Source of the DNA: Pseudomonadota bacterium | GTDB taxonomy: Bacteria; Pseudomonadota; Gammaproteobacteria; Steroidobacterales; MnTg04 | Reading direction: 5' to 3' | NCBI GenBank assembly: GCA_022572885.1 | Contig: JACZVC010000006.1 | Location: 1 to 64,000 of the forward strand | DNA length: 64,000 nt | In this document: positions 1 through 64,000 of the stretch, in pieces | Position numbering within the stretch: position 1 is the first letter of the stretch | Layout of the letters: each line of letters starts with the position of its first letter | Translations under genes and position numbers: made by a program | The notes under the pieces: generated by a model | What the model was told of the DNA's origin: nothing | Databases searched by the model: none | Seen by the model: the letters and a program-made list of their open reading frames with translations, nothing else

Positions 1-97
1 GCTGGCGCCGGGTGGCAGTGACAAGTATTCCGTCGATGGCTGGTTGCGGCAACGCAATACACCATGAGCGGTTCGTTACAGCGAACCAGGCCTGAAA

Positions 98-1909
98 CTA
101 TTCGGGCAGGTTCACCTCGAACTTGATTGCGGCCAGTTGAGCAGGGGATTTGCCGAGTCTCTTCAGCAGCTTCGGCCAACGGGGGTCGTCGTAAAGGTTG
201 GTGTACAGGGGGTTAACAATAATCCATGCCGACCCCGAATCGCCTCGTTCAATGGTCTTGTCAATCCAATCAAACGCTGCGTCGGTATCGCCCAGAAATG
301 CCAATACCCCGGCAATACTGAAACCCCAGTCGTCGGCATGATTGTCAATCAAGGTCTGTAACGCCATGTCGGCTTCGCGCGTATTGCCCAGAGCGAAATT
401 TACGATTGCAAGGCCGACAAGCCGAGACCCATCATCGGTTTCCTTTTCAACTTCAACCAGCGCAGCCTCGGGTTTACCTACTTTCAACAAGGCCGCACTC
501 AAAAGATATTGCGCACCTCCGTATTCAGGACTCAGGCTCAACGCTTTTCGGTAGTTGGAAATGGCCTCGTCGTATCGTCCCGCGCTTACCAGTATAATGG
601 CCAGGTTGACAAGACCCACCGGGTGAACCGGGTCGCGAACGTTCGCGTATTCATTCAGTGCAATGGATTCATCAATACGGCCAAGTGCGTGCAAGAATGA
701 AGCGGCGTCACCAATGCTTGTCGTGTTGGTCGGATCCAGCAAAAGACCGCGCTCGAACGATCTTGCGGCAGCTTTCATGTCACCATCAAAGAACGCTTCG
801 ATCCATCCCAACTGAATGTACAGGCGGCCGAAACCCGGGTCCATTGCCATGCCTTTCAGCGTCAGGGTGCGAGCGAGTTCATACCCGTCTTCGAAAGGTC
901 GCTCGTCGGCATGCGCCTGGTTGATATACACCGTGATGAGGTCGTCCATGGCGGGGAGATAGTTGGAATCAATCGCCAGCACTTGTTCGAGCAGTTGCTG
1001 CGATTGCGCCAGGCTGTCGGCAGTGTTCTGCCGGCGCAGGTGGCGCGCTCTCAGAAAAATCGCGAAAGCTGCGGGATCTGTTGTCCGCGCTTTTGGCGCA
1101 TTCCCCAACAGCTTTATCTTGAGCTGCTCCACGACCATCGCGGCAATTTCATCCTGTATGGCAAAGATATTATCCAGCGTGCGGTCATAGGTTTCCGACC
1201 ACAGGTGGGTGTCGGAGCGCGCCTCGATCAACTGGACGGTGATGCGAATCTGGTTGCCTGCCTTGCGTATCGAACCTTCGAGAATGTTGGCGACGTTTAA
1301 CTCACGTGCCACATCGGTTAGTTTGAAGTCCTTGCCCTTGTATGAAAATGCGGAGCTACGCGATACCACCCGCAATTCCGGTATTTTCGCCAGCAGGTTC
1401 AGTAGTTCCTCGGCGATGCCGTCCGAGAAATACTCCTGGTCACCGTGTGGAGACATATCAACGAAAGGCAGTACCGCAATGGACTGGTCGCCGTAGGACT
1501 CTACCAATGCTGCCGAACGGCCCTCCTGACGGGCCGCTTGCTCGATGGATGCTTCGCGGGATTCCGAAAGCACGAACTTGTCGAAAGCGAAGTAACCCAG
1601 GGCCAACGCCAGTACCACCATGATGACGCGGTCCAGCTTCTTGCCGGTTTGCGAGGTGATCGATTGTGCGCGGTCGATATCCTGCTCTTTCTTCAGGCCT
1701 TCCGGTGTGAGTTCGAACGCCCAGGCAAAGACCAGTGCGGGAATAATGCCGATGGCCAGGACGATAGTGACGGCGCGCAAGGCGGCGTCACCGAAACCGA
1801 ACGCCGGAAAAATCGTCTCTACCACCTGGATGATCAGCCACGCACCGACAACGTAGGCAGCGCCTACGCGGAGGACATTACGGCGTTTGAGTTCATTAAA
1901 CAGGGACAA
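98..1909 (-). CDS. Membrane-anchored TolB/FlgO-like TPR protein
   Basis: The 603-residue protein opens with the motif LKRRNV, followed by three hydrophobic segments (about residues 14-38, 43-66 and 92-110). A TolB/FlgO-like domain follows, with SIAVLPF near residue 140, FSDGIAEELLNLLAKIP and LEGSIRKAG. The C-terminal half is a run of tetratricopeptide repeats. Family members are usually annotated as TPR or 'adenylate cyclase' proteins although no cyclase domain is present here; their role is probably signalling or scaffolding at the inner membrane. The start is a TTG codon, chosen because it places MSLFNELKRRN at the N-terminus as in the paralogue at 27628-29835. The gene is divergent from 2011-2715. 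Substrate and partners are unknown. Confidence 0.8.
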   Translation of the reverse strand: MSLFNELKRRNVLRVGAAYVVGAWLIIQVVETIFPAFGFGDAALRAVTIVLAIGIIPALVFAWAFELTPEGLKKEQDIDRAQSITSQTGKKLDRVIMVVLALALGYFAFDKFVLSESREASIEQAARQEGRSAALVESYGDQSIAVLPFVDMSPHGDQEYFSDGIAEELLNLLAKIPELRVVSRSSAFSYKGKDFKLTDVARELNVANILEGSIRKAGNQIRITVQLIEARSDTHLWSETYDRTLDNIFAIQDEIAAMVVEQLKIKLLGNAPKARTTDPAAFAIFLRARHLRRQNTADSLAQSQQLLEQVLAIDSNYLPAMDDLITVYINQAHADERPFEDGYELARTLTLKGMAMDPGFGRLYIQLGWIEAFFDGDMKAAARSFERGLLLDPTNTTSIGDAASFLHALGRIDESIALNEYANVRDPVHPVGLVNLAIILVSAGRYDEAISNYRKALSLSPEYGGAQYLLSAALLKVGKPEAALVEVEKETDDGSRLVGLAIVNFALGNTREADMALQTLIDNHADDWGFSIAGVLAFLGDTDAAFDWIDKTIERGDSGSAWIIVNPLYTNLYDDPRWPKLLKRLGKSPAQLAAIKFEVNLPE

Positions 1910-2010
1910 TGGCTGACTTCTTGATGGCCGCTACTGCTTGCAAGCGTAGCCAATATATTTCCGCAATACCAACACTCGCGTTTGTGGTCTTTCTGGACTA
2001 TATTTTGGCC

Positions 2011-2715
2011 ATGCGCAGCCTGGTTGCCACAATTGCATTGATCTGCTCTTTTAACGTCGCCGCGATCGAGCCACCGACCGAGGAGGAACTGGCCGGGGCG
2101 CAAGAAGCGCCGCTGGAATTTGGTGAGGTGGTCGTTACCGGTAGCCAGTTCACTTTTGAGCAGGAGGTTGCGTTTCGGCTGGTGCGATATGCCATGGACA
2201 CGCCACGCAGCGACAAACGAGAAGACCGCGATAAATGGGTATGTTGGATTGACCGGGACGTAGGGAGTCGTTTGCGGTATCTGTCCTGCGCGCGCAATGG
2301 TGATTTATGGGCCCTGAGGCCGGACAGGCATACTCTGTTGCCGGCCAACCGCAGAGCAGGTTACGGGACGATCATGGTTAGTACCCGGCCGGTTAACAAG
2401 AGAAAGTTCAAGAATATGCTGGCAACGATGCACGGCAGCGACGAATTTGACCGGGAATTTGTTTCGATGGCGCTTGCCGGGCAAAGGCCGCCCCGCGACA
2501 TCCCCAGCGAAGACGAGCTCGACCGTTTTGCACAGGCTTATCGGGCGGTGGTTGATCTGTCGAATGCCGATGACGACACGCTGGAAGCCGCTATCCAGGG
2601 CGCTGGCCTGTCTCTCGGCCGCTACAACCGGATCGTTGACCTATTGAGCGCTTACCAGAGCATTGAGAACGAGGTCGCTATCCGGTTGAATTCAATGTCT
2701 GGGCCAGGCGACTAG
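2011..2715 (+). CDS. Exported protein with DUF4168-like C-terminal helices
   Basis: The 234-residue protein begins with a signal peptide (MRSLVATIALICSFNVAAIE), which is why the ATG at 2011 is preferred to upstream in-frame starts. The middle has two cysteines (about residues 78 and 92) that could form a disulfide. The C-terminus (about 165-225) has the pattern FAQAYRAVV, then GLSLGRYNRI, matching the helical DUF4168 family of periplasmic or secreted proteins of unknown function. It lies 39 bases before the lipid kinase, so it may head the lipid-gene operon. No catalytic motif was recognised. Confidence 0.65.
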   Translation: MRSLVATIALICSFNVAAIEPPTEEELAGAQEAPLEFGEVVVTGSQFTFEQEVAFRLVRYAMDTPRSDKREDRDKWVCWIDRDVGSRLRYLSCARNGDLWALRPDRHTLLPANRRAGYGTIMVSTRPVNKRKFKNMLATMHGSDEFDREFVSMALAGQRPPRDIPSEDELDRFAQAYRAVVDLSNADDDTLEAAIQGAGLSLGRYNRIVDLLSAYQSIENEVAIRLNSMSGPGD

Positions 2716-2754
2716 GAAAACAACCAAAACCTGAGCCATAATCACGCCCTGAGT

Positions 2755-3819
2755 GTGGAAGAATTAAACAAATTCCCGGGGCAGTTTTCGGTGCGAGTCA
2801 ACAAACAGGCAAGACAATTACCCGGTTCCAGTAGCGACACGCTGCTGCATGGCGATCGAATTCTCGGGGTATTGGTCAACCCACGCAGTCGCCGCAACAA
2901 GAAACACCTGGACGAAATCATCCAGGCTGTCAGTAACTGCTCCAGGACTCATTATCGGGTCGTTGATCAGCCGGGCGATATATCGAAAGTCCTGGCAGAG
3001 TTCGCGGCTGAGTCGGTCAACCTTTTGGCAATCAGCGGTGGAGACGGGACCGTATCTCGAATCCTGACGCATCTGTACGCAGAGCGGCCCTTCGAAACCA
3101 TGCCTGTCATTGCCATCCTGCGGGGCGGCACGGCGAATATGATCGCCGGAGACGTTGGCTCGCCTGGCAGCGTGGCGTCTGCTTTGCAACGCTTGCGAGT
3201 ATGGATAGAAAACGGCGCGGGGCAAATTCATTTACAAAGCCGGCCGGTGCTTCGAGTCCAGCCTGGCGAGGGCCAGCCCGATCATTACGGGATGTTCTTT
3301 GGCGCCGGAGCGGTTGTCCAGGGCATCGAATACACGAACGAGAATATTCATTCGCGCGGTTTGAAGAGTGAATTCAGCCTGGGCCTTGGGCTGGTGAGAT
3401 CCATGTGGGGGATCGCCCGCCAGGACCCCAGGTTCATCCGCCCCGTCCATATAGCCATCGGCGTCGATGGCAATACCGTTGCGCCCCCGGAAAGTATCGT
3501 TATGACGCTGGTCAGCGGTCTGGAGCGCCTGTTCCTGAACATGCATCCTTACTGGGGTGAAGACAATGGTCGACCATTGCATGTGACGACGATCCGCAGT
3601 CCGGCCACCCGATTGCTCAGAAACCTGCCGTCCTTGTTGCGCGGCAAACCAAATCGCTATTTGTCCGAGGATCAGGGGTACCTCAGTTATAATGTCGAGA
3701 GCATAAGTCTGGATTTTGACGGGCCGTTTACACTGGATGGAGAGATACTGCATGCCCACATTGGATCCGGGCCGGTCGAAATCAGCACAGCCGGCGAGCT
3801 CGTTTTTCTTCGAATCTAA
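2755..3819 (+). CDS. DAG-kinase-family lipid kinase (candidate ceramide kinase)
   Basis: The 354-residue protein has the signatures of the diacylglycerol kinase/YegS/sphingosine kinase family: VNPRS in the first beta strand (about residues 37-41), the nucleotide-binding loop SGGDGTV near residue 95, and RGGTANMIA near 122. The family phosphorylates a lipid hydroxyl with ATP on the cytoplasmic face of the inner membrane. The start is GTG at 2755. A Tam41-like nucleotidyltransferase and an acyltransferase follow in the same direction, and a full ceramide-synthesis gene set lies 17 kb downstream. A lipid kinase of this family (CpgB) makes ceramide 1-phosphate in Caulobacter, so ceramide is a plausible substrate. 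That is inference: diacylglycerol or an undecaprenyl lipid remain possible. Confidence 0.8.
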   Translation: MEELNKFPGQFSVRVNKQARQLPGSSSDTLLHGDRILGVLVNPRSRRNKKHLDEIIQAVSNCSRTHYRVVDQPGDISKVLAEFAAESVNLLAISGGDGTVSRILTHLYAERPFETMPVIAILRGGTANMIAGDVGSPGSVASALQRLRVWIENGAGQIHLQSRPVLRVQPGEGQPDHYGMFFGAGAVVQGIEYTNENIHSRGLKSEFSLGLGLVRSMWGIARQDPRFIRPVHIAIGVDGNTVAPPESIVMTLVSGLERLFLNMHPYWGEDNGRPLHVTTIRSPATRLLRNLPSLLRGKPNRYLSEDQGYLSYNVESISLDFDGPFTLDGEILHAHIGSGPVEISTAGELVFLRI

Positions 3820-3843
3820 GCCCGGCGAATCAGGGAAGCTTTG

Positions 3844-4767
3844 ATGAGTGCGCATGCTGAATCGTCAAGTTCTCGGGAACTGGATATCCTGGTCGCCTTT
3901 CTGCTTAGCCACCACGGCGGCGCGGTCAATGCGATTTTGTATTATGGGTCTTGCATGCGAAACAAGGACCCGTTTAATGGCATCGTTGATTTGTACCTGA
4001 TTACCGATGGTTACAGGGCCGTCTACTCGAGCAAATTTCACGCATTTTTGAATTGGGTCTTGCCGCCAAATGTTTTCTATAAAGAAATGGCTGCGGGAGA
4101 CCGAACTCTGCGCGTAAAGTACAACGTGCTATCGATTGCTGATTTGCAACGCGGCCTTTCCAGCCGGGCAATGCATTCCTATTTTTGGGGCCGGTTTACC
4201 CAACCTGTAGAGATTCTCTGGTGTCGTAACGAGGCGATCAGGAGCAAGACGGAAGCGTGTCTCGGCCTCGCCGCAAAAACATTCCTGGAGCGTGTCCTTC
4301 CCGCCGTAGCAGATTCCGGTTCAGTCAGTGATTTGTGGGCACAGGGATTGCGCCTGAGTTATGCAGCCGAGCTGCGTACTGAGGCGCCTGGTCGTGCGCA
4401 AGAATTGGTTGACTATGATTTGCAGCACTATGTTGAAATGAGCATGGCAGTAGCCTCATCGATCAGTTTCCCGCTGGAAATAACGGGAGCGGGAAAAACT
4501 GCCCGGTACACGGCGACAGTACCGGCATCCAGACGCTTTTTTGGACGGTTTGCATGGGTAGTTCGCAGGGTACAGGGCAAAATCTTGTCGGTGGCTCGCT
4601 TGCTGAAGGCGTTGTTTACATTCGATGGCGGTCTGGACTATGCCGCCTGGAAGCTTGAACGCCACACCGGGCAAGCAGTCGAGATTCCAGATCGGGTGAG
4701 GAAGTATCCCCTGATATTTGTCTGGGGCTTATTGTGGAAGCTTTACCGGCGGGGAATTATTCGTTGA
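3844..4767 (+). CDS. Tam41-like CTP:phospholipid cytidylyltransferase
   Basis: The protein (307 residues from the ATG at 3844) resembles mitochondrial phosphatidate cytidylyltransferase Tam41 in the order of its blocks. It has YYGSCMR followed by IVDLYLI (about residues 33-52), the nucleotidyltransferase glycine-serine and acidic motifs. LPPNVFY follows near 73, then VKYNVLSIADL with RGLSSRAMHSYFWGRFTQPV (about 92-125). Tam41 enzymes make CDP-diacylglycerol from phosphatidate and CTP and are evolutionarily separate from CdsA. Placed 24 bases after a lipid kinase, it could activate the phospholipid that kinase makes, for example ceramide phosphate to CDP-ceramide. The family call rests on motif order only; the substrate is inferred from neighbours. 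Confidence 0.6.
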   Translation: MSAHAESSSSRELDILVAFLLSHHGGAVNAILYYGSCMRNKDPFNGIVDLYLITDGYRAVYSSKFHAFLNWVLPPNVFYKEMAAGDRTLRVKYNVLSIADLQRGLSSRAMHSYFWGRFTQPVEILWCRNEAIRSKTEACLGLAAKTFLERVLPAVADSGSVSDLWAQGLRLSYAAELRTEAPGRAQELVDYDLQHYVEMSMAVASSISFPLEITGAGKTARYTATVPASRRFFGRFAWVVRRVQGKILSVARLLKALFTFDGGLDYAAWKLERHTGQAVEIPDRVRKYPLIFVWGLLWKLYRRGIIR

Positions 4768-4868
4768 ACCGCGGGTCACATTATTGATTGAACTGCATAA
4801 AGTCCCGTGTCAACCTGTAGGTTCGGTAATAAAAACCGCAACGGGCGCGATCTCCAAGCTGATCTTCC

Positions 4869-5840
4869 ATGGCACAAAAACACTTTCTGATTCCGGCATG
4901 GCTACTTGACAGGCTACCAGCACTTCGCAAGTTTGGCTGGATGCTGGAGGCTGTCATTGCCAAAGCTCTGGTGGGATTGTTGCGAACCATGCCGCCGGAG
5001 CGTGCTGCCAGGCTAGCGAACTTTCTGTTTAGAAATCTAAAGCCAGTACTTCCCTTTAGCAATAAAATTCGCGGTAATCTGACAATCGCTTTTCCGGAAA
5101 AAGACAAACGGGAAATAGAAAAAATCACTCGTAGTGTTTGCGGCAATCTGGGCACCACCGTTGTGGAGCTGGTGTTGGCAGAGCGTATATGGGCAGAGCG
5201 AGATGAACGCATAGAATTTGTCATGGAAGACGGAATCGACCTTGGCAAGTACCGTGGCCGGCCGGCCGTTATGATAATCGGTCACATTGGCGCATGGCAG
5301 ATCGGCACTTTCGTTGCCGCACGGTACAACTTGCGAATTTCCTCCGTTTACGCTCCGGAGGAGAACCCTTATATGGAGAACTTCGTTCTCCGGCTGCGAT
5401 CGGCGTTGCCGTGCCGCTGGATTTCCCGTGACGGTTGCATGCGCGAGCTGACCAAAGAGCTCAAGCAAGGGAATATTGTGGGCCTGGTATCGGACACACG
5501 TCTCGACAGCGGCGAACTGGTTCCTTTTTTCGGCGTACCGGTGCCGACAAATACGACTGCCGCACGCCTTGCGCTGCGTCACCAGTGTGATTTTTTCCCG
5601 GTAAGGGCCGAGCGCCTGCCAGGGATGAGATTTCGTATCACAATTTGCCGGCCGATTCAGCCCGCTGATCCAAGCGCACCCACGGCTGAACAAGCGCGAC
5701 AAATGACCCAAAAAGTATTTGAGCACTTTGAGGAATGGATTCGCGAAGCCCCGGACCAATGGATGTGCTTTGGCCGGCGTTGGCCGCATGAGGCCTATAC
5801 CCATGGTTCGCCGGCAATAAAATATCGCGACCGACGGTAG
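4869..5840 (+). CDS. LpxL/HtrB-family lipid acyltransferase, variant motif
   Basis: The 323-residue protein has the fold signature of lipid A late acyltransferases: MIIGHIGAWQIG (about residues 134-145), a region of arginine/serine contacts, SDTRLDSGELVPFFGVPVP (about 204-222) and a DQWMCFGRRWP C-terminus, the usual 'W...RRW' ending. These inner-membrane enzymes transfer acyl chains onto lipid hydroxyls. The catalytic H-x4-E/D motif here reads H-I-G-A-W-Q, with glutamine where the acidic residue is normally found; the codons cac att ggc gca tgg cag confirm it. Such a change suggests altered chemistry or a non-lipid-A acceptor. It is the last plus-strand gene before convergent 5879-7216. Confidence 0.8.
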   Translation: MAQKHFLIPAWLLDRLPALRKFGWMLEAVIAKALVGLLRTMPPERAARLANFLFRNLKPVLPFSNKIRGNLTIAFPEKDKREIEKITRSVCGNLGTTVVELVLAERIWAERDERIEFVMEDGIDLGKYRGRPAVMIIGHIGAWQIGTFVAARYNLRISSVYAPEENPYMENFVLRLRSALPCRWISRDGCMRELTKELKQGNIVGLVSDTRLDSGELVPFFGVPVPTNTTAARLALRHQCDFFPVRAERLPGMRFRITICRPIQPADPSAPTAEQARQMTQKVFEHFEEWIREAPDQWMCFGRRWPHEAYTHGSPAIKYRDRR

Positions 5841-5878
5841 CGGTCCTCTGGACTGGCATAAAGCGGGCCCGGTTTCTT

Positions 5879-7216
5879 TTATTCGCGAGCTTGCTCAGGA
5901 TTCAGCGGTGCATCCCGGATACCCTTGGAAACGAGCAAGCTGATGCCAATCAGGGTTACTGCCGCCGAGAAACAGGCCGCAAAACCCGGGCCGAGCAAAC
6001 CGATGGATGGAGTGATCGCAACAAAAGCGATCACGTAAAGCACCGCGCTGATCGCATACAGCCATAGGATCTTGGTGGCAAGACCCATGGCGTAACCCCC
6101 CGTGCGAAGCATGAACACCATGAGTTCCAGGGTTGCCGCAAATAACAACAGCGTCATCAAGGGCGCCGCATCCGCATAGTCCGGCCCAAGAATGCTGGTT
6201 AACAAGAGGCGGCCGCCGAAAATTGAAGCGCTGATGAAAACGATCCCAAACACTCCCGACACAAGCACTATGCGTAACAGTATCGAATGAAAATTAACGG
6301 TATGCCGAGTCCACAGGCGCACCAGGTTCGGGAACAAGACCTGTTGCAGCAAAGCGCCCGGTTTGGACAGGATTTTGGTGGCTTCACGCGCAATGCGCAG
6401 CAAACCCGCGCCTGCCGCGCCGAGAATCGCGCCTGCAAGTAAGGTGGGCGCTTGTTTTTGCACGTTATCGAGGTTCGATTGCAGGTAAACGACAGATAGA
6501 AATGCCCGGAGGCCGGGGAATTCATCGCGCCAACCCTTGATGGACGGGCCTCGCAGCAGACTGCCGCCTACCCGTCGCGTGTATTCCATCCAGCCACGCA
6601 CGATCAGAAAAATGTTCCCAGCGATGGTTCCCAGCGCCAGCACGACAACGAACGACAGCACATCGGGAACTTGCGTTGAAACGACGAGGACGCCGATCAG
6701 CCGCAGCAACGGGCTGATCATCAGTTGTATGCCCAGCGCATCGAAGCGATCGAACAGCCGCAGTATCCCCTTGGGCGTGTCTTTCGCCGAGGTCAGCAAT
6801 ATGCTGCTGTAAATCAGCGCGCCAAAGATAAGGTCTTGGTCCCAGTCGAAGAGTAGTCCAGCCAATGGCACCGCCAGGATCGCTACGACGACAGACGCTC
6901 CGCTGGCTGCAATATCGATAAAAAGCGTTAATCGCAACAGCCGTCTTAGTGAATGGAGATTGTTGGCGTCGTGCACCGGGACACCGAACCGCACGACTGT
7001 TTCGTGCAATCTGAAATTGAACAGTCCACGAACCATCTGAACATAGGTCTGGAGAAGTACCAATTGGCCAAAGTTTTCGGGCGCAAGCGATCTGGCGAGC
7101 ACTGCGACGGTTATCAGCTCGAGCACAGCGGCTACGCCACGGCCGCGCAGCAATTTAACGAAATTCCTGCCGATGCGGCGAAGCAGAGATTGATCTTGAG
7201 TCAGCTCAGCATCCAT
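5879..7216 (-). CDS. Wzx-like oligosaccharide/lipid flippase
   Basis: The 445-residue, strongly hydrophobic protein has about 12 predicted membrane segments starting near residue 26 (AAVLELITVAVLARSL). The FGQLVLLQ stretch near 50 is typical of the polysaccharide-biosynthesis/MATE-like flippase superfamily (MurJ/Wzx/RfbX fold). Members move lipid-linked saccharides from the cytoplasmic to the periplasmic leaflet. It is transcribed in the same direction as lptG-lptF, 94 bases downstream of lptG. It could flip the glycolipid built by the glycosyltransferases at 11-15 kb. The substrate cannot be read from the sequence. Confidence 0.8.
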   Translation of the reverse strand: MDAELTQDQSLLRRIGRNFVKLLRGRGVAAVLELITVAVLARSLAPENFGQLVLLQTYVQMVRGLFNFRLHETVVRFGVPVHDANNLHSLRRLLRLTLFIDIAASGASVVVAILAVPLAGLLFDWDQDLIFGALIYSSILLTSAKDTPKGILRLFDRFDALGIQLMISPLLRLIGVLVVSTQVPDVLSFVVVLALGTIAGNIFLIVRGWMEYTRRVGGSLLRGPSIKGWRDEFPGLRAFLSVVYLQSNLDNVQKQAPTLLAGAILGAAGAGLLRIAREATKILSKPGALLQQVLFPNLVRLWTRHTVNFHSILLRIVLVSGVFGIVFISASIFGGRLLLTSILGPDYADAAPLMTLLLFAATLELMVFMLRTGGYAMGLATKILWLYAISAVLYVIAFVAITPSIGLLGPGFAACFSAAVTLIGISLLVSKGIRDAPLNPEQARE

Positions 7217-7310
7217 TGCCGACCATTGCCTGGATTCTCATACGTTTTGCGATCGCCTTTTGAACATGTTGATCCTGGTTCATTTTATGGTTGCTATCGA
7301 TCGGCGTGTT

Positions 7311-8378
7311 TCAACGGATTCGATGCAGGAATACCAGCGCCAGGAGCAATAGGAATATGTCCGGCGCCAGCGCCGCCGGTGCCGGGCTGAGATCAAACAA
7401 TATGGCAAGTTGCCCCGTCATTTGTTCCAAAAGGTAGAACAATATGCCAATACTCCCACCGATCGCGACTCGCTGGCCAGCGTGGACATGGCGGGCCGAT
7501 CCCAATAAAAAGGGTACGCCGAGCAGCGACATGGCCAACAAGCCAACCGGGATGCTCAGTTGTTGCCAAAAGATCACACGATAACGATGTGTATCGAGAT
7601 TATTCTGATCGAGCAAACGAATATATCGATAAAGAGCCAAAGGCGCCATGGCTTCAACCGGTACGATCAGTGCCGATGTCTGCCGTGCCGACAAAGAGCT
7701 TTGCCACAGCTTACTTGTCGAATGTTCTTCCTTGATTTCGGCAAGCGCGAGATCAGTTGTTTTCGCATCAATCAGTAACCATTGGCCATCATCCAATACT
7801 TCAACACTGGACGCCTGTATAAGTTCCCGCAAGTTATTGTTTTCGTCAAGTTCAAAGATTTCGACATCGCGCAATGCCCCTTGCTGAATCACCTTGCCTA
7901 TGCGGATGAACCGATCACCGCTGCGAGTCCAGAATTCAGTATCGGTACTCGCAATAATCGTCTGTGGCGTAGTCTTCGCTTTAATTCGTGCTGCGCTGAG
8001 CTCAAATTCTGGTACTACAAAGAACTGCACGAGCAGCACCAGGGCAATGATTGCAATAATTACCTCGACTAGCGGCCAGGCTATGCGTCCCACGGGAGGG
8101 CCAAGAGCGCGAATGATGACCAATTCCTGATGATTCGCCATTGCCCCCAAACCAATCAGGACCCCCAACAATGCGGTGACCGGAAGTAAATCCAGCATGA
8201 TTTTGGGGAGGGAATAACCGACTACCGTCAGCGCATCGATTGTTGTGAAGGCGCCTTTGCCAACGTTCTCTAATTCTTCAGCCAGGGTCAAAAAGCCAAA
8301 TAACGACAACAAGACAAAGAGCACTATCGCAGCGCCGCTCAGAAAGTTGCGTGCAATGTAACGATCAACGATCGGCAT
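7311..8378 (-). CDS. lptG: LPS-export-type ABC permease LptG
   Basis: The 355-residue protein begins IVDRYIARNFLSG, the usual LptG start, has three N-terminal membrane helices, a periplasmic beta-jellyroll (about residues 130-265) and three C-terminal helices. The ELVIIRALG stretch after TM2-3 is the coupling-helix region that contacts the LptB ATPase. LptF/LptG with LptB2 extract LPS from the inner membrane and push it onto the LptC-LptA-LptD bridge. The gene overlaps lptF by 14 bases. Its neighbours are a flippase, an LptA-like gene and lipid/glycan enzymes rather than pepA, the usual neighbour of lptFG in gammaproteobacteria. It may therefore be a second, dedicated copy. Confidence 0.9.
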   Translation of the reverse strand: MPIVDRYIARNFLSGAAIVLFVLLSLFGFLTLAEELENVGKGAFTTIDALTVVGYSLPKIMLDLLPVTALLGVLIGLGAMANHQELVIIRALGPPVGRIAWPLVEVIIAIIALVLLVQFFVVPEFELSAARIKAKTTPQTIIASTDTEFWTRSGDRFIRIGKVIQQGALRDVEIFELDENNNLRELIQASSVEVLDDGQWLLIDAKTTDLALAEIKEEHSTSKLWQSSLSARQTSALIVPVEAMAPLALYRYIRLLDQNNLDTHRYRVIFWQQLSIPVGLLAMSLLGVPFLLGSARHVHAGQRVAIGGSIGILFYLLEQMTGQLAILFDLSPAPAALAPDIFLLLLALVFLHRIR

Positions 8379-9450
8379 AAGTTTGCTTTGCCTTGTGGCG
8401 TCTTACCAGTATTCGCCAGGGGGCATAAAGAACAACTACCACCAGGGCAAACAGCCCCGGCACCCACCAGATCGAGGCTACCTTTTCCTGTTCTACCCAG
8501 GTCTTCGCCATGGTAAGAAAATTCAAATACGACGCATAAACCAGCAGCGCAATCAAGGTCTTTGCGTAGCGCCCTCGACGAGGGAGTGAGCGGCTGAGCG
8601 GAACGGCCGCCAGCGCAAGGAGCAGTGCCGACAGTGATGTCGACAACCGCCACTGGTATTCGGCTTTTTCTTTCGGATTCTGGTAATTTCGTAAATTCAG
8701 GGTTGACTCAGCTTTGACCTTATACCCAATGGGCTTGGGGTCGGCGATTCTCAAGAAAAGGGAAAGAGTTTTGAAGCGGCCCAGGACGTTCGGGCCATCG
8801 TCAACTGTCTTGTAAACCTGTGCATCGACCAACACAAGTCTATGATGGCCCTCTGTGGCAAACGGCTCAAAGAAACCAGTGGCGGACGAAGTAACCTGGA
8901 GACCCTGTTTATCGCGGCTGCGAATAAAAATTCCCTGCAACTGGTGACGGTTTTCCGACATACCCTGGATGAATATTGTCCGTCCTTCTTTGTCATCGAC
9001 GTAAAATTGGCCAGCCCGGATGCGTTCGAGTTCGGTGGATGCGGCAGCAGCTGCCCCTACTTCATATACCTGCCGGTAGGCCCAGGGTCGCGCTATTGTT
9101 GACAGCAGGCCGATAACGATGGCTATGGTGGCGGCGAAAATGATTATCGGCCGCAATAAGCGAAGCTCACCGATCCCGGCAGCTTGCAACGCGTACATCT
9201 CCGAGTCGCTGTAAAGACGGCCCATTCCGAGTATGACTCCCAGATACATGCCGAGGGGTAACAGCACTTCCAGAGCGATGATGGATTTGAGAAAGGTCAG
9301 ATAGGCAACTTCGCCGGGGTTGAACAGGCCGCTGGTGGCCTGAGCCAGGAAAACCGTCATGCTATAGGTAAGAAAGATAACCAGGAGTACGCTACTCACT
9401 CCGATAAAAGGTACACTGACTTCGCGCAACAGATAGCGATCGACCTGCAT
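8365..9450 (-). CDS. lptF: LPS-export-type ABC permease LptF
   Basis: The protein is 361 residues from the ATG at 9450, which gives the typical LptF beginning MQVDRYLLREV. Translation could extend 49 residues upstream, but that extension is not LptF-like and would overlap the divergent gene. Three N-terminal helices are followed by a periplasmic jellyroll and three C-terminal helices (about residues 270-345). YALQAAGIGELRLLRP is the cytoplasmic coupling segment. It pairs with LptG as the transmembrane part of the LptB2FG extractor. The first part of the coding strand is 93 bases from the divergent LptA-like gene, so both may share a control region. Confidence 0.9.
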   Translation of the reverse strand: MQVDRYLLREVSVPFIGVSSVLLVIFLTYSMTVFLAQATSGLFNPGEVAYLTFLKSIIALEVLLPLGMYLGVILGMGRLYSDSEMYALQAAGIGELRLLRPIIIFAATIAIVIGLLSTIARPWAYRQVYEVGAAAAASTELERIRAGQFYVDDKEGRTIFIQGMSENRHQLQGIFIRSRDKQGLQVTSSATGFFEPFATEGHHRLVLVDAQVYKTVDDGPNVLGRFKTLSLFLRIADPKPIGYKVKAESTLNLRNYQNPKEKAEYQWRLSTSLSALLLALAAVPLSRSLPRRGRYAKTLIALLVYASYLNFLTMAKTWVEQEKVASIWWVPGLFALVVVVLYAPWRILVRRHKAKQTYADR

Positions 9451-9543
9451 ATTCGTGTTCCTGCAGTTTATATTGATGGAGTCAGCGAGTTGGTCGATAT
9501 CGATGGTTGCAAAATCAACCCCTGAGTCGTATGTGATTATGTC

Positions 9544-10044
9544 ATGACGAAACTGAGAACTGTAGCGGTTGCTGTAATTGCCCTGTATGCAGGGCATAGC
9601 GCAGCGGCGAGCCTACTGAAAATATCCGGCGCGGATACGATTCTTGTTTCGGCAGATGAGGTCTGGGAGGAGCCGGAGCAGGATATTTTTCACTTCCGGG
9701 GAAATTTCGAAATAAGGACGCCACGATGGGCGGTAATGGCCGATGAGGCCACCGTATACGGGAGATTGGACGACCTGGAACGAATTGTGGCCGAGGGATC
9801 ACCCGTTCGATTCATCTTCAAGAGTTCTGACGCAGAAAATGGCTCGATTACCGAGGCCGAAGGCCAGAAACTTGAATACCTGAAAGAGGCCGGGGTGCTC
9901 CACCTGTCTGGCGGCGCGAAGATTAGCAGTGGTGGAAGCATTATGCGAAGCAGTGAAATCCGCTACGATCTTGAGCGAGACAAGCTCGAAGCAGGTGGCC
10001 CCGAGGGAGTCCGGTTAACCGCCAGGCCGGAGTCTACCCGCTGA
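9544..10044 (+). CDS. Periplasmic LptA/OstA-like lipid-bridge protein
   Basis: The 166-residue protein has a signal peptide (about residues 1-22, ending HSAAA) and an OstA-like beta-jellyroll. Signs of the fold are ISADTIL-like and VSADEVW strands, FRGNFEIRT, ADEATVYGRL and the ITEAEGQKLEYL/ISSGGSIMRSSEIRYDL strands. LptA proteins polymerise as a periplasmic bridge carrying LPS from LptC to LptD. It is divergent from lptF and isolated from lptB or lptC, which normally accompany lptA. This supports a role with the adjacent LptFG pair, possibly for a lipid other than standard LPS. It ends 7 bases before the convergent sulfotransferase. Confidence 0.75.
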   Translation: MTKLRTVAVAVIALYAGHSAAASLLKISGADTILVSADEVWEEPEQDIFHFRGNFEIRTPRWAVMADEATVYGRLDDLERIVAEGSPVRFIFKSSDAENGSITEAEGQKLEYLKEAGVLHLSGGAKISSGGSIMRSSEIRYDLERDKLEAGGPEGVRLTARPESTR

Positions 10045-10057
10045 TCCAAGATCAGCG
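10039..10057. promoter_or_regulatory. Perfect hairpin spanning two convergent stop codons
   Basis: CGCTGATC (10039-10046) and GATCAGCG (10050-10057) are perfect inverted arms with a CAA loop. Both stop codons, TGA at 10042-10044 (plus) and TGA at 10054-10052 (minus), lie inside the arms. No T-run follows on either strand, so this is not a classical terminator. It may protect or end both messages. Confidence 0.45.
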
Positions 10058-11041
10058 ACGCATTAATCGGCGCGCCAGGTTCCATGCTGCGGCGATTGGG
10101 CTCAAGGGATTCCACTGCGCATAACGCAGTTCACGATTGAGCGTATCCAGCCGCGCAAGAATCGGAGCCAGCGCCGAGACACGAGAGTTTACTTTTCCCC
10201 AGGCATCCCATAATTCAGAAGCATTGGTTTGAATATCGTCTTCGGCCAGGCGATCGAGCCAGAAATAAGCATCACGCACGAGGACATTGATTTTCTTTGC
10301 ACTTTCCAGGTTATCGATGGAAAAACGGGTATGTTGCAGGCCACGCTGGAGAAATGAATTCTCAAATGTATGGATTTCCTGCTGCGTTTGGTCGGTTAGC
10401 GGCAACTCCAGGCGGGTCGCCAGGCGTTCCAGTTGTGCTTTCGGATTTTCCATCAGTTTGTCGTAGTCGATTACCACCAGGTTCTTATCTTGCAGCCGAT
10501 GAAAATAGGGCACCACATTGACCAGCCATTCGAGATCGCTGTGCTCCTGCTGGCCCCGATTCGCATCGAGTTTGGACCGGGAGCGCGCCACGCTCAACGG
10601 ATTCCTTATTGGCATGACATAGCTTGGCGAGATATCCATCTCCTCGAACAAGCGTATCCAAAATGGCAGCAATCGCATGGTACGCGCATATTTGAAGCCC
10701 CATACCGGCGCCTGGCCGAAACGATCATTGATCGTTGCGGAAAATTCTTTATAGAAGGGCATTACTGCAGGGCTTGTCCAAACTGAGTCATCGAGCAGAC
10801 GAAGACTATCCGGCCGTAAACCCAGCGTGCGGCGCAGCCTCTTGCTGAGTTTCAGTAGAACAGCATCCTCAAAAAAGCCTGTGGGGTTCTTGCGCGAAGG
10901 TGGCTTGAAGTCATCGCCCAGATCCACTCCCACCGCCTGAATCGCTCGAGTGACAATACTGGTGCCACTACGACCGGCCCCCAAAACCAGAACCGCACGT
11001 TGACGGGATTCGGGGCTATGATCTTGCCCTGGAGGCATCAT
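10052..11041 (-). CDS. Sulfotransferase family protein
   Basis: From the ATG at 11041 the protein is 329 residues. The PAPS-binding loop GAGRSGTS lies at residues 21-28, and the 3'-phosphate-binding segment appears as MPIRNPLSVARSRSKLD around residue 167. The family transfers sulfate from PAPS to hydroxyls of carbohydrates or lipids in the cytoplasm. The start codon overlaps the TGA of the 2OG oxygenase as ATGA, so the two are translationally coupled; a 33-residue upstream extension is therefore rejected. Its place at the end of a glycan-modifying operon suggests it sulfates the sugar or lipid assembled there. Confidence 0.8.
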   Translation of the reverse strand: MMPPGQDHSPESRQRAVLVLGAGRSGTSIVTRAIQAVGVDLGDDFKPPSRKNPTGFFEDAVLLKLSKRLRRTLGLRPDSLRLLDDSVWTSPAVMPFYKEFSATINDRFGQAPVWGFKYARTMRLLPFWIRLFEEMDISPSYVMPIRNPLSVARSRSKLDANRGQQEHSDLEWLVNVVPYFHRLQDKNLVVIDYDKLMENPKAQLERLATRLELPLTDQTQQEIHTFENSFLQRGLQHTRFSIDNLESAKKINVLVRDAYFWLDRLAEDDIQTNASELWDAWGKVNSRVSALAPILARLDTLNRELRYAQWNPLSPIAAAWNLARRLMRR

Positions 11042-11751
11042 TTCTTTTTCTTGAGCCAATTGAGCGCACGCCTCCCTGCGTACAATAACGGCCGGTTGAT
11101 TACGATAATAAAAACCTTTCGCAGCTTGCCATCCGGACAAGTCAATTCACGGACTCCGTGCCAGGACCGATCGCGACGATGAAACAAGGTGCTGTAATTT
11201 CCAACGCACTCGCTGGAAATGATATTGTCAAAGTCCTCAAATGCCGGCGCTGAATTTGTATCGAAGCGGCCGTGGTCATCGAGTACCAGAGTCTGACCGC
11301 CCCAGCTCGGATCCCAATCGTCACGAGTATTGAGATAAAATATATGAGAACCCATCTTGTGAACCGCATCGCAATGCGGTGAAACCCCGCAGCCGCCCGG
11401 TGCATAGTGCCAGTGCATATTGAGACGGAACGACCTGCAACGGTACAGTCGTTTGATAAATCGACTGTATTCCGGGCCCCGCAATTCAGCAATGAAGTCT
11501 TTCCAGGCAGCAGGAATAAACTCAAGACCGGGTTGATATTCGAGCACGTAACGGTCATGCGAATATTGTCCGTGCGATCTTTTGCGGCCGAAACTGGGGT
11601 TGAGCAAGGATACATCGAGCTGGTTTTCCAGCAACCGTGAATAACCGTCATCGGTCAGCAAACCCGCCGGGTTGATGAAGGGATATGGTTTTGTATCGGC
11701 AAACGCATCGGCATCGATTGCGTCCAGCTTGTCAACATCGAGGTATTGCAT
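11038..11751 (-). CDS. 2OG-Fe(II) dioxygenase (prolyl-hydroxylase-like)
   Basis: The 237-residue protein carries the double-stranded beta-helix iron site: H-C-D in VSPHCDAVHK (about residues 127-129), the distal histidine in SWHGVREL (about 199) and a following arginine for 2-oxoglutarate. Such enzymes hydroxylate proteins, lipids or small molecules using oxygen and 2-oxoglutarate. It overlaps the upstream fusion gene and the downstream sulfotransferase by ATGA junctions. The three genes are therefore one translational unit, and this enzyme may create the hydroxyl that is then sulfated. The substrate is not visible from the sequence. Confidence 0.75.
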   Translation of the reverse strand: MQYLDVDKLDAIDADAFADTKPYPFINPAGLLTDDGYSRLLENQLDVSLLNPSFGRKRSHGQYSHDRYVLEYQPGLEFIPAAWKDFIAELRGPEYSRFIKRLYRCRSFRLNMHWHYAPGGCGVSPHCDAVHKMGSHIFYLNTRDDWDPSWGGQTLVLDDHGRFDTNSAPAFEDFDNIISSECVGNYSTLFHRRDRSWHGVRELTCPDGKLRKVFIIVINRPLLYAGRRALNWLKKKK

Positions 11752-14243
11752 CAGGTCTCAATGCTCAGGTTTCGAGAAAATTGCTTGTCTCTGTGGGTGC
11801 CAATTTCCTCTTGCGGCTGTGCCAGCATCATCCGTAGCCGGCGACCGAGATCATCGGTTATGGGCGGAGGCGGAGTCTCCGTCGATGAGAATGGCTGCCC
11901 GAACATTCTTGCCATTCCATTCTCAACGAGCCCGCGATGTAAACCATCGAGATCACGAGGCGCCAAAATCCATTCGCTTTTCAGGACCCGACTGCAGAGA
12001 TATTCAAATCCCTGTTGCGGCCTTTCGGTGCCGCGTCGATTTTTCGGCTGGCGTTGGGACCATTCGGAAAGTTTGGCGCCAAGCGTAAGCCACGGACCGT
12101 AGCGACGCTGCCTGAGCGGATAAATATAAACCGGCTTGCCTGTCGCAATTGCATCCATCAGCATGGACTCGCTTTCCCCTGTCACAATCAATATGTCGGC
12201 AGCAGCCAGATAACTGAGGTAGGGATTATTCGCTTCGCCGTGTGACCATACATGTAGTTGCGCGGCTCCGTGCAGGGTTTTCGCGAGCGCCGCGGCAGCC
12301 TTGTTTCCGGTGCGCCGCGAAGTGACCGCGAACAATGAACCGCCGACTGCCCGCACCTGCTCAAGCGCTCGACGACCCAGCACAGCCGCATCCGCTGCTG
12401 TTAGCGCATGTTGCTTCGAGGAACCGCCGACCAGCAGCGCAACTCGCGGCTGAGTTGCGCCGTCCATAATCTGTTGCCCGAGTTGCCGGGCAGTGTCCAG
12501 GCTGGAATCTGTAATAGGATGCACCGGTAGCAAGGTCTCGATGCGACGCTCATGTAACGGCAAATGGAAATGCTTGCAACTGACCAGGATATCTGTCGGG
12601 CTTTTTATCGGACCGCACTTGCGGCCGGCGAGCAGCAAGCGAGCATGACCTCCGCTACGCATTTTTATCCAGCGTGCAACTCGAGTCGGCCACCAACCAC
12701 AGGCAATCACAATATTCGGCCAAGGTGGCCGGAGTGGTGCCACCTGGCCAAAATTATTGCGCAACATAACGAGTAGCAGGGATTTGAATATTTGTGGGAC
12801 GCGGACTACCTGGTAAGGCCAGCCAACCTTTTCGGCAAGAGCGGTTGCCTGGGCGGTATGGCCGGGTTTTTGATTCGCGATGACCCAAACCACGGCGTCG
12901 TCGTTGTTGTATTCGTTGCCCTCAACGATTGATAGTCGTCGATTATTTTGTATGCATAGACGCCAACGCACGGCCGGGTAATGGCTTGCCACGAGTTCAA
13001 ATTGGTATTGCCACCATTCAATGGGCCGATTACGGCGATTGAGTCTCGCGCCGTTTGCCGGATACCGACTCTCTGGTTTGTTTGAAACTTCGCAATACAC
13101 CAGTCGTTTGCTGCGCTCGAACAGCTGTTTCAGCAGCCACGGGATATCGTCATCGGGTATAAAGTCCAGTGTCTCAAGGCAAACCGCCGCGTCAACGCGT
13201 TCGGATGAAGCGGCTTGCTGCAAACGCGCCGTCGGGTCGAATTCCAGCGCCTGCTCCATACCAGGTTTCGCTACCGCGGGAAACCGCATTATCGAACCTG
13301 GGGAAGCGGCGCTTATACGACAATCAAGCACCGTGCGTGCAGAACATGCCTCAAGTAATGGAGCCAGACCGGCTTGATTCGAACGGACCGTGGTTGTCGT
13401 CTTGCTATCGTTTCGCCGTGAAATTATTTGCTGGTCCTGTGCAGCATGGCACAAGTCCTTGAATGCCTGGCTGGGATTTTCCCTGCTGAAAACCTGAAAG
13501 CCCGCAGCGTTGGCGCTTTGCTCGAGATCGAACCAGACACCTCCTACCTTATTGCTTTGATAGACAAACAAGTTTGGGAACGGGTGCCACGGTTGTTTAT
13601 GCAATGCCGTGTAATGCAGTACGCCACACTGTCCTGGTACGTATTCCCGATCGCGTGCATTCCAGATGCCAGCCATTTTCCCCCACATACCCTCGATGGA
13701 ACTGGCCCTGGCCTGCAAAGTATTCTTGCGGCCTTTTTGTGCGTCTTCCAAGTTCCATATCTGCGCCATCTTTTCGCAATCAAACAGGGCAACCGAAGTA
13801 TCGCCTGGATCGATCGCCAGATAACCGTGGCCATTCATATCGAGATCGAATAATTCAGCAGGGTCCTTGAGGTAAATCTGGTCTACATCGTTGTAAATTG
13901 CGCGGCCGGTCTCACCCGCAAAATGTGGGATAGCGAAGCGATAGTTGGTAAACCCGGTGAGCCAGAATCGCGAACGAAATCCGCACAGATGCTTCATCAG
14001 GTAAATCTCATACACGCGTGCAGGGTCGCGCACCTGCTCTATCGACCATATGAAGACCCGCTCGGCCTTGTATTGAGCGTTTTCGGTTCCAAGATAAATC
14101 CTGACCGGAGTTTTCCCGCCTGGAGAAACGCCGGCGCGGACCGGAAGCACAACCAACTCAGGCTCGGCACGCACTTGAGTCGCCTTGATCGTTGCCGGAA
14201 GCTTCAGGACTGATTGAATAATACGTTGTGTTAGAAAAGCCAT
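11751..14243 (-). CDS. Fusion: GT8-like / degenerate methyltransferase / ELM1 domain
   Basis: The 830-residue protein has three parts. Residues about 45-235 look like a GT8-type glycosyltransferase, with VRIYLGTENAQY and the metal-binding D-V-D in AIYNDVDQIYLKDP (119-121). Residues about 290-430 resemble a SAM-methyltransferase Rossmann fold (TVLDC, AAVCLETLDFIPDDD), but the glycine-rich loop is poor. Residues about 450-790 match the ELM1/DUF1022 GT-B-like family, with VWVIANQKPGHTAQ, LLVGGSSKQHALT and ILIVTGESESMLMDAI. In bacteria ELM1-type proteins sit in LPS and capsule loci and are probably glycosyltransferases. The first gene of the coupled three-gene set, it probably adds sugars to a cell-surface lipid or glycan. 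Confidence 0.7.
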   Translation of the reverse strand: MAFLTQRIIQSVLKLPATIKATQVRAEPELVVLPVRAGVSPGGKTPVRIYLGTENAQYKAERVFIWSIEQVRDPARVYEIYLMKHLCGFRSRFWLTGFTNYRFAIPHFAGETGRAIYNDVDQIYLKDPAELFDLDMNGHGYLAIDPGDTSVALFDCEKMAQIWNLEDAQKGRKNTLQARASSIEGMWGKMAGIWNARDREYVPGQCGVLHYTALHKQPWHPFPNLFVYQSNKVGGVWFDLEQSANAAGFQVFSRENPSQAFKDLCHAAQDQQIISRRNDSKTTTTVRSNQAGLAPLLEACSARTVLDCRISAASPGSIMRFPAVAKPGMEQALEFDPTARLQQAASSERVDAAVCLETLDFIPDDDIPWLLKQLFERSKRLVYCEVSNKPESRYPANGARLNRRNRPIEWWQYQFELVASHYPAVRWRLCIQNNRRLSIVEGNEYNNDDAVVWVIANQKPGHTAQATALAEKVGWPYQVVRVPQIFKSLLLVMLRNNFGQVAPLRPPWPNIVIACGWWPTRVARWIKMRSGGHARLLLAGRKCGPIKSPTDILVSCKHFHLPLHERRIETLLPVHPITDSSLDTARQLGQQIMDGATQPRVALLVGGSSKQHALTAADAAVLGRRALEQVRAVGGSLFAVTSRRTGNKAAAALAKTLHGAAQLHVWSHGEANNPYLSYLAAADILIVTGESESMLMDAIATGKPVYIYPLRQRRYGPWLTLGAKLSEWSQRQPKNRRGTERPQQGFEYLCSRVLKSEWILAPRDLDGLHRGLVENGMARMFGQPFSSTETPPPPITDDLGRRLRMMLAQPQEEIGTHRDKQFSRNLSIET

Positions 14244-14310
14244 TGTCGTCGAATAGCATGGAGTTCGAAGAGGAGCGGAAAACCGGTGATAGGCGGATTA
14301 TATCTTGTTT

Positions 14311-15576
14311 TCAAGATGCAACCTGTGATTCCAGCAAATCGACATAACGCGGAAGTACGTCCGGGTCTGGAAAGTCAACGATTTCAGCAAGAAACTGCTT
14401 GCGATGCGTTTCTACATAAAAATTGTCACAGCCATTTTCCAGAAAATTCTGAACCTTAGTGTAAATATCATCCCGGCAATTCAAAACACATTCTGGAATA
14501 TACGTGCCCACCGTGGAGATCCCGGCGTGCAGATAGTCGGCCGCCAACACCGGTTTGTTGAGTTTGACGGCCTCGAACGCCACTGACGTGGCGATATCGA
14601 CCACTACATCCGCCCAACTGAGTAAATGGGCTGAATGCACCTTTGCCGCCACGAAGCGTACATTTTCCAGCTTTCTCAATGCCAGGTTGCGTGACAATGG
14701 CTGTTTCCAGCCGCCTCGCGTATGTGCCTTAACAATTAATTGCACGTTTGGAAATGCTGCCAATAACTGAATAACCCGGCCCACCTCATCCCAAAAGATA
14801 GAGAAAACGCGTTTTCTCAGAAAAAGAACAATCTTGAGTTTGCCGGGGTCATCCTCTAGCGGTGAATCCGGCAGCAGTGTGTTGAGTTTCTCCAGCCACT
14901 CATCGCAATAACGTGGTGAGCCTAGGACAGCAATAGACGAACCGTCTGCGAACGGGCGAAAACGAGTCGCACACAATTCGTTCGGCACGACGATTCGATC
15001 GAACATGCTCGCCGCGGCGAATTTGGTGTGGGGCGCCAGTTTGAGTTCTTCTACCCGGACCAGATGATTCGCGTGCGGGCTATCGCCGTGTGGCAGGGAA
15101 ACGGTCTTCAGCCCCATGCCCTTGGCAGTGGCAACCACATTTTTCACAAATTCGATTGGGAAAACGGAATTGCTGCTGATCCAGTCGAATGTCACCACGC
15201 CAGGCTCGTTCCTGGCAAAACTCCGTTCCAGGATAAGCCGGGATATTTTCCGCCAGAATTTCGTTCGTTTTTCGGTATCGAGCATCCGGTCGAGCATCCG
15301 GGCGACTACCGCCGGTAGCGCTGCACGCAAGTTTCTGTCGAGCAGCAGTTTTTGCAGGCGCAGGCGAGCAAATTGACGCCGGCTCAGAATTTCATCGACC
15401 CGGGCGACGCGAACTCCGTCCAGGGTAGCCAGATACACGATCCTGAAGTCCTCGCGGAAATGCGCGTTCCCCATAAGGACCACATCGCAGCTATGGCCTC
15501 GCTCGATCCATTTATGCACGACCGGTGTAATGTGATCAATGTCGTTGTAGTGGCGAAGAAAAAAGAGTGCTTTCAT
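14311..15576 (-). CDS. GT-B-type glycosyl- or glycerophosphotransferase
   Basis: The 421-residue protein has an N-terminal domain with RHYNDIDHITPVV and a central LPHGDSPHANHLV, resembling the HG-type acceptor region of TagB/KpsS-like enzymes. In the C-terminal domain, VKAHTRGG and SWADVVVDIATSVAFEAVKLNKPVL is the donor-binding pattern shared by CDP-glycerol glycerophosphotransferases and related GT-B enzymes. The exact donor is not determined. It lies 67 bases upstream of the coupled three-gene set on the same strand and is divergent from the CMP-sugar operon, so it may consume that operon's product. Confidence 0.6.
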   Translation of the reverse strand: MKALFFLRHYNDIDHITPVVHKWIERGHSCDVVLMGNAHFREDFRIVYLATLDGVRVARVDEILSRRQFARLRLQKLLLDRNLRAALPAVVARMLDRMLDTEKRTKFWRKISRLILERSFARNEPGVVTFDWISSNSVFPIEFVKNVVATAKGMGLKTVSLPHGDSPHANHLVRVEELKLAPHTKFAAASMFDRIVVPNELCATRFRPFADGSSIAVLGSPRYCDEWLEKLNTLLPDSPLEDDPGKLKIVLFLRKRVFSIFWDEVGRVIQLLAAFPNVQLIVKAHTRGGWKQPLSRNLALRKLENVRFVAAKVHSAHLLSWADVVVDIATSVAFEAVKLNKPVLAADYLHAGISTVGTYIPECVLNCRDDIYTKVQNFLENGCDNFYVETHRKQFLAEIVDFPDPDVLPRYVDLLESQVAS

Positions 15577-15811
15577 GGGGATGCCGGAAGATGGAAAAAG
15601 CCGCGTGCAAACGAGTTATTTTACATGAACGAGTGTTGCCTGCCTATCGCGGGTCAGTTCTGGCAACGGGTGTAATCTTGCCCGCCCACACCAGGGAAAG
15701 CCGGGTTCGCAGCCGTTGCCGGCCGCGGGCCAGTTCCCAGAAAATTGATAGTACAATGGCGATTCGAGCAACGCCTTTCCGCTTCGCGTCGCCCCAGGAA
15801 AACCATTGACC

Positions 15812-16561
15812 ATGAAGATTGTTGCAATCATTCCGGCCAGGATGGGTTCGAGCAGGTTCCCCGGAAAGCCGCTGACTCCGATTCTGGGCAAATCGATGAT
15901 CGAACATATCTATCGTCGTGTTTCCCTGTGCGAGCAGTTGCACGCGACGGTTATTGCAACCTGTGATGAAGAAATTCGCCACGCAGCAGAGAATTTTGGC
16001 GCACCCGTAGTCATGACATCATCTACCCATGAGCGGGCCAGCGACCGGGTCGCGGAAGCAGCGCAAAAACTGGAAGCTGACCTGATCGTCATGGTGCAAG
16101 GCGATGAGCCCATGATATACCCGGATATGATCGATGCCGCGGTCGCGCCCTTCCTCAGTGACGGCAGCATCGGGTGCGTTAACCTGGCACGCAGGCTGGA
16201 CAGTCAGGATGACTACGAAAACCCGAATACGATCAAAGTGGTAACAGATAAGCAAGGCAACGCGATGTATATGACGCGAGCTCCCATTCCGACGTTGACC
16301 AAGGAGGGGCTCGCCGATACGATTGCGCTGAAACAGGTGTGCGTTATCGTGTTCAGGCGTAGCGAGCTCGAGCTTTATACGCGTCTTGATCCAACGCCCC
16401 TGGAACAATACGAATCCATCGATATGCTGCGTTTGATGGAACATGGAAGACCCGTACATATGGTGCCCACCGAACGAGACACGATCGCTGTCGATTGTCC
16501 GGAAGATGTGCCGCGTGTGGAAGAAATGCTGAGTCACGATGCCTTGGCAAAAACCTATTGA
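15812..16561 (+). CDS. KdsB-like CMP-sugar acid synthetase
   Basis: From the ATG at 15812 the protein is 249 residues, the usual size of CMP-Kdo synthetase. The family motifs are IPAR..SSRFPGKPL (about residues 7-20), ATCDEEI, the THERASDRVAEA stretch where KdsB normally has SGT before the D/E-R, and VQGDEP near residue 94. The reaction is CTP plus a 2-keto-3-deoxy sugar acid giving the CMP-sugar. The altered sugar-binding stretch and the operon (aldolase, dehydrogenase, epimerase, phosphatase) suggest a substrate different from Kdo. A TTG at 15806 is also possible as start but is less likely. Confidence 0.75.
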   Translation: MKIVAIIPARMGSSRFPGKPLTPILGKSMIEHIYRRVSLCEQLHATVIATCDEEIRHAAENFGAPVVMTSSTHERASDRVAEAAQKLEADLIVMVQGDEPMIYPDMIDAAVAPFLSDGSIGCVNLARRLDSQDDYENPNTIKVVTDKQGNAMYMTRAPIPTLTKEGLADTIALKQVCVIVFRRSELELYTRLDPTPLEQYESIDMLRLMEHGRPVHMVPTERDTIAVDCPEDVPRVEEMLSHDALAKTY

Positions 16562-16599
16562 GCTGGTTACTGTTTGAACAAATGCAAGAAGGGATCAGG

Positions 16600-17391
16600 A
16601 TGCGAGTTGAAGCCCAAAGGAAGTCCGCGTCGCTAAAGCAGCGGCTGGCGAAAAATGAACTGACGATCGGATCCTGGATTACCCTGGGTCACCCTTCCAT
16701 CGCAGAGATCATGGCGGGGGCCGGTTTTGACTGGCTGGTGGTGGATGCGGAACACAGTGTCATTGAGCTGTCTGAGATACAAATTTTGATACAGGCGATG
16801 GATGCGTACGATTGTCCTGCGATTGTGCGCGTAAGCTCGAACGACGCCAACCAGATAAAGCGCGTCATGGATGCCGGCGCCACTGGAGTCATGGTGCCTA
16901 TGGTGAACAGCGCCGCCGATGCTGAAGCCGCGGTTCGGCACACGTATTATCCACCCAGGGGAACTCGTGGCGTCGGTTTAGCGCGGGCGCAGGGATATGG
17001 TGCAACTTTCAAGTCTTACCTTGACTGGTTGTCGAGTAGCGCGGTCGTCATTGTGATGATTGAGCACCGCGATGCGATAGACAATATTGATGAGATTCTC
17101 GCCGTTTCCGGCGTGGACGCATTTATTATCGGACCATATGATCTCTCGGCGTCCATGGGGATGCCTGGAGAGATCACTCATCCGGATGTGCAGAAGGCAA
17201 TAAAGCGTGCGCGTAAAGCGGGGCTTGCTCATGGCATACCTGGCGGGGTTCATGTGGTCGAGCCCGATTGCGACGAGCTCTACCGGCAGATCGATTCTGG
17301 TTTCCGCTTCCTTGGGTACGGGCTGGATATCCGGATGCTGGATTCGCTTTGCCGTCGGGACCTGGCGGATATTCGCAGTCGCTATGAGTGA
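16600..17391 (+). CDS. HpcH/HpaI class II pyruvate aldolase
   Basis: The 263-residue protein has the family pattern GSWITLGHPSIAEIMAGAGFDWLVVDAEHS (positions about 20-50), where the histidine and the E-H pair are catalytic, then RVSSNDANQIKRVMDAGA, a metal-binding glutamate in IEHRDA and GPYDLSASMG. The family splits or forms 2-keto-3-deoxy acids from pyruvate and an aldehyde. An AAGAAGGG ribosome-binding site precedes the ATG at 16600. It lies between the KdsB-like gene and a dehydrogenase whose start codon overlaps its stop. That context favours a biosynthetic direction, making the ulosonic acid that is then activated with CMP. Confidence 0.8.
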   Translation: MRVEAQRKSASLKQRLAKNELTIGSWITLGHPSIAEIMAGAGFDWLVVDAEHSVIELSEIQILIQAMDAYDCPAIVRVSSNDANQIKRVMDAGATGVMVPMVNSAADAEAAVRHTYYPPRGTRGVGLARAQGYGATFKSYLDWLSSSAVVIVMIEHRDAIDNIDEILAVSGVDAFIIGPYDLSASMGMPGEITHPDVQKAIKRARKAGLAHGIPGGVHVVEPDCDELYRQIDSGFRFLGYGLDIRMLDSLCRRDLADIRSRYE

Positions 17392-18331
17392 AGTCGTAAT
17401 TTCCACCTCATCGTTTGATGTTGATAACAATCCGGGTATAGATTCGTTACGGGCCGCCGGGCTGCGGATTGCCACCAATCCGTTCGGTCGCAAGCTGACA
17501 GAAGACGAAATAAGCAAACTGCTCACCGACTCCGTCGTTGGGCTTCTGGCCGGCGTCGAGCCCCTGACGGCGCAGGTGATCTCCAATGCAAAAAACTTGC
17601 GGGTGATCTCACGATGTGGCGTTGGGCTGGACAACGTCGATCTCTCTGCCGCCCGCGATCGCAATATATCCGTAATGTCGACGCCGGACGCCCCGGTGGA
17701 TGCAGTCGTGGAAATGACGATGGGGTTGATGTTGGCCACATTGCGTCAGATTCCGGAGGCCGACCACCAGGTTCGCAATGATGGCTGGCCGCGGCTCAAA
17801 GGGCGATTACTCAAAGCCCAGACGGTTGGCATCCTGGGCCTGGGTCGAATCGGCAGCAAAGTCGCCGGTATTTGTTCCTCATTTGGAGCACGGGTAATAG
17901 CATACGATCCAGTCGTACAAAACACTTCAGCCGATGTGGAATGTGTAGATCTGCAAGCGCTGTTATCGCAGTCCGATATTGTGAGTTTGCATATTCCATA
18001 TAATGAGGAAACTCATCACCTGATCGACAAAGAGAACCTGGCCGCAATGAAACGCGGCGCAGTCCTGATTAACACCGCGCGAGGCAGCCTGGTAGAAGAA
18101 GAAGAACTGGTAAAAGCGCTGCGCAGCGGCCATTTGTGGGGGGCTGGTCTGGATGTATTCGAGTCGGAACCGTACTCGGGAGAATTGCGCGATCTGCCGC
18201 GGGTAGTGCTGACTCCTCACCTGGCTTCCAGTGCTGTAGAATCACGCCGCGAGATGGAAATGGAGGCAGCCCGTAATTTGCACCTGGGGTTGTGCGATGC
18301 GGGCGTAATTGGCGATGGAGATCAGCCGTGA
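17384..18331 (+). CDS. D-isomer 2-hydroxyacid dehydrogenase (SerA-like)
   Basis: From the ATG at 17384, just before the aldolase stop, the protein is 315 residues. It contains SRCGVGLDNVD near residue 70, the NAD loop GLGRIGSK, NTARGSLV with the catalytic arginine, a glutamate in DVFESEP and the catalytic histidine in TPHLASS. It lacks the ACT domain of serine-pathway SerA. The family interconverts 2-hydroxy and 2-keto acids with NAD(H). In this operon it probably prepares or reshapes a sugar-acid precursor rather than making serine. Upstream in-frame starts were rejected because they fall in the aldolase gene. Confidence 0.8.
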   Translation: MSEVVISTSSFDVDNNPGIDSLRAAGLRIATNPFGRKLTEDEISKLLTDSVVGLLAGVEPLTAQVISNAKNLRVISRCGVGLDNVDLSAARDRNISVMSTPDAPVDAVVEMTMGLMLATLRQIPEADHQVRNDGWPRLKGRLLKAQTVGILGLGRIGSKVAGICSSFGARVIAYDPVVQNTSADVECVDLQALLSQSDIVSLHIPYNEETHHLIDKENLAAMKRGAVLINTARGSLVEEEELVKALRSGHLWGAGLDVFESEPYSGELRDLPRVVLTPHLASSAVESRREMEMEAARNLHLGLCDAGVIGDGDQP

Positions 18332-19251
18332 CGGCTAAAAAAGTTGTGGTTTTTGGTGGCAGTGGTTTTTTGGGTAGCCATGTTGCGGATTGCCTGTCCG
18401 ATACCGGGTACGAGGTCGTCGTATTCGATACTCAGCAATCCCAGTATCTTCGGGACGATCAGCAAATGGTGGTCGGCGACATCACCGATTTGGATCAGGC
18501 GCTGGAGGTCGCCAAGGGTGCACTGGCGTTGTATAACTTCGCTGCCGTGGCCGATATTGATAAGGCGCACGATCAACCGGTGAAAACCGTCGAGGTCAAC
18601 GTGCTGGGGGCGGTCACTTTGTTAGAGGCTGCCAGGCTCGCCAAGGTTGAGCGTTTTATTTTTGCCAGCAGTGTCTACGTTTTTTCCGAGGCCGGTTCGT
18701 TTTACCGCGCAAGCAAACAAGCAGCAGAGCGCTTCGTGGAAACCTACCATTCACGCTACGACCTGGATTACACAGTCCTGAGGTATGGCTCGCTGTATGG
18801 ACCCAGAGCGGACCCGAACAACGGCATGTTGCGGATGCTGCAGCAGGCCATTACGAAGAATTGCATCACCTATGGCGGAGATGGCGAGGCGGTTCGAGAA
18901 TACATTCATGTCACCGATGCAGCTCGACTGAGTGTACAGATACTGGAGCAGAAATACGCGAACAGGCATTTGGTCCTGACCGGGACCGAAAGAATGCGGG
19001 TTCGCGATGTGATGCAAATGATTGCCGAGATTCTTCCCGGGAACGTGAAACTGAAATTTGAGAGAGGCAATCCGATCAGCCATTACACGATGACGCCTTA
19101 CGCTTACCAACCGAACATCGGTCATAAGCTGGTGGGGACGGATTTCGTGGATTTGGGGCAGGGTCTTCTTGAGTGTATTTGCGACCTGCAAAAACATCAG
19201 GAATTTGACTCAAGCGATCAATCGCGTGCGAATTTGCCGGAAATTGGCTAG
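18328..19251 (+). CDS. NAD-dependent sugar epimerase/dehydratase (extended SDR)
   Basis: The 307-residue protein starts at GTG 18328, which overlaps the previous TGA as GTGA. The N-terminus has the NAD loop GGSGFLGSH; the catalytic serine and YxxxK are seen as SSVYVFSEAGSFYRASKQ near residue 115-132. RYGSLYGPR is typical of nucleotide-sugar epimerases/dehydratases. Substrate is probably a nucleotide sugar or sugar acid of the same operon. It is not the ceramide reductase, which is the separate SDR at 24284-25255. Confidence 0.8.
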   Translation: MTAKKVVVFGGSGFLGSHVADCLSDTGYEVVVFDTQQSQYLRDDQQMVVGDITDLDQALEVAKGALALYNFAAVADIDKAHDQPVKTVEVNVLGAVTLLEAARLAKVERFIFASSVYVFSEAGSFYRASKQAAERFVETYHSRYDLDYTVLRYGSLYGPRADPNNGMLRMLQQAITKNCITYGGDGEAVREYIHVTDAARLSVQILEQKYANRHLVLTGTERMRVRDVMQMIAEILPGNVKLKFERGNPISHYTMTPYAYQPNIGHKLVGTDFVDLGQGLLECICDLQKHQEFDSSDQSRANLPEIG

Positions 19252-19281
19252 CAATCAAATCGGCCAACATACAACAGTCTT

Positions 19282-19938
19282 ATGAATTTGCACGGTCTGG
19301 ACGCGATTATTTTCGATTTTGACGGGGTTCTGGTCGAATCCGTTGACATCAAGACGCAAGCCTTCGCAGCCCTTTACGCGGATCATGGCGAGAAGGTCGT
19401 GGCGCAGGTCGAGGATTATCATTTGCGTCACGGCGGAGAGTCCCGGTTTGAAAAATTTCGTTACTTCCAGACTGAAATACTGGGTGGGCCTCCACTGCAC
19501 GACCACGAAGTTTCGGATTTGGCAGCCTTATTTTCGAAACTCGTCATTGACCGGGTCGTTTCGGCGCCGATGGTGACAGGGGCGCAAGAATTCCTGGACT
19601 ACTGTCAAAATCGCCTGGCGCTGTATATTGTATCGGGAACCCCAACGTCCGAGCTGGATGAAATTCTACAGCGACGTAAATTGCGGCAGTATTTCGAAGG
19701 GATTAGAGGATCTCCTGGGACCAAGGCAGAACACATCTCCGAGCTGCTGGTCGAGTATGAAATAGATGCCAGCCGCTGCGTGATGATTGGCGATGCAATT
19801 GCGGACCACAAAGGCGCCATGTCCAACAGGCTGAAGTTTTTGGGACGGGTCGCTGAAAATGACAAAAACCCTTTTCCGGATGATGTAATAGCATTTGCAG
19901 ACTTTTCCTGTCTGCCGGAAAGGTGGTGCAAGGCGTGA
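19282..19938 (+). CDS. HAD-family phosphatase (beta-PGM-like)
   Basis: The 218-residue protein has the HAD nucleophile loop IIFDFDGVLVES (D12 and D14), motif II as IVSGTPTSEL and the acidic motif IV in CVMIGDAIADHKGA. Its cap is the small helical type of beta-phosphoglucomutase-like phosphatases. As the last gene of the sugar operon it may remove the phosphate from the ulosonic acid phosphate, the job done by KdsC in Kdo synthesis, though KdsC is a capless and different HAD subgroup. The role is inferred from position. Confidence 0.75.
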   Translation: MNLHGLDAIIFDFDGVLVESVDIKTQAFAALYADHGEKVVAQVEDYHLRHGGESRFEKFRYFQTEILGGPPLHDHEVSDLAALFSKLVIDRVVSAPMVTGAQEFLDYCQNRLALYIVSGTPTSELDEILQRRKLRQYFEGIRGSPGTKAEHISELLVEYEIDASRCVMIGDAIADHKGAMSNRLKFLGRVAENDKNPFPDDVIAFADFSCLPERWCKA

Positions 19939-20059
19939 ACAAACGGTCTCTCTCCACGGGCGAAGTCGTCCGATAGCCGGATTGCCAATAACATTGGGAA
20001 ATGCGTATAGTTCAGTCGAAACCCGGAGTTGGTCATCGCGTAAGCGGATCTTGATGTAA

Positions 20060-20308
20060 ATGAGTATTGGTTACGACAAAGTACTTGCCGCGGCTGTTTC
20101 GATAGTCAGCCGATTGGTCAAGTCGGATACCGAGCTGAGTGCGGATACCGATTTGCAAGAGGATGTCGGCATGACGTCGCTGCAAGTGATGGACCTTGTT
20201 CTGGAAATTGAAGAGGAATTCGATATTTCCTTTCCGCTCAATCGCCTGCCGGACATTCGGACTATAAAAGACCTAGCTCAGGAAATCTTCGCAGTACTCG
20301 ATCAATAA
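20060..20308 (+). CDS. Acyl carrier protein of the sphingolipid locus
   Basis: The 82-residue protein folds like an ACP: helices about residues 5-20, 39-55 and 70-80, with the phosphopantetheine serine S40 in VGMTSLQVMDL. The usual D-S-L is T-S-L here. It is 16 bases from the serine palmitoyltransferase gene. In Caulobacter a dedicated ACP (AcpR) carries the acyl chain for ceramide synthesis and is loaded by a dedicated acyl-ACP synthetase; the acyl-AMP ligase at 25271-27046 would play that role here. It is distinct from housekeeping AcpP by its context and motif change. Confidence 0.85.
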   Translation: MSIGYDKVLAAAVSIVSRLVKSDTELSADTDLQEDVGMTSLQVMDLVLEIEEEFDISFPLNRLPDIRTIKDLAQEIFAVLDQ

Positions 20309-20324
20309 TATTATAAGAGCCAGC

Positions 20325-21500
20325 ATGAGTTTGTTCGAAAAATTCAGCCAATACCAGGAGATGCGTGACTTTTTCGAGAAACGAGGCACGATGCCTTTTG
20401 GCGCGGTAACTGAACGCAGTTTGTCTTCCACCGAAGCCATTGTGAATGGACATCGAGTCATCCTTGCAGGCACTAACAATTATTTGGGACTGAACTTCGA
20501 TCCGGAGGCAATAGCCGCGGCACAACGTGCAATCGAGGAAAGTGGTACAGGGACTACGGGTTCGCGCATGGCCAACGGAACCTTTGCCGGCCATGTAATG
20601 CTCGAACAGGAGTTGGCGAAATTCTTCAACACGAAGGCAGCGGTCCTTTTCTCGACAGGATATTCGGCGACCATGGGGATGAGCGCAACCCTGGCTGGGC
20701 CGGGGGAGGTGATTCTTCTCGATGCCGATTCTCACGCGAGTATTTATGACGGAGTTCGACTCAGTGGTGCGGAGATAATTCGTTTCCGCCATAACGACAC
20801 CGCCGATCTGGAGAAGCGATTGCGCCGGCTTGGGCAACGCGCTGAGAAAACACTCATAATCGTTGAGGGCATCTACAGCATGCTTGGCGATATAGCGCCG
20901 TTAGCGGAGATCGCCGCAATCAAGCGAAAGTACGGCGCCTACCTGATGGTCGATGAAGCGCATTCCCTGGGTGTCATGGGTGATGACGGCAGGGGGGCCG
21001 CCGCTGCTGCAGGGGTCGAAGACGATACGGATTTTATAGTCGGCACGTTCAGCAAGAGCCTTGCCAGCATCGGCGGTTATTGCGTGAGCAATCATCCAGA
21101 GCTAGAGCTTGTGCGATTTGCGACACGCTCCTATATATTCACGGCCTCGGCATCGCCATCCGTGGTTGCATCTGCGCGGGTGGCACTGAAGCTCATGCAA
21201 CAACGCCCGGAATTGCGAGAGCAGCTCTGGAAAAACGCACACCAGCTACACAAGCAACTGGCAGAACTGGGACTACAGGTTGATTCTCATGTCAGCCCTG
21301 TAATCGCCGTGAAGTCCGAAAGCACGGAGACCGCGATTCGCTGGTGGGAAGAACTTTTCGAAAAAGGAGTCTTCGTAAACCTGGTGATACCACCCGCGTC
21401 TCCATCGACTTACAGCCTGTTACGTTGTAGCGTAAGCGCCGCCCACAGCGCTGAGCAAATTCAGCAAATTGCCGACGCATTTTCTACACTTGAAGAATAG
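20325..21500 (+). CDS. spt: Serine palmitoyltransferase
   Basis: The 391-residue PLP enzyme belongs to the alpha-oxoamine synthases. The stacking histidine is in DADSHAS (H137), the PLP aspartate in VDEAHSLG (D210) and the PLP lysine in GTFSKSLASIGGY (K244). The TFSKS form of the last motif is typical of bacterial SPT; AONS and KBL usually carry GKA(F/L)G there. It condenses serine with a long acyl thioester to 3-ketosphinganine, the first step of sphingolipid synthesis, in the cytoplasm. The ACP gene directly upstream, and the ceramide synthase, reductase and ligase genes just beyond, support SPT over biotin-pathway AONS. Confidence 0.88.
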   Translation: MSLFEKFSQYQEMRDFFEKRGTMPFGAVTERSLSSTEAIVNGHRVILAGTNNYLGLNFDPEAIAAAQRAIEESGTGTTGSRMANGTFAGHVMLEQELAKFFNTKAAVLFSTGYSATMGMSATLAGPGEVILLDADSHASIYDGVRLSGAEIIRFRHNDTADLEKRLRRLGQRAEKTLIIVEGIYSMLGDIAPLAEIAAIKRKYGAYLMVDEAHSLGVMGDDGRGAAAAAGVEDDTDFIVGTFSKSLASIGGYCVSNHPELELVRFATRSYIFTASASPSVVASARVALKLMQQRPELREQLWKNAHQLHKQLAELGLQVDSHVSPVIAVKSESTETAIRWWEELFEKGVFVNLVIPPASPSTYSLLRCSVSAAHSAEQIQQIADAFSTLEE

Positions 21501-21518
21501 ATTGGTGAAATATGCGGG

Positions 21519-22337
21519 CTAAGGCGAGATATCCTGTCGCTTCAGAAACTGTTCCTGGACGGTGCGATAGTCCGCTATTGAATCGACATCGACGGCCGCA
21601 TCCGCGTAAGGCAGCACAACCGCACGCACACGCAGTTCCAGTTTTCGCGACAAAGCGTCCAGCGCATCCTCGAGCGTCAACGCACCGAAGAAATATTTGA
21701 GCACGTTTATCCACCCCAGGGCGCCAATCACCCGAAACGGGTTTTTACGCCGAGACTCGGTGCGCCGCCAGAAGTTTGCTGCTTCCCTGCCGGCGGGCGT
21801 CAAAAATGCGAACAAATTACAACCACATAATTCGCCATCGGAAAAACGCAACACTGTTTTTTCCAGCCCAGGAAATTCTTTCTGTACGAGAGAAAACCGT
21901 GCGAAACCAATAACAAGATCCGCATCCTGTTCGGCGCCCCGCGTACAAAATTCATCGACGATCTCCACCGATAGCAGCGGGTGGTCAGCCGTTGTCAATA
22001 AAACCTGTTGCTCTGGCGGCAGCATGCGCAAAGCTTCATAGGCACTGGTACTCGGGCTCGATTGCGGTGGCAGCCAGGATATATCGCCAGATTGAATTAA
22101 ATTGTTGATCTCGCGCTGATCTTTGAGTTTGTCCTTGCTCGGGCCGGATAGAAGAATTGTTTTTATGCCTGGCGATGTTGAAAGCGTTGCAAGCACGCGC
22201 AACAGCATGGGTTTGCCATCGATCTCGACGAATGCCTTGCAGCTGGCCCCGGCATGTTGTGCGAGCGCATCTTCGCCATCTCGCTGACCCGCCAAAACAA
22301 TGGCGGTCATATTCAGTTTTGGTTTATCGATCACCAT
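21519..22337 (-). CDS. MobA-like NTP-transferase domain protein
   Basis: The 272-residue protein begins with MTAIVLAGQRDGEDALA (from residue 10; an ATG at 22310 is an alternative start) and has GKPMLLRVLATL and LLTTADHPLL, the donor and metal-site pattern of nucleotidyltransferases. The family transfers an NMP to phosphate-bearing substrates, or can be a sugar nucleotidyltransferase. It is the last gene of the minus-strand ceramide operon, 7 bases after the ceramide synthase. Nucleotidyltransferase genes accompany ceramide genes elsewhere, so a head-group role is plausible; the function is not known. Confidence 0.7.
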   Translation of the reverse strand: MVIDKPKLNMTAIVLAGQRDGEDALAQHAGASCKAFVEIDGKPMLLRVLATLSTSPGIKTILLSGPSKDKLKDQREINNLIQSGDISWLPPQSSPSTSAYEALRMLPPEQQVLLTTADHPLLSVEIVDEFCTRGAEQDADLVIGFARFSLVQKEFPGLEKTVLRFSDGELCGCNLFAFLTPAGREAANFWRRTESRRKNPFRVIGALGWINVLKYFFGALTLEDALDALSRKLELRVRAVVLPYADAAVDVDSIADYRTVQEQFLKRQDISP

Positions 22338-22344
22338 GACGTAA

Positions 22345-23487
22345 CTACAAGGTTTTTTCGTAGATGCGATAACGCTTGTACGGGTCGCCGCCCATCGCTT
22401 CCAGAATTCCTTTCATTCCCTCGTTGTCGTCCAGGATCCAGGACATTTCAACGTTTTTAATGCCTCGCCGGACAAGTGCCTTGCGTGCCGCATCGATAAC
22501 CATAAATGCCAGTGTCGGTCCCAGCCGGGATTTTTGGTATTCTTTCCGGACGCCCATGAGTATGCAGCGGGCCGAATCCGGATATTTGATTTTCAGGCGC
22601 CACAACAGCTTCAACCACCCGAAGGGCAACAATCGCCCATTCAGGTCTTTGATGACCTGATTTATATCCGGGAACACGACGATCATCGCGACGGGCCGGC
22701 CATCGATTTCTGCAATCTGGATAAAATCATCGTCTACCAGGAGCGTAAGCAGCTCACCCATATCGGAAAATTCCGCTTCAGTAAACGGTGTGAACCCCCA
22801 GTTTTCAGACCAGGAATCGTTAAAAATATCACGAAGAATATCGAGGTCCTCCTGCAATTTTTTGCGTCTGAGTTCACGTATTTTAATTTTCCTGCCAAAC
22901 CCCCGTAGCAGCCTCTGCATTATGCCAGGGGCATCGAAATCCGGGTCAAGCTCATAGGCAAGCAGGTCTTTTGCCTTGCAATAGCCAGCGCCCTCTATCT
23001 GGCCGCCATAATATTTGGGAGCGTGCCCCATCATGATAAAGGGAGGCCTTTGAAAGCCATCAATCAATAAACCGCATTCCTCGTTGATGGACAGGTTGAA
23101 TGGGCCGCGGATTATTTTCATGCCCTGGTCCCGCAACCAGTTTTCTGCCGTCTCGAGCAACAACCGGAAAATCGCGGGGTCGTCCTCTGCTTCTATTAAT
23201 CCAAAAAAACCTGCGTCTTCACGTTGGGTGTCTCTATACAAATCGTCTATTTGCGCACTTATTCGTCCAACAATCATGGAGCCGAGACGCACAACCCACG
23301 CTTGCCACCGGGCGTGCTCAAAGAAAGGATTTTTTTCCGAAAATCTGTGCATCTGCTCGATCCAAAGCGGTGCGACCCAGTTTGGATCACCCGCATAAAT
23401 CCTCTGCGGGAATGTTATGAATTGCTTGAGTTGTTTTCGTCCGGATACGCGTTGGACGACCAAACCGGAACCAGATGGTTTTTCCAT
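22345..23487 (-). CDS. bcerS: Bacterial ceramide synthase (GNAT-like N-acyltransferase)
   Basis: The 380-residue protein matches the bacterial ceramide synthase family: IYAGDPNWVAPLWIEQ (residues about 30-45), NPFFEHARWQAWV, VGRISAQ, then GPFNLSINEECGLLIDGFQ (about 122-141), MMGHAPKYYGG and KAKDLLAYE. A GNAT-like acyltransferase domain with MGVRKEYQKSRLGPTLA lies near the C-terminus. bCerS N-acylates 3-ketosphinganine to 3-ketoceramide and is unrelated to eukaryotic CerS. A good ribosome site (AGGA, 8 bases) precedes the ATG. Its operon mates (fatty-acid hydroxylase, SDR, acyl-AMP ligase) complete the pathway. The family match is by remembered motifs. Confidence 0.8.
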   Translation of the reverse strand: MEKPSGSGLVVQRVSGRKQLKQFITFPQRIYAGDPNWVAPLWIEQMHRFSEKNPFFEHARWQAWVVRLGSMIVGRISAQIDDLYRDTQREDAGFFGLIEAEDDPAIFRLLLETAENWLRDQGMKIIRGPFNLSINEECGLLIDGFQRPPFIMMGHAPKYYGGQIEGAGYCKAKDLLAYELDPDFDAPGIMQRLLRGFGRKIKIRELRRKKLQEDLDILRDIFNDSWSENWGFTPFTEAEFSDMGELLTLLVDDDFIQIAEIDGRPVAMIVVFPDINQVIKDLNGRLLPFGWLKLLWRLKIKYPDSARCILMGVRKEYQKSRLGPTLAFMVIDAARKALVRRGIKNVEMSWILDDNEGMKGILEAMGGDPYKRYRIYEKTL

Positions 23488-23545
23488 CGATTGGTTTTCC
23501 TGTGGGTGGAAACCAGGTGCATTTTAATGCACCGGCATGAGACGG

Positions 23546-24172
23546 TCAGTTCAAAGTGCCGAATACCCAGTCCCATAATGGCGAGCTAACACCGAATTTT
23601 TCTTTGTTTTCGGAATAATGATGTTTCAGATGACGGATTTTCAATGCATGCAACCATGGATGTCGCATTGAAAAATGATGTGTCGCGTAGTGCGTATAGT
23701 CATAAATCAAATAGCCAACTATAAAAAACGCACAAAAAGGTTCTACCCATGGCGCGGGTATCAGCAGCGAAAACAAAACCCACAGCATCGCCATCACGAT
23801 AACCGCGCCAGCCGGCGGCATGACCAGCCGGCTCTTGTCGGTCGGCACGTCATGATGGACGCCGTGAAACAGGTACACCACCCACTTGCCGGCAGCGCTC
23901 TTTGCGTGGAAGTGGAAGACGAATCGGTGTAACAGATACTCCGTCAGGGTCCAGACCAATAGACCGGGCAGAATCATTGCCGCGACTTGAATGGCAGACA
24001 ATTCGTGTACGGAAAAAGACCGCCACAACAAAAACCCGATCACCGGCGACCAGAACAAAAGAGGGATGATCGGGTGAACGTGGGTAAGTGACTCCATAAA
24101 GTCACTCTTGAAAAGTCTTACAGATTTCTTTTCCATGGGTAGTTTCTGCATCTCAGTTCGCAATAATAGCAT
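23546..24172 (-). CDS. FA2H/Scs7-like fatty-acid hydroxylase
   Basis: The 208-residue membrane protein (fewer if started at 24151 or 24136, where a better N-terminus with MEKKSVR begins) has the di-iron histidine boxes of the sterol desaturase/fatty acid hydroxylase superfamily: HRFVFHFH (about residues 92-99), HGVHHDVP (114-121), THYATHH and HLKHHY near the C-terminus. Four membrane helices lie between. FA2H and yeast Scs7 put the 2-hydroxyl on the N-acyl chain of ceramide. In the same operon as the ceramide synthase, a ceramide or acyl hydroxylase role is the simplest reading. Known minimal bacterial ceramide sets need no such enzyme. Confidence 0.8.
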   Translation of the reverse strand: MLLLRTEMQKLPMEKKSVRLFKSDFMESLTHVHPIIPLLFWSPVIGFLLWRSFSVHELSAIQVAAMILPGLLVWTLTEYLLHRFVFHFHAKSAAGKWVVYLFHGVHHDVPTDKSRLVMPPAGAVIVMAMLWVLFSLLIPAPWVEPFCAFFIVGYLIYDYTHYATHHFSMRHPWLHALKIRHLKHHYSENKEKFGVSSPLWDWVFGTLN

Positions 24173-24283
24173 AGCGGGCGATCAAAAATTAGACAGGGGT
24201 TCCGGATTCTGCCGGCAGGCCTGAATCGCGAAAGACGCAAGCGCCCGTACCGTATAACACCCTGAATCCTGGCATCCCACGGA

Positions 24284-25255
24284 TCACTCCGGGCCGATAT
24301 CTCCCTGACGATGGCCGGGCCAGTCGGGAGTCGCCCGCAACCCTTCAGGCAATTGTACATTTGGGCGCCAGTTGACGGCACGCTGGAATGAAGTGCCTTC
24401 ACATACCCAGTCGTGATGACGCAGCTCGCGCAGTTTTTCCGGGGTCAGCATCGGAGCAGCGCCGAAAAGAGTGCCGATGCGGCTGTTTGCCCACGCCGGC
24501 ACATCAAGCAGCCACGATGGCGCCCGGACGACGCGGACTCTCCGCTTGCACAGTTCGCCCACGACCTTGCCGACATCATGCCAGTCATAGCCTTTGGCGT
24601 GGCCGTCATCAATGGCAAATATCTCCTCCGCAACGAGGTCAGCGCCCAGCCATGCAATGACGGCGGAGCTCAGATCGTCTATATACAACATCGAAAATCG
24701 AGCGCCAGGCAACCCGGGGGTCAGCGCCAGCCCACGTGCCATCAGCCGAAACACCGGCAACAGTTCCCGGTCCCCGGGGCCATAGACGGCTGGTGGTCGC
24801 AAAACAGTCCAGGCGATGCCACTGCCTTCTTTTTTCAGTACCTGCTCCGCGCGATGCTTGCTGGCGGCGTAAAAAGACAATTGCGGCTCGCGCGCTGCAA
24901 GCGACGAGATAAAAAGCAGCCTTGGACTGGTCGTGCCGGCCTTGATGGCGTGCAGCAAGTTCCTGGTCCCCGCTACGTTAACCCGATCGAATTGAGCTTG
25001 AGTCGCACCCCGGACGGCGCCGGCACAATGTATGACGGCATCGGCGCCACTGACTAGACGCTGCAAGCTATCCGGGTCGGCCAGGTCGCCGTGTATGATT
25101 TCGGCATCACTGAAGGTGCGCGCAGAGGCCTTGCGAGGATTGCGAACCAGCACGCGAACGGAATAATTGCTGGCAATCAGCCGGCCGTAAATCGCATGAC
25201 CTATAAACCCGGTCGCGCCTGTGACGGCGATTACCTTTTTCAACTTGGGGTCCAC
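24284..25255 (-). CDS. cerR: SDR-type ceramide reductase
   Basis: The 323-residue extended SDR starts at GTG 25255 and has the NAD(P) loop TGATGFIG (about residues 12-19), GDLADPDSL, SSLAA and the catalytic YAASK near 130, and RPPAVYGPG. In Caulobacter a protein of this kind (CerR) reduces 3-ketoceramide after acylation. It is 15 bases downstream of the acyl-AMP ligase and upstream of the hydroxylase and bCerS genes on the same strand, which supports this over a sugar epimerase role. Sequence alone would also allow a different NAD(P) reductase. Confidence 0.75.
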   Translation of the reverse strand: MDPKLKKVIAVTGATGFIGHAIYGRLIASNYSVRVLVRNPRKASARTFSDAEIIHGDLADPDSLQRLVSGADAVIHCAGAVRGATQAQFDRVNVAGTRNLLHAIKAGTTSPRLLFISSLAAREPQLSFYAASKHRAEQVLKKEGSGIAWTVLRPPAVYGPGDRELLPVFRLMARGLALTPGLPGARFSMLYIDDLSSAVIAWLGADLVAEEIFAIDDGHAKGYDWHDVGKVVGELCKRRVRVVRAPSWLLDVPAWANSRIGTLFGAAPMLTPEKLRELRHHDWVCEGTSFQRAVNWRPNVQLPEGLRATPDWPGHRQGDIGPE

Positions 25256-25270
25256 AAACGAGCGCTTTGC

Positions 25271-27046
25271 TTAAGCGATTGATTTCCGCAGTTCGTTCTC
25301 ATCCGCTATTTCAACCAGGCGGTCAATATCATGTGCCGCCATGAAATTCAGACGAGCTTTGGATCGCGATAGTTTGCCGGACGATGTGCGCGGCAGTTTC
25401 CGTGTCGAAACCAGGGTGATATAACAGTCGATACCAAGCTCGCTGCGAATAATACTGGTCAGGCGAGCAATCAGTTCAGATCGTTTGCCTGGATCGGCTT
25501 GCCGGCACTGAATCTTGAGTACGCAGATCTCGCCGCCGTTCGGATTGGGCACCGAAAACGCGAGCGAGCCGCCAACCCGCACTTCGGGCTGTTGTTCGGC
25601 CAGATACTCAATATCCTGGGGCCAGATATTCTTGCCATTGATGATAATCAGATCTTTTTCTCGCCCGGTGATAACGAGATTCGAATCTACCTGGTAACCC
25701 AGGTCGCCGGTATCGAGCCAGCCATCTTCGGACAATACAGCCTTCGTGGCGTCGGGATCGTTGAAATAGCCGGACATCACGCTGGGCCCGCGCAGAAAAA
25801 TCGTACCGCTGCGCCGGTCCGGGAGCTTGTTCCCTGCCTTGTCCCGGATTTCGATTTCGAAATCAGGAAGCGGGTAGCCGCAGGCTACAAATCTCTTGGC
25901 CCTGGACTGATCCGGGTGCGAAGAGTCGATGGGTAATGCTTCCTGATATTCAGAAAGGTGGTTGGCATCGATACAATCGGTCACCAGGCCGCGGGATAAC
26001 GGCGCGAAGGTAATTGCCAGCGTGCACTCGGCCATTCCATAACAGGCCAGGAATGCTGAATCTTTAAAACCGGCCGGCTCCAGAGCGTTGGCGAATTCTT
26101 CCAGAGTTTCTGCGCGAATCATTTCGGCGCCAACTCCGGCCATTCTCCAGTTACTCAGATCGTACTTTTCCGCATCGTTGGCACGCAGGCGTCGCACGCA
26201 CAAATCATAGCCAAAGGACGGGCCGAACGATATCGTTGCCTTGGTCAATGTCATCAGGTTGAGCCATTGCCTTGGGCGCACGGCAAAATCGCGCGTATCC
26301 AGATAATCGACCGACGTCTGCGCGGTAATGGGAACCAGCATCAGGCCGACCATGCCCATGTCGTGATAGAAAGGAAGCCACGAAAAGAACCGGTCCCCGG
26401 GTTGAATCTTGATCCCATGGTTGATGATGCCGGTCAGATTGCTCATCACGGTTTTTTGCCTGATCACGACGCCTCGCGGAAAGCGCGTGCTTCCGGACGT
26501 GAACTGCAGGTAAGCAATATCGTCTGCTTCAATGATCGGCAGCTTGGTTTCCCCATCGGGAAGTTTTTCGAAATCGCCTGGATCGCCGACAAACTTGATG
26601 TCGTATCCTTCGACTGCTTCCAGTAGAAAGGAGATATAACCACTGGATGCCATGGCGACCGATATCTTGCTGTTGCTTATCAGTCTGGCAAGTTGCTGGA
26701 CGTAAGCGTCATGGCCACCCAGGGTGAGTGTTGCCGGAAATGCAACCGGCACCAACCCGGCATATTGACAGGCAAAGAAAAAAATCAGGAAGTCTGGATT
26801 GGTTTCGGCAACCAATCCCATCCGGTCTCCTTTTTGAAGACCGAGCCCCAGCAATTTTCGGGCTAGCTTGCGGGCCTCGATTCGCAATTCGCTATATGGC
26901 AAGCGGGCGTATTGTTCGCCTCGGCCGGTAAAGAAGTTGGTGCCAGTTTTTCCCAGGGCGGCGTAATCCAGCGCATCGACCAGGGTCGGAAAGTCTCCCG
27001 GTCGAAATGCTAAATCATGCTTGGTCGGCGTTATTTCAAACGTCAA
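25271..27046 (-). CDS. Fatty acyl-AMP ligase / acyl-ACP synthetase
   Basis: The 591-residue protein has the AMP-binding motif LQFTSGSTRFPRGVV (about residues 172-186), the A5 motif YGMAECTLAI, the A7 motif DTGDLG and the A8/A10 regions REKDLIIINGKN and TSSGKLSRS. The MAECTL form and the N-terminal architecture fit fatty acyl-AMP ligases (FAAL), which pass acyl-AMP to an ACP. It would load the ACP at 20060-20308 with a fatty acid for bCerS or SPT, like the acyl-ACP synthetase required for Caulobacter ceramide. The start is TTG at 27046 with GGGAGAGG upstream; no better ATG exists. Confidence 0.85.
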   Translation of the reverse strand: MTFEITPTKHDLAFRPGDFPTLVDALDYAALGKTGTNFFTGRGEQYARLPYSELRIEARKLARKLLGLGLQKGDRMGLVAETNPDFLIFFFACQYAGLVPVAFPATLTLGGHDAYVQQLARLISNSKISVAMASSGYISFLLEAVEGYDIKFVGDPGDFEKLPDGETKLPIIEADDIAYLQFTSGSTRFPRGVVIRQKTVMSNLTGIINHGIKIQPGDRFFSWLPFYHDMGMVGLMLVPITAQTSVDYLDTRDFAVRPRQWLNLMTLTKATISFGPSFGYDLCVRRLRANDAEKYDLSNWRMAGVGAEMIRAETLEEFANALEPAGFKDSAFLACYGMAECTLAITFAPLSRGLVTDCIDANHLSEYQEALPIDSSHPDQSRAKRFVACGYPLPDFEIEIRDKAGNKLPDRRSGTIFLRGPSVMSGYFNDPDATKAVLSEDGWLDTGDLGYQVDSNLVITGREKDLIIINGKNIWPQDIEYLAEQQPEVRVGGSLAFSVPNPNGGEICVLKIQCRQADPGKRSELIARLTSIIRSELGIDCYITLVSTRKLPRTSSGKLSRSKARLNFMAAHDIDRLVEIADENELRKSIA

Positions 27047-27627
27047 AAGAGTCCTCTCCCTGCTTGCAAAATAACTTGGCTACAAATGCAAGCTATTTAG
27101 GGTGAGCTAAATTGGCCAACTATTTGTAAGTTCTAATTTTTCAAGGGCTTATCCGGCTGAGTATTATCCTTGCAGTCGTTAGAAATCTCAAGTCCAAGGG
27201 GGCAGGAAAACCCGTATTTGTCGACCCTGTCTCAGTTTTCCCGGTGTCTATAGGCTTGCGGCCAACAATCGATCCCCGGAGCACCTGCCGGGGGCACTGA
27301 TAGCTTGCTGAGTCTGGCCCAATCATCCCAGAAATCAGTATTTCTGGCAATTCGAGAGGAATTCTCGCATCCAGCAGCCCAGTTCGCGGTAAATCAATCG
27401 AATAGACAGCAAATGTCAGGGAAATCGGTCGTTTCAGACCCATCTACCCAAGTTGCTCAATGGCAGGAAATCGCCAAGCATTGGCAGGCAATGCCATATT
27501 CTGCACGGGACTCTGGTCCTTTTTCCCGCCTTTCAGGCCATGAATTCTGGTTATTTCCGGAAACGGTCCGTGCCTGCTTGCCATAGCGGCAGATTCCTCA
27601 AGCTTTGCCGGGATCGGAAGCGCCCTA
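27047..27627. other. Intergenic region, no gene supported
   Basis: These 581 bases separate two minus-strand genes. The segment 27061-27140 is A+T-rich and would hold the promoter of the ceramide operon, but no convincing -35/-10 pair at normal spacing was found. Short open frames on both strands have no recognisable domain or ribosome site. No repeat or RNA fold was recognised. Confidence 0.5.
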
Positions 27628-29835
27628 TCAGTCACTTTCGGGAAACCGGAAATCGGCTTCACCCATGTGTGGCAGCGCTCGTATCGCCTTGAGTTGCGTA
27701 GCCATGTCGTTTTCGAGTTGCGCGATGATGTCCTGGAATTCCGGTTCTACTCTCAACGACGAGAGATTCTCATTGCTCATGTACCAGGACCATGACCATT
27801 TCCAGCCACCATCAATGGCTACACGCAATGCTTCCAGAGCGGCATCTTTTTCCGCATTCAACGCTAGCAATTCAACATCGACGATGTTGGTCAAATAGCC
27901 ATGCACGCCAGGGATCTGCGTTTCGCTATACCAGGTAAGGCCAGCATCGATAAGCGAATCGGCACGGTCCGCTTCGCCGGCACGCTGCAGCAACAATGCC
28001 AGGTCTGCCGCCGCGTCGACGTTTTCGATCGTAATCTCCAGCCCATCCCGAAAAAGTTCCGGATGTCGAGCGCGATACCAGGCTAGCGGCTCGTCGAAGT
28101 TGCCGGTCCGCAACGCATCGTCGCGAACCAGCCTGATAAAAACCTGGTCGGAACCCCAGCGGTTATCCAAACCTGCTGCCAGAGCCTTGCGTGCAATCGC
28201 CAGCGCCTCGGCATATTCGCCACGCTGCGACACCACCATTGCAAAGCACTTTAGCGTTACGGGTTCCATCGGGCCAAGTTCCAGGGCGCGGTTAAGGTAT
28301 AGGTCAGCCAAATCAGGATCACCGAGTTGGTTGGTATCCAAACCAATGTGGGCCCATAGTTCGAAATCCTCCGGGTCTACCGACAAGGTCTTGATGGCCC
28401 AGGGCCGCTGCAAGTCGTACCGTCCCATCCAGATATAGGATTGCAAGAGACTGGTATACCCGTAGATGCTGGATGGATCGATTTCGAGGATCCGATTGCC
28501 GTACGCGATATTCTGCTCGGGATGTCCGGCATACATTGCCGATTTTCCGAGATTGAAAAGAATTCCCACTGACAGCGGATCAATCCGGAGCGCTCTTTCC
28601 AGCACCGGTATCGCCTCGAGCGGCCGGCCGGTCACGCGTAGAAAGCGCCCGTATGCGAGCAGGCTGGTCGAATCATCCGGGAAAAGATCCAACGCCGATT
28701 CGAAAAATGCTTCCGCTGCTGTGAGATCTCCGGAGCGCCAATGCAAGACCGCCAATTGTGCCTGTGCTTCCGGCAGCCGATCATCGAGTTCCAACGCGCG
28801 CGATATTGCCGGCTCGGCAACGGCAATATATTCCTGTGCGTCAATCAAGCCGGTCAACAGCATTTGATTGCGGTTGTAGGCGATCGCCGCCCAGGCTTGC
28901 GCATACCCCGGATCGAGTTCCGTCGCCTCCTGGAAATAGCGCTCCGCCTGGCGGAGCGATTCGAAAGTATTTCGAAAATTCAGCTGCCAGCCAAGCAGAT
29001 AACGGTTCAGTGCCTGCGTATTTTCAGTAGGGACGGCTTCGAGCAGAGCTTCGTCACTTTCCGAAAGTTGCACTTGCAACGCATCTGCGATCGTTTTTGC
29101 GATGTCGCTCTGGACCTCGAATACATTTTCGGCGGTGAGTTCGCGGTCATAGTTGGTTGCCCACAGATGGTTTTCCATCACCGCATCGATAAGCTGCACG
29201 TGTATCCTCAGGCGGTCGCCGGCGCGCTGTACCTGGCCTTCGAGCACGGTGGAGACGCCGAGCAAAGCGCCGATCTCGGGAATGCTGAGGCCGTCGTCGA
29301 GGTTTTCCACCGATGTTCGGGATATGACTTTGATCCCGCCGAGCCTCGATAGCAGCGTCAACAGCTCATCGTGCACGCCGGCCGCGAAAAACTCTGCGTT
29401 CTCTTCGGCGGCGCTAATGTTGGCAAACGGCAGGACCGCGATCGATTTGTCGGGGATGGAAGCAACGCCCGGAGGAGCGGTATCGTCCTCAAACCAGACC
29501 TTTGCGATCAGAAAAACGACGGCGACCGCCAGTACGGCAATGATAATAAAATCGATTTTGCGCCCGGTGGCATGGGTGATCGACTCGGTTGGCTCAACAT
29601 CTTTGGTGCGCTTGACGCCCTCCGGCGTTACCTCGTAGGCCCACGCAAGAATCACCGCGATCGGGAAGCCCAGCAGCAGAAACGCCACCAGCATCGTGGT
29701 CGTCCACTCGGGCAGGCGCAGCGCCGGGAACATCACGTCGCCTATCTGCATCAGCAGCCAGCTGACGATCACGTAGATCGCAGCAACGCGAAACACGTTG
29801 CGGCGCTTCAGTTCCTGTATCAACGAACCGGACAT
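27628..29835 (-). CDS. Membrane-anchored TolB/FlgO-like TPR protein (paralogue)
   Basis: From the ATG at 29835 (SD GGGAG, 5 bases before) the protein is 735 residues. It begins MSGSLIQELKRRNVFRVA, then has three membrane segments, a linker with VEPTESITHATGRK, the TolB-like domain (SIAVLPFANIS, FFAAGVHDELLTLLSRL, LEGQVQRAGDRLRIHVQLIDA) and a long TPR array. The layout equals the 98-1909 protein, with more TPR units. It is divergent from the GST-like gene. A signalling or scaffold role is likely. An earlier ATG (29847) is possible but would crowd the ribosome site. Confidence 0.85.
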   Translation of the reverse strand: MSGSLIQELKRRNVFRVAAIYVIVSWLLMQIGDVMFPALRLPEWTTTMLVAFLLLGFPIAVILAWAYEVTPEGVKRTKDVEPTESITHATGRKIDFIIIAVLAVAVVFLIAKVWFEDDTAPPGVASIPDKSIAVLPFANISAAEENAEFFAAGVHDELLTLLSRLGGIKVISRTSVENLDDGLSIPEIGALLGVSTVLEGQVQRAGDRLRIHVQLIDAVMENHLWATNYDRELTAENVFEVQSDIAKTIADALQVQLSESDEALLEAVPTENTQALNRYLLGWQLNFRNTFESLRQAERYFQEATELDPGYAQAWAAIAYNRNQMLLTGLIDAQEYIAVAEPAISRALELDDRLPEAQAQLAVLHWRSGDLTAAEAFFESALDLFPDDSTSLLAYGRFLRVTGRPLEAIPVLERALRIDPLSVGILFNLGKSAMYAGHPEQNIAYGNRILEIDPSSIYGYTSLLQSYIWMGRYDLQRPWAIKTLSVDPEDFELWAHIGLDTNQLGDPDLADLYLNRALELGPMEPVTLKCFAMVVSQRGEYAEALAIARKALAAGLDNRWGSDQVFIRLVRDDALRTGNFDEPLAWYRARHPELFRDGLEITIENVDAAADLALLLQRAGEADRADSLIDAGLTWYSETQIPGVHGYLTNIVDVELLALNAEKDAALEALRVAIDGGWKWSWSWYMSNENLSSLRVEPEFQDIIAQLENDMATQLKAIRALPHMGEADFRFPESD

Positions 29836-30017
29836 GCAGGCTCCCATGGATCCACCTGAATCAAGGATAGCAAGAACGATGGGGCCACAGCGATATAAAA
29901 GCACCTACATATTTCACCAAGGCGTTAGCCGCTGGAATGTAATAGGCGGGCGGGTCCGGCTTTCAGGGAGCAGGCCCCTTGTTGGCGACGCGGGGGAATT
30001 GCTAAGGTAGTCGCACC

Positions 30018-31139
30018 ATGTCCAACTCGCCAAAGGCCTCTGACCCTCCTGTTCGATTGATCGGCCACGAATTCTCGCTTTATTCGGGGAAGGCGCGCGC
30101 CTATCTTCGGCACAAGCAGATTCCATTCGTCGAGAGTGCTACGCCGGAGGATCGCAAGCTCATAGAACAGCATGTCGGGCGTCGCGTGATACCGGTGGTC
30201 GTGACGGCCGATGGTGAGTACGTGCAGGACACGACCGAGATTATCGACTACTTCGAGCGCCACTATCCCGAACGGTCGGTGTACCCGGAGGGTCCGTGGC
30301 AGCGGCTGGTTTCGCTGCTGTTCGAAGTTTACGGCGATGAGTGGCTAGTGTTGCCGGCGATGCACTATCGCTGGCATTTCAAACGGCAGAACCTGGCCTA
30401 CGTCCTGAAAAATTTCGGGGACATTATCAAACCGGGCTGGCCGCGTTGGTTGCGACCGATCGGCGGGCTGCCGATGGCAATGCTGTTTGCCACCTTTTAC
30501 AAGCCGGTTATGGGGCGGAGTCGCGGCAATATCGATGAAATAGAAAAAAGCTACGAGGCCTTTCTGGATGACTTCAACCGGCATCTTGAAGATCATCCGT
30601 TTCTGCTGGGCAGCAGGCCCAGTATTGGAGATTTCGGCCTGATCGGACCACTGTATGCTCATCTTTATCGAGACCCGTACCCGGGCCAGCTAATGAGGCG
30701 GCGTGCCCCGAATGTCGCGGTATGGGTTGAACGCATGCAACGGCCCACTGATTTCGATGGCAGTTTTCTTACCGATGATGAAGTGCCGGAAAGTTTGTAT
30801 CCATTGCTCAGGCGCATGTTCGACGAGCAATTGCCGGTACTTGTGGATACTTTGCGGCAGGTTGGGCGGTGGGCGGCGGAAAATCCGGATGCTCAGCGAA
30901 TTCCCCGGTTCATCGGCAAACACGAATTTGTTCTTGGCAAAGTGAAGGCCAGCCGACGGGTCATGCCGTTCGCGCAATGGATGTTTCAGCGGCCATTGGC
31001 CCATTACCAGTCCCTGCCTGCCGGGCAAAAGGCGCGTATCGACCCGATACTCGAGGAACTCGGTGGCCTGAGCGGATTGAATGAACCGGTCGTGATGGCT
31101 CTAAAATTCGAAAACTATCGCCTTGCGCTGGAACGGTAG
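30018..31139 (+). CDS. Glutathione S-transferase-like protein
   Basis: The 373-residue protein has a thioredoxin-like GST N-domain (HEFSLYSGKARAYLRHKQIPF, VIPVVV with the cis-proline, DTTEIIDYFE) and an extended helical C-domain that includes DHPFLLGSRPSIGDFGLIGPLYAHL, the usual GST helix 6 pattern. The length exceeds the common 200-240 residues, so it has an added C-terminal part of unknown use (from about residue 250). The reaction is presumably thiol conjugation or reduction; substrate unknown. It is divergent from the TolB/TPR gene with 182 bases between starts. Confidence 0.75.
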   Translation: MSNSPKASDPPVRLIGHEFSLYSGKARAYLRHKQIPFVESATPEDRKLIEQHVGRRVIPVVVTADGEYVQDTTEIIDYFERHYPERSVYPEGPWQRLVSLLFEVYGDEWLVLPAMHYRWHFKRQNLAYVLKNFGDIIKPGWPRWLRPIGGLPMAMLFATFYKPVMGRSRGNIDEIEKSYEAFLDDFNRHLEDHPFLLGSRPSIGDFGLIGPLYAHLYRDPYPGQLMRRRAPNVAVWVERMQRPTDFDGSFLTDDEVPESLYPLLRRMFDEQLPVLVDTLRQVGRWAAENPDAQRIPRFIGKHEFVLGKVKASRRVMPFAQWMFQRPLAHYQSLPAGQKARIDPILEELGGLSGLNEPVVMALKFENYRLALER

Positions 31140-31275
31140 GCTGCATGTCATCAGGGCGGCAACGGTGAATATCTGGCTGGCGCTTCCGCGCGCAGTGCCC
31201 AATAAGGCACAATAGTCTTTTGCAGTTACTGGCTGCATTCCCGGGTAAACCGAAATCACGCGAAGGCTATATACA

Positions 31276-33021
31276 ATGAGTAGACAATCACTCGATCCGG
31301 CATATCTGCGGCAGCAGATTGTCGGTGTGGATTCGACTTTCGAGACGCCGTTCGGCGAGCGCCTGATGGTTTATTGCGATTACACGGCATCGGGCCGGTG
31401 CCTGCGCTTTGTGGAGTCGTACCTGCAAAGCCTGCAAAGGGTGTACGCAAACACCCACACCGAAGATGACATCACGGGGCGCAGCATGAGCCAGTTGCTG
31501 CATGAAGCGGAAGAGGCCATCAAGCAATCGGTAAACGCCGGGCCAAGCGGGCGAATTATCTGCTGTGGCACGGGGGCCACCGGCGCGATCGACAAATTGC
31601 AGCAGATTATCGGGGTCGCGCTGGCGCCCGCCACTCGCCAGAATATCTATCAACTGATGGACGACCCGGACTCCGGCTACGATGCCGATTCCTTCCGCAA
31701 ACTCCTCGAGGCCAGGCAACCGGTCGTCTTTATCGGGCCATACGAACATCACTCGAACGAGATTTCCTGGCGCCAATCGCTGGCAACCACGATCGAAGTC
31801 CGCCTGGACGCAGTTGGTGATATCGATCTCAAGCATCTGGAAGAGCTGCTGCAAGACCCGGCCTACCAGGACCGGTTGCGCATAGGGTCATTTTCGGCGG
31901 CCTCGAATGTCACGGGTATCCGTACGGACGTACACAAGATTGCCAGCTTGCTGCACGCTTACGGCGCTATCGCCTGTTTCGACTTCGCAGCCTGCGCACC
32001 CTACGTCGAAATCGACATGAACCCCGCACCGGAAGGAGATGGCGATGACCCGTCTATCGATGCCTTGTTCATTTCGCCGCACAAGTTTCTCGGCGGGCCC
32101 GGCTCGAGTGGCGTGCTGGTATTCAACGAACGCATCTACCACCGCGAGTTGCCGCCGAGCGTCAGTGCCGGAGGAACGGTCGACTACGTCGGTCCGGAGG
32201 GCCAGGATTTTATCGGCAGGATCGAAGAGCGCGAAAAGGCCGGCACGCCGGGTGTGCTGCAGACGCTAAAAGCCGGGTTGGTATTCCAGGTCAAGGATCG
32301 CGTTGGCACCGATGTCATCGACAAGCGAGAGCACGAGCTGACCCAGCGTGCACTGAAGAGCTGGGGCGAAAATGACAACATTGAAATCCTCGGCAATCCG
32401 GATCCTGCAAGGCGGGTCGGCATTATCTCATTCAATATCAAAGACCGGGATGGCAACTACCTGCACCACAAGTTCGTTACGGCTTTGCTAAACGATCTTT
32501 TTGGCATTCAGTCTCGGGCGGGTTGCTCGTGCGCAGGGCCCTATGGCCACAGGCTGCTGGATATCGATACCGACACGTCGGAACGTTACCGGCATGCGGT
32601 GCGGGACGGATACTGCGGCATGAAGCCGGGCTGGTGTCGTGTCGGCCTGCACTGGGTCATGGATGACGCCGAGGCGAATTACGTTATCGAAGCGGTGCGT
32701 TTCGTTGCGGCAAGCGGGCACCGCTTCCTCGGACTGTATGACTTCGACCTGTGCAGCGGCACCTGGTCGCACAAACAGATTAAAGATGAGTTGCAGAGCT
32801 TCTCGCTCGATGCAGCGTTGAACGATACAGAAGGGGAGCCGGCGGTTCTTTCACTGGAATTACGCAAACAACTCTACGATCATTACCTGACCGAAGCAGA
32901 GCGTTGGCAGGCGAGGTTGGAAGGGGAGCCGTCAGTGGCCATGGAATTGCTGGAAGACGAACTCGGCGAGCTGCAATTTTTCTCGCTACCGAGTAACGCA
33001 ACCTCACGCCACCAGCACTAA
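31276..33021 (+). CDS. Class V PLP aminotransferase / cysteine desulfurase-like
   Basis: The 581-residue protein has the class V pattern. There is CGTGATGAIDKLQQ near 95, GPYEHHSNEISWR near residue 154, SAASNVTGIRTD, FDFAACAPY (PLP aspartate) and the PLP lysine in FISPHKFLGGPGSSG (about residue 277). A cysteine-rich loop SRAGCSCAGPYG near residue 418 resembles the mobile catalytic-cysteine loop of NifS/SufS-type enzymes. The C-terminal 130 residues exceed the family length and have no recognised domain. It could be a desulfurase or selenocysteine-lyase-like enzyme, and the substrate is open. The start has a GAAGG ribosome site. Confidence 0.75.
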   Translation: MSRQSLDPAYLRQQIVGVDSTFETPFGERLMVYCDYTASGRCLRFVESYLQSLQRVYANTHTEDDITGRSMSQLLHEAEEAIKQSVNAGPSGRIICCGTGATGAIDKLQQIIGVALAPATRQNIYQLMDDPDSGYDADSFRKLLEARQPVVFIGPYEHHSNEISWRQSLATTIEVRLDAVGDIDLKHLEELLQDPAYQDRLRIGSFSAASNVTGIRTDVHKIASLLHAYGAIACFDFAACAPYVEIDMNPAPEGDGDDPSIDALFISPHKFLGGPGSSGVLVFNERIYHRELPPSVSAGGTVDYVGPEGQDFIGRIEEREKAGTPGVLQTLKAGLVFQVKDRVGTDVIDKREHELTQRALKSWGENDNIEILGNPDPARRVGIISFNIKDRDGNYLHHKFVTALLNDLFGIQSRAGCSCAGPYGHRLLDIDTDTSERYRHAVRDGYCGMKPGWCRVGLHWVMDDAEANYVIEAVRFVAASGHRFLGLYDFDLCSGTWSHKQIKDELQSFSLDAALNDTEGEPAVLSLELRKQLYDHYLTEAERWQARLEGEPSVAMELLEDELGELQFFSLPSNATSRHQH

Positions 33022-33052
33022 CGCAAAATCCCGTCTTTCCGGTCTCGCCATC

Positions 33053-33613
33053 ATGTTGCAAAAACTCGCCAGAAGTATGCTGAAAATTACCGGTTGGGAG
33101 ATGGTCGGTGAAGCTCCGGCCGTCGACAAAGCCGTGCTGATCGTTGCCCCGCATACCTCAAACTGGGACGGCTTCTGGGTGCTGGCCTACAAGGTCGCGA
33201 TGGGGATAGACGCCCGTTTTTTCGGCAAGCACACATTGTTCTGGTGGCCGCTTGGCAGCATCCTGAGACAGATGGGCGCTATCCCGGTCAATCGCGACGA
33301 AAGCCGTGACCTGGTGCGGAACGCGATTGAGATGTTCAAAACCCACGATCGTTTTTTGCTTGGGCTGGCGCCGGAAGGCACCCGCAAGTGGATGCCGTAC
33401 TGGAGGACCGGTTTCTACCACATCGCAATCGAAGTTGGTGTGCCCATAGTGCTGGGGTTTATCGATTACCGGAAAAAGAGGGTGGGTATAGAGAAAATTT
33501 TTATCCCCAGCGGCATTCTTGAGCAGGATCTGGCATTGATACGGAAGTTTTATGCTTCCTTTACTCCCCGTCACCCCGAGAATATGGGGCCCATCGAGTT
33601 TCCACCGGCTTAG
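33053..33613 (+). CDS. PlsC-like lysophospholipid acyltransferase
   Basis: The small 186-residue protein has the catalytic H-x4-D as PHTSNWDGFW (about residues 33-42) and the acceptor/phosphate motif LAPEGTRK near 105. Members acylate lysophosphatidate or related lipids at the inner membrane. A normal PlsC has about 240 residues; this shorter form is common among 'acyltransferase' paralogues. It lies 31 bases after the aminotransferase gene and 40 before the transporter. Role in bulk phospholipid synthesis versus remodelling is not visible. Confidence 0.85.
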   Translation: MLQKLARSMLKITGWEMVGEAPAVDKAVLIVAPHTSNWDGFWVLAYKVAMGIDARFFGKHTLFWWPLGSILRQMGAIPVNRDESRDLVRNAIEMFKTHDRFLLGLAPEGTRKWMPYWRTGFYHIAIEVGVPIVLGFIDYRKKRVGIEKIFIPSGILEQDLALIRKFYASFTPRHPENMGPIEFPPA

Positions 33614-33653
33614 GCCGGCCCCATCAGATATTTTTCATGCTTCGAGTGACGAG

Positions 33654-34934
33654 ATGAATTTGACGCGCGCAAAGCAGTCCCTGGCCGGTTCGTCCGGCAA
33701 CCGTGGCTATGTGCTTTTCATGCTGGTGTTGGTTTATACATTCAATTTCATCGATCGCCAGATCATCGGCATCCTGGCGGTGCCGATCAAGGCCGACCTG
33801 ATGCTGACCGATACCCAGCTTGGTCTGATGGGTGGTCTCGCATTCGCGCTGTTCTATACGGGTCTGGGTATACCGATTGCGATGCTCGCCGACCGGAGTA
33901 GTCGCACGTGGATTATCACTATCGCGCTGGTCCTGTGGAGCGCGATGACCGCGGCCTGTGGTCTGGCTCAGAATTTCTGGCAGATTTTCCTGGCGCGGCT
34001 CGGCGTTGGCGTGGGCGAGGCCGGGGGCGTCGCGCCATCGTACTCGTTGATCTCGGATTACTTTCCGCCGAATCAGCGCGCGCGCGCCCTGAGCATTTTT
34101 TCTTTTGGCATACCGATAGGCAGCATGCTGGGTATCGTGGCTGGCGGCCTTATTGCAAGCACCATGGACTGGCGTGTGGCTTTTTTTGTGGTCGGCGCCG
34201 CCGGTGTTCTCCTTGCGCCGATTTTTCGGCTGACGGTCAGGGAACCGGTGCGCGGGCGATTTGACCGGGACAGGCAGGTTCAATCGCCAGCCAGCTTTCG
34301 CGAAATTCTGAGTACGCTTGCCGGTAAGAAAAGCTTTTGGCTGATGTCTGTTGGTTCTGCTTTTTCGTCAATGATGGGCTATGCGCTGTTTTTCTGGTTG
34401 CCATCGTTTTTTGTCCGCAGCTACGGCATCACGCTTCTGGAAGCGTCGCTTTTCTATGGGGCGATCATCCTGGTCGGCGGGCTGGCCGGTATCTGGATGG
34501 GGGGTTGGGCTGCCGATCGTTTCGGGCAACGCAACCGTGCGGTCTACGCGTATGTCCCAGCCATCGCTTTCGTCGCCACAGTGCCTTTGTATGTAGCGGG
34601 TGTGCTATCGACGTCACTGGCCCTGACATTTTTATTGATGCTGATACCGACTGCCCTGGGCCTGGTCTGGTTGGGGCCGGTAATCGCCGCCATACAACAC
34701 ATGGTCAAAGCCCATATGCGGGCCACCGCTTCCGCCGTGTTCCTGTTTATCAACAACCTGATCGGCATTGGCGCAGGCACTGTCGTGATAGGAATGCTGT
34801 CGGATGGGCTGCAAGGACGGTATGGCAACGATGCACTCAAATACTCGATCCTGGCAGGTACCAGCCTCTACCTGGTGGCCGCCGGATTGTTGTGGCTGGC
34901 TGCGCGCTGGTTGCCTGGCGACTGGGAAGATTAA
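33654..34934 (+). CDS. MFS transporter
   Basis: From the ATG at 33654 the protein is 426 residues with 12 hydrophobic segments. It has the NFIDRQIIG start of the helix 1 motif and the MFS loop 2-3 signature LADRSSRTWII, then RLGVGVGEAGGVAPSYSLI in TM4-5, a pattern shared with spinster-like and sugar-acid (ACS) carriers. It is a secondary transporter of the inner membrane. An open frame 102 bases longer upstream overlaps the acyltransferase gene and is rejected. Substrate unknown. Confidence 0.85.
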   Translation: MNLTRAKQSLAGSSGNRGYVLFMLVLVYTFNFIDRQIIGILAVPIKADLMLTDTQLGLMGGLAFALFYTGLGIPIAMLADRSSRTWIITIALVLWSAMTAACGLAQNFWQIFLARLGVGVGEAGGVAPSYSLISDYFPPNQRARALSIFSFGIPIGSMLGIVAGGLIASTMDWRVAFFVVGAAGVLLAPIFRLTVREPVRGRFDRDRQVQSPASFREILSTLAGKKSFWLMSVGSAFSSMMGYALFFWLPSFFVRSYGITLLEASLFYGAIILVGGLAGIWMGGWAADRFGQRNRAVYAYVPAIAFVATVPLYVAGVLSTSLALTFLLMLIPTALGLVWLGPVIAAIQHMVKAHMRATASAVFLFINNLIGIGAGTVVIGMLSDGLQGRYGNDALKYSILAGTSLYLVAAGLLWLAARWLPGDWED

Positions 34935-35360
34935 ACACCGATGTTCACCATTGGCGCGTAGTTGCCATCCGCAAGGTCGCAAAGTTCCCGAGGTATTCGG
35001 TATAAGTTCTTATAACGTCGCTGCCTAGCGGCCGCGCGTTGAGTGTGCCTGCATAGCCATTGCACAGGTTCTTGTCGACCCCCCGTACCGATTTTGACAT
35101 GGCCACACTCGAAAACGCCGCTAAATAGCTTACAGGTGTGCTGGCAGCGTTCTTGTTTCTACGTAAAACATGATTTATATGAGTTTGTGGAAAAATCGTG
35201 TATGAAGCTGTTAACTGGCTCTCATGTCTGGGCTGTCGGCGTGGCTACAGCGGCAGGAGCGTAGTTTTCAAGGGCGCGAGGGGCAGATGCGCGTTGGCCA
35301 GGCAGGGCGGTCGGTATTGTTGTTGGCAGATTGCGGCTGAAATCTGCTCAGGCCACCAAC
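34935..35360. other. Intergenic region between convergent genes
   Basis: The 426 bases lie between the plus-strand MFS gene and the terminator of the minus-strand DUF3300 gene. A TTGACA hexamer near 35094 has no -10 at a usual distance. No open frame with a recognisable product, tRNA or repeat was seen. Confidence 0.5.
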
Positions 35361-35389
35361 AAAAAAAGGCCCCGCTGCCCCGGGGCCTT
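35361..35389 (-). terminator. Rho-independent terminator of the DUF3300 gene
   Basis: AAGGCCCCG (35366-35374) and CGGGGCCTT (35381-35389) form a perfect 9-base stem with a 6-base loop. On the minus strand the stem is followed by a run of seven T (complement of 35361-35367). It lies 52 bases after the stop codon of the gene ending at 35441. Confidence 0.9.
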
Positions 35390-35440
35390 GTTCTTTTCTT
35401 GACTGTACAGAGAGCCGTTAACGGGCCAGGCGTTCTTCCT

Positions 35441-37135
35441 TTACCGGCGCCTGCCGCGGCCATCGCCGTGCCTTTTCCCGCTGTCACCTTTGGCTTCGCT
35501 TCTGCCACCGTCGGATCTGTGCGGAGGTGAAGGTTTACTGGCAGCGGGCGCGGGCCGGCTTTCCGGCGCCCGGCTTTGGGGCGGCCGGGTGGCCGGTCTG
35601 GCTTGCCTTGGCGGTGGTGAGGGCCTGGCCTCGCGGCTGCTCGAATGTGCGCCGGCATCGGCACGTCTGCCGTGCGGCCGATTGCTCACCACAGGCTGCG
35701 GCCGGCTGGTCCGCACTGTATGGCTGCGGTCGGGCCGGTTGACAGACCGGCCTTGATTTGCAGGTCTTGTCGGCCTGCTGTAAGTGCGTCGCGGTTCTGC
35801 GGCTCGGACCACCCGGTTGCCGCGCGATTTGTTCTGAACGACCGGCTCGTTTCTCAGGTCACGCCGAACCTGGTCCCGGTTCGGGTTGCTGCGCCTGATT
35901 TTGCCGGACGACCGTTTGTTTGGCGGAACAAAAGCGGTTTCGGGTGTCGCATTATGTTTCCAGGCGCCATCACGCCGAGCAGGTCTGGTGGCGTCTCGGG
36001 TCGTCCGAACGGCGGGTCTGACCCTCGTTCTGAAGTCTGCACCTTTGGAACGAGCATTGACGCCTTTGATAATTTTTCCGCGGAAACCCGGGCGCGGCCT
36101 GAACGTGCCTGGCTGCCCAAGTCTCGAACCATCGGATGTCCTGACAAAATCATTGCCACCGCGGTCAAAGCCGCCCGGACGCCGGTGATTGGGTCTGGCG
36201 CCATGGCCGTGGTTTGGCCGCCAGCGATCGCCATGATGCCGCGGGTTTCCGGCAAACCGGTGTCCACCGTAATGACGCGACGGCCGATGGTAATAATGGC
36301 TGTAGCGATAATAGGTGTGCCCATAGTACGGGTGACTGTAGTAATTCCAGTGGTGCACATTCAGGTGATGCGAATGCCAGCTAATGGTAAAGGCAGTGGT
36401 GATCCCCCAGAAGAACCCGGAGCTAAAGTGGTGGCCCACCGGGTACGGGTAGTAATAGACCGGATAAGGCCTGGGATAATAGTGATACACGGGGTAGGGC
36501 TGATAAACGACGACCCGCTCCGGTTCGTAATAGGGAACGTAAATCACTTCCGGGTCAACCGGCGTGATTTCGATGGCGCCGTCTTCGATGCTGACGACCT
36601 GGTGTTCATCTGTTTGCAGATTGCCAGCGAGTATTGCGCGGTCACGAAAAGTCTCGACTGCCTCGATGACTTCCGCTTCCTGGTTGATTACGGCCTCACC
36701 AAGTTGCCAGGTCCATTCCAGGTCGCTGTTTAGCAGATCGATGACCTCGGGATAGTTGAGCAGGGCGACGACCGATTCGTCCCAGTTCTTATCGGGTTGC
36801 AGCGAGGCATCATTTTCCAACGCATCCAGAAAGCGGGCAGCCTGCACTATTTGCAATGGATACGCGGCGGCCGGCAAAACGATCGCCAGCAGGTCATCCG
36901 GGTAAAGGGCGACCGGCGCCACCAGGTCTTCGAGTTCCTCGGTGGTGAACGGCTCGACTTGCCCGAGGTTTGCCCCGGCCAGGGCTTCATCACCGGTATT
37001 GCCGACCACGACATGGTTGTTTTCGCCATTGCCCGGCGACTGGGCGGCCACGGGCGTAACTGCCAGAGTCATTGAACATAATGCCGCCGACAATACTGCC
37101 AGGGACAAGAACCGACTGCCGTGTAATGACTTGAA
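35441..37135 (-). CDS. Secreted DUF3300-family protein
   Basis: Starting at the ATG at 37135 gives 564 residues with a signal peptide (FLSLAVLSAALCSMTLAVTPVAAQ). Starts at 37153 and 37162 are also in frame, but their codons lie before a poor signal. Residues about 50-210 match DUF3300 (LVAPVALYPDDLLAIVLPAAAYPLQIVQA, NWDESVVALLNYPEVI), followed by a Tyr/His/Pro-rich segment and a long basic Arg/Pro/Ser-rich tail. The family is exported, of unknown function. The low-complexity C-terminus may be unstructured and may bind nucleic acid or envelope polymers; that is inference. Confidence 0.8.
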   Translation of the reverse strand, partial: FKSLHGSRFLSLAVLSAALCSMTLAVTPVAAQSPGNGENNHVVVGNTGDEALAGANLGQVEPFTTEELEDLVAPVALYPDDLLAIVLPAAAYPLQIVQAARFLDALENDASLQPDKNWDESVVALLNYPEVIDLLNSDLEWTWQLGEAVINQEAEVIEAVETFRDRAILAGNLQTDEHQVVSIEDGAIEITPVDPEVIYVPYYEPERVVVYQPYPVYHYYPRPYPVYYYPYPVGHHFSSGFFWGITTAFTISWHSHHLNVHHWNYYSHPYYGHTYYRYSHYYHRPSRHYGGHRFAGNPRHHGDRWRPNHGHGARPNHRRPGGFDRGGNDFVRTSDGSRLGQPGTFRPRPGFRGKIIKGVNARSKGADFRTRVRPAVRTTRDATRPARRDGAWKHNATPETAFVPPNKRSSGKIRRSNPNRDQVRRDLRNEPVVQNKSRGNRVVRAAEPRRTYSRPTRPANQGRSVNRPDRSHTVRTSRPQPVVSNRPHGRRADAGAHSSSREARPSPPPRQARPATRPPQSRAPESRPAPAASKPSPPHRSDGGRSEAKGDSGKRHGDGRGRRR

Positions 37136-37258
37136 CATATCTGACACTCCCATTTCCTCCATCGTGGGCCAACATTAACCCAGGGTAGCTGAACTGAAGC
37201 TGAACCCAGCGCGGCGGGCACGCGTGCAAGCGCGCTCGGAATCGCTTAAATTCGGGCC

Positions 37259-39508
37259 ATGGTTACACGGGCGAAACATCGCTGGGTTCGCGGTCTGATA
37301 CGGCTGGCTATCAGCGGGCTGTTTCTGGTGATTTTCGGACTGCATGTGCAGGGTACCCTGCGCCTGGAACTGATCGACCGCATCGAGAGCTATCTCTACG
37401 ACGCCCGGGTGCAGCTCACGATGCCCGGCACTGTCGATGAAAGAATCGTCATAGTCGAAATCGACGAGGCCAGCCTGGCGGTACTCGGGCAGTGGCCCTG
37501 GTCGCGGGATACGCTTGCCGGCATCGTCGATGCTCTTTTCGACGAATACCTCATAGACATTCTTGGATTCGACGTTTATTACGTCGAGGAGGAGGAAACT
37601 TCGGGGAAACGCGTCCTGAATGATCTTGCAGCCACTGCTTTGGGCAATTTGCCCGAGTTTCAAGTCGAGTATCGACGGCTGCAAATGACCTTGGATAAAG
37701 ACACGCAATTCGCTGAATCGTTTATTGCTCGTGACGTTGTGCCTGGATTCATATTCAAGAACTTTCTTGTTGCCGATGAGCCGGAAGCGACCGGGGACCT
37801 GCCGCCACCACTTTTTCGCAGGGACGCGATCGCCGGATGGACGGTTCCTTTCGTCGAAGCGCGAGGGTATCTCGGCAACCTGAGCCAGCTGCAACAGAAC
37901 GCGGAGACCGGAGGGTTCGTAGACACGCCGCTGATCGATGCCGACGGTGTGTACCGCCGCATGCCTTTGGTTCAACGATATCGGGGCGACCTGTATCCGA
38001 CGCTCTCGCTGGCGATCGCTCGCCTGGCCCTGGGATCGCCACCGGTGAGTTTTGTATTCGCCACCTCCGATCCGGATCAATACAGCGGTCTGAACCTGGA
38101 GGCTTTTCGATTGGGAGAGCAGGATATTGCAGTCGATGAAAAGGCCGCCGTCTACATACCGTTTCGCGGGCGCCAGGGCAGTTTCAATTACGTTTCCGCC
38201 CGATCGGTGCTCGATGGGACCGCCCCCCGGGACAAGTTGGCAGGGAAGATCGTACTTTTCGGCGCGACCGCGGTTGGTCTCCACGATCTGCGTCCGACAC
38301 CAGTTGGCGCACGTTACGCCGGCGTCGAGGCGCACGCCAACCTGATCGCGGGCCTGCTGGACGGCACAATCAAGCAGCAGCCACCATACTCCGCGGGTCT
38401 TGAGCTTTTCGTTCTCATGGTGCTCGCGCTATTGACGGGACTGCTGCTGCCCGGGTTGGGTGCGCTTGCCGGTTTGTTGATGGTGCTGGGCATTGTCGCG
38501 GTAGCTTTGGCCGCTAATCTTTGGATGTGGTCCTATCTTGACCTGGTGGTGCCGTTGGCGTCGATGCTTAGCTATACGCTGGTCGTCGGATTGCTGCAGA
38601 TCAACTACGGCTATTTCATCGAATCTCGCAGCAAGCGCCATTTGTCCAAGGTATTTGGCCAGTACGTGCCGCTCGAAATCGTCGAGGAACTGGAAGGAGG
38701 GGGCGCCGAGCTGTCACTGGAGGGAGAGAGCCGCGACATGTCGGTACTGTTTTCCGATGTACGTGGATTCACGAGTATTTCGGAGAAACTCGACGCCAAA
38801 GAGCTGACCCAGCTGATGAATGAGTTTCTGACGCCGGTAACGAAAGTAATCCACGAGCATCGCGGCACGATTGACAAGTACATGGGCGATTGTGTTATGG
38901 CGTTTTGGGGGGCGCCGCTCGAAGATGCCGACCATGCTCAACATGCTGTGCTTGCCGGACTGGCTTTGATCAAGAAAACCACCGACCTTGGCGAGCCATT
39001 CAAGGCTCGTGGTTGGCCGTCGATTGCCGTGGGTGTTGGAGTATCGAGCGGCGAAATGAATGTTGGCAACATGGGGTCGGAATTTCGCATGGCGTATACC
39101 GTCATGGGCGACACGGTAAATCTGGGATCGCGCCTGGAAGGCCTCACCAAACATTATGGCGTGCAAATGATTGTCAGTGAGGGGACCATGCGTAGAACCC
39201 CCGGCATAGCGTTTCGTGAACTCGATCTGGTGCGGGTCAAAGGGAAGTCTGAACCGGTAGCGATTTACGAACCACTGGGGCTGGCAGACGGGCTCGATGA
39301 ACCGGCGCGCGTAGCTGTTGCCCGCTTCGCCGAAATACTCGAGCATTATCGCGCGCAAGACTGGGATGCCGCGGAAAGGTTGTTGCGCCTGGCGGCGGCG
39401 CGGGAGGACGAACTACTCTATAATACCTACCTGGATCGCATCGAACTGTTCAGAAAGGATCCGCCGCCGCCGGACTGGGACGGTGTGTTCGAACATCTGA
39501 GCAAATAG
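37259..39508 (+). CDS. CHASE2-domain adenylate cyclase
   Basis: The 749-residue protein has one N-terminal helix (about 13-30), a periplasmic CHASE2 sensor (about 35-370, starting LIDRIESYLYDARVQLTMPG), three further helices (about 375-450) and a class III cyclase. Metal residues are D500 in SDVRGF and D544 in KYMGD. K540 and the threonine of AYTVMGDTVN are the residues that favour adenine over guanine, so cAMP is the likely product. A small C-terminal helical segment follows. Downstream lie the TPR/barrel and FecR genes, a set seen in other bacteria. The ligand is unknown. Confidence 0.9.
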   Translation: MVTRAKHRWVRGLIRLAISGLFLVIFGLHVQGTLRLELIDRIESYLYDARVQLTMPGTVDERIVIVEIDEASLAVLGQWPWSRDTLAGIVDALFDEYLIDILGFDVYYVEEEETSGKRVLNDLAATALGNLPEFQVEYRRLQMTLDKDTQFAESFIARDVVPGFIFKNFLVADEPEATGDLPPPLFRRDAIAGWTVPFVEARGYLGNLSQLQQNAETGGFVDTPLIDADGVYRRMPLVQRYRGDLYPTLSLAIARLALGSPPVSFVFATSDPDQYSGLNLEAFRLGEQDIAVDEKAAVYIPFRGRQGSFNYVSARSVLDGTAPRDKLAGKIVLFGATAVGLHDLRPTPVGARYAGVEAHANLIAGLLDGTIKQQPPYSAGLELFVLMVLALLTGLLLPGLGALAGLLMVLGIVAVALAANLWMWSYLDLVVPLASMLSYTLVVGLLQINYGYFIESRSKRHLSKVFGQYVPLEIVEELEGGGAELSLEGESRDMSVLFSDVRGFTSISEKLDAKELTQLMNEFLTPVTKVIHEHRGTIDKYMGDCVMAFWGAPLEDADHAQHAVLAGLALIKKTTDLGEPFKARGWPSIAVGVGVSSGEMNVGNMGSEFRMAYTVMGDTVNLGSRLEGLTKHYGVQMIVSEGTMRRTPGIAFRELDLVRVKGKSEPVAIYEPLGLADGLDEPARVAVARFAEILEHYRAQDWDAAERLLRLAAAREDELLYNTYLDRIELFRKDPPPPDWDGVFEHLSK

Positions 39509-39634
39509 GCTCGGTCCGGGTCCGGCAGATGATGTCGGATTGATTGAAAGGAACGAAACAAGAACGATCCTGGGCCCGGTGACCGTGTTGATCGCGGTTG
39601 ATCGGGAATCCCGGACAAGCAAAGAGAAAAATAA

Positions 39635-41005
39635 ATGCCACAAGAAACCCATCGGGGAATTGCAAAAGGCATATTGCGAGTGGTCGTGCTGGTGCTGAGC
39701 GCCTGGGCGGTTGCGGCCGGCGCCCAGGATGTCGGCCCGGCAACGGTAACCGTGCATATCGACCTGGACGCTGAGACGCAGCAGTTGCTTGCGGAGGCTG
39801 AGACCCTGATCGGCCGCGGGCAGAACGATCGGGCTTTCGATCTGCTGGGCACGCGTGAGGCCGAACTGGCGGGCAACCCCCTGTACGATTATCTGCTGGG
39901 CATTGCAGCGCTGGATTCGGGCCGGTATGGCGAAGCGATATTCAGCCTGCAGCGGATTCTGGACGTGGAGCCGAGTTTCTCCGGTGCCCGCATGGCGCTG
40001 GCGCGCGCACATTTCCAGGCTGGCGAAAAGGTCCAGTCGCGCTCCCTCTTCCTGCAACTTCTGGAAGAGCAACCGCCCGACACGGTACGACAGGTTGTAA
40101 ATCAGTATTTGGCCGCGATCGATCGCCGGCCGAAACCCCAAAGCCGATTTACACCCTTTATCGAAACCCTTGTCGGTCATGACACCAATGCCAATGCGTC
40201 AACCGGGAGCCAGAACTTTCTGGGTTTCATGCTGACACCGAACAGCGTCGAGACAAGCTCGGTGTTTACCGAAGTCGGTGCGGGATTCAACTGGGTCAGG
40301 AAATCCGGCCCGCAGTCGGTGTGGTTTGCGAGAATGCGCGCCAGACATCGTAACAATCCCGATGCGTCATTCGTAGACGCAACCACGGTAAGCGGGCAGG
40401 CTGCGATTGCCTGGCGCAACGAATCGTTCCATGGTCGGCTCGGTTTTGACGGGTACTGGGGTGCCCGCGATGGCGACTACAACGAGAAGTACGCTGGCGT
40501 CAATTTTGAACTTGGACGGCCGATCGGGGACAGCTGGGACATAAGCACCAATATTCGCTACGGTGGGCAACGATACGAAGACAGTATCGGTATTCTGAAT
40601 GTCGACCGATTGCTTTACAGCCTCGGTCTGATGCGCCCTGTCATGGGGGATGCGAGTGTCAAATTCGAGCTGATTGGCGGCAACGATTCCGAAACACAGT
40701 CTGGTTCGCCCTATGGAAATTCGAAGGCGGGCGTACGTTTTAGCATCAGCGCGCCAGTCACCGGGAACACCCGCATGTTCGGATCGATCGGCTATCTGGA
40801 GACCGATTACGACGGCATGTTCTTCGGCGCTTCTCGCAAGGACGATCAAACGACCGCGATGTTGCAATTGGAATTTCGCGATGTACTGGCGGCGGGCCTC
40901 GCGATAATCCCGCGGGTTCTGTACATCGACAACGACTCCGATGTCGGCCTTTACACCTATGACCGCACCGAAGTGGGAGTATTGATCCGATGGTCACCCA
41001 AATGA
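39635..41005 (+). CDS. TPR/beta-barrel outer-membrane protein (Slam/DUF560-like)
   Basis: The 456-residue protein has a signal peptide (VVVLVLSAWAVAAGAQ), an N-terminal TPR-like helical part (about residues 40-170, with ALDSGRYGEAIFSLQRILDVEPSFSGARMALA) and a C-terminal strand-rich region with alternating hydrophobic residues starting FTPFIETLVGHDTNANAS. This order matches surface lipoprotein assembly modifiers (Slam, DUF560), which move lipoproteins to the cell surface. C-terminal strand ends in IRWSPK. The FecR gene overlaps its stop codon, so the two are co-expressed. Slam function is a guess: other TPR-barrel proteins look similar. Confidence 0.65.
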   Translation: MPQETHRGIAKGILRVVVLVLSAWAVAAGAQDVGPATVTVHIDLDAETQQLLAEAETLIGRGQNDRAFDLLGTREAELAGNPLYDYLLGIAALDSGRYGEAIFSLQRILDVEPSFSGARMALARAHFQAGEKVQSRSLFLQLLEEQPPDTVRQVVNQYLAAIDRRPKPQSRFTPFIETLVGHDTNANASTGSQNFLGFMLTPNSVETSSVFTEVGAGFNWVRKSGPQSVWFARMRARHRNNPDASFVDATTVSGQAAIAWRNESFHGRLGFDGYWGARDGDYNEKYAGVNFELGRPIGDSWDISTNIRYGGQRYEDSIGILNVDRLLYSLGLMRPVMGDASVKFELIGGNDSETQSGSPYGNSKAGVRFSISAPVTGNTRMFGSIGYLETDYDGMFFGASRKDDQTTAMLQLEFRDVLAAGLAIIPRVLYIDNDSDVGLYTYDRTEVGVLIRWSPK

Positions 41006-42588
41006 ATGTTCAAAAAGATCGGCGGTGGGTATATCCGCTGCTGCTGCTGGCGGCGATGCTCGCTGTTTTTCCCGGATTGAGAGCAGAAGCGATCGAAGCC
41101 GGCAAGGTAATCTTCGTGAAGGGGCCGGTCAGCGCCGAACGCGACCCACCGGTGCCGCTTGCCAAAGGTGACTCAGTCCTGGTGGCGGACGCGATCGTGA
41201 CCGGTGAGGCGGCGCGCGCGCAATTGCTGATGCTGGACGGCGCGAAGGTTGCGATCCGCCCGAACAGCCGTTTGCTGATCGAGGAATTTCTGTACGCCAG
41301 CGGCGAGCCGGTGCCGGAAGGCACGGCGGTAGCGTCAGCGAGCGCGGATCGTGCGGTGTACAGGCTCATCAAAGGCGGGTTCCGCTCGATCACCGGTGCG
41401 ATCGGCAAGGAGAACGAAGCGGACTATGAGGTTCGCACCCCGGTCGGCACGCTCGGCATTCGTGGCACCGACTATACGGTCCTGTTTTGCCAGGACGATT
41501 GCGAATCGGCGCCGGAAGCCGGTGGTTCGTCGCTGCAAAACGGTCTGCATATCAGCGTTGTTGCCGGAATTGTGGTTTTCCGCAATGAGTTCGGGGAGGT
41601 CGAGATAACGGCTGGCCAGAAATTTGTGGTCCCGCTGACGGATCGCCGTCCGCAACGCGTTGGTGCACCGGAAGAAACAGATGGACAGGATTCGGGCGCC
41701 GGCCCGAGGGATGACGAAACGCCTGAGATTCCCATCTTTGGCACGGATCCCGATGGCAACACGATGGATCTTACCGACCCGAAACGGAATCCGGGAAATC
41801 GCACGATAAGCTGGTCCAATGGTCCGCTGCCGCTAACTTTATTTTCCGGATTTGCGGGAACGCAGGACAACACGCCGCTCGAGTACATACTCGATGCGGG
41901 CAACAACCTGGAGGGCTTCGTTGGTCCGCATCCGGATGCGACTGGCGGTGTCGTCCGGGCGAACTTTGCCATCGGCGCGGCGGGCAACGCGGAGACAGGC
42001 TTCGACTCGGTGACGATGCTGCGCTGGGGCAGATGGTCGGGCGGCATGGCCAGCATCACGTTGGATACCGGCGCCGACGCCAGTCAGGATCTCTCGCAAC
42101 AGAGCCTTCACTGGATCAGCGGCCCTGAATGGATGACGCCGCCAGTGATTCCTCTGTCAGGCGCAGTCGACTACAGCCTGATCGGCAGCACCTCACCGAC
42201 CAACAATCTCGGTGAAATCGGCGTAGTCGGCAGCGCGACGTTTCTTGCGGATTTTACGAATATGCAAGTGTTCAACACATTGAACCTGAATATCGGTCAA
42301 TCCATATGGGTGGCATCGGGCAGCGGGGATATTGGCGCTCGTGCAGGTCTGCCGGCACATCAGTTTTCCGGCTTTTATAATAACGTGACGGTAGACGGTT
42401 TTTCGACCGACTTTGGATTCTTCAGCGGTTTCTTCAGCGACCCCGGGAACACGTCTGATCCGAGCCTGCCGGGCGGCGTCGGGCTGACCTATACGTTGTT
42501 TGACGACCTTAGCCAATGGGTCTCCGGCGCGTTGGTTTTCGGCGACCCGGTACCCACCGCGCCGCCCGCGGGAGGAGGGGGCCCGTGA
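41002..42588 (+). CDS. Secreted FecR-domain protein
   Basis: Starting at ATG 41002 (ATGA overlap with the upstream stop) the protein is 528 residues, with a signal peptide (YPLLLLAAMLAVFPGLRAEA). FecR-domain features follow: FVKGPVSAERD, GDSVLVADAIVTGE, RAQLLMLDGAKVAIRPNSRL and RTPVGTLGIRGTDYTV (about residues 140-155). Here the FecR-like domain sits in a CHASE2-cyclase neighbourhood without a sigma factor and without TonB receptor. The C-terminal 330 residues have no recognised domain. Its GTGA overlap with gdhA links the two in translation. Confidence 0.75.
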   Translation: MNVQKDRRWVYPLLLLAAMLAVFPGLRAEAIEAGKVIFVKGPVSAERDPPVPLAKGDSVLVADAIVTGEAARAQLLMLDGAKVAIRPNSRLLIEEFLYASGEPVPEGTAVASASADRAVYRLIKGGFRSITGAIGKENEADYEVRTPVGTLGIRGTDYTVLFCQDDCESAPEAGGSSLQNGLHISVVAGIVVFRNEFGEVEITAGQKFVVPLTDRRPQRVGAPEETDGQDSGAGPRDDETPEIPIFGTDPDGNTMDLTDPKRNPGNRTISWSNGPLPLTLFSGFAGTQDNTPLEYILDAGNNLEGFVGPHPDATGGVVRANFAIGAAGNAETGFDSVTMLRWGRWSGGMASITLDTGADASQDLSQQSLHWISGPEWMTPPVIPLSGAVDYSLIGSTSPTNNLGEIGVVGSATFLADFTNMQVFNTLNLNIGQSIWVASGSGDIGARAGLPAHQFSGFYNNVTVDGFSTDFGFFSGFFSDPGNTSDPSLPGGVGLTYTLFDDLSQWVSGALVFGDPVPTAPPAGGGGP

Positions 42589-43931
42589 GCCGCCAGCAAA
42601 CCGAACTCGAACATTTCATGGCGGGACTGATCCGCAGGAGTCCGGGCGAAGAAGTATTTCACCAGGCGGTGCGCGAAGTCGCGACCAGCATCATCCCGTT
42701 CCTGGAAACCCGGCCGGACTACAAGGAAGCCCGCATACTCGAGCGGCTGTCAGAGCCAGACCGCGTCATCATGTTTCGAGTGGGCTGGGAAGACGATCAA
42801 GGCAACATACGCGTTAACCGTGGATACCGCGTGCAATGGAGCAACGCGATCGGTCCTTACAAGGGCGGGCTTCGATTTCAAAAGGATGTGACCCTGGCTG
42901 TCTTTAAATTTCTGGGATTCGAACAGACCTTCAAGAACAGCCTGACCGGACTGCCGATGGGTGGCGGCAAGGGCGGTTCCGACTTCAACCCGAAAGGCAA
43001 ATCGGACCGGGAAGTCATGCGCTTCTGTCAGTCGTTCATGAGCGAACTTTTCCGCCATATCGGGCCCAATACCGACATTCCCGCCGGCGATATCGGTGTC
43101 GGTGCACGCGAAGTCAGTTATTTGTTTGGCCAGTACAAGCGCCTCGCAAACCAGTTCACCGGCGTTCTTACCGGAAAAGGACTCGCGTTCGGCGGCAGTG
43201 AAATTCGGGTGGAGGCAACCGGTTACGGCTGCGTCTACATGATGGAAGACATGCTGAAACATCATGGCAAGTCCATCGATGGCAAGACAGCGGTGGTCTC
43301 GGGCGCCGGCAATGTCGCTCAGTATACGGTTGAGAAGCTCATCGAGCTGGGAGCGAAAGTCCTGACGATGTCCGATTCGTCCGGGTGCATCCACGACCCC
43401 GACGGGATTTCCGCCGAGAAGCTGGCGTATGTCAAGGAACTGAAGACGGTGCGCCGTGGTTCGCTGACCGAATACGCGAAGGAGTACGGTGTCAAATTCC
43501 ATAAAGGGAAACGTCCCTGGGACATCGCGGCAGACCTGGCTTTTCCGTGTGCGACGCAAAATGAAATCAGCGAGGACGATGCCAGGGAACTCGTCAAGAA
43601 TGGTTGCATGGCCGTTGCCGAGGGCGCCAACATGCCCACGGTACAAGCCGGCATCGATGTTTTTCAGGACGCGCCCACTCTTTTTGCGCCGAGCAAGGCG
43701 GCGAACGCAGGCGGCGTCGCGACATCGGGGCTGGAAATGACCCAGAACAGCATGCGATTGTCCTGGTCGCGCGATGAATTGAATGAGCGCTTGCGAGGGA
43801 TCATGGCTGACATCCACGGGCGCTGCGTTAGATACGGCGAGAGCAATGGACAGGTCGATTATGTGCAGGGCGCCAATGTCGCCGGCTTTGTGAAAGTTGC
43901 GGATGCCATGCTGGCCTATGGAATCATGTAG
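42585..43931 (+). CDS. gdhA: NADP-specific glutamate dehydrogenase
   Basis: The protein is 448 residues from GTG 42585, the same length as E. coli GdhA (447). GGAGGAGGGG precedes the start. Substrate motifs include YKGGLRFQKDV, GLPMGGGKGGSDFNPKGKSD (catalytic lysine region) and PAGDIGVGAREV; the NADP fold has SGAGNVAQYTVEKL. It interconverts 2-oxoglutarate plus ammonia and glutamate. Its place between the FecR gene and the redox operon is odd but may be only coincidental transcription. Confidence 0.95.
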   Translation: MSRQQTELEHFMAGLIRRSPGEEVFHQAVREVATSIIPFLETRPDYKEARILERLSEPDRVIMFRVGWEDDQGNIRVNRGYRVQWSNAIGPYKGGLRFQKDVTLAVFKFLGFEQTFKNSLTGLPMGGGKGGSDFNPKGKSDREVMRFCQSFMSELFRHIGPNTDIPAGDIGVGAREVSYLFGQYKRLANQFTGVLTGKGLAFGGSEIRVEATGYGCVYMMEDMLKHHGKSIDGKTAVVSGAGNVAQYTVEKLIELGAKVLTMSDSSGCIHDPDGISAEKLAYVKELKTVRRGSLTEYAKEYGVKFHKGKRPWDIAADLAFPCATQNEISEDDARELVKNGCMAVAEGANMPTVQAGIDVFQDAPTLFAPSKAANAGGVATSGLEMTQNSMRLSWSRDELNERLRGIMADIHGRCVRYGESNGQVDYVQGANVAGFVKVADAMLAYGIM

Positions 43932-43956
43932 CCGATATGCATAATGGGACCCTGCT

Positions 43957-46341
43957 GTGAGCTGCCAGATTGCTATTGTCGGCGCAGGGCCTGCCGGTCT
44001 TAGCGCAGCCGCCCACGCGGAGGAACTCGGGCTCACCTACGTCCTGCTGGAAGGCAGTCCTGCCCACGCGAATACGATTCAGCGATACCAGAAGGGCAAA
44101 CACGTCATGGCAGAGCCAGGGCTGGTGCCATTGCGCAGCGCGCTCGAGTTCGAGGCGGGTAGTCGCGAACGGGTTCTCGACGAATGGGAAAAAGGCCTCG
44201 CCGATCTCGGCGTCAACATTCGCTACCAGAGCGAAGTCACGGAAATCCGCAAGAGCAATGGCACCTTCCATCTGACCTTGAAGGACGGCGAAGAGATTGC
44301 GGCCGAGTCTGTGATCCTGTCAATCGGCTTGCAAGGCAATCCACGCAAACTGGGGGTCGAAGGCGAGGATTCGCGCCTCGTGCAATACACGCTCGATGAT
44401 CCCGGCGAATACAGCCAGGAAACGATCGTTGTGGTCGGCGCCGGTGACGCGGCGATCGAAAATGCGGTTGCGCTCGCCAAGCACAACAATGTCGTCATCG
44501 TTAACCGCCGCGACGAATTCGCCCGCGCGAAAGACGGCAACCTTTCGCTGATATCCCGGGCTATCGACGATGGCGCTATCCAATGCTTTTACAGCACGAC
44601 CGTCGCCAAAATCATTGATGCCGACGGCGCGGCGACCGGGGCGATCATTCTGAAGACCGAGGCAGCGGAGGCGCGTGTCGAATGCCATCGAATAATCGCG
44701 CGCCTCGGCGCGATACCGCCGCGCCGCTTCGTCGAGTCCTGCGCTATCGAATTTCCCAGCGACGACCCGGCCACGCTTCCCGAACTCAGCACGCAGTACG
44801 AATCGAACGTCGCGGGCATGTACGTCATCGGCGCGCTGGGCGGCTACCCGCTGATCAAGCAAGCGATGAACCAGGGTTATGAGGTCGTCGAGTATATCGC
44901 CGGCAATGACATCCTGCCGGCCGATCACGGGATCCTCGAGCAGAAGTTCGCCGGGTTGCCGTTCGGTCTCGGCGTGGACGAAACGCTGGCGCTGATTCGC
45001 GAAAAGATTCCGCTGTTCGCAAATGTAAACGGCCTGGTCCTTCGCGAACTCGTACTCGCGAGCAAGCTCCTGACACCGGCTGCCGGCGATGTCGTCTTCA
45101 AACAAAACGACTATACGAACACCTTCTTCACGATCCTGCAGGGCGCGGTCGAGGTGGAGGCCGGCGGTGGGCAGAAGATAAGCATTACCGAGGGTCAATT
45201 CTTCGGGGAGATCAGCCTGCTGTCCGGCCGCAGGCGCGCCGCTACCGTGCGGGCAGCCGAGGCCTGCGTATTACTGGAATCGCCGCGCCGGGAGATGATC
45301 AAGCTGATGAACTCCTACGCCGATGTTCGCCGCGTGATCGATGAACACTTCATCATCCGGGCTTTGCGGGCAAGCCTGGTGCCTGAAGCGTCGTTTGCAG
45401 AACTGCATGAGGTCGCGAAAGCGGCGGAGCTGAAATCCTACAAGGCAGGGGAGATACTATTCGCGGAGGGCGACGAAGCCGACAGCGTGCACCTGATTCG
45501 CAGCGGCTCCGTTTCGATCTCGAAGCGCATCGGCGGCCGCGACATCGTCACCTCGTATCTGGCTGCCGGCAACTACGTTGGTGAAATGGGCCTCCTTGGC
45601 AACGCCAACCGCTCGGCCACGGTGCGCGCCACCGTGGCGACGGAGTCGATCAGCCTGGACGCCAGTACATTCCTGTCGATGCTCGACCGTAACCCCGGGC
45701 TACGGAGGCGCGTGCAGGAAAAGGTCCGCGAGCGGATCAGCGAAAACCTGCGCATGGAAGCCCAGCCGGAGGCCGGCGACATCATTACTTTCCTGATGCA
45801 GCAAGGACTCGGCGAGGCCACGGATGTCCTGCTGATCGACGAGTCCCTCTGCATCGGTTGCGACCATTGCGAGAAGGCATGCGCCGAGACGCATGGCGGC
45901 ACTTCGCGCCTCGATCGTGCGGCCGGACCGACCTATGCGCAGGTGCATGTCCCGACCTCGTGCCGTCACTGCGAGGACCCGCATTGCATGAAGGATTGCC
46001 CTCCCGATGCGATCCACAGAGCGCCGAACGGCGAGGTCTATATCGCGGATAGCTGCATCGGTTGCGGAAATTGCGAGCGTAACTGCCCTTATGACGTGAT
46101 TCAAATGGCCAGCGCCAAGGAAGAACCAACGGGATTGCTGACCTGGATGCTGACCGGCAGTGGGACCGCGCCGGGACAACGCGAGGTGGCCGCGGAAACG
46201 GCGGCGGTCAAGAAGGCCGTGAAATGTGACATGTGCAAGGACTTGTCCGGTGGGCCTGCCTGCGTGCGCGCCTGCCCGACCGGAGCGGCGATCAGAATGA
46301 GCCCGTCCGAATTCGTCACGCTGGCCAAACGGGCACGCTGA
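43957..46341 (+). CDS. Flavoprotein-cNMP-binding-ferredoxin fusion
   Basis: The 794-residue protein combines four modules. A thioredoxin-reductase-like FAD/NAD(P)H domain covers about 1-325 (GAGPAG 9-14, GAGDAA 161-166). Two cyclic-nucleotide-binding domains lie at about 365-470 and 480-590: FGE (416-418) with R427-A-A-T, and GE (542-543) with R552-S-A-T, keeping the residues that hold the ribose-phosphate of cAMP. A ferredoxin unit (about 625-785) has four Cys clusters, 632-642, 669-681, 700-710 and 757-773, 16 cysteines, as in HybA/DmsB-type proteins. No signal peptide is seen, so it is cytoplasmic. GTG start; one base from the next gene. A cNMP-gated NAD(P)H oxidoreductase is the likely role. 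Confidence 0.85.
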   Translation: MSCQIAIVGAGPAGLSAAAHAEELGLTYVLLEGSPAHANTIQRYQKGKHVMAEPGLVPLRSALEFEAGSRERVLDEWEKGLADLGVNIRYQSEVTEIRKSNGTFHLTLKDGEEIAAESVILSIGLQGNPRKLGVEGEDSRLVQYTLDDPGEYSQETIVVVGAGDAAIENAVALAKHNNVVIVNRRDEFARAKDGNLSLISRAIDDGAIQCFYSTTVAKIIDADGAATGAIILKTEAAEARVECHRIIARLGAIPPRRFVESCAIEFPSDDPATLPELSTQYESNVAGMYVIGALGGYPLIKQAMNQGYEVVEYIAGNDILPADHGILEQKFAGLPFGLGVDETLALIREKIPLFANVNGLVLRELVLASKLLTPAAGDVVFKQNDYTNTFFTILQGAVEVEAGGGQKISITEGQFFGEISLLSGRRRAATVRAAEACVLLESPRREMIKLMNSYADVRRVIDEHFIIRALRASLVPEASFAELHEVAKAAELKSYKAGEILFAEGDEADSVHLIRSGSVSISKRIGGRDIVTSYLAAGNYVGEMGLLGNANRSATVRATVATESISLDASTFLSMLDRNPGLRRRVQEKVRERISENLRMEAQPEAGDIITFLMQQGLGEATDVLLIDESLCIGCDHCEKACAETHGGTSRLDRAAGPTYAQVHVPTSCRHCEDPHCMKDCPPDAIHRAPNGEVYIADSCIGCGNCERNCPYDVIQMASAKEEPTGLLTWMLTGSGTAPGQREVAAETAAVKKAVKCDMCKDLSGGPACVRACPTGAAIRMSPSEFVTLAKRAR

Positions 46342-46342
46342 T

Positions 46343-47221
46343 ATGCAAGAGTCGATCATCAGGTACAACCGCTACCGTTACCTGTGGGTGGCGCTGGGCG
46401 TGTCCGCGGCAGCCGTGCTCGCCTATGCGCTCCACGATCCGCAGGAACCGCCCAACGGTGGCACGGCCCTTGGGTACACGCTCGGCACGTTGGGGGCCCT
46501 GCTGATCTTTTGGCTTGCCTGGTTCGGCGTGCGCAAGAGGCAATACTCGTCGACGGCCGGCACCGTTCAGGGCTGGCTCTCGGCCCATGTGTACCTGGGT
46601 CTCGCGCTCATCGTCGTGGTACTGCTGCACTCCGGTTTCCAGTTTGGCATCAACGTGCACACGCTTGCCTTCGTGCTGATGATTCTCGTCGTGCTGAGCG
46701 GCATTTTCGGCATCTATATGTATATAAAGAATCCGCTGCGGCTGAGCGAGAATCGGCAGGGCGCCGGCCGGGCTGATCTGATTGACCAGATTGACGACAT
46801 CGATAGCCGGTCAAAGCGTGTCGCACAGGGGTTGCCGAGAGGATATGGTGAGCTGATCCACAGCGGAATCAACCGCACGGTGGTCGGTGGGTCCGCGTGG
46901 GCGATGCTCGCCGGCCGCGACAATTCACAGGTCGTATTGCCCACGGGTGACGACTATACGGTTGTTGCAAACCCCGGCCAGGAGGCGGCGCTGGACTGGC
47001 TCGCCGAGCAGCAGTCACGCAGTATGGATGCCGGGACGGCGGCCAAGATGGCCGAGTTGTCGGGGTTGCTGCGGAACAAGCGGAAACTGCTGGAGCGACT
47101 GCGAATAGACATTCGGCTACAGGCGATGCTCGAGGCCTGGTTGTACATCCACGTGCCACTATCGGTGGCTCTGATGACGGCACTTGCCGTTCATATCATC
47201 ACCGTATTCTTGTATTGGTGA
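46343..47221 (+). CDS. Di-heme b membrane protein (cytochrome b-like)
   Basis: The 292-residue protein has five predicted membrane helices (about 14-31, 44-62, 77-97, 104-127 and 265-290). H82 and H96 in helix 3, and H270 and H284 in helix 5, are both 14 residues apart, the usual geometry for two stacked b hemes. A cytoplasmic or periplasmic loop of about 135 residues (130-264) lies between. No enzyme motif was recognised. Between the flavin/ferredoxin fusion and the multiheme proteins it would carry electrons across the inner membrane to the periplasm. Heme binding is inferred. Confidence 0.7.
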   Translation: MQESIIRYNRYRYLWVALGVSAAAVLAYALHDPQEPPNGGTALGYTLGTLGALLIFWLAWFGVRKRQYSSTAGTVQGWLSAHVYLGLALIVVVLLHSGFQFGINVHTLAFVLMILVVLSGIFGIYMYIKNPLRLSENRQGAGRADLIDQIDDIDSRSKRVAQGLPRGYGELIHSGINRTVVGGSAWAMLAGRDNSQVVLPTGDDYTVVANPGQEAALDWLAEQQSRSMDAGTAAKMAELSGLLRNKRKLLERLRIDIRLQAMLEAWLYIHVPLSVALMTALAVHIITVFLYW

Positions 47222-47225
47222 TGCG

Positions 47226-48893
47226 GTGAGATACCTGATCCGATTCCTGTCTCAGGGTGCTGCCGGGAGCGTCGAGCATTACGACAAAATCGTTGACGAT
47301 CCGACGATAACGATCGGCCGCGCGACGGATCAGGTCCTGCATCTGAAAGACAAAAGGGCGCGGCTGCAACACGCTCGCATCGAGGCCAGGAACGGCGACG
47401 TTCATATTTCCACGCGCGCGCTGGCGGGCGTCACGGTCAATGGGCGTTCGCAACGAGACGTGAAGTTGCAGACCGGCGACGTTATCGAAGTCGGCTCGAA
47501 CATACTGACGGTTATCGAGGCACCGCCCGGCTTCGATTTCGCGATTACTTTCGAGCTTAGCTCCGCCGCGACCAGCGAAGAGTTGGCCTCCCAATTCGGG
47601 TCGCTGCGATTGTCGCAGACCTCCTGGAACAAACGACGCCTGTCCTGGGCGCTGGCCGTCATCGTTCTCCTCTTCGCGCTGATAATCCCGGCATCCGGCC
47701 TGATCCACCCGGGCGTTGCGAGCTTCCTGCGCGGCATGCCGGTGCTGCCGGGCGATGGGCTGTGGCTGGCTGGCCCTTTGCACAGCAAGCACTCCGGAGC
47801 CGGTGATGATTGTCAGGTCTGTCATGTTGGCGCTTTCTCGCGGGTGTCTGACCAGGCCTGTCTTGATTGTCATGCCGCCGACCGGCATATCGGCGTGGAT
47901 AGCCAGTCTGTTGCGGTACTCGGGCAGGCGCGTTGCGCTGGCTGTCATCTTGAACACAATGAGCCACCAGAACTCATCAAACAGCACCAGGATCTTTGTG
48001 CGGATTGCCATGCAGATTTGGCGGCAGGTGTGGAACTGGCCGTCGTCACTGATTTCCTCAAGCAACATCCCGATTTCCGGCCGAGTTTGTTGTGGCCGCC
48101 ATTACCCGGTGACGACGATGCCGAATGGACGGTGCGACGAGTCGCGCTTGATGATCCCGGTATGAAAGACCGTTCGCGGCTGAAGTTCGATCACAGCATC
48201 CATCTCGATGCAGAAGGGTTGGCAACGCCGGATGACCGGCGGGTCCTGGTCTGTGCCGATTGCCACCAGGTTGAAACCGGTGGCGCGCGTATGATCCCGA
48301 TCTCGATGGACGAGCATTGCAGCGGATGTCATACCCTGAATTTCGATCCGGACGACCCCGAACGGGAAGTTCCCCACGGCGAACCGGAGAAAGTGCTGCA
48401 GATTCTCATCGAATATTACAGCGCCCGCTTACTTGGCGATGATCCCGAGGCGGCGGGACGGCGGTTGCGGCGGCCGGGCCAGGTCTTGACCCGCGCAGAC
48501 AGGGACCGGGTGGCGGGGGAGGCGCGCAAAAAGGCGATGGCGGTTGCCCAGGATATCTTCGAGAGAACCACCTGCGTGAATTGCCACGAGGTATCGAGCA
48601 CTGGTGAGGGCGGGGCCGTGCCGTGGCGAGTCGAAGCGGTCAAGCTCACGCAGGAGTTTTACCCGCATGCCGTTTTCTCACATCGGGCGCACGACACCGA
48701 GGCAGCGGATTGCGGCCTTTGTCATGCCGCCGCAGGCTCCGAGTCATCCGCGGATGTTTTGATGCCGGGAATCGATACTTGCCGCGAGTGTCATGGCAGC
48801 GCGGTAGCGCGGCGAAACCGCAGCGGGCAGATCGCGAGCACCTGCATCATGTGCCACCGTTTTCACACGCCTGACAAGGGCGCTTTCCCGTGA
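47226..48893 (+). CDS. FHA-transmembrane-decaheme cytochrome c fusion
   Basis: From GTG 47226 the protein is 555 residues. The N-terminus is an FHA domain (about 28-92) with GRATDQ, VTVNGR and LQTGDVIEVG. One membrane helix (about 139-157) follows, then a periplasmic domain with ten CxxCH heme sites beginning CQVCH (196-200) and ending CIMCH. The FHA domain would lie in the cytoplasm and could read phosphothreonine signals while hemes face the periplasm. The topology is inferred. It follows the cytochrome b gene by 4 bases and overlaps the GlcG lipoprotein gene by GTGA. Confidence 0.85.
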   Translation: MRYLIRFLSQGAAGSVEHYDKIVDDPTITIGRATDQVLHLKDKRARLQHARIEARNGDVHISTRALAGVTVNGRSQRDVKLQTGDVIEVGSNILTVIEAPPGFDFAITFELSSAATSEELASQFGSLRLSQTSWNKRRLSWALAVIVLLFALIIPASGLIHPGVASFLRGMPVLPGDGLWLAGPLHSKHSGAGDDCQVCHVGAFSRVSDQACLDCHAADRHIGVDSQSVAVLGQARCAGCHLEHNEPPELIKQHQDLCADCHADLAAGVELAVVTDFLKQHPDFRPSLLWPPLPGDDDAEWTVRRVALDDPGMKDRSRLKFDHSIHLDAEGLATPDDRRVLVCADCHQVETGGARMIPISMDEHCSGCHTLNFDPDDPEREVPHGEPEKVLQILIEYYSARLLGDDPEAAGRRLRRPGQVLTRADRDRVAGEARKKAMAVAQDIFERTTCVNCHEVSSTGEGGAVPWRVEAVKLTQEFYPHAVFSHRAHDTEAADCGLCHAAAGSESSADVLMPGIDTCRECHGSAVARRNRSGQIASTCIMCHRFHTPDKGAFP

Positions 48894-50914
48894 CCGCGGC
48901 AATCGACGCCGGCAGCCTTTTCGGCAAGCCCGCGTGGACCGGCTGCCGATTTTTCTGCTTTGCCCTGGTTCTCGTGCTTTATGGGTGCGGCGGCGGATCG
49001 CCTGGCCAGCCCCCGGTCAGTGTGGACCCGAATACTCCACCTATAGGCTGCAGCGGATTTTGCGCCGATACGCCGACTCAACTCAGCGTCGCCGATGTCG
49101 AAGGGGTGATCGCGCAAGCGGTTGCGGAGGCGCAGGCTCGCGGAGTCAGCGCGACGATCGCCGTCGTCGACCGGCTCGGCAACGTGCTGGCTGTTTTTCG
49201 GATGAACGGGGCGGCAACGTCGGTGACGGTTGCGTCCGGCATGCCGGTCAGCGGCGGCCTCGAACAGGTCAACATCGTGCCGGACTCGATGGCGGCGATC
49301 AGCAAGGCGGTAACCGCCGCTTATCTTTCCAGTGAAGGCAATGCGTTTAGCACTCGTACTGCCAGTCAAATCATTCAAGATCATTTCAATCCGCTGGAGA
49401 CGATGCAACCTGGCGGGCCATTGTTTGGCGTGCAGTTCAGCCAGCTGCCGTGTTCAGACCTGAATCAGCGTTTCAGTGGCGGCCTGCCCGGCGCCGGCCC
49501 TTATCGTTCGCCGTTGGGGTTGTCCGCCGATCCAGGCGGATTGCCACTATACAAGGCCGGAACGCCGGTGGGCGGCATCGGTGTTATCAGCGACGCAAGC
49601 TATAGCGTCGACCTCGATATTGCGGATCGCGACATTGACGCCGACGAGCTGGTCGCGCTGGCAGGTGCAGCCGGCCTGGCGGCGCCGCGCGAGCGACGGG
49701 CGGAACGTATCAGCATCGATGGCAAGACCCTGCGCTTTTCCGATGCGGAGGAGCCCGATCTGTTTGCCGATCCGAATGCCGCGCCATCTTTCTCCAGCAT
49801 CGACGGCGTTGCCGGCTCGCTGATCGTGGTGCCCGGTTATTCGGGCGGCGCCCCGGTCAGGCAGGGAGTCGCTTTCGGCCAGCCAGCCTCCGGCATACGC
49901 CCCGATACCCTGGACTTCGCCGGGCTGGATGCTTTTGTCCTGGTCGATGCCGTCGATGCCGAGAGGTTTCGGCCGCAGGCTGGAACCGATGGCGCCGCGG
50001 CGCTTGCCGCGAGTGAGGTCGATGAAATTCTGTCGCGCGCTTTGGCGGTTGCAAACCGGGCCAGGGCGCAGATTCGCCGGCCATTGGGGAGCCCGGCCCG
50101 GGTCAGCATATCGGTTGTGGACAGCAACGGCGTAGTGCTGGGGATCGTCCGCAGCCGCGACGCGCCCGTGTTTGGTATAGATGTTTCCTTGCAAAAGGCG
50201 CGTACGGCGACGTTTTTCTCGTCCAGCGCCGCTGCCGGTGCGCTGAACGGCGTGCCGCCGGCCACTTATCTCGATGGCGGGCTGGTCGTTCTCCGCAAGG
50301 AGCCGTTGTCACAGTATGTTTCCCGGCTCAGGTCATTCCTCGGGCTGCCCACGGCGCTGGCCGATGGCATGGTCGCGTTCTCCGACCGGGCGGGCGGCAA
50401 TCTGTCCAGGCCGTTTTTCCCTGACGGCATCGATGGCAATCCCGAAGGGCCGTTTAGCAAAGCAACGGGTCAATGGAGTCCTTTTTCAACCGGCTTGCAA
50501 CTGGACCTGGTGTATAACGCGCTGATCCAGCACGTAGCTTTTGTGCTCGGACTGGCGCCCGATGTGTCCGCCAATTGCACCGGCATAGACGGTTTCGACA
50601 CTGGTTTTGCCGTTGCTGGGGTAATTCCGGCCCTGGCCAACGGGATCCAGATTTTCCCGGGCAGCGTGCCGATATACCGCGGTACCCAACTGGTCGGGGG
50701 GATCGGCGTTTCAGGCGATGGCGTGGACCAGGACGACTTGATCGCCTTTCTCGGAGTACACGAAGCCGCGCTGCAACTGGGTACGATCAACAACGCGCAA
50801 ATCCAGATGCGCGCTGACAACCTGGTGCCGCAGGGAACCCGGCTGCGTTACGTCAATTGCCCGCCCACGCCCTATCTCGACAGCGACGAACAAAATGTCT
50901 GCGACAACAAATAA
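48890..50914 (+). CDS. Lipoprotein with tandem GlcG/HbpS-like domains
   Basis: The 674-residue protein has a lipobox at the end of a hydrophobic segment (VLYGC, Cys33), so it is lipid-anchored. Two GlcG/HbpS-like regions are visible: the first about residues 65-260 (VEGVIAQAVAEAQARGVSATIAVVDRLGNVLAVFRM, GTPVGGIGVISD) and the second about 370-640 (VDEILSRALAVANRARAQ, ISVVDSNGVVLGIVR, GTQLVGGIGVSGDG). Such proteins bind heme or other cofactors. The operon position among multiheme cytochromes suggests a heme or small-electron-carrier role; no iron ligand can be named from sequence. Confidence 0.75.
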   Translation: MTAAIDAGSLFGKPAWTGCRFFCFALVLVLYGCGGGSPGQPPVSVDPNTPPIGCSGFCADTPTQLSVADVEGVIAQAVAEAQARGVSATIAVVDRLGNVLAVFRMNGAATSVTVASGMPVSGGLEQVNIVPDSMAAISKAVTAAYLSSEGNAFSTRTASQIIQDHFNPLETMQPGGPLFGVQFSQLPCSDLNQRFSGGLPGAGPYRSPLGLSADPGGLPLYKAGTPVGGIGVISDASYSVDLDIADRDIDADELVALAGAAGLAAPRERRAERISIDGKTLRFSDAEEPDLFADPNAAPSFSSIDGVAGSLIVVPGYSGGAPVRQGVAFGQPASGIRPDTLDFAGLDAFVLVDAVDAERFRPQAGTDGAAALAASEVDEILSRALAVANRARAQIRRPLGSPARVSISVVDSNGVVLGIVRSRDAPVFGIDVSLQKARTATFFSSSAAAGALNGVPPATYLDGGLVVLRKEPLSQYVSRLRSFLGLPTALADGMVAFSDRAGGNLSRPFFPDGIDGNPEGPFSKATGQWSPFSTGLQLDLVYNALIQHVAFVLGLAPDVSANCTGIDGFDTGFAVAGVIPALANGIQIFPGSVPIYRGTQLVGGIGVSGDGVDQDDLIAFLGVHEAALQLGTINNAQIQMRADNLVPQGTRLRYVNCPPTPYLDSDEQNVCDNK

Positions 50915-52700
50915 ACTGGCGTCGATAGCGCTGGCCGGTGCGCTGGTTTTGTTTTCGGCGCCCGCGCCTGGCGACCAGCCGGTTCCAGTGGAGGATTCAG
51001 TTGCCGTGGATTGTTCGGGCCGGCATGGCGAGCTCCGCAGGCGGCGACCGGGGCGTCCGCGGCCGGCGCCGCCGCCTTGCGATCCCGAGGGGCTGCCCCC
51101 GGCGGCGTGGGGAGACTTGCCGGAATTCACGGTCGTGCCGGATCGCTGGCGTATCGTCTCGGCGCTCGGCTACCCGGAGCGTTGGTGGGACCCATACAGT
51201 GGCAACAATGTGCTCAAGGGTGACCGGCCGGCATTTGGCGATGACTGGTTTTTCAGTCTGAAAGTCGTATCCGACTCGATCTTTGAATTTCGGCGGCTAC
51301 CGACGCCGGTGGGCGGCTCGACCACCGAGAGACCCGGCAGCCTCGATATTTTCGGCAGCAGCGATCAGCGGGTCTTTAACCAGTTGTTGATTGTCGAAAC
51401 CGTGATTTACAAGGGCGACACCGTTTTCCGGCCACCTGATTACGAGTTTCGGTTCATGCCAGTGTTTAACCTGAACCATGTGGCGGTCGATGAACGCGGT
51501 TTTTTGAGGGTCAATCCGGCAACCGGCACCAGCCGGAAGGAGGGTTTTGTCGGCATCCAGGGGTTGTTTGTCGACAAGCACCTGAGAAACGTTTCGGAGC
51601 GTTACGATTTTGACAGCCTGCGTATTGGCATCCAGCCGATCACAGCCGATTTCAGGGGGTTCTTGTTTCAGGACAGCCCGTTTGGCGTCCGGCTTTTCGG
51701 TACGCGCGACAACAATCGCTGGCAATACAATATCGGCTGGTTCAGGCGATTCGAGAAAGACACCAACAGCGGTCTGAACGATTTCCCCAAGCAAAGCCTG
51801 GCGGACGCACTGCGTGACGATGACGTATTCCTGTTTAATGTGTATCGGCAGGACTTTCCCTGGCTCGGCTTCAACAGCCAGTTTGTGCTGGTACACAACC
51901 GGAACCGGGAAACCGGCGAGGGCTTTTTTGACGACAACGGGTTCATAGTCCGGCCTGCGTCGCTGGGAACCGAGAGGCTACGCGATTATGACGTCAGCTA
52001 TGTGGGTCTTAATGGCGATGGCCACATCGGCCGCTGGAATCTGACCCTCTCCGGTTACTTTGCTTTTGGAGAAGAAACGCCGAGTGTTTTCCGGGACGGC
52101 AAAACCGACATACGTGCTTTTTTTGCTGCGGCGGAAACCTCGATCGATTTCGACTGGTACCGGATTCGGGCAACCATGGTTTATGCCAGCGGCGATGACG
52201 ATCCCTTCGATGATCGCGCCACCGGCTTCGATGCCATACTCGAAAACCCGCTGATTGCCGGCGCCGACACCAGTTTCTGGATTCGTCAGGCGGTACCGTT
52301 TATCGGCGGCGGCAAGGTCGCGTTGTCGGGTCAGAATGGTTTGCTGAACTCACTCAGGCCATCCAAGGGGCAGGCGCAATCCAATTTTACCAACCCCGGC
52401 CTGAGCCTGGTCGGTCTTGGCGCCGACCTGGACCTGACGCCGCGGTTAAGGCTTTCGGTCAATCTGAATCAACTATGGTTCAACGAAACGGCGGTACTCG
52501 AGGCCAGCCGCAACCAATCCGGGATATCCCGGAATATCGGGCAGGATGTTTCCTTGTCGTTGATTTACCGGCCGCTGATTTCGCAAAACGTCATCCTGCG
52601 CTTGTCCGCGTCAGCCTTGCTGCCGGGCGCCGGTTACAAGAGCCTGTTCGGAAATGACACACCGTATGCCATATTGGCCAACCTGGTGATGGAGTACTGA
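50895..52700 (+). CDS. Outer-membrane beta-barrel protein of redox operon
   Basis: The 601-residue protein has a signal peptide (LASIALAGALVLFSAPAPG), a proline/arginine-rich linker and then many amphipathic strands from about residue 120 to the end, closing with LANLVMEY whose aromatic C-terminal residue is typical of outer-membrane barrels. It could be the sheath of a porin-cytochrome conduit like MtrB, though no clear MtrB or PioB motif was recognised. It overlaps the lipoprotein gene and abuts the following decaheme gene (TGATG). Unrelated barrel roles such as transport remain open. Confidence 0.65.
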   Translation: MSATTNKLASIALAGALVLFSAPAPGDQPVPVEDSVAVDCSGRHGELRRRRPGRPRPAPPPCDPEGLPPAAWGDLPEFTVVPDRWRIVSALGYPERWWDPYSGNNVLKGDRPAFGDDWFFSLKVVSDSIFEFRRLPTPVGGSTTERPGSLDIFGSSDQRVFNQLLIVETVIYKGDTVFRPPDYEFRFMPVFNLNHVAVDERGFLRVNPATGTSRKEGFVGIQGLFVDKHLRNVSERYDFDSLRIGIQPITADFRGFLFQDSPFGVRLFGTRDNNRWQYNIGWFRRFEKDTNSGLNDFPKQSLADALRDDDVFLFNVYRQDFPWLGFNSQFVLVHNRNRETGEGFFDDNGFIVRPASLGTERLRDYDVSYVGLNGDGHIGRWNLTLSGYFAFGEETPSVFRDGKTDIRAFFAAAETSIDFDWYRIRATMVYASGDDDPFDDRATGFDAILENPLIAGADTSFWIRQAVPFIGGGKVALSGQNGLLNSLRPSKGQAQSNFTNPGLSLVGLGADLDLTPRLRLSVNLNQLWFNETAVLEASRNQSGISRNIGQDVSLSLIYRPLISQNVILRLSASALLPGAGYKSLFGNDTPYAILANLVMEY

Positions 52701-55700
52701 TGGTGAGCCGCGCACTACATGTGCTGTCAACCACCTGCCTGCGAACGGCGTTGTTGGCGCTGTTGGTAGTAGTTCCCGACTGGTCGCCGGCCAGCGAGGG
52801 TGAGAAGCCGCAGGCCATCGACTACCCCTTTTATCCACCGGCGCCACGGCTGCAGACGCGGGACGCGGCGCGTGCCAAGAGCGCCGGTTGCGTTTCCTGC
52901 CACGAGCGTACCGATGCCGCAACGATGCACCGAGGCGATGCGGTCGTTCTGGGGTGTACGGACTGCCATGGTGGTCTTGCCACCATCGGCAGGCCGCAAG
53001 GTGCGGAACCAAAAGAGACCGCTTATGACGAGACGATGCGGCGCGCGCATGTGCGGCCCCTTTACCCGGAATCCTGGCACTACCCCGATAGCGCAAACCC
53101 GGAGCGCAGCTATACCTTGCTCAACCGGGAGAGCGCCGAGTACGTTCGTTTTGTAAACCCATCGGATTACCGGGTGGCCAGCCAGGCGTGCGGCGCCTGC
53201 CACCAGTCGCTGATCGATGCCAATGTGCGCTCGCTGATGGCTACCGGCGCCATGTTCTGGGGCGCCGCCGCTTATAACAACGGCATCCTGCCATTCAAGA
53301 AATATATCCTGGGTGAGGCTTATACGGCCGACGGGGAAGCGGCGGCAGTGACCGGTACGGGACTGGCCCCGGAGATTGCGGAAGCCCATGGCGTCTTGCC
53401 CGGACTAAGCCCCATGCCCGCCTGGGAAACGGTCAAACCCGCCGATGTGTTCCGCGTGTTCGAACGCGGCGGCAGAAATATCGGCAACCTGTTCCCGGAG
53501 ATCGGTCTGCCAAACGTCAGCGGCCAGATCCAGCGGCTGGAGGAACCGGGACGGCCGGATATCCGCCAGTCGAACCGCGGGCCGGGAACCGGTGCGAGAA
53601 TTTCCGTGCCGCTGATCAATATCCACAAGACTCGGCTGAACGATCCGCTGATGTGGTTTCTCGGCACCAACGACCAACCGGGTGACTACCGCTCGTCGGG
53701 ATGCGCCTCCTGTCATGTGGTCTATGCCAACGACCGTGACCCCCGGCATTCGGGTGGCTATGCGAAATACGGTCACGACGGTGTATCGGCGTCGGTGGAC
53801 CCAGCGATTCCAAAGGGCAAATCCGGGCATCCGCTCAGGCACCAGTTTACCCGCATGATCCCGACCAGCCAGTGCATGGTTTGCCATATGCACCAGCCGA
53901 ACATGTTTATGAATACTTATCTCGGTTACACGATGTGGGATTACGAATCCGATGCTCCATTTATGTGGCCAGAACAGCAACAGAAGCTCAGTACCCAGGC
54001 CCAGCGCGAAGTTCTGGACCGGAATCCGGAGGGCGCAGTGGTCCGCGGAAAGTGGGCCGATCTCGATTTTCTGCGTGGCGTATCCGGGCTCAATCCACAG
54101 CTAAATGACACGCAGTTTGCCGATTATCATGGGCATGGCTGGAATTTCCGGGCCGTTCAGAAGCGCGACCAGACCGGCAGGCTTCTCGACGCCGATGGCA
54201 ATATCGTCGCCAACGATGATCCGCAGAAATTTCAGAAGGCCGTGCATCTTTCCTCGATTCATCTCGACAAGGGCATGCACTGCGTCGATTGTCATTTCGC
54301 CCAGGACAATCACAGTAACGGGCATATCTACGGCGAGGTCGCCAGCGCCATCGAAATCGAATGCAAGGATTGCCATGGGACTGCGCAACAATACCCGACA
54401 CTGCTGACTTCCGGGCCGGCGGCCCGGCCCGGCGGTTACGATCTGCGCCTGCTGAGAAACCCCAATGGCAAGCGGCGTTTCGAGTGGCGGGGCGGCAAAC
54501 TGATTCAGCGCTCGTTATTGGACCCTGACAAGGAATGGGAGTTGAGCCTGGTCAAGGACTCGGTCGATCCTGAGCACGACGCGTATAACGCGAAGGCGGC
54601 GCGGGCCAAGCTGATGAGCCGGGATGTGCGCACCCAGGAGTGGGGGCCGCAAATTCTAACGGCCGATCTCGCACACCAGGACGAGGAACTGGAATGTTAC
54701 AGTTGCCATACTTCGTGGGTGACCAGCTGCGCCGGTTGTCATTTGCCGATCGAGGCAAACTGGAAGACCGAGCGTCACCAATATGAAGGTGGGGAAACCC
54801 GGAACTACGCGACCTACAATCCGCAGGTTGCGCGCGATCAGATGTTCATGCTCGGTAAACGGGGCCCGGCTAATGACGGCAAGATAGCGCCGGTGCGCTC
54901 GTCGTCCGCACTGGTCCTGTCCTCGACCAATGCGAACCGCGAACGCATTTATATACAGCAGGCGCCCGTTGCCGCCAGTGGCTATAGCTCACAGGCTTTT
55001 AACCCGCATTTCCCCCACACGACGCGCAAGACGGAAACCAGGACCTGTACGCAATGTCACTTGTCGGCAGACCGGGACAACAATGCCGCGATGGCGCAAT
55101 TGCTGTTGCTGGGGACGAACTTCGTCAACTTTGTCGGGTTCAATGTCTGGCTCGGCCTGGCAGACGCGGTATCCGCGGTGCAGGTTACGGAATGGGATGA
55201 ACCGCAGGCGGTGATAGGAAGTTACCTGCAGCGCTACGCCTATCCCGACAATTACCGCGCTCACCAAGGCAATGGCAATGTTCTTGAGCAGGAACATCAT
55301 CGTGACGCAGGGGCGGCCAGTTGCGTGCAGCTTCGGGGTGAATATCTCTATGCGGCCGAGGGGGCCGATGGGGTCAGGGTCTACGATGTAGCGAACGTGG
55401 CCAACAAGGGTTTCAGTCAGCGTATCGTCGGCGCGCCGTTCAGCCCGCTCGGCCATGACTCGCATTTACCGAGTCGCGATGCGACTTGCATCGCCCTGCC
55501 CACCAATCAGCCGATCCACCCGCCAAAAAACCAGGGTGAGCTGATGCGGGTAGAAAACCAGGAGCAGCCATTTCATCCGCTTTACAACTACGCGGTGATT
55601 TCCGATCGGATAGAGGGGCTGATCCTGGTCGATATCAATACTTTTTCAGATGGCGATCTGGACAATAACTTTGTAACACGCGCTCTGACCTGGGACGGCG

Positions 55701-56437
55701 ATGGTGCGCTGGCAGGCGCACGGCATGTCACGCTGGGTGGTTATTATGCTTACCTGATGACCGAGCGGGGGCTGGTCATCGTCAACCTCGACGATCCTCT
55801 GGAGCCGAAGATATCCGCAGTGCTGCCGCTCGATGGCGGTTACGCATCGGCCTTGCAATTCAGATATTTGTTTGTCACCGACAGCACCGGCATGCGGGTG
55901 GTCGATGTCACCGATCCGGAGAACCCGGTGCTGGTCGATGGCGCGGGCGTGTCATTGCGCGAGGCGAGAAAACTCTATGTCGCGCGTACCTATGCCTATG
56001 TTGCGGCCGGCAAGGATGGTCTGGCCATTATCGACGTCTGGAATCCGGAGCAACCCAGCTTGCTGACGATGTTCGATGCTGGCGGGCAAATCGTCGATGC
56101 GCATGACGTTGTCGCCGCGTCGACCAACGCATCGCTGTTCGCTTACCTGGCCGATGGCAAAGGCGGGCTGAAGGTATTGCAACTGACCTCACCGGAATCG
56201 CAGCCAAACTTTTACGGGTTTAGCCCGGAACCAAGGCCTGAAATCATTGCGAGTTATCCAACGCGAAGCGCTGCGTTGTCGCTGTCGAAGGGTCTCGATC
56301 GGGATCGTGGCGTGGATGAAACCGGTGGGCAGATTGCCGTGTTTGGCCGCAGAGGATCCAGGCCGTTGAACCGTCAGGAGATGGAAGCTCTTTATCTCGA
56401 TGCGGAAGGAGATCCATGGTATGTCCATGACGAATAA
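52700..56437 (+). CDS. Decaheme cytochrome c with LVIVD propeller
   Basis: The 1245-residue protein has a signal peptide (about 1-32) and ten CxxCH motifs at residues 64, 86, 164, 335, 392, 528, 555, 666, 677 and 783. From about 870 to 1165 it has LVIVD-type repeats (GVRVYDVANV, GLVIVNLDDP, GMRVVDVTDP, GLAIIDVWNP) that form a beta-propeller, a surface protein module. No lipobox was seen. Its start overlaps the barrel gene stop (TGATG). It is the best candidate for the extracellular or periplasmic terminal electron carrier of the set; acceptor unknown. Confidence 0.85.
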   Translation: MVSRALHVLSTTCLRTALLALLVVVPDWSPASEGEKPQAIDYPFYPPAPRLQTRDAARAKSAGCVSCHERTDAATMHRGDAVVLGCTDCHGGLATIGRPQGAEPKETAYDETMRRAHVRPLYPESWHYPDSANPERSYTLLNRESAEYVRFVNPSDYRVASQACGACHQSLIDANVRSLMATGAMFWGAAAYNNGILPFKKYILGEAYTADGEAAAVTGTGLAPEIAEAHGVLPGLSPMPAWETVKPADVFRVFERGGRNIGNLFPEIGLPNVSGQIQRLEEPGRPDIRQSNRGPGTGARISVPLINIHKTRLNDPLMWFLGTNDQPGDYRSSGCASCHVVYANDRDPRHSGGYAKYGHDGVSASVDPAIPKGKSGHPLRHQFTRMIPTSQCMVCHMHQPNMFMNTYLGYTMWDYESDAPFMWPEQQQKLSTQAQREVLDRNPEGAVVRGKWADLDFLRGVSGLNPQLNDTQFADYHGHGWNFRAVQKRDQTGRLLDADGNIVANDDPQKFQKAVHLSSIHLDKGMHCVDCHFAQDNHSNGHIYGEVASAIEIECKDCHGTAQQYPTLLTSGPAARPGGYDLRLLRNPNGKRRFEWRGGKLIQRSLLDPDKEWELSLVKDSVDPEHDAYNAKAARAKLMSRDVRTQEWGPQILTADLAHQDEELECYSCHTSWVTSCAGCHLPIEANWKTERHQYEGGETRNYATYNPQVARDQMFMLGKRGPANDGKIAPVRSSSALVLSSTNANRERIYIQQAPVAASGYSSQAFNPHFPHTTRKTETRTCTQCHLSADRDNNAAMAQLLLLGTNFVNFVGFNVWLGLADAVSAVQVTEWDEPQAVIGSYLQRYAYPDNYRAHQGNGNVLEQEHHRDAGAASCVQLRGEYLYAAEGADGVRVYDVANVANKGFSQRIVGAPFSPLGHDSHLPSRDATCIALPTNQPIHPPKNQGELMRVENQEQPFHPLYNYAVISDRIEGLILVDINTFSDGDLDNNFVTRALTWDGDGALAGARHVTLGGYYAYLMTERGLVIVNLDDPLEPKISAVLPLDGGYASALQFRYLFVTDSTGMRVVDVTDPENPVLVDGAGVSLREARKLYVARTYAYVAAGKDGLAIIDVWNPEQPSLLTMFDAGGQIVDAHDVVAASTNASLFAYLADGKGGLKVLQLTSPESQPNFYGFSPEPRPEIIASYPTRSAALSLSKGLDRDRGVDETGGQIAVFGRRGSRPLNRQEMEALYLDAEGDPWYVHDE

Positions 56438-57761
56438 ATCTTTGAACAGATTCACAACCCCGCTGATCGGTAGCTTACTGGCTCTCGCGATAATGTTCCC
56501 AGTGGGCGCATGGCCCGAGACTTTGCCTGCCGACGATGGCAGAAAGCATCTGGGTGTGGCGTCCTGCGCCGCGTCGCAGTGCCATGGATCGGCGACGACA
56601 CGCAGCGGTTCCCGCGTGCTGCAAACCGAATACGTGAGCTGGACGCGGTCCGATCCGCATTCCGGCGCTTATCGAACCCTGCTTGGCAAGCAGTCACAGG
56701 CCATCGCGGCCCGCCTTGGCTTGAAGGCCGCGGAGAAAGCCGATCTTTGCCTGGATTGCCACGCCGATAATGTAGCCCACAGCTTGCGTGGCGAGCGTTT
56801 CCAGATCTCCGACGGGGTTGGTTGCGAGAGTTGTCATGGCGGAGCCGGGCAATGGCTGAGCACCCATGACGACGCAGGCGGGACCAGTCGCGCCGCCAGT
56901 ATCGAAGCCGGAATGTACCCGGCTGACAAGGTGGTGGACAGGGCGAGGCTGTGTCTATCCTGTCACCTGGGGACAAAAACCAAATTCGCCACGCACACTC
57001 TGATGGCTGCAGGTCATCCGAGGCTGGCATTTGAACTGGATACTTTTACCGAACTTTGGCGGACGGCGGGCCGGCAGCCGCATTACCAGGTCGACCAGGA
57101 TTATCGTGAGCGCAAGGAAGATGCCGGGCACGTGCTCGCCTGGGTATCGGGCGTGCTCGCCGACAGCAGGCAACGCCTTTCCCTGGTCCAGGATCCGGCT
57201 TTCCTGGGTAGTGGCCTGTTGCCGGAACTCGGGCTGTTCGATTGTCACGCCTGCCACCGATCGATGAAAGTTGTGCGCTGGCAACCGCGCCAACGCCACC
57301 GGGGACTGGCGCTGGGCATGCCCTACCTCAATGACGGCAGCCTGGTGATGGCAATGGCCGTGGCAAAGGGTGCCGGTGGCGCGTTGGTTGACGAATTGGC
57401 GGCGGCCGTAGCGGCGTTGCATGCGGCAACAGCGGCGAGTCCCGCGAGCATGCAGGCAGCGGCGGCGGCGCTCGATGACGTGCTTCGACGATTGCAGGCG
57501 TACGTCTCGTCCAGGCCGAACCGGATCGACAGCCAGCTCGTTTTGTCTGCGCTTCTGGAAGCGGGTGCGCAGGGAGAATTTGCCGATTACGTTGGCGCCG
57601 AGCAGGCCTTTATGGCGATCCAGATGCTGGCCTTCGAAAGCGGTGATCTGTCGTTGCAAAATTATCTGGACATTCTGGCGGCGGCGGTCGAGGATGATGA
57701 GCGTTTTCGGCCCGCGGAGTTTGCCAGGTTGCTGCGGTCGTTGAACGACGAAGCATTGTGA
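56421..57761 (+). CDS. Penta-heme cytochrome c-554-like protein
   Basis: The ATG at 56421 gives 446 residues; it lies 10 bases after an AAGGAG site and overlaps the previous gene by 17 bases. A signal peptide (about 10-33) is present. Four CxxCH sites (CLDCH, CESCH, CLSCH, CHACH) and one CX4CH site (C49-AASQ-C54-H55) are found. The first part resembles cytochrome c-554/family 'cytochrome c family protein', and the C-terminal 180 residues are helical and alanine-rich. It probably exchanges electrons with the two decahemes of this operon. Confidence 0.8.
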
Positions 57762-57778
57762 AAGGAAGCGATCGGACG

Positions 57779-58594
57779 ATGAACATTGGCAAGTACCAGG
57801 AAGACTTCCCGTCACTCCGGTTTTCGGCGCCCAGCGAGAAAGTTTTGGAAATCACGCTCGAGGCCGCGGAGAAACTGAACGCCGCGGACGCGGCCATGCA
57901 TCGTGACCTGGCCTATGTATGGCGCGACATCGACCTGGATGACTCGGTAAATGCCGTGCTGGTCAAAGGTAGCGGCAAAGGGTTCTCAGCCGGTGGCGAT
58001 TTCGAACTGATCGAATCGATGATCGAGGACGATGACACGCTGGTGCGCGTCTGGAAGGAAGCGCGTGACCTGGTTTATAACCTGATCAATTGTTCTAAGC
58101 CGGTGATTTCGGCCATTCACGGTCCGGCGGTCGGCGCCGGGCTGGCGGTCGGTCTGCTGGCCGATATTTCCATCGTCGCGAAAAACGCCCGCATCCTGGA
58201 CGGGCATGTCCGGCTCGGCGTCGCCGCCGGCGATCACGCGGCGATGATCTGGCCACTGTTGTGCGGCATGGCAAAGGCCAAATATTATTTGTTGACCAAC
58301 AAGGCGATAAGCGGCGAGGAGGCGGAGAGAATCGGCCTGGTGTCGCTTTGTGTTGCAGACGACGAACTGTATTCGACGGCGCTGGAAATCGCCATCGAAT
58401 TGTCGAATGGTAGCCCGAGCGCGATACGCTGGACCAAGTATGCGTTGAACAACTGGCTGCGCATGGCGGGTCCGAATTTCGATACATCGCTCGCGCTTGA
58501 GTTCATGGGATTCAGGCAAGCCGATATTCGCGAAGGCCTCAAGTCGCTGAAGGAAAAGCGATCGCCAAAGTTCAGCGACAAATCATCGCTATAG
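57779..58594 (+). CDS. Crotonase-superfamily protein lacking both catalytic Glu
   Basis: The ATG at 57779 with AAAGGAAG before it gives 271 residues. Crotonase features are clear: SAGGDFEL oxyanion loop, [34 protein letters not shown] and [11 protein letters not shown]. At the positions of the two classic enoyl-CoA hydratase glutamates (in GGGCE and PE), alanine and histidine appear (AVGLL and GHV). It may be a different crotonase reaction such as isomerase, hydrolase or a decarboxylase. It ends 25 bases from convergent paaJ, 17 bases from the cytochrome gene stop. Confidence 0.8.
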
Positions 58595-58619
58595 CCGGCC
58601 AGACAGCAAGCCGGTCACT

Positions 58620-59825
58620 TCAAACACTCTCGATAATCATTGCGATGCCCTGGCCGACGCCTATGCACATCGTACACAGCGCGTAACGGCCACCGGTCTC
58701 GCGTAACTGGTAGGCGGCGGTCGTGATCAGGCGTGCGCCGGTCATGCCCAGCGGATGACCGAGCGCAATGGCGCCGCCATTCGCGTTTACCCGCGCGGCA
58801 TCATCCGGCAGACCGAGTTCGCGCAGGACCGCCAGCGACTGCGCGGCAAAAGCCTCGTTGATCTCGATGACATCCATCTGCGCCAGTTCGAGACCGGCTA
58901 TCGCCAGCACTTTTTTTGTCGCCGGTAGCGGGCCGATGCCCATGATCCGTGGCTCGACGCCGGCTACCGCCATGACGACCACCTTGGCCAGCGGTTTCAG
59001 ACCGTGCTTTCTGGCTGCCTTGCCCGATGCGAGGAGCAGCGCGCAGGCCCCATCGTTGATCCCCGAAGCATTCCCCGCGGTTACCGTGCCGTCTTTGCGA
59101 AACGGCGTTGGCAACCGCGACAGTTTCTCCAGGCTGGTGTCCGCCCGCGGGTGTTCGTCAGTATCCACGATGAGCGGATCGCCGCGCCGCTGCGCGATGC
59201 TGACCGGGACGATCTCGTGGGCAAAAAAACCTTTTTTCTGTGCAATCGCAACCCGCTGCTGGCTCGCGAAAGCAAACGCGTCCTGATCGGCGCGGTTGAT
59301 GCTGTATTGCTCGGCGACGTTTTCGCCGGTTTCCGGCATCGAATCCACGCCATATAGTTCTTGCATCAATGGGTTGACGAACCGCCAGCCCATCGTCGTA
59401 TCGAACATCTCCGCCCTGCGCCCGTACGCCGTTTCCTGTTTCGGGATCACCAGCGGAGCGCGCGACATGGATTCGACGCCGCCAGCCATAACCAGTGAAG
59501 CTTCCCCGGTTTTGATGCTGCGCGCGGCCATCCCGATCGCATCCATGCCCGAGCCGCACAGGCGATTCACTGTGCAGGCCGCGACATCGACCGGCAAACC
59601 GGCCAGCAGGCCGGCCATGCGCGCAACATTTCGGTTGTCCTCGCCAGCCTGGTTGGCGCAACCGTAATAGAGATCGTCGATGGCCTTTGGATCGAGGCCG
59701 CTGTTCCGGTTCAGAATTTCCGCGATCGGCCTGGCCGCCAGGTCATCGGCACGTACCTGGGCCAGTGACCCGCCATAGCGGCCAATCGGAGTTCGTACCG
59801 CGTCGCAGATAAATGCATCGCTCAT
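58620..59825 (-). CDS. paaJ: 3-oxoadipyl-CoA-type thiolase
   Basis: The 401-residue protein matches the length of PaaJ/PcaF. The acyl cysteine is C90 in NRLCGSGMDA; NEAFAAQ, GGAIALGHPLG and the CxG-type CIGVGQG motif with the second cysteine are present. It cleaves 3-oxoadipyl-CoA (and the dehydrosuberyl-CoA analogue) to give acetyl-CoA and succinyl-CoA at the end of phenylacetate breakdown. It is 10 bases after the fused dehydrogenase gene and is in the paa run. General thiolase activity in beta-oxidation is also possible. Confidence 0.85.
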   Translation of the reverse strand: MSDAFICDAVRTPIGRYGGSLAQVRADDLAARPIAEILNRNSGLDPKAIDDLYYGCANQAGEDNRNVARMAGLLAGLPVDVAACTVNRLCGSGMDAIGMAARSIKTGEASLVMAGGVESMSRAPLVIPKQETAYGRRAEMFDTTMGWRFVNPLMQELYGVDSMPETGENVAEQYSINRADQDAFAFASQQRVAIAQKKGFFAHEIVPVSIAQRRGDPLIVDTDEHPRADTSLEKLSRLPTPFRKDGTVTAGNASGINDGACALLLASGKAARKHGLKPLAKVVVMAVAGVEPRIMGIGPLPATKKVLAIAGLELAQMDVIEINEAFAAQSLAVLRELGLPDDAARVNANGGAIALGHPLGMTGARLITTAAYQLRETGGRYALCTMCIGVGQGIAMIIESV

Positions 59826-59835
59826 GATCTATTCC

Positions 59836-61911
59836 CTAGTTTAGTTTGCCGCCATCACTAGCCAGTGTCGCCAGCAATTCGGGCGCTGACCAGTATTGCG
59901 GGCCAAAGCGCTCGCCAAACCCGCGGATCGCCTCATACACTTTGTCCACGCCTATGGTATCAGCATAAAACATCGGGCCGCCGCGATAGCGCGGAAAACC
60001 GTAACCGTTCGCCCAGACCACGTCTATATCGCTCGCGCGCAACGCGAAACCCTCTTCGAGTATTTTCGCCCCTTCAAGAACCAATGCATAAATACAACGT
60101 TCGATGATTTCTTCGCTGCCGATCTCGCGTTGCTCCACCCCCAGGCGCCCGGCTTCCCGCCGGATCATTTCGCCAACCTCGGGATCCGGTATCGGTGTGC
60201 GTGAACCGTTCTCGTACAAATAAATGCCGCGGCCGGTCTTCTGGCCATAACGGCCCTGTTCGGCCAGCATGTCTGAGACCCGGTAATAGCGGGGATCGTC
60301 GGGGAGGTCGGTGCGCTCCTGGCGGACCTTGTAACCAACATCGAGCCCGGCGAGGTCGCCGACGGCATTCGGCCCCATCGCCATACCCCAGTCAGTCAGC
60401 GCCTTATCAATATGTTCAGGCGCGGCGCCTTCGAGCAACAGAAACTGGTTTTCGCGGCCATAGCCATAAAGCATGCGGTTGCCGACGAAGCCAAAGCAAT
60501 TGCCGACCAGCACGCCGATCTTCGATAACCGCTTTGCAAAACGCATCGAACTGGCGATGACCTCAGCCGAGGTCCTGGCGCCGCGAACGATTTCCAGCAG
60601 TTTCATAATGTTTGCGGGGCTAAAAAAATGCAGCCCGATCACGTCTTCGGGGCGGGAAGTTGCCGAGGCGATCCGATCGATATCCAGCGTCGAAGTGTTG
60701 CTCGCGAGTATCGCGCCATCGCGACATACCCGGTCCAGCGTGGCAAACACCTCTTCCTTTATAGCCATGGTTTCGAACACGGCCTCGATGACCAGGTCGG
60801 CATCGGCCAGAGCCGAGAAATCGTCGATGAGTTCCAGGCGGGACAACTGCGCCTGCATTTGCGCCTCTGTTTGTCGCCCCTTGCTGACCGCTGCCGCCAG
60901 CAACTTTTCGATCGTGGCCCGGCCACGCTCCAGGCCCTGCCGGTCCTTATCGAGCAGGGATACATCCAGACCCGCATTGAGACAGGCCAGCGCGATGCCG
61001 GCGCCCATGGTACCGGCGCCGATAACCGCAATTTTGTCGATTTCCCGTACCCCGGTTTCCTTCGGCACATCGGGAACGCGGGCGACCTGGCGCTCTGCGA
61101 AAAACAAATGCCGCATCGATGCGCTCTGGCTCGAATCGCGACAAAGGCGAAACAGTTCGCGCTCCTTGCGCATACCGTCATCGAAAGAAAGAGAAACCGC
61201 TGCTTCGACGCATTGCACGATTCTTTCGGGCGCTGCAAAGCCCCGCGTGCGGCGCGCGATTTTTTTTCGGTACGCTGCGAAAAAGCCCTCCTCGACATCG
61301 ATGATTTTGCGCTCGCTGATGCGCGGCAGATTTTTTTGAGCAATCGATCGCGAGGCGAATTCAATGGCGGCTTTTAGTAATTCGTCTTCGGTACATTCAT
61401 CGACCATCCCCCAGGCCATGGCGGTTGCCGCAGCCACCGGTTTGCCGCCGATCATCATGTCGAGCGCGTGTTCCGCACCGATCAGCCGTGGCAGCCGCTG
61501 GGTACCGCCTGACCCTGGTAAGAGACCCAGCTTGACCTCCGGCAAACCCAGTCTTGCAGCGCTGACCGCTACCCGGTAGTGACAGCACAGCGCGGTCTCC
61601 AGTCCGCCCCCCAGCGCGGTGCCGTGGATTGCAGCAACCGTCGGTTTGCGGCAGCTGTCCAATTGCGCGAGAACTTTCCGCAGCGAAGGGCTTTGCGGCG
61701 GTTTGCCGAATTCACGGATATCGGCGCCGGCGATAAATGTCCGGCCGGCGCAGTAAATAATTAGCGCCTCGATCGCATCGTCGCCGTCTGCTTCGGCAAG
61801 ACAGTCGCTGATGCCTTGGCGCACGGCGTGAGACAAGGCATTGACCGGTGGGTTGTCGATGGTGATGACCGCGACCTGACTATGCCGGGTCAGAATGACT
61901 GTTTCGCTCAT
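59836..61911 (-). CDS. Enoyl-CoA hydratase/3-hydroxyacyl-CoA dehydrogenase fusion
   Basis: The 691-residue protein has an N-terminal crotonase domain with both catalytic glutamates in place (GGGLETALCC and GLPEVKLG), followed by a NAD fold (IGAGTMGAGIALACL near residue 295) and two C-terminal 3-hydroxyacyl-CoA dehydrogenase helical domains (HFFSPANIMKLLE, GFVGNRM). The layout matches FadB/FadJ and the peroxisomal multifunctional enzyme without a thiolase subunit in the same gene. With paaJ next, it likely covers the hydratase and dehydrogenase steps of phenylacetate breakdown. Confidence 0.85.
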   Translation of the reverse strand: MSETVILTRHSQVAVITIDNPPVNALSHAVRQGISDCLAEADGDDAIEALIIYCAGRTFIAGADIREFGKPPQSPSLRKVLAQLDSCRKPTVAAIHGTALGGGLETALCCHYRVAVSAARLGLPEVKLGLLPGSGGTQRLPRLIGAEHALDMMIGGKPVAAATAMAWGMVDECTEDELLKAAIEFASRSIAQKNLPRISERKIIDVEEGFFAAYRKKIARRTRGFAAPERIVQCVEAAVSLSFDDGMRKERELFRLCRDSSQSASMRHLFFAERQVARVPDVPKETGVREIDKIAVIGAGTMGAGIALACLNAGLDVSLLDKDRQGLERGRATIEKLLAAAVSKGRQTEAQMQAQLSRLELIDDFSALADADLVIEAVFETMAIKEEVFATLDRVCRDGAILASNTSTLDIDRIASATSRPEDVIGLHFFSPANIMKLLEIVRGARTSAEVIASSMRFAKRLSKIGVLVGNCFGFVGNRMLYGYGRENQFLLLEGAAPEHIDKALTDWGMAMGPNAVGDLAGLDVGYKVRQERTDLPDDPRYYRVSDMLAEQGRYGQKTGRGIYLYENGSRTPIPDPEVGEMIRREAGRLGVEQREIGSEEIIERCIYALVLEGAKILEEGFALRASDIDVVWANGYGFPRYRGGPMFYADTIGVDKVYEAIRGFGERFGPQYWSAPELLATLASDGGKLN

Positions 61912-61985
61912 CCAGTTTTATTCCCGGTGATGGTGAGCGCTTATTGTAGCGTCTTAGCGGGGAAACTATTAACCGGTGGCGATAG

Positions 61986-62041
61986 AGGACAAGCCCTCAC
62001 CCGAAAACCGCGATCCTGGGTGAAAAATGCGGGCCTGTCCT
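61986..62041 (-). promoter_or_regulatory. Nested intercistronic hairpin between paaE and next gene
   Basis: Outer arms at 61986-61996 and 62031-62041 pair at 10 of 11 positions. Inner arms TCACCC (61997-62002) and GGGTGA (62018-62023) pair perfectly around a 15-base loop. The minus-strand transcript reads it directly after the paaE stop. There is no clear T-run, so it may be an mRNA stability or attenuation element or a dispersed repeat rather than a terminator. Confidence 0.5.
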
Positions 62042-62051
62042 GAGCGGGCGA

Positions 62052-63134
62052 TCAGGTCTTGTCGTAGTCGATGATCAAGGTCCTGCTGAGCGGGCGTGCC
62101 TGGCAGGCCAGGATAAATCCTTCCTCGACTTCCCAGGGTTCCAGTGCATAGTTTTCTTCCATCTCCACCTTGCCTTCGCGCAGGTGCGTGCGGCAGGTCG
62201 AGCAGACTCCTGCCTCGCAGGAGGCAGGCAATTCCAGGCCATGTTCGCGGCCTGCTTCCAGCAACGTCATGTCATCCATCGGCATGGCGAACTTTTTCGT
62301 ATGCCCATCGAGGATTACCGTGACGCTGGCGATATTCTCGGCCAGGTCGGCGGGCTGCGGGGCAACGGTTTTCGGCGCCGGTTCGGTTTTCTTGCTGACC
62401 GCAAACCGCTCGCTGTGAATATTGCCTCTGCTGATGCCGAGTTCAACGAGAGTTTCCTTGACCGTATCGCTCATCGTGCCGGGACCGCAGATGAAAACTT
62501 CATCGGCGGTCAGGCCCGCACAGAAACCCTGGTAGAGCTGGCGGACTTTGTCCGCATCGAAACGCCCGCTGGCGATTTCGAATTCCTGCTCCTCCCGGCT
62601 GAAAACGAAATGCAGAGACAGTCGATCGGGGTACTGGTTTTTCAGGGCGTACAGCTCCTCAAGAAACATCGTGCTTTCATGAGTCCTGTTGGCGTAGAAC
62701 AGGAAAAACCGGCTTTGCGGCTCTGTAGCCAGCGTGGTTTTCGCTATCGACAGCAGGGGAGTAATTCCGCTACCGGAGACGAACGCCACGTAGTTTTTCT
62801 TTTTTTCCGCTGATAACGGGGTCTGGAAGTGACCGACCGGCGGCATTGCCTCGAGTACATCCCCGGCCTTCAGAATATTGGCGATATAACCGGAAAACAG
62901 ACCGTTTTTCTGCACCCGAACGCCAATGCGGAGCTCCGGGTCGTCGATCGCGCTGCATATCGAATAAGTTCGCCTGACCTGTACGCCGTCTATCTCGGCG
63001 CGTACCGGCAAGTGCTGGCCCTGGACAAAGGCATACTCATCGCGGAGTTCCTCCGGCACACTCAGATAAACGCACACCGAATCCGGTGTCTCCGGTTCGA
63101 TCCGGGCAACCGTCAAGTTGTGAAAATGTTTCAT
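62052..63134 (-). CDS. paaE: Phenylacetyl-CoA epoxidase reductase subunit
   Basis: The 360-residue protein starts MKHFHNLTVARIEPET as PaaE does. It contains the FAD motif RTYSICSA, the NAD(P) motif GSGITPLLSI, ICGPGTM and a C-terminal plant-type 2Fe-2S ferredoxin with CEAGVCSTC and a distant cysteine in FILACQA. PaaE passes electrons from NADPH to the PaaABCD diiron monooxygenase. It is the last of the paaABCDE group and lies 45 bases after paaD. Confidence 0.92.
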   Translation of the reverse strand: MKHFHNLTVARIEPETPDSVCVYLSVPEELRDEYAFVQGQHLPVRAEIDGVQVRRTYSICSAIDDPELRIGVRVQKNGLFSGYIANILKAGDVLEAMPPVGHFQTPLSAEKKKNYVAFVSGSGITPLLSIAKTTLATEPQSRFFLFYANRTHESTMFLEELYALKNQYPDRLSLHFVFSREEQEFEIASGRFDADKVRQLYQGFCAGLTADEVFICGPGTMSDTVKETLVELGISRGNIHSERFAVSKKTEPAPKTVAPQPADLAENIASVTVILDGHTKKFAMPMDDMTLLEAGREHGLELPASCEAGVCSTCRTHLREGKVEMEENYALEPWEVEEGFILACQARPLSRTLIIDYDKT

Positions 63135-63179
63135 GCCGTTACTTTCTTTCGATGCCGTGGGCCGGAGCCTGACGCAATT

Positions 63180-63692
63180 TCATATGCATTTGAAATATTC
63201 GAATGGCTCAAGGCATTCAATGCATTTGTAGGAGGCCTTGCAAGCCGTCGAGCCGAATTCACTGACCTTTTCCGTGTTCTCGGTACCGCACCTCGGACAG
63301 GCGACGATGCGTTCCGTTGCGATGGGGTCACCGAGCAGCCTGTCGCGTGCTGCCGCCCCTTTTTCCGGCGGCGCGACGCCATACTTCCGCAATTTCTCGC
63401 GCCCGCGATCACTGATCCAGTCGCTGGTCCATGGTGGCGACAACACCCGCTGTACGGATACCTGATCGATACCCCCCGATTGCAGCGACTTGACGACGCT
63501 GTCCTCGATGACTTCGGTCGCAGGGCAACCCGAATAGGTTGGCGCGACGCCGACAATCACCTTTGCACCGTCGACTTCCACCGAGCGCACGATGCCAAGA
63601 TCGACGATGCTCAATACGGGGATTTCCGGGTCGGGTATTTGCTCCAGGATTTCCCAGGCCGATGCTTCAAGGGTTTTGCTCTGAGCCGCCAT
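63180..63692 (-). CDS. paaD: Phenylacetate-CoA epoxygenase maturation subunit
   Basis: The 170-residue protein has a DUF59/MIP18-like domain (PDPEIPVLSIVDLGIVR, YSGCPATEVI) and a C-terminal four-cysteine zinc or FeS site (ACPRCG and CIEC). PaaD is needed for the assembly or activity of the phenylacetyl-CoA epoxidase. It sits 4 bases from paaC on one side and 45 from paaE on the other, the usual order. Confidence 0.92.
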   Translation of the reverse strand: MAAQSKTLEASAWEILEQIPDPEIPVLSIVDLGIVRSVEVDGAKVIVGVAPTYSGCPATEVIEDSVVKSLQSGGIDQVSVQRVLSPPWTSDWISDRGREKLRKYGVAPPEKGAAARDRLLGDPIATERIVACPRCGTENTEKVSEFGSTACKASYKCIECLEPFEYFKCI

Positions 63693-63696
63693 GGTC

Positions 63697-64000
63697 TTAC
63701 CAGTTGGCGCCCGGGTAGGTGCGTTGCAGGCTTTGCATCTCGGCCAGGATGTAACCTAAATGCTCGCTGTGATGGCCTTGCTTGCCACCGGAATCCATCC
63801 AGCAGTCTGCCGGTTTTTGCAAAGTGGCTTTGCTCAGCAACGCATCGATTTGCCGATGCCATTGTTCGCGCAGGACTGCCAGATCCGGTCCTTCCCATTC
63901 TGAGCGCATGATTCGATCGACCTGGTCAGCCTCGAACAGCTCCCCGGTGTAGGTCCACAGGCGATCGATCGCGTGCTGCACCCGCCGGTGGCTTTCATCG
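63697..64000 (-). CDS. paaC: Phenylacetyl-CoA epoxidase subunit (partial)
   Basis: Only the C-terminal 100 residues are inside the window; the reading frame is open through base 64000, so the 5' end lies outside. The stretch ESHRRVQHAIDRLWTYT, then DSGGKQGHHSEHLGYILAEM is the distinctive PaaC C-terminus. PaaC forms the structural partner of catalytic PaaA in the epoxidase. paaA and paaB are expected just beyond the window. An internal GTG (63981) is not a start. Confidence 0.9.
   Translation of the reverse strand, partial: DESHRRVQHAIDRLWTYTGELFEADQVDRIMRSEWEGPDLAVLREQWHRQIDALLSKATLQKPADCWMDSGGKQGHHSEHLGYILAEMQSLQRTYPGANW

Follow-up and report, generated by a model that had tools for sequence, protein, structure and literature searches.

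The window analyzed here is the 64,000 nt stretch covering positions 1 to 64,000 of the forward strand of contig JACZVC010000006.1 (GCA_022572885.1); all coordinates refer to it, with the strand given as + or −. Between positions 2755 and 27046 genes for ceramide, lipid, sugar and export functions are grouped in one island. All gene classes that the original prediction had named in this region are recovered by profile matches to Pfam and NCBIfam models, and four further features had been overlooked at the first reading, namely an AcpR-type acyl carrier protein, an ELM1 domain, a 2OG oxygenase and an SCS7-like ceramide hydroxylase. Proteins with TPR repeats and of regulatory appearance are encoded on the flanks outside the island (98–1909 and 27628–29904), and a search of Rfam gave no match.

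The genes aasR, cerR, acpR, spt and cerS of the rhodobacterial ceramide cluster are all found together in the island. The serine palmitoyltransferase (SPT; 20325–21500, +) matches NF047599 with 595 bits versus 500 and the AasR-type fatty acyl-AMP/ACP ligase (25271–27046, −) matches NF006624 with 773 bits. The acyl carrier protein is a conserved ORF of 82 amino acids (20060–20308, +; ACP models, E 1e-10); another ORF at 27141–27443 had been a candidate for this protein and was rejected. The GNAT-family ceramide synthase of the CerS type (22345–23487, −; PF00583, 6e-6), which is conserved with SPT clusters, and the CerR-type SDR reductase (24284–25255, −; Pfam Epimerase, 8e-27) were assigned from conserved linkage and family membership. 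A MobA/IspD-like nucleotidyltransferase, ntp (21519–22337, −; PF12804, 6e-13), which takes the role of CC_1153, adjoins the CerS-type gene in most of the clusters that were read. The SCS7-like ceramide fatty-acid 2-hydroxylase (23546–24172, −) is recognized by PF04116 (6e-19) and by its similarity to yeast SCS7 (4zr1, E 9e-28).

A ceramide-kinase-like lipid kinase of the DAGK family (2755–3819, +; DAGK_cat, 2.6e-14) and a Tam41-like CTP-dependent cytidylyltransferase (3841–4767, +; Tam41_Mmp37, 2.4e-5) correspond in role to CpgB and CpgC, so that the combination of ceramide kinase and CpgC-like enzyme of the Caulobacter CPG2 type is present. Both genes adjoin each other in the island and in Nitrosomonadaceae. 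The profile score of the Tam41-like protein, 24.3 bits, is barely above the cut-off of 24; the gene is conserved in all relatives, where the motif YGS.LR...D[LF][YH] is kept, and its predicted product is CDP-ceramide. The CDP-alcohol phosphotransferase CpgA had no match in the host, its genus and G116 (genomes G000, G009, G036 and G116) and is present in G066, G008, G022 and G466, and no phosphoglycerate cytidylyltransferase CpgD was seen within the island. An LpxL-like acyltransferase (4869–5840, +; Pfam, 2.1e-35) has HX4Q in place of the catalytic motif HX4(D/E) in all four island copies; the SPT-linked homologs of G073, G049 and G087 retain HX4E.

The genes with a likely role in export comprise a Wzx-type flippase (5879–7216, −; Polysacc_synt, 9e-10), a second LptG (LptG2; 7311–8378, −; TIGR04408, 322 bits), a second LptF (LptF2; 8365–9597, −; TIGR04407, 291 bits; the true start is probably near amino acid 50) and LptA2, a periplasmic protein with an LptA/LptD_N domain and a signal-peptide-like N-terminus (9544–10044, +; PF03968, 2.2e-8). 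LptF2 and LptG2 both exceed the NCBIfam equivalog cut-offs. In the phylogeny they form with other SPT-linked pairs a separate clade (support 98/96), and as expected for a pair dedicated to sphingolipids they are a second pair, distinct from the canonical one and linked to SPT.

Five genes on the forward strand (15806–19938) form an operon which together with gt14 makes up a six-gene keto-sugar-acid cassette. These five genes code for kdsB2, a CMP-keto-sugar-acid synthetase and KdsB paralog (15806–16561, +; NF009905, 300 bits), a pyruvate aldolase of the HpaI/GarL type (16495–17391, +; PF03328, 2e-40; true start probably near 16597) whose active-site His, Arg, Glu and Asp positions align with 1dxe, a D-2-hydroxyacid dehydrogenase (17207–18331, +; PF02826, 4e-61; true start probably near 17381), an NAD-dependent sugar epimerase/dehydratase of the SDR type (18292–19251, +; PF01370, 5e-44) and a HAD phosphatase (19282–19938, +; PF00702, 1.5e-13). 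Searches of the open-access literature revealed no description of a cassette with KdsB and HpaI aldolase. The kdsB2 product is above the cut-off of NF009905 and keeps the KdsB fold and the nucleotide motifs (QGDEP and the N-terminal motif). The Kdo-binding motif RHIGxYAYR, named as substrate-binding in KdsB (PMC7717453), is uniformly altered: all 64 readable copies carry the changes H→Q, G→C, Y→I and Y→F, and in the E-Q pair E is replaced by D in 65/65 and Q by M in 64/65 copies. Given this change and the canonical kdsB located elsewhere in the host genome, CMP-Kdo is the less likely product of the cassette. The gt14 protein (14311–15576, −) is a candidate sugar-acid transferase which adjoins kdsB2 in about 60 loci. 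Its model (pLDDT 85) has the UDP-GlcNAc 2-epimerase/GT-B fold (Z 25), and the protein is as close to NDP-sugar 2-epimerases as it is to transferases. No WaaA model matches gt14, and it is not supported as a WaaA homolog; the WaaA domain PF04413 is absent from the island and has its sole match in the genome outside of it (C27). Compared with the Kdo pathway (KdsA/B/C, WaaA), the cassette shares a KdsB-fold CMP-transferase, presumably for an acidic 3-deoxy sugar, and a phosphatase, but an HpaI-type aldolase stands in place of KdsA, the substrate motif of KdsB is replaced, gt14 is unmatched by WaaA models, and the host keeps a canonical KdsB and WaaA besides.

A large predicted glycosyltransferase of the island (11751–14243, −) has a GT8-like N-terminal part, a middle part which by eye may be methyltransferase-like, and a C-terminal ELM1 domain (PF06258, 1.1e-45). 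The model of the latter (pLDDT 80) is a GT-B fold with Z of about 15 to MurG and MGD1; this fold, seen in gt14 and in ELM1, also takes in sugar 2-epimerases, and no useful relative of either protein emerged from PDB sequence profiles. Within the order of the host, ELM1 was found in 12 of 14 SPT-positive and in none of 133 SPT-negative genomes (Fisher 7e-16, genus-collapsed 7e-9, values which overstate the evidence as genomes are not independent samples), and it is also present in a control Caulobacter genome (Alphaproteobacteria). Searches of the open-access literature revealed no function of bacterial ELM1; the association with SPT gives these proteins a testable role. A 2OG-Fe(II) oxygenase-like gene (11038–11751, −; PF13640, 2.6e-5, slightly below the cut-off) comes after ELM1 also in satellite trios, and a sulfotransferase (10052–11140, −; PF13469, 1e-6) has counterparts in the SPT region of G049.

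The view that this is a single sphingolipid–glycolipid island is borne out by related genomes, in which its genes are kept as one block: synteny extends over the entire island in two congeners and one genome of another family, where the proteins are 55–83% identical and the gene order is unchanged. As this order is common to three other genomes, the grouping is not due to chance. The original prediction also held that ceramide replaces or accompanies lipid A. The host genome (96% complete) carries LpxC, LpxK-MsbA-KdsB and WaaA as well as a canonical LptFG pair besides the island pair. With the block co-inherited and a separate pair present, neither of the outcomes that the original prediction had named as refuting it applies. 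Thus ceramide accompanies lipid A in this host and its replacement has to be rejected.

The situation differs in some relatives. In Nitrosomonadaceae SPT was present in 80 of 80 good genomes and the SDR of the cassette in 79 of 80, and LpxC was found in none of the 26 genomes tested; nor was LpxC found in the SPT-positive genus g38 from the same order as the host. Replacement of lipid A by ceramide looks right for these two groups. For Nitrosomonas europaea the loss of lpx genes was reported in 2010 and ascribed to genome reduction (PMC3087551). In contrast to that report, LpxC was undetected here in 26/26 Nitrosomonadaceae and its absence is paired with near-universal SPT and with essentially one LptFG pair; in the loci read this pair is part of the ceramide cluster. 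Since LpxC was undetected in this family, ordinary lipid A is excluded there as the carrier of the cassette sugar.

LptFG copy number largely tracks the number of predicted lipid anchors. Two LptFG matches were found in each of 16 SPT-negative genomes, four in 8 of 12 genomes with SPT and LpxC, and a single pair in 20 of 22 LpxC-less Nitrosomonadaceae, where it adjoins cpgA/dagk/tam41 or the sugar-acid cassette in the loci read. Nevertheless, a dedicated pair is not obligatory, since three genomes with SPT and LpxC (G049, G073 and G079) have one pair only and G003 has fragments. Copy number, phylogeny and the LpxC-less relatives support the dedication of LptF2G2 to a ceramide glycolipid, the transport itself being predicted.

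Taken from gene content, the island probably directs the synthesis and dedicated Lpt export of a ceramide-anchored, sugar-acid-bearing and probably sulfated glycolipid beside ordinary LPS. AasR, AcpR, SPT, CerR and the GNAT ceramide synthase would by homology form ceramide, which the SCS7-like enzyme would hydroxylate to give a 2-hydroxy-ceramide anchor for this second outer-membrane glycolipid. The kinase, by homology to Caulobacter CpgB, would yield ceramide-1-phosphate, and the Tam41-like enzyme may convert it to CDP-ceramide as an activated handle. The kdsB2-hpaI-hacid-sdr-had genes would supply a CMP-activated 3-deoxy-2-keto sugar acid from which the ELM1/GT8 protein and gt14 may assemble the head group, to be modified by the 2OG oxygenase and the sulfotransferase. 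The Wzx-type protein would flip the glycolipid across the membrane, and LptF2G2 with LptA2 and a presumably shared LptB would extract it towards the outer membrane. That sugar acid and sulfate are placed on ceramide we infer from genome linkage; the sugar could also be attached to protein.

The route of bacterial sphingolipids to the outer membrane has been stated as unknown, and for Caulobacter a ceramide lipid with LptC2/F2/G2 and a flippase is already published (PMC11324152). The cluster CC_1168–CC_1152 of Caulobacter crescentus (CPG/CPG2; PMC11324152, PMC12275187, PMC10331486) shares with the island the five ceramide genes, the kinase, the Tam41/CDP-DAG-synthase-like CpgC, ntp beside CerS, the flippase and the second LptF/LptG, and the lipid occurs alongside LPS, as predicted from genes for the host. 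Unlike this cluster, the island has an LptA-type protein instead of LptC2, lacks CpgA, which was not found in the host either, and adds the kdsB2 cassette, the ELM1/GT8 transferase, gt14, the sulfotransferase, the 2OG oxygenase, the SCS7-like hydroxylase and the LpxL-like gene. New with respect to the Caulobacter core are the sugar-acid cassette with its altered KdsB paralog, the ELM1–SPT association and the LptFG copy number largely following the anchors. In Sphingomonas-type bacteria a ceramide glycolipid serves as lipid of the outer leaflet, sometimes with no LPS present. The predicted lipid of the host would resemble it, but the host retains LPS and has the sugar-making and Lpt genes in one island.

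Given the gene set shared with Caulobacter (PMC11324152) and a host that by gene content does produce lipid A, the locus might be an ordinary phosphosphingolipid (CPG/CPG2) locus with sugar genes as mere neighbors that decorate LPS or capsule. We regard this as unlikely, as CpgA, needed for CPG2 in Caulobacter, was not found in the host, its genus and G116, as ELM1 tracks SPT, and as the cassette adjoins ceramide/LptFG genes also in Nitrosomonadaceae, where LpxC was undetected. The sugar acid might instead enter a capsule or exopolysaccharide, with LptF2G2 exporting simple phosphoceramides only: gt14 and the GT2 genes look like polysaccharide genes, a Wzy/O-antigen-ligase-like gene adjoins one cassette (L057), and many Nitrosomonas genomes have the cassette at a distance of 13–110 kb or more from SPT. 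However, in Nitrosospira/Nitrosovibrio the cassette keeps its gene order and adjoins CerS-ntp-lptF2-lptG2-dagk-tam41, an adjacency conserved within the island as well, and the island showed no capsule export genes of the ABC or Wza type, which makes this explanation quite improbable. Fold and NCBIfam models of LptF2G2 are those of the LPS proteins, as a redundant paralog exporting lipid A-LPS under some condition would have, but the separate SPT-linked clade, the single pair beside ceramide genes in LpxC-less Nitrosomonadaceae and the lack of a second pair in 16 SPT-negative genomes leave very little probability for such a role.

Beyond the ceramide glycolipid proposed for the host, we tentatively advance a broader reading that we hold to be possible: Nitrosomonadaceae and one genus of the host order may have replaced LPS entirely by a ceramide glycolipid, in Nitrosomonadaceae with a new CMP-activated keto-sugar acid and a sole LptFG pair for export, ELM1 may represent an unrecognized family of sphingolipid glycosyltransferases, and the host may have the same system with LPS kept. 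The cassette is indicative of a new acidic sugar. The LptFG–anchor pattern offers an explanation of life without lipid A genes in environmentally central ammonia oxidizers and makes the question of sphingolipid export testable in culturable Nitrosomonas and Nitrosospira.

The island runs from a lipid kinase at 2755 to an acyl-AMP ligase ending at 27046 and holds all gene classes named in the original prediction. In addition, it encodes an AcpR-type ACP (20060–20308), which makes the ceramide set aasR-cerR-acpR-spt-cerS complete, as well as an ELM1 domain and a 2OG oxygenase-like protein. SCS7, the ceramide fatty-acid hydroxylase of yeast, is the best solved relative of the island hydroxylase (E 9e-28). 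It had been proposed that ceramide replaces or accompanies lipid A. As the host genome carries LpxC, an MsbA-LpxK-KdsB operon, one WaaA and a canonical LptF/LptG pair outside the island, ceramide stands alongside lipid A in the host, and replacement does not apply to it.

Serine palmitoyltransferase (SPT) is patchily distributed within the order Steroidobacterales (14/147 genomes), and the expected co-inheritance in related genomes was borne out. The congener G009 has the full island gene for gene and the congener G036 up to the limit of its contig (both mostly 72–96% identity), while G116 from another family has it at 55–83% identity on a contig that does not cover the kinase. More distant SPT genomes retain the ceramide core, the Tam41-like protein and the MobA/IspD-like nucleotidyltransferase (ntp), some also LptF2/LptG2; the sugar-acid cassette (gt14 plus kdsB2-hpaI-hacid-sdr-had) is absent from them.

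Exactly two LptF/G genes are present in 16/16 SPT-negative genomes tested, and four in 8/12 genomes having both SPT and LpxC; the exceptions are G049, G073 and G079 with two and G003 with three fragments. In the SPT region of G049 an MsbA-like ABC exporter is found instead. Phylogenetically, the canonical pairs are separated from the SPT-linked pairs of the order (LptG 98/96; LptF weaker, 81/53), and LptG2 clusters with LptG of the Nitrosomonadaceae (94/84). The latter have one pair in 20/22 genomes and one extra gene in 2/22; in the loci read (L143, L144, L145) the pair lies within cerS-ntp-lptF-lptG-(cpgA)-dagk-tam41.

Gene content, linkage, co-occurrence, phylogeny and motif changes are observed. 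The route proposed here goes further: its enzymatic steps are inferred wherever homology does not assign them, as are the attachment site and the export step. Ceramide would be converted to ceramide-1-phosphate and from this to CDP-ceramide, glycosylated by ELM1/GT8 and gt14 using the sugar acid, then hydroxylated and sulfated, and finally flipped and exported through LptF2G2-A2. The anchor and the export logic are common to the Caulobacter phosphosphingolipid system (PMC11324152), whereas the head group would be different. As the host gave no match to CpgA, the system departs from CPG2 and would be a variant of the Caulobacter type.

KdsB2 matches a KdsB subfamily model, but the substrate motif RHIGxYAYR (PMC7717453) reads QVCxIxFR-like in 64/64 readable copies, nearly all of which have D-M in place of the E-Q pair. 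The active-site residues of the HpaI-type pyruvate aldolase are aligned. Given the altered motif together with this aldolase, the 2-hydroxyacid dehydrogenase, the SDR and the phosphatase, the product is likely a CMP-activated 3-deoxy-2-keto sugar acid distinct from Kdo. The GT-B fold of gt14 is nearest to UDP-GlcNAc 2-epimerases (Z 25, rmsd 3.6, 341 aligned), thus gt14 may be a transferase or an epimerase.

Scanning GTDB genomes for gt14 gave 79 loci from the best 80 of 140 relatives, so that SPT-negative genomes may also hold cassettes. Five are in island-bearing Gammaproteobacteria MAGs, the others in Nitrosomonadaceae or Nitrosomonadaceae-looking contigs; in about 60 of these best-relative loci gt14 is divergent from kdsB2-hpaI-hacid-sdr-had with the gene order kept. 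In a class sample (n=369) only the host and one Nitrosomonadaceae genome have gt14. The cassette directly adjoins cerS-ntp-lptF2-lptG2-dagk-tam41 in Nitrosospira/Nitrosovibrio-type genomes, and lies 13–110 kb from SPT in many Nitrosomonas, much farther in some. Its identity to Nitrosomonadaceae is 47–66% versus 31–38% for LptF2/LptG2, the kinase and Tam41, which would fit a cassette transfer or merely different rates.

SPT is present in 80/80 good Nitrosomonadaceae genomes and the cassette SDR in 79/80. LpxC was found in 0/26 tested (among G466, G511–G590) and WaaA is absent from the one complete genome tested; that N. europaea is without lpx genes was reported in 2010, with no sphingolipid link drawn (PMC3087551). 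In cells without LpxC the cassette cannot decorate ordinary lipid A. Within Steroidobacterales, LpxC and WaaA were not found in the SPT-positive G087 and G093 (genus g38, 94–95% complete; loci L035, L036 and L141). Their LptF and LptG belong to the canonical clade, with LptG relocated next to SPT, and are a reused pair. This genus looks like a natural replacement of LPS. G087 and G093 have three ELM1 genes. In G015, of the sister genus, LpxC and WaaA are present and SPT gave no match.

The ELM1 family (PF06258) occurs in 12/147 genomes of the order, all among the 14 with SPT; the remaining two, G008 and G022, carry CpgA instead. ELM1 genes adjoin SPT in G003, G049, G073, G079, G087 and G093, and the domain model is of GT-B type with the lipid glycosyltransferases MurG and MGD1 among its matches (Z about 15). 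The trio of ELM1/GT8 fusion, 2OG oxygenase and SCS7-like hydroxylase recurs at L146:9155-13128 (host contig C34) and L147:6301-10187 (G116 contig C20). Co-occurrence and adjacency with SPT, the model and the recurring trio point to ELM1 proteins as putative sphingolipid glycosyltransferases in this order. In G009 the trio is inside the ceramide island.

In the LpxL-like protein (4869–5840) the catalytic E of HX4E is Q in 4/4 island copies; SPT-adjacent homologs elsewhere, including that of LpxC-less G087, retain E. A small unannotated ORF (27141–27443) matches no family and has 79% identity across its full length in G009. One Nitrosomonadaceae genome has, next to tam41, a fusion of a fatty-acid desaturase/hydroxylase with a DAGK-type kinase (L057:1035-3083). 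A phosphoglycerate-mutase-like histidine phosphatase adjoining tam41-dagk-cpgA (L063:12449-13150) is a possible source of 2-phosphoglycerate for head groups of the CPG type. Related TPR proteins with the N-terminus ELKRRNV(L/F)RV flank both island ends (98–1909 and 27628–29904) and are possible recombination borders. The G+C content is 0.50–0.57 on the island side (1–34000) and mostly 0.57–0.63 beyond (34000–64000); the lower value may hint at a foreign origin.
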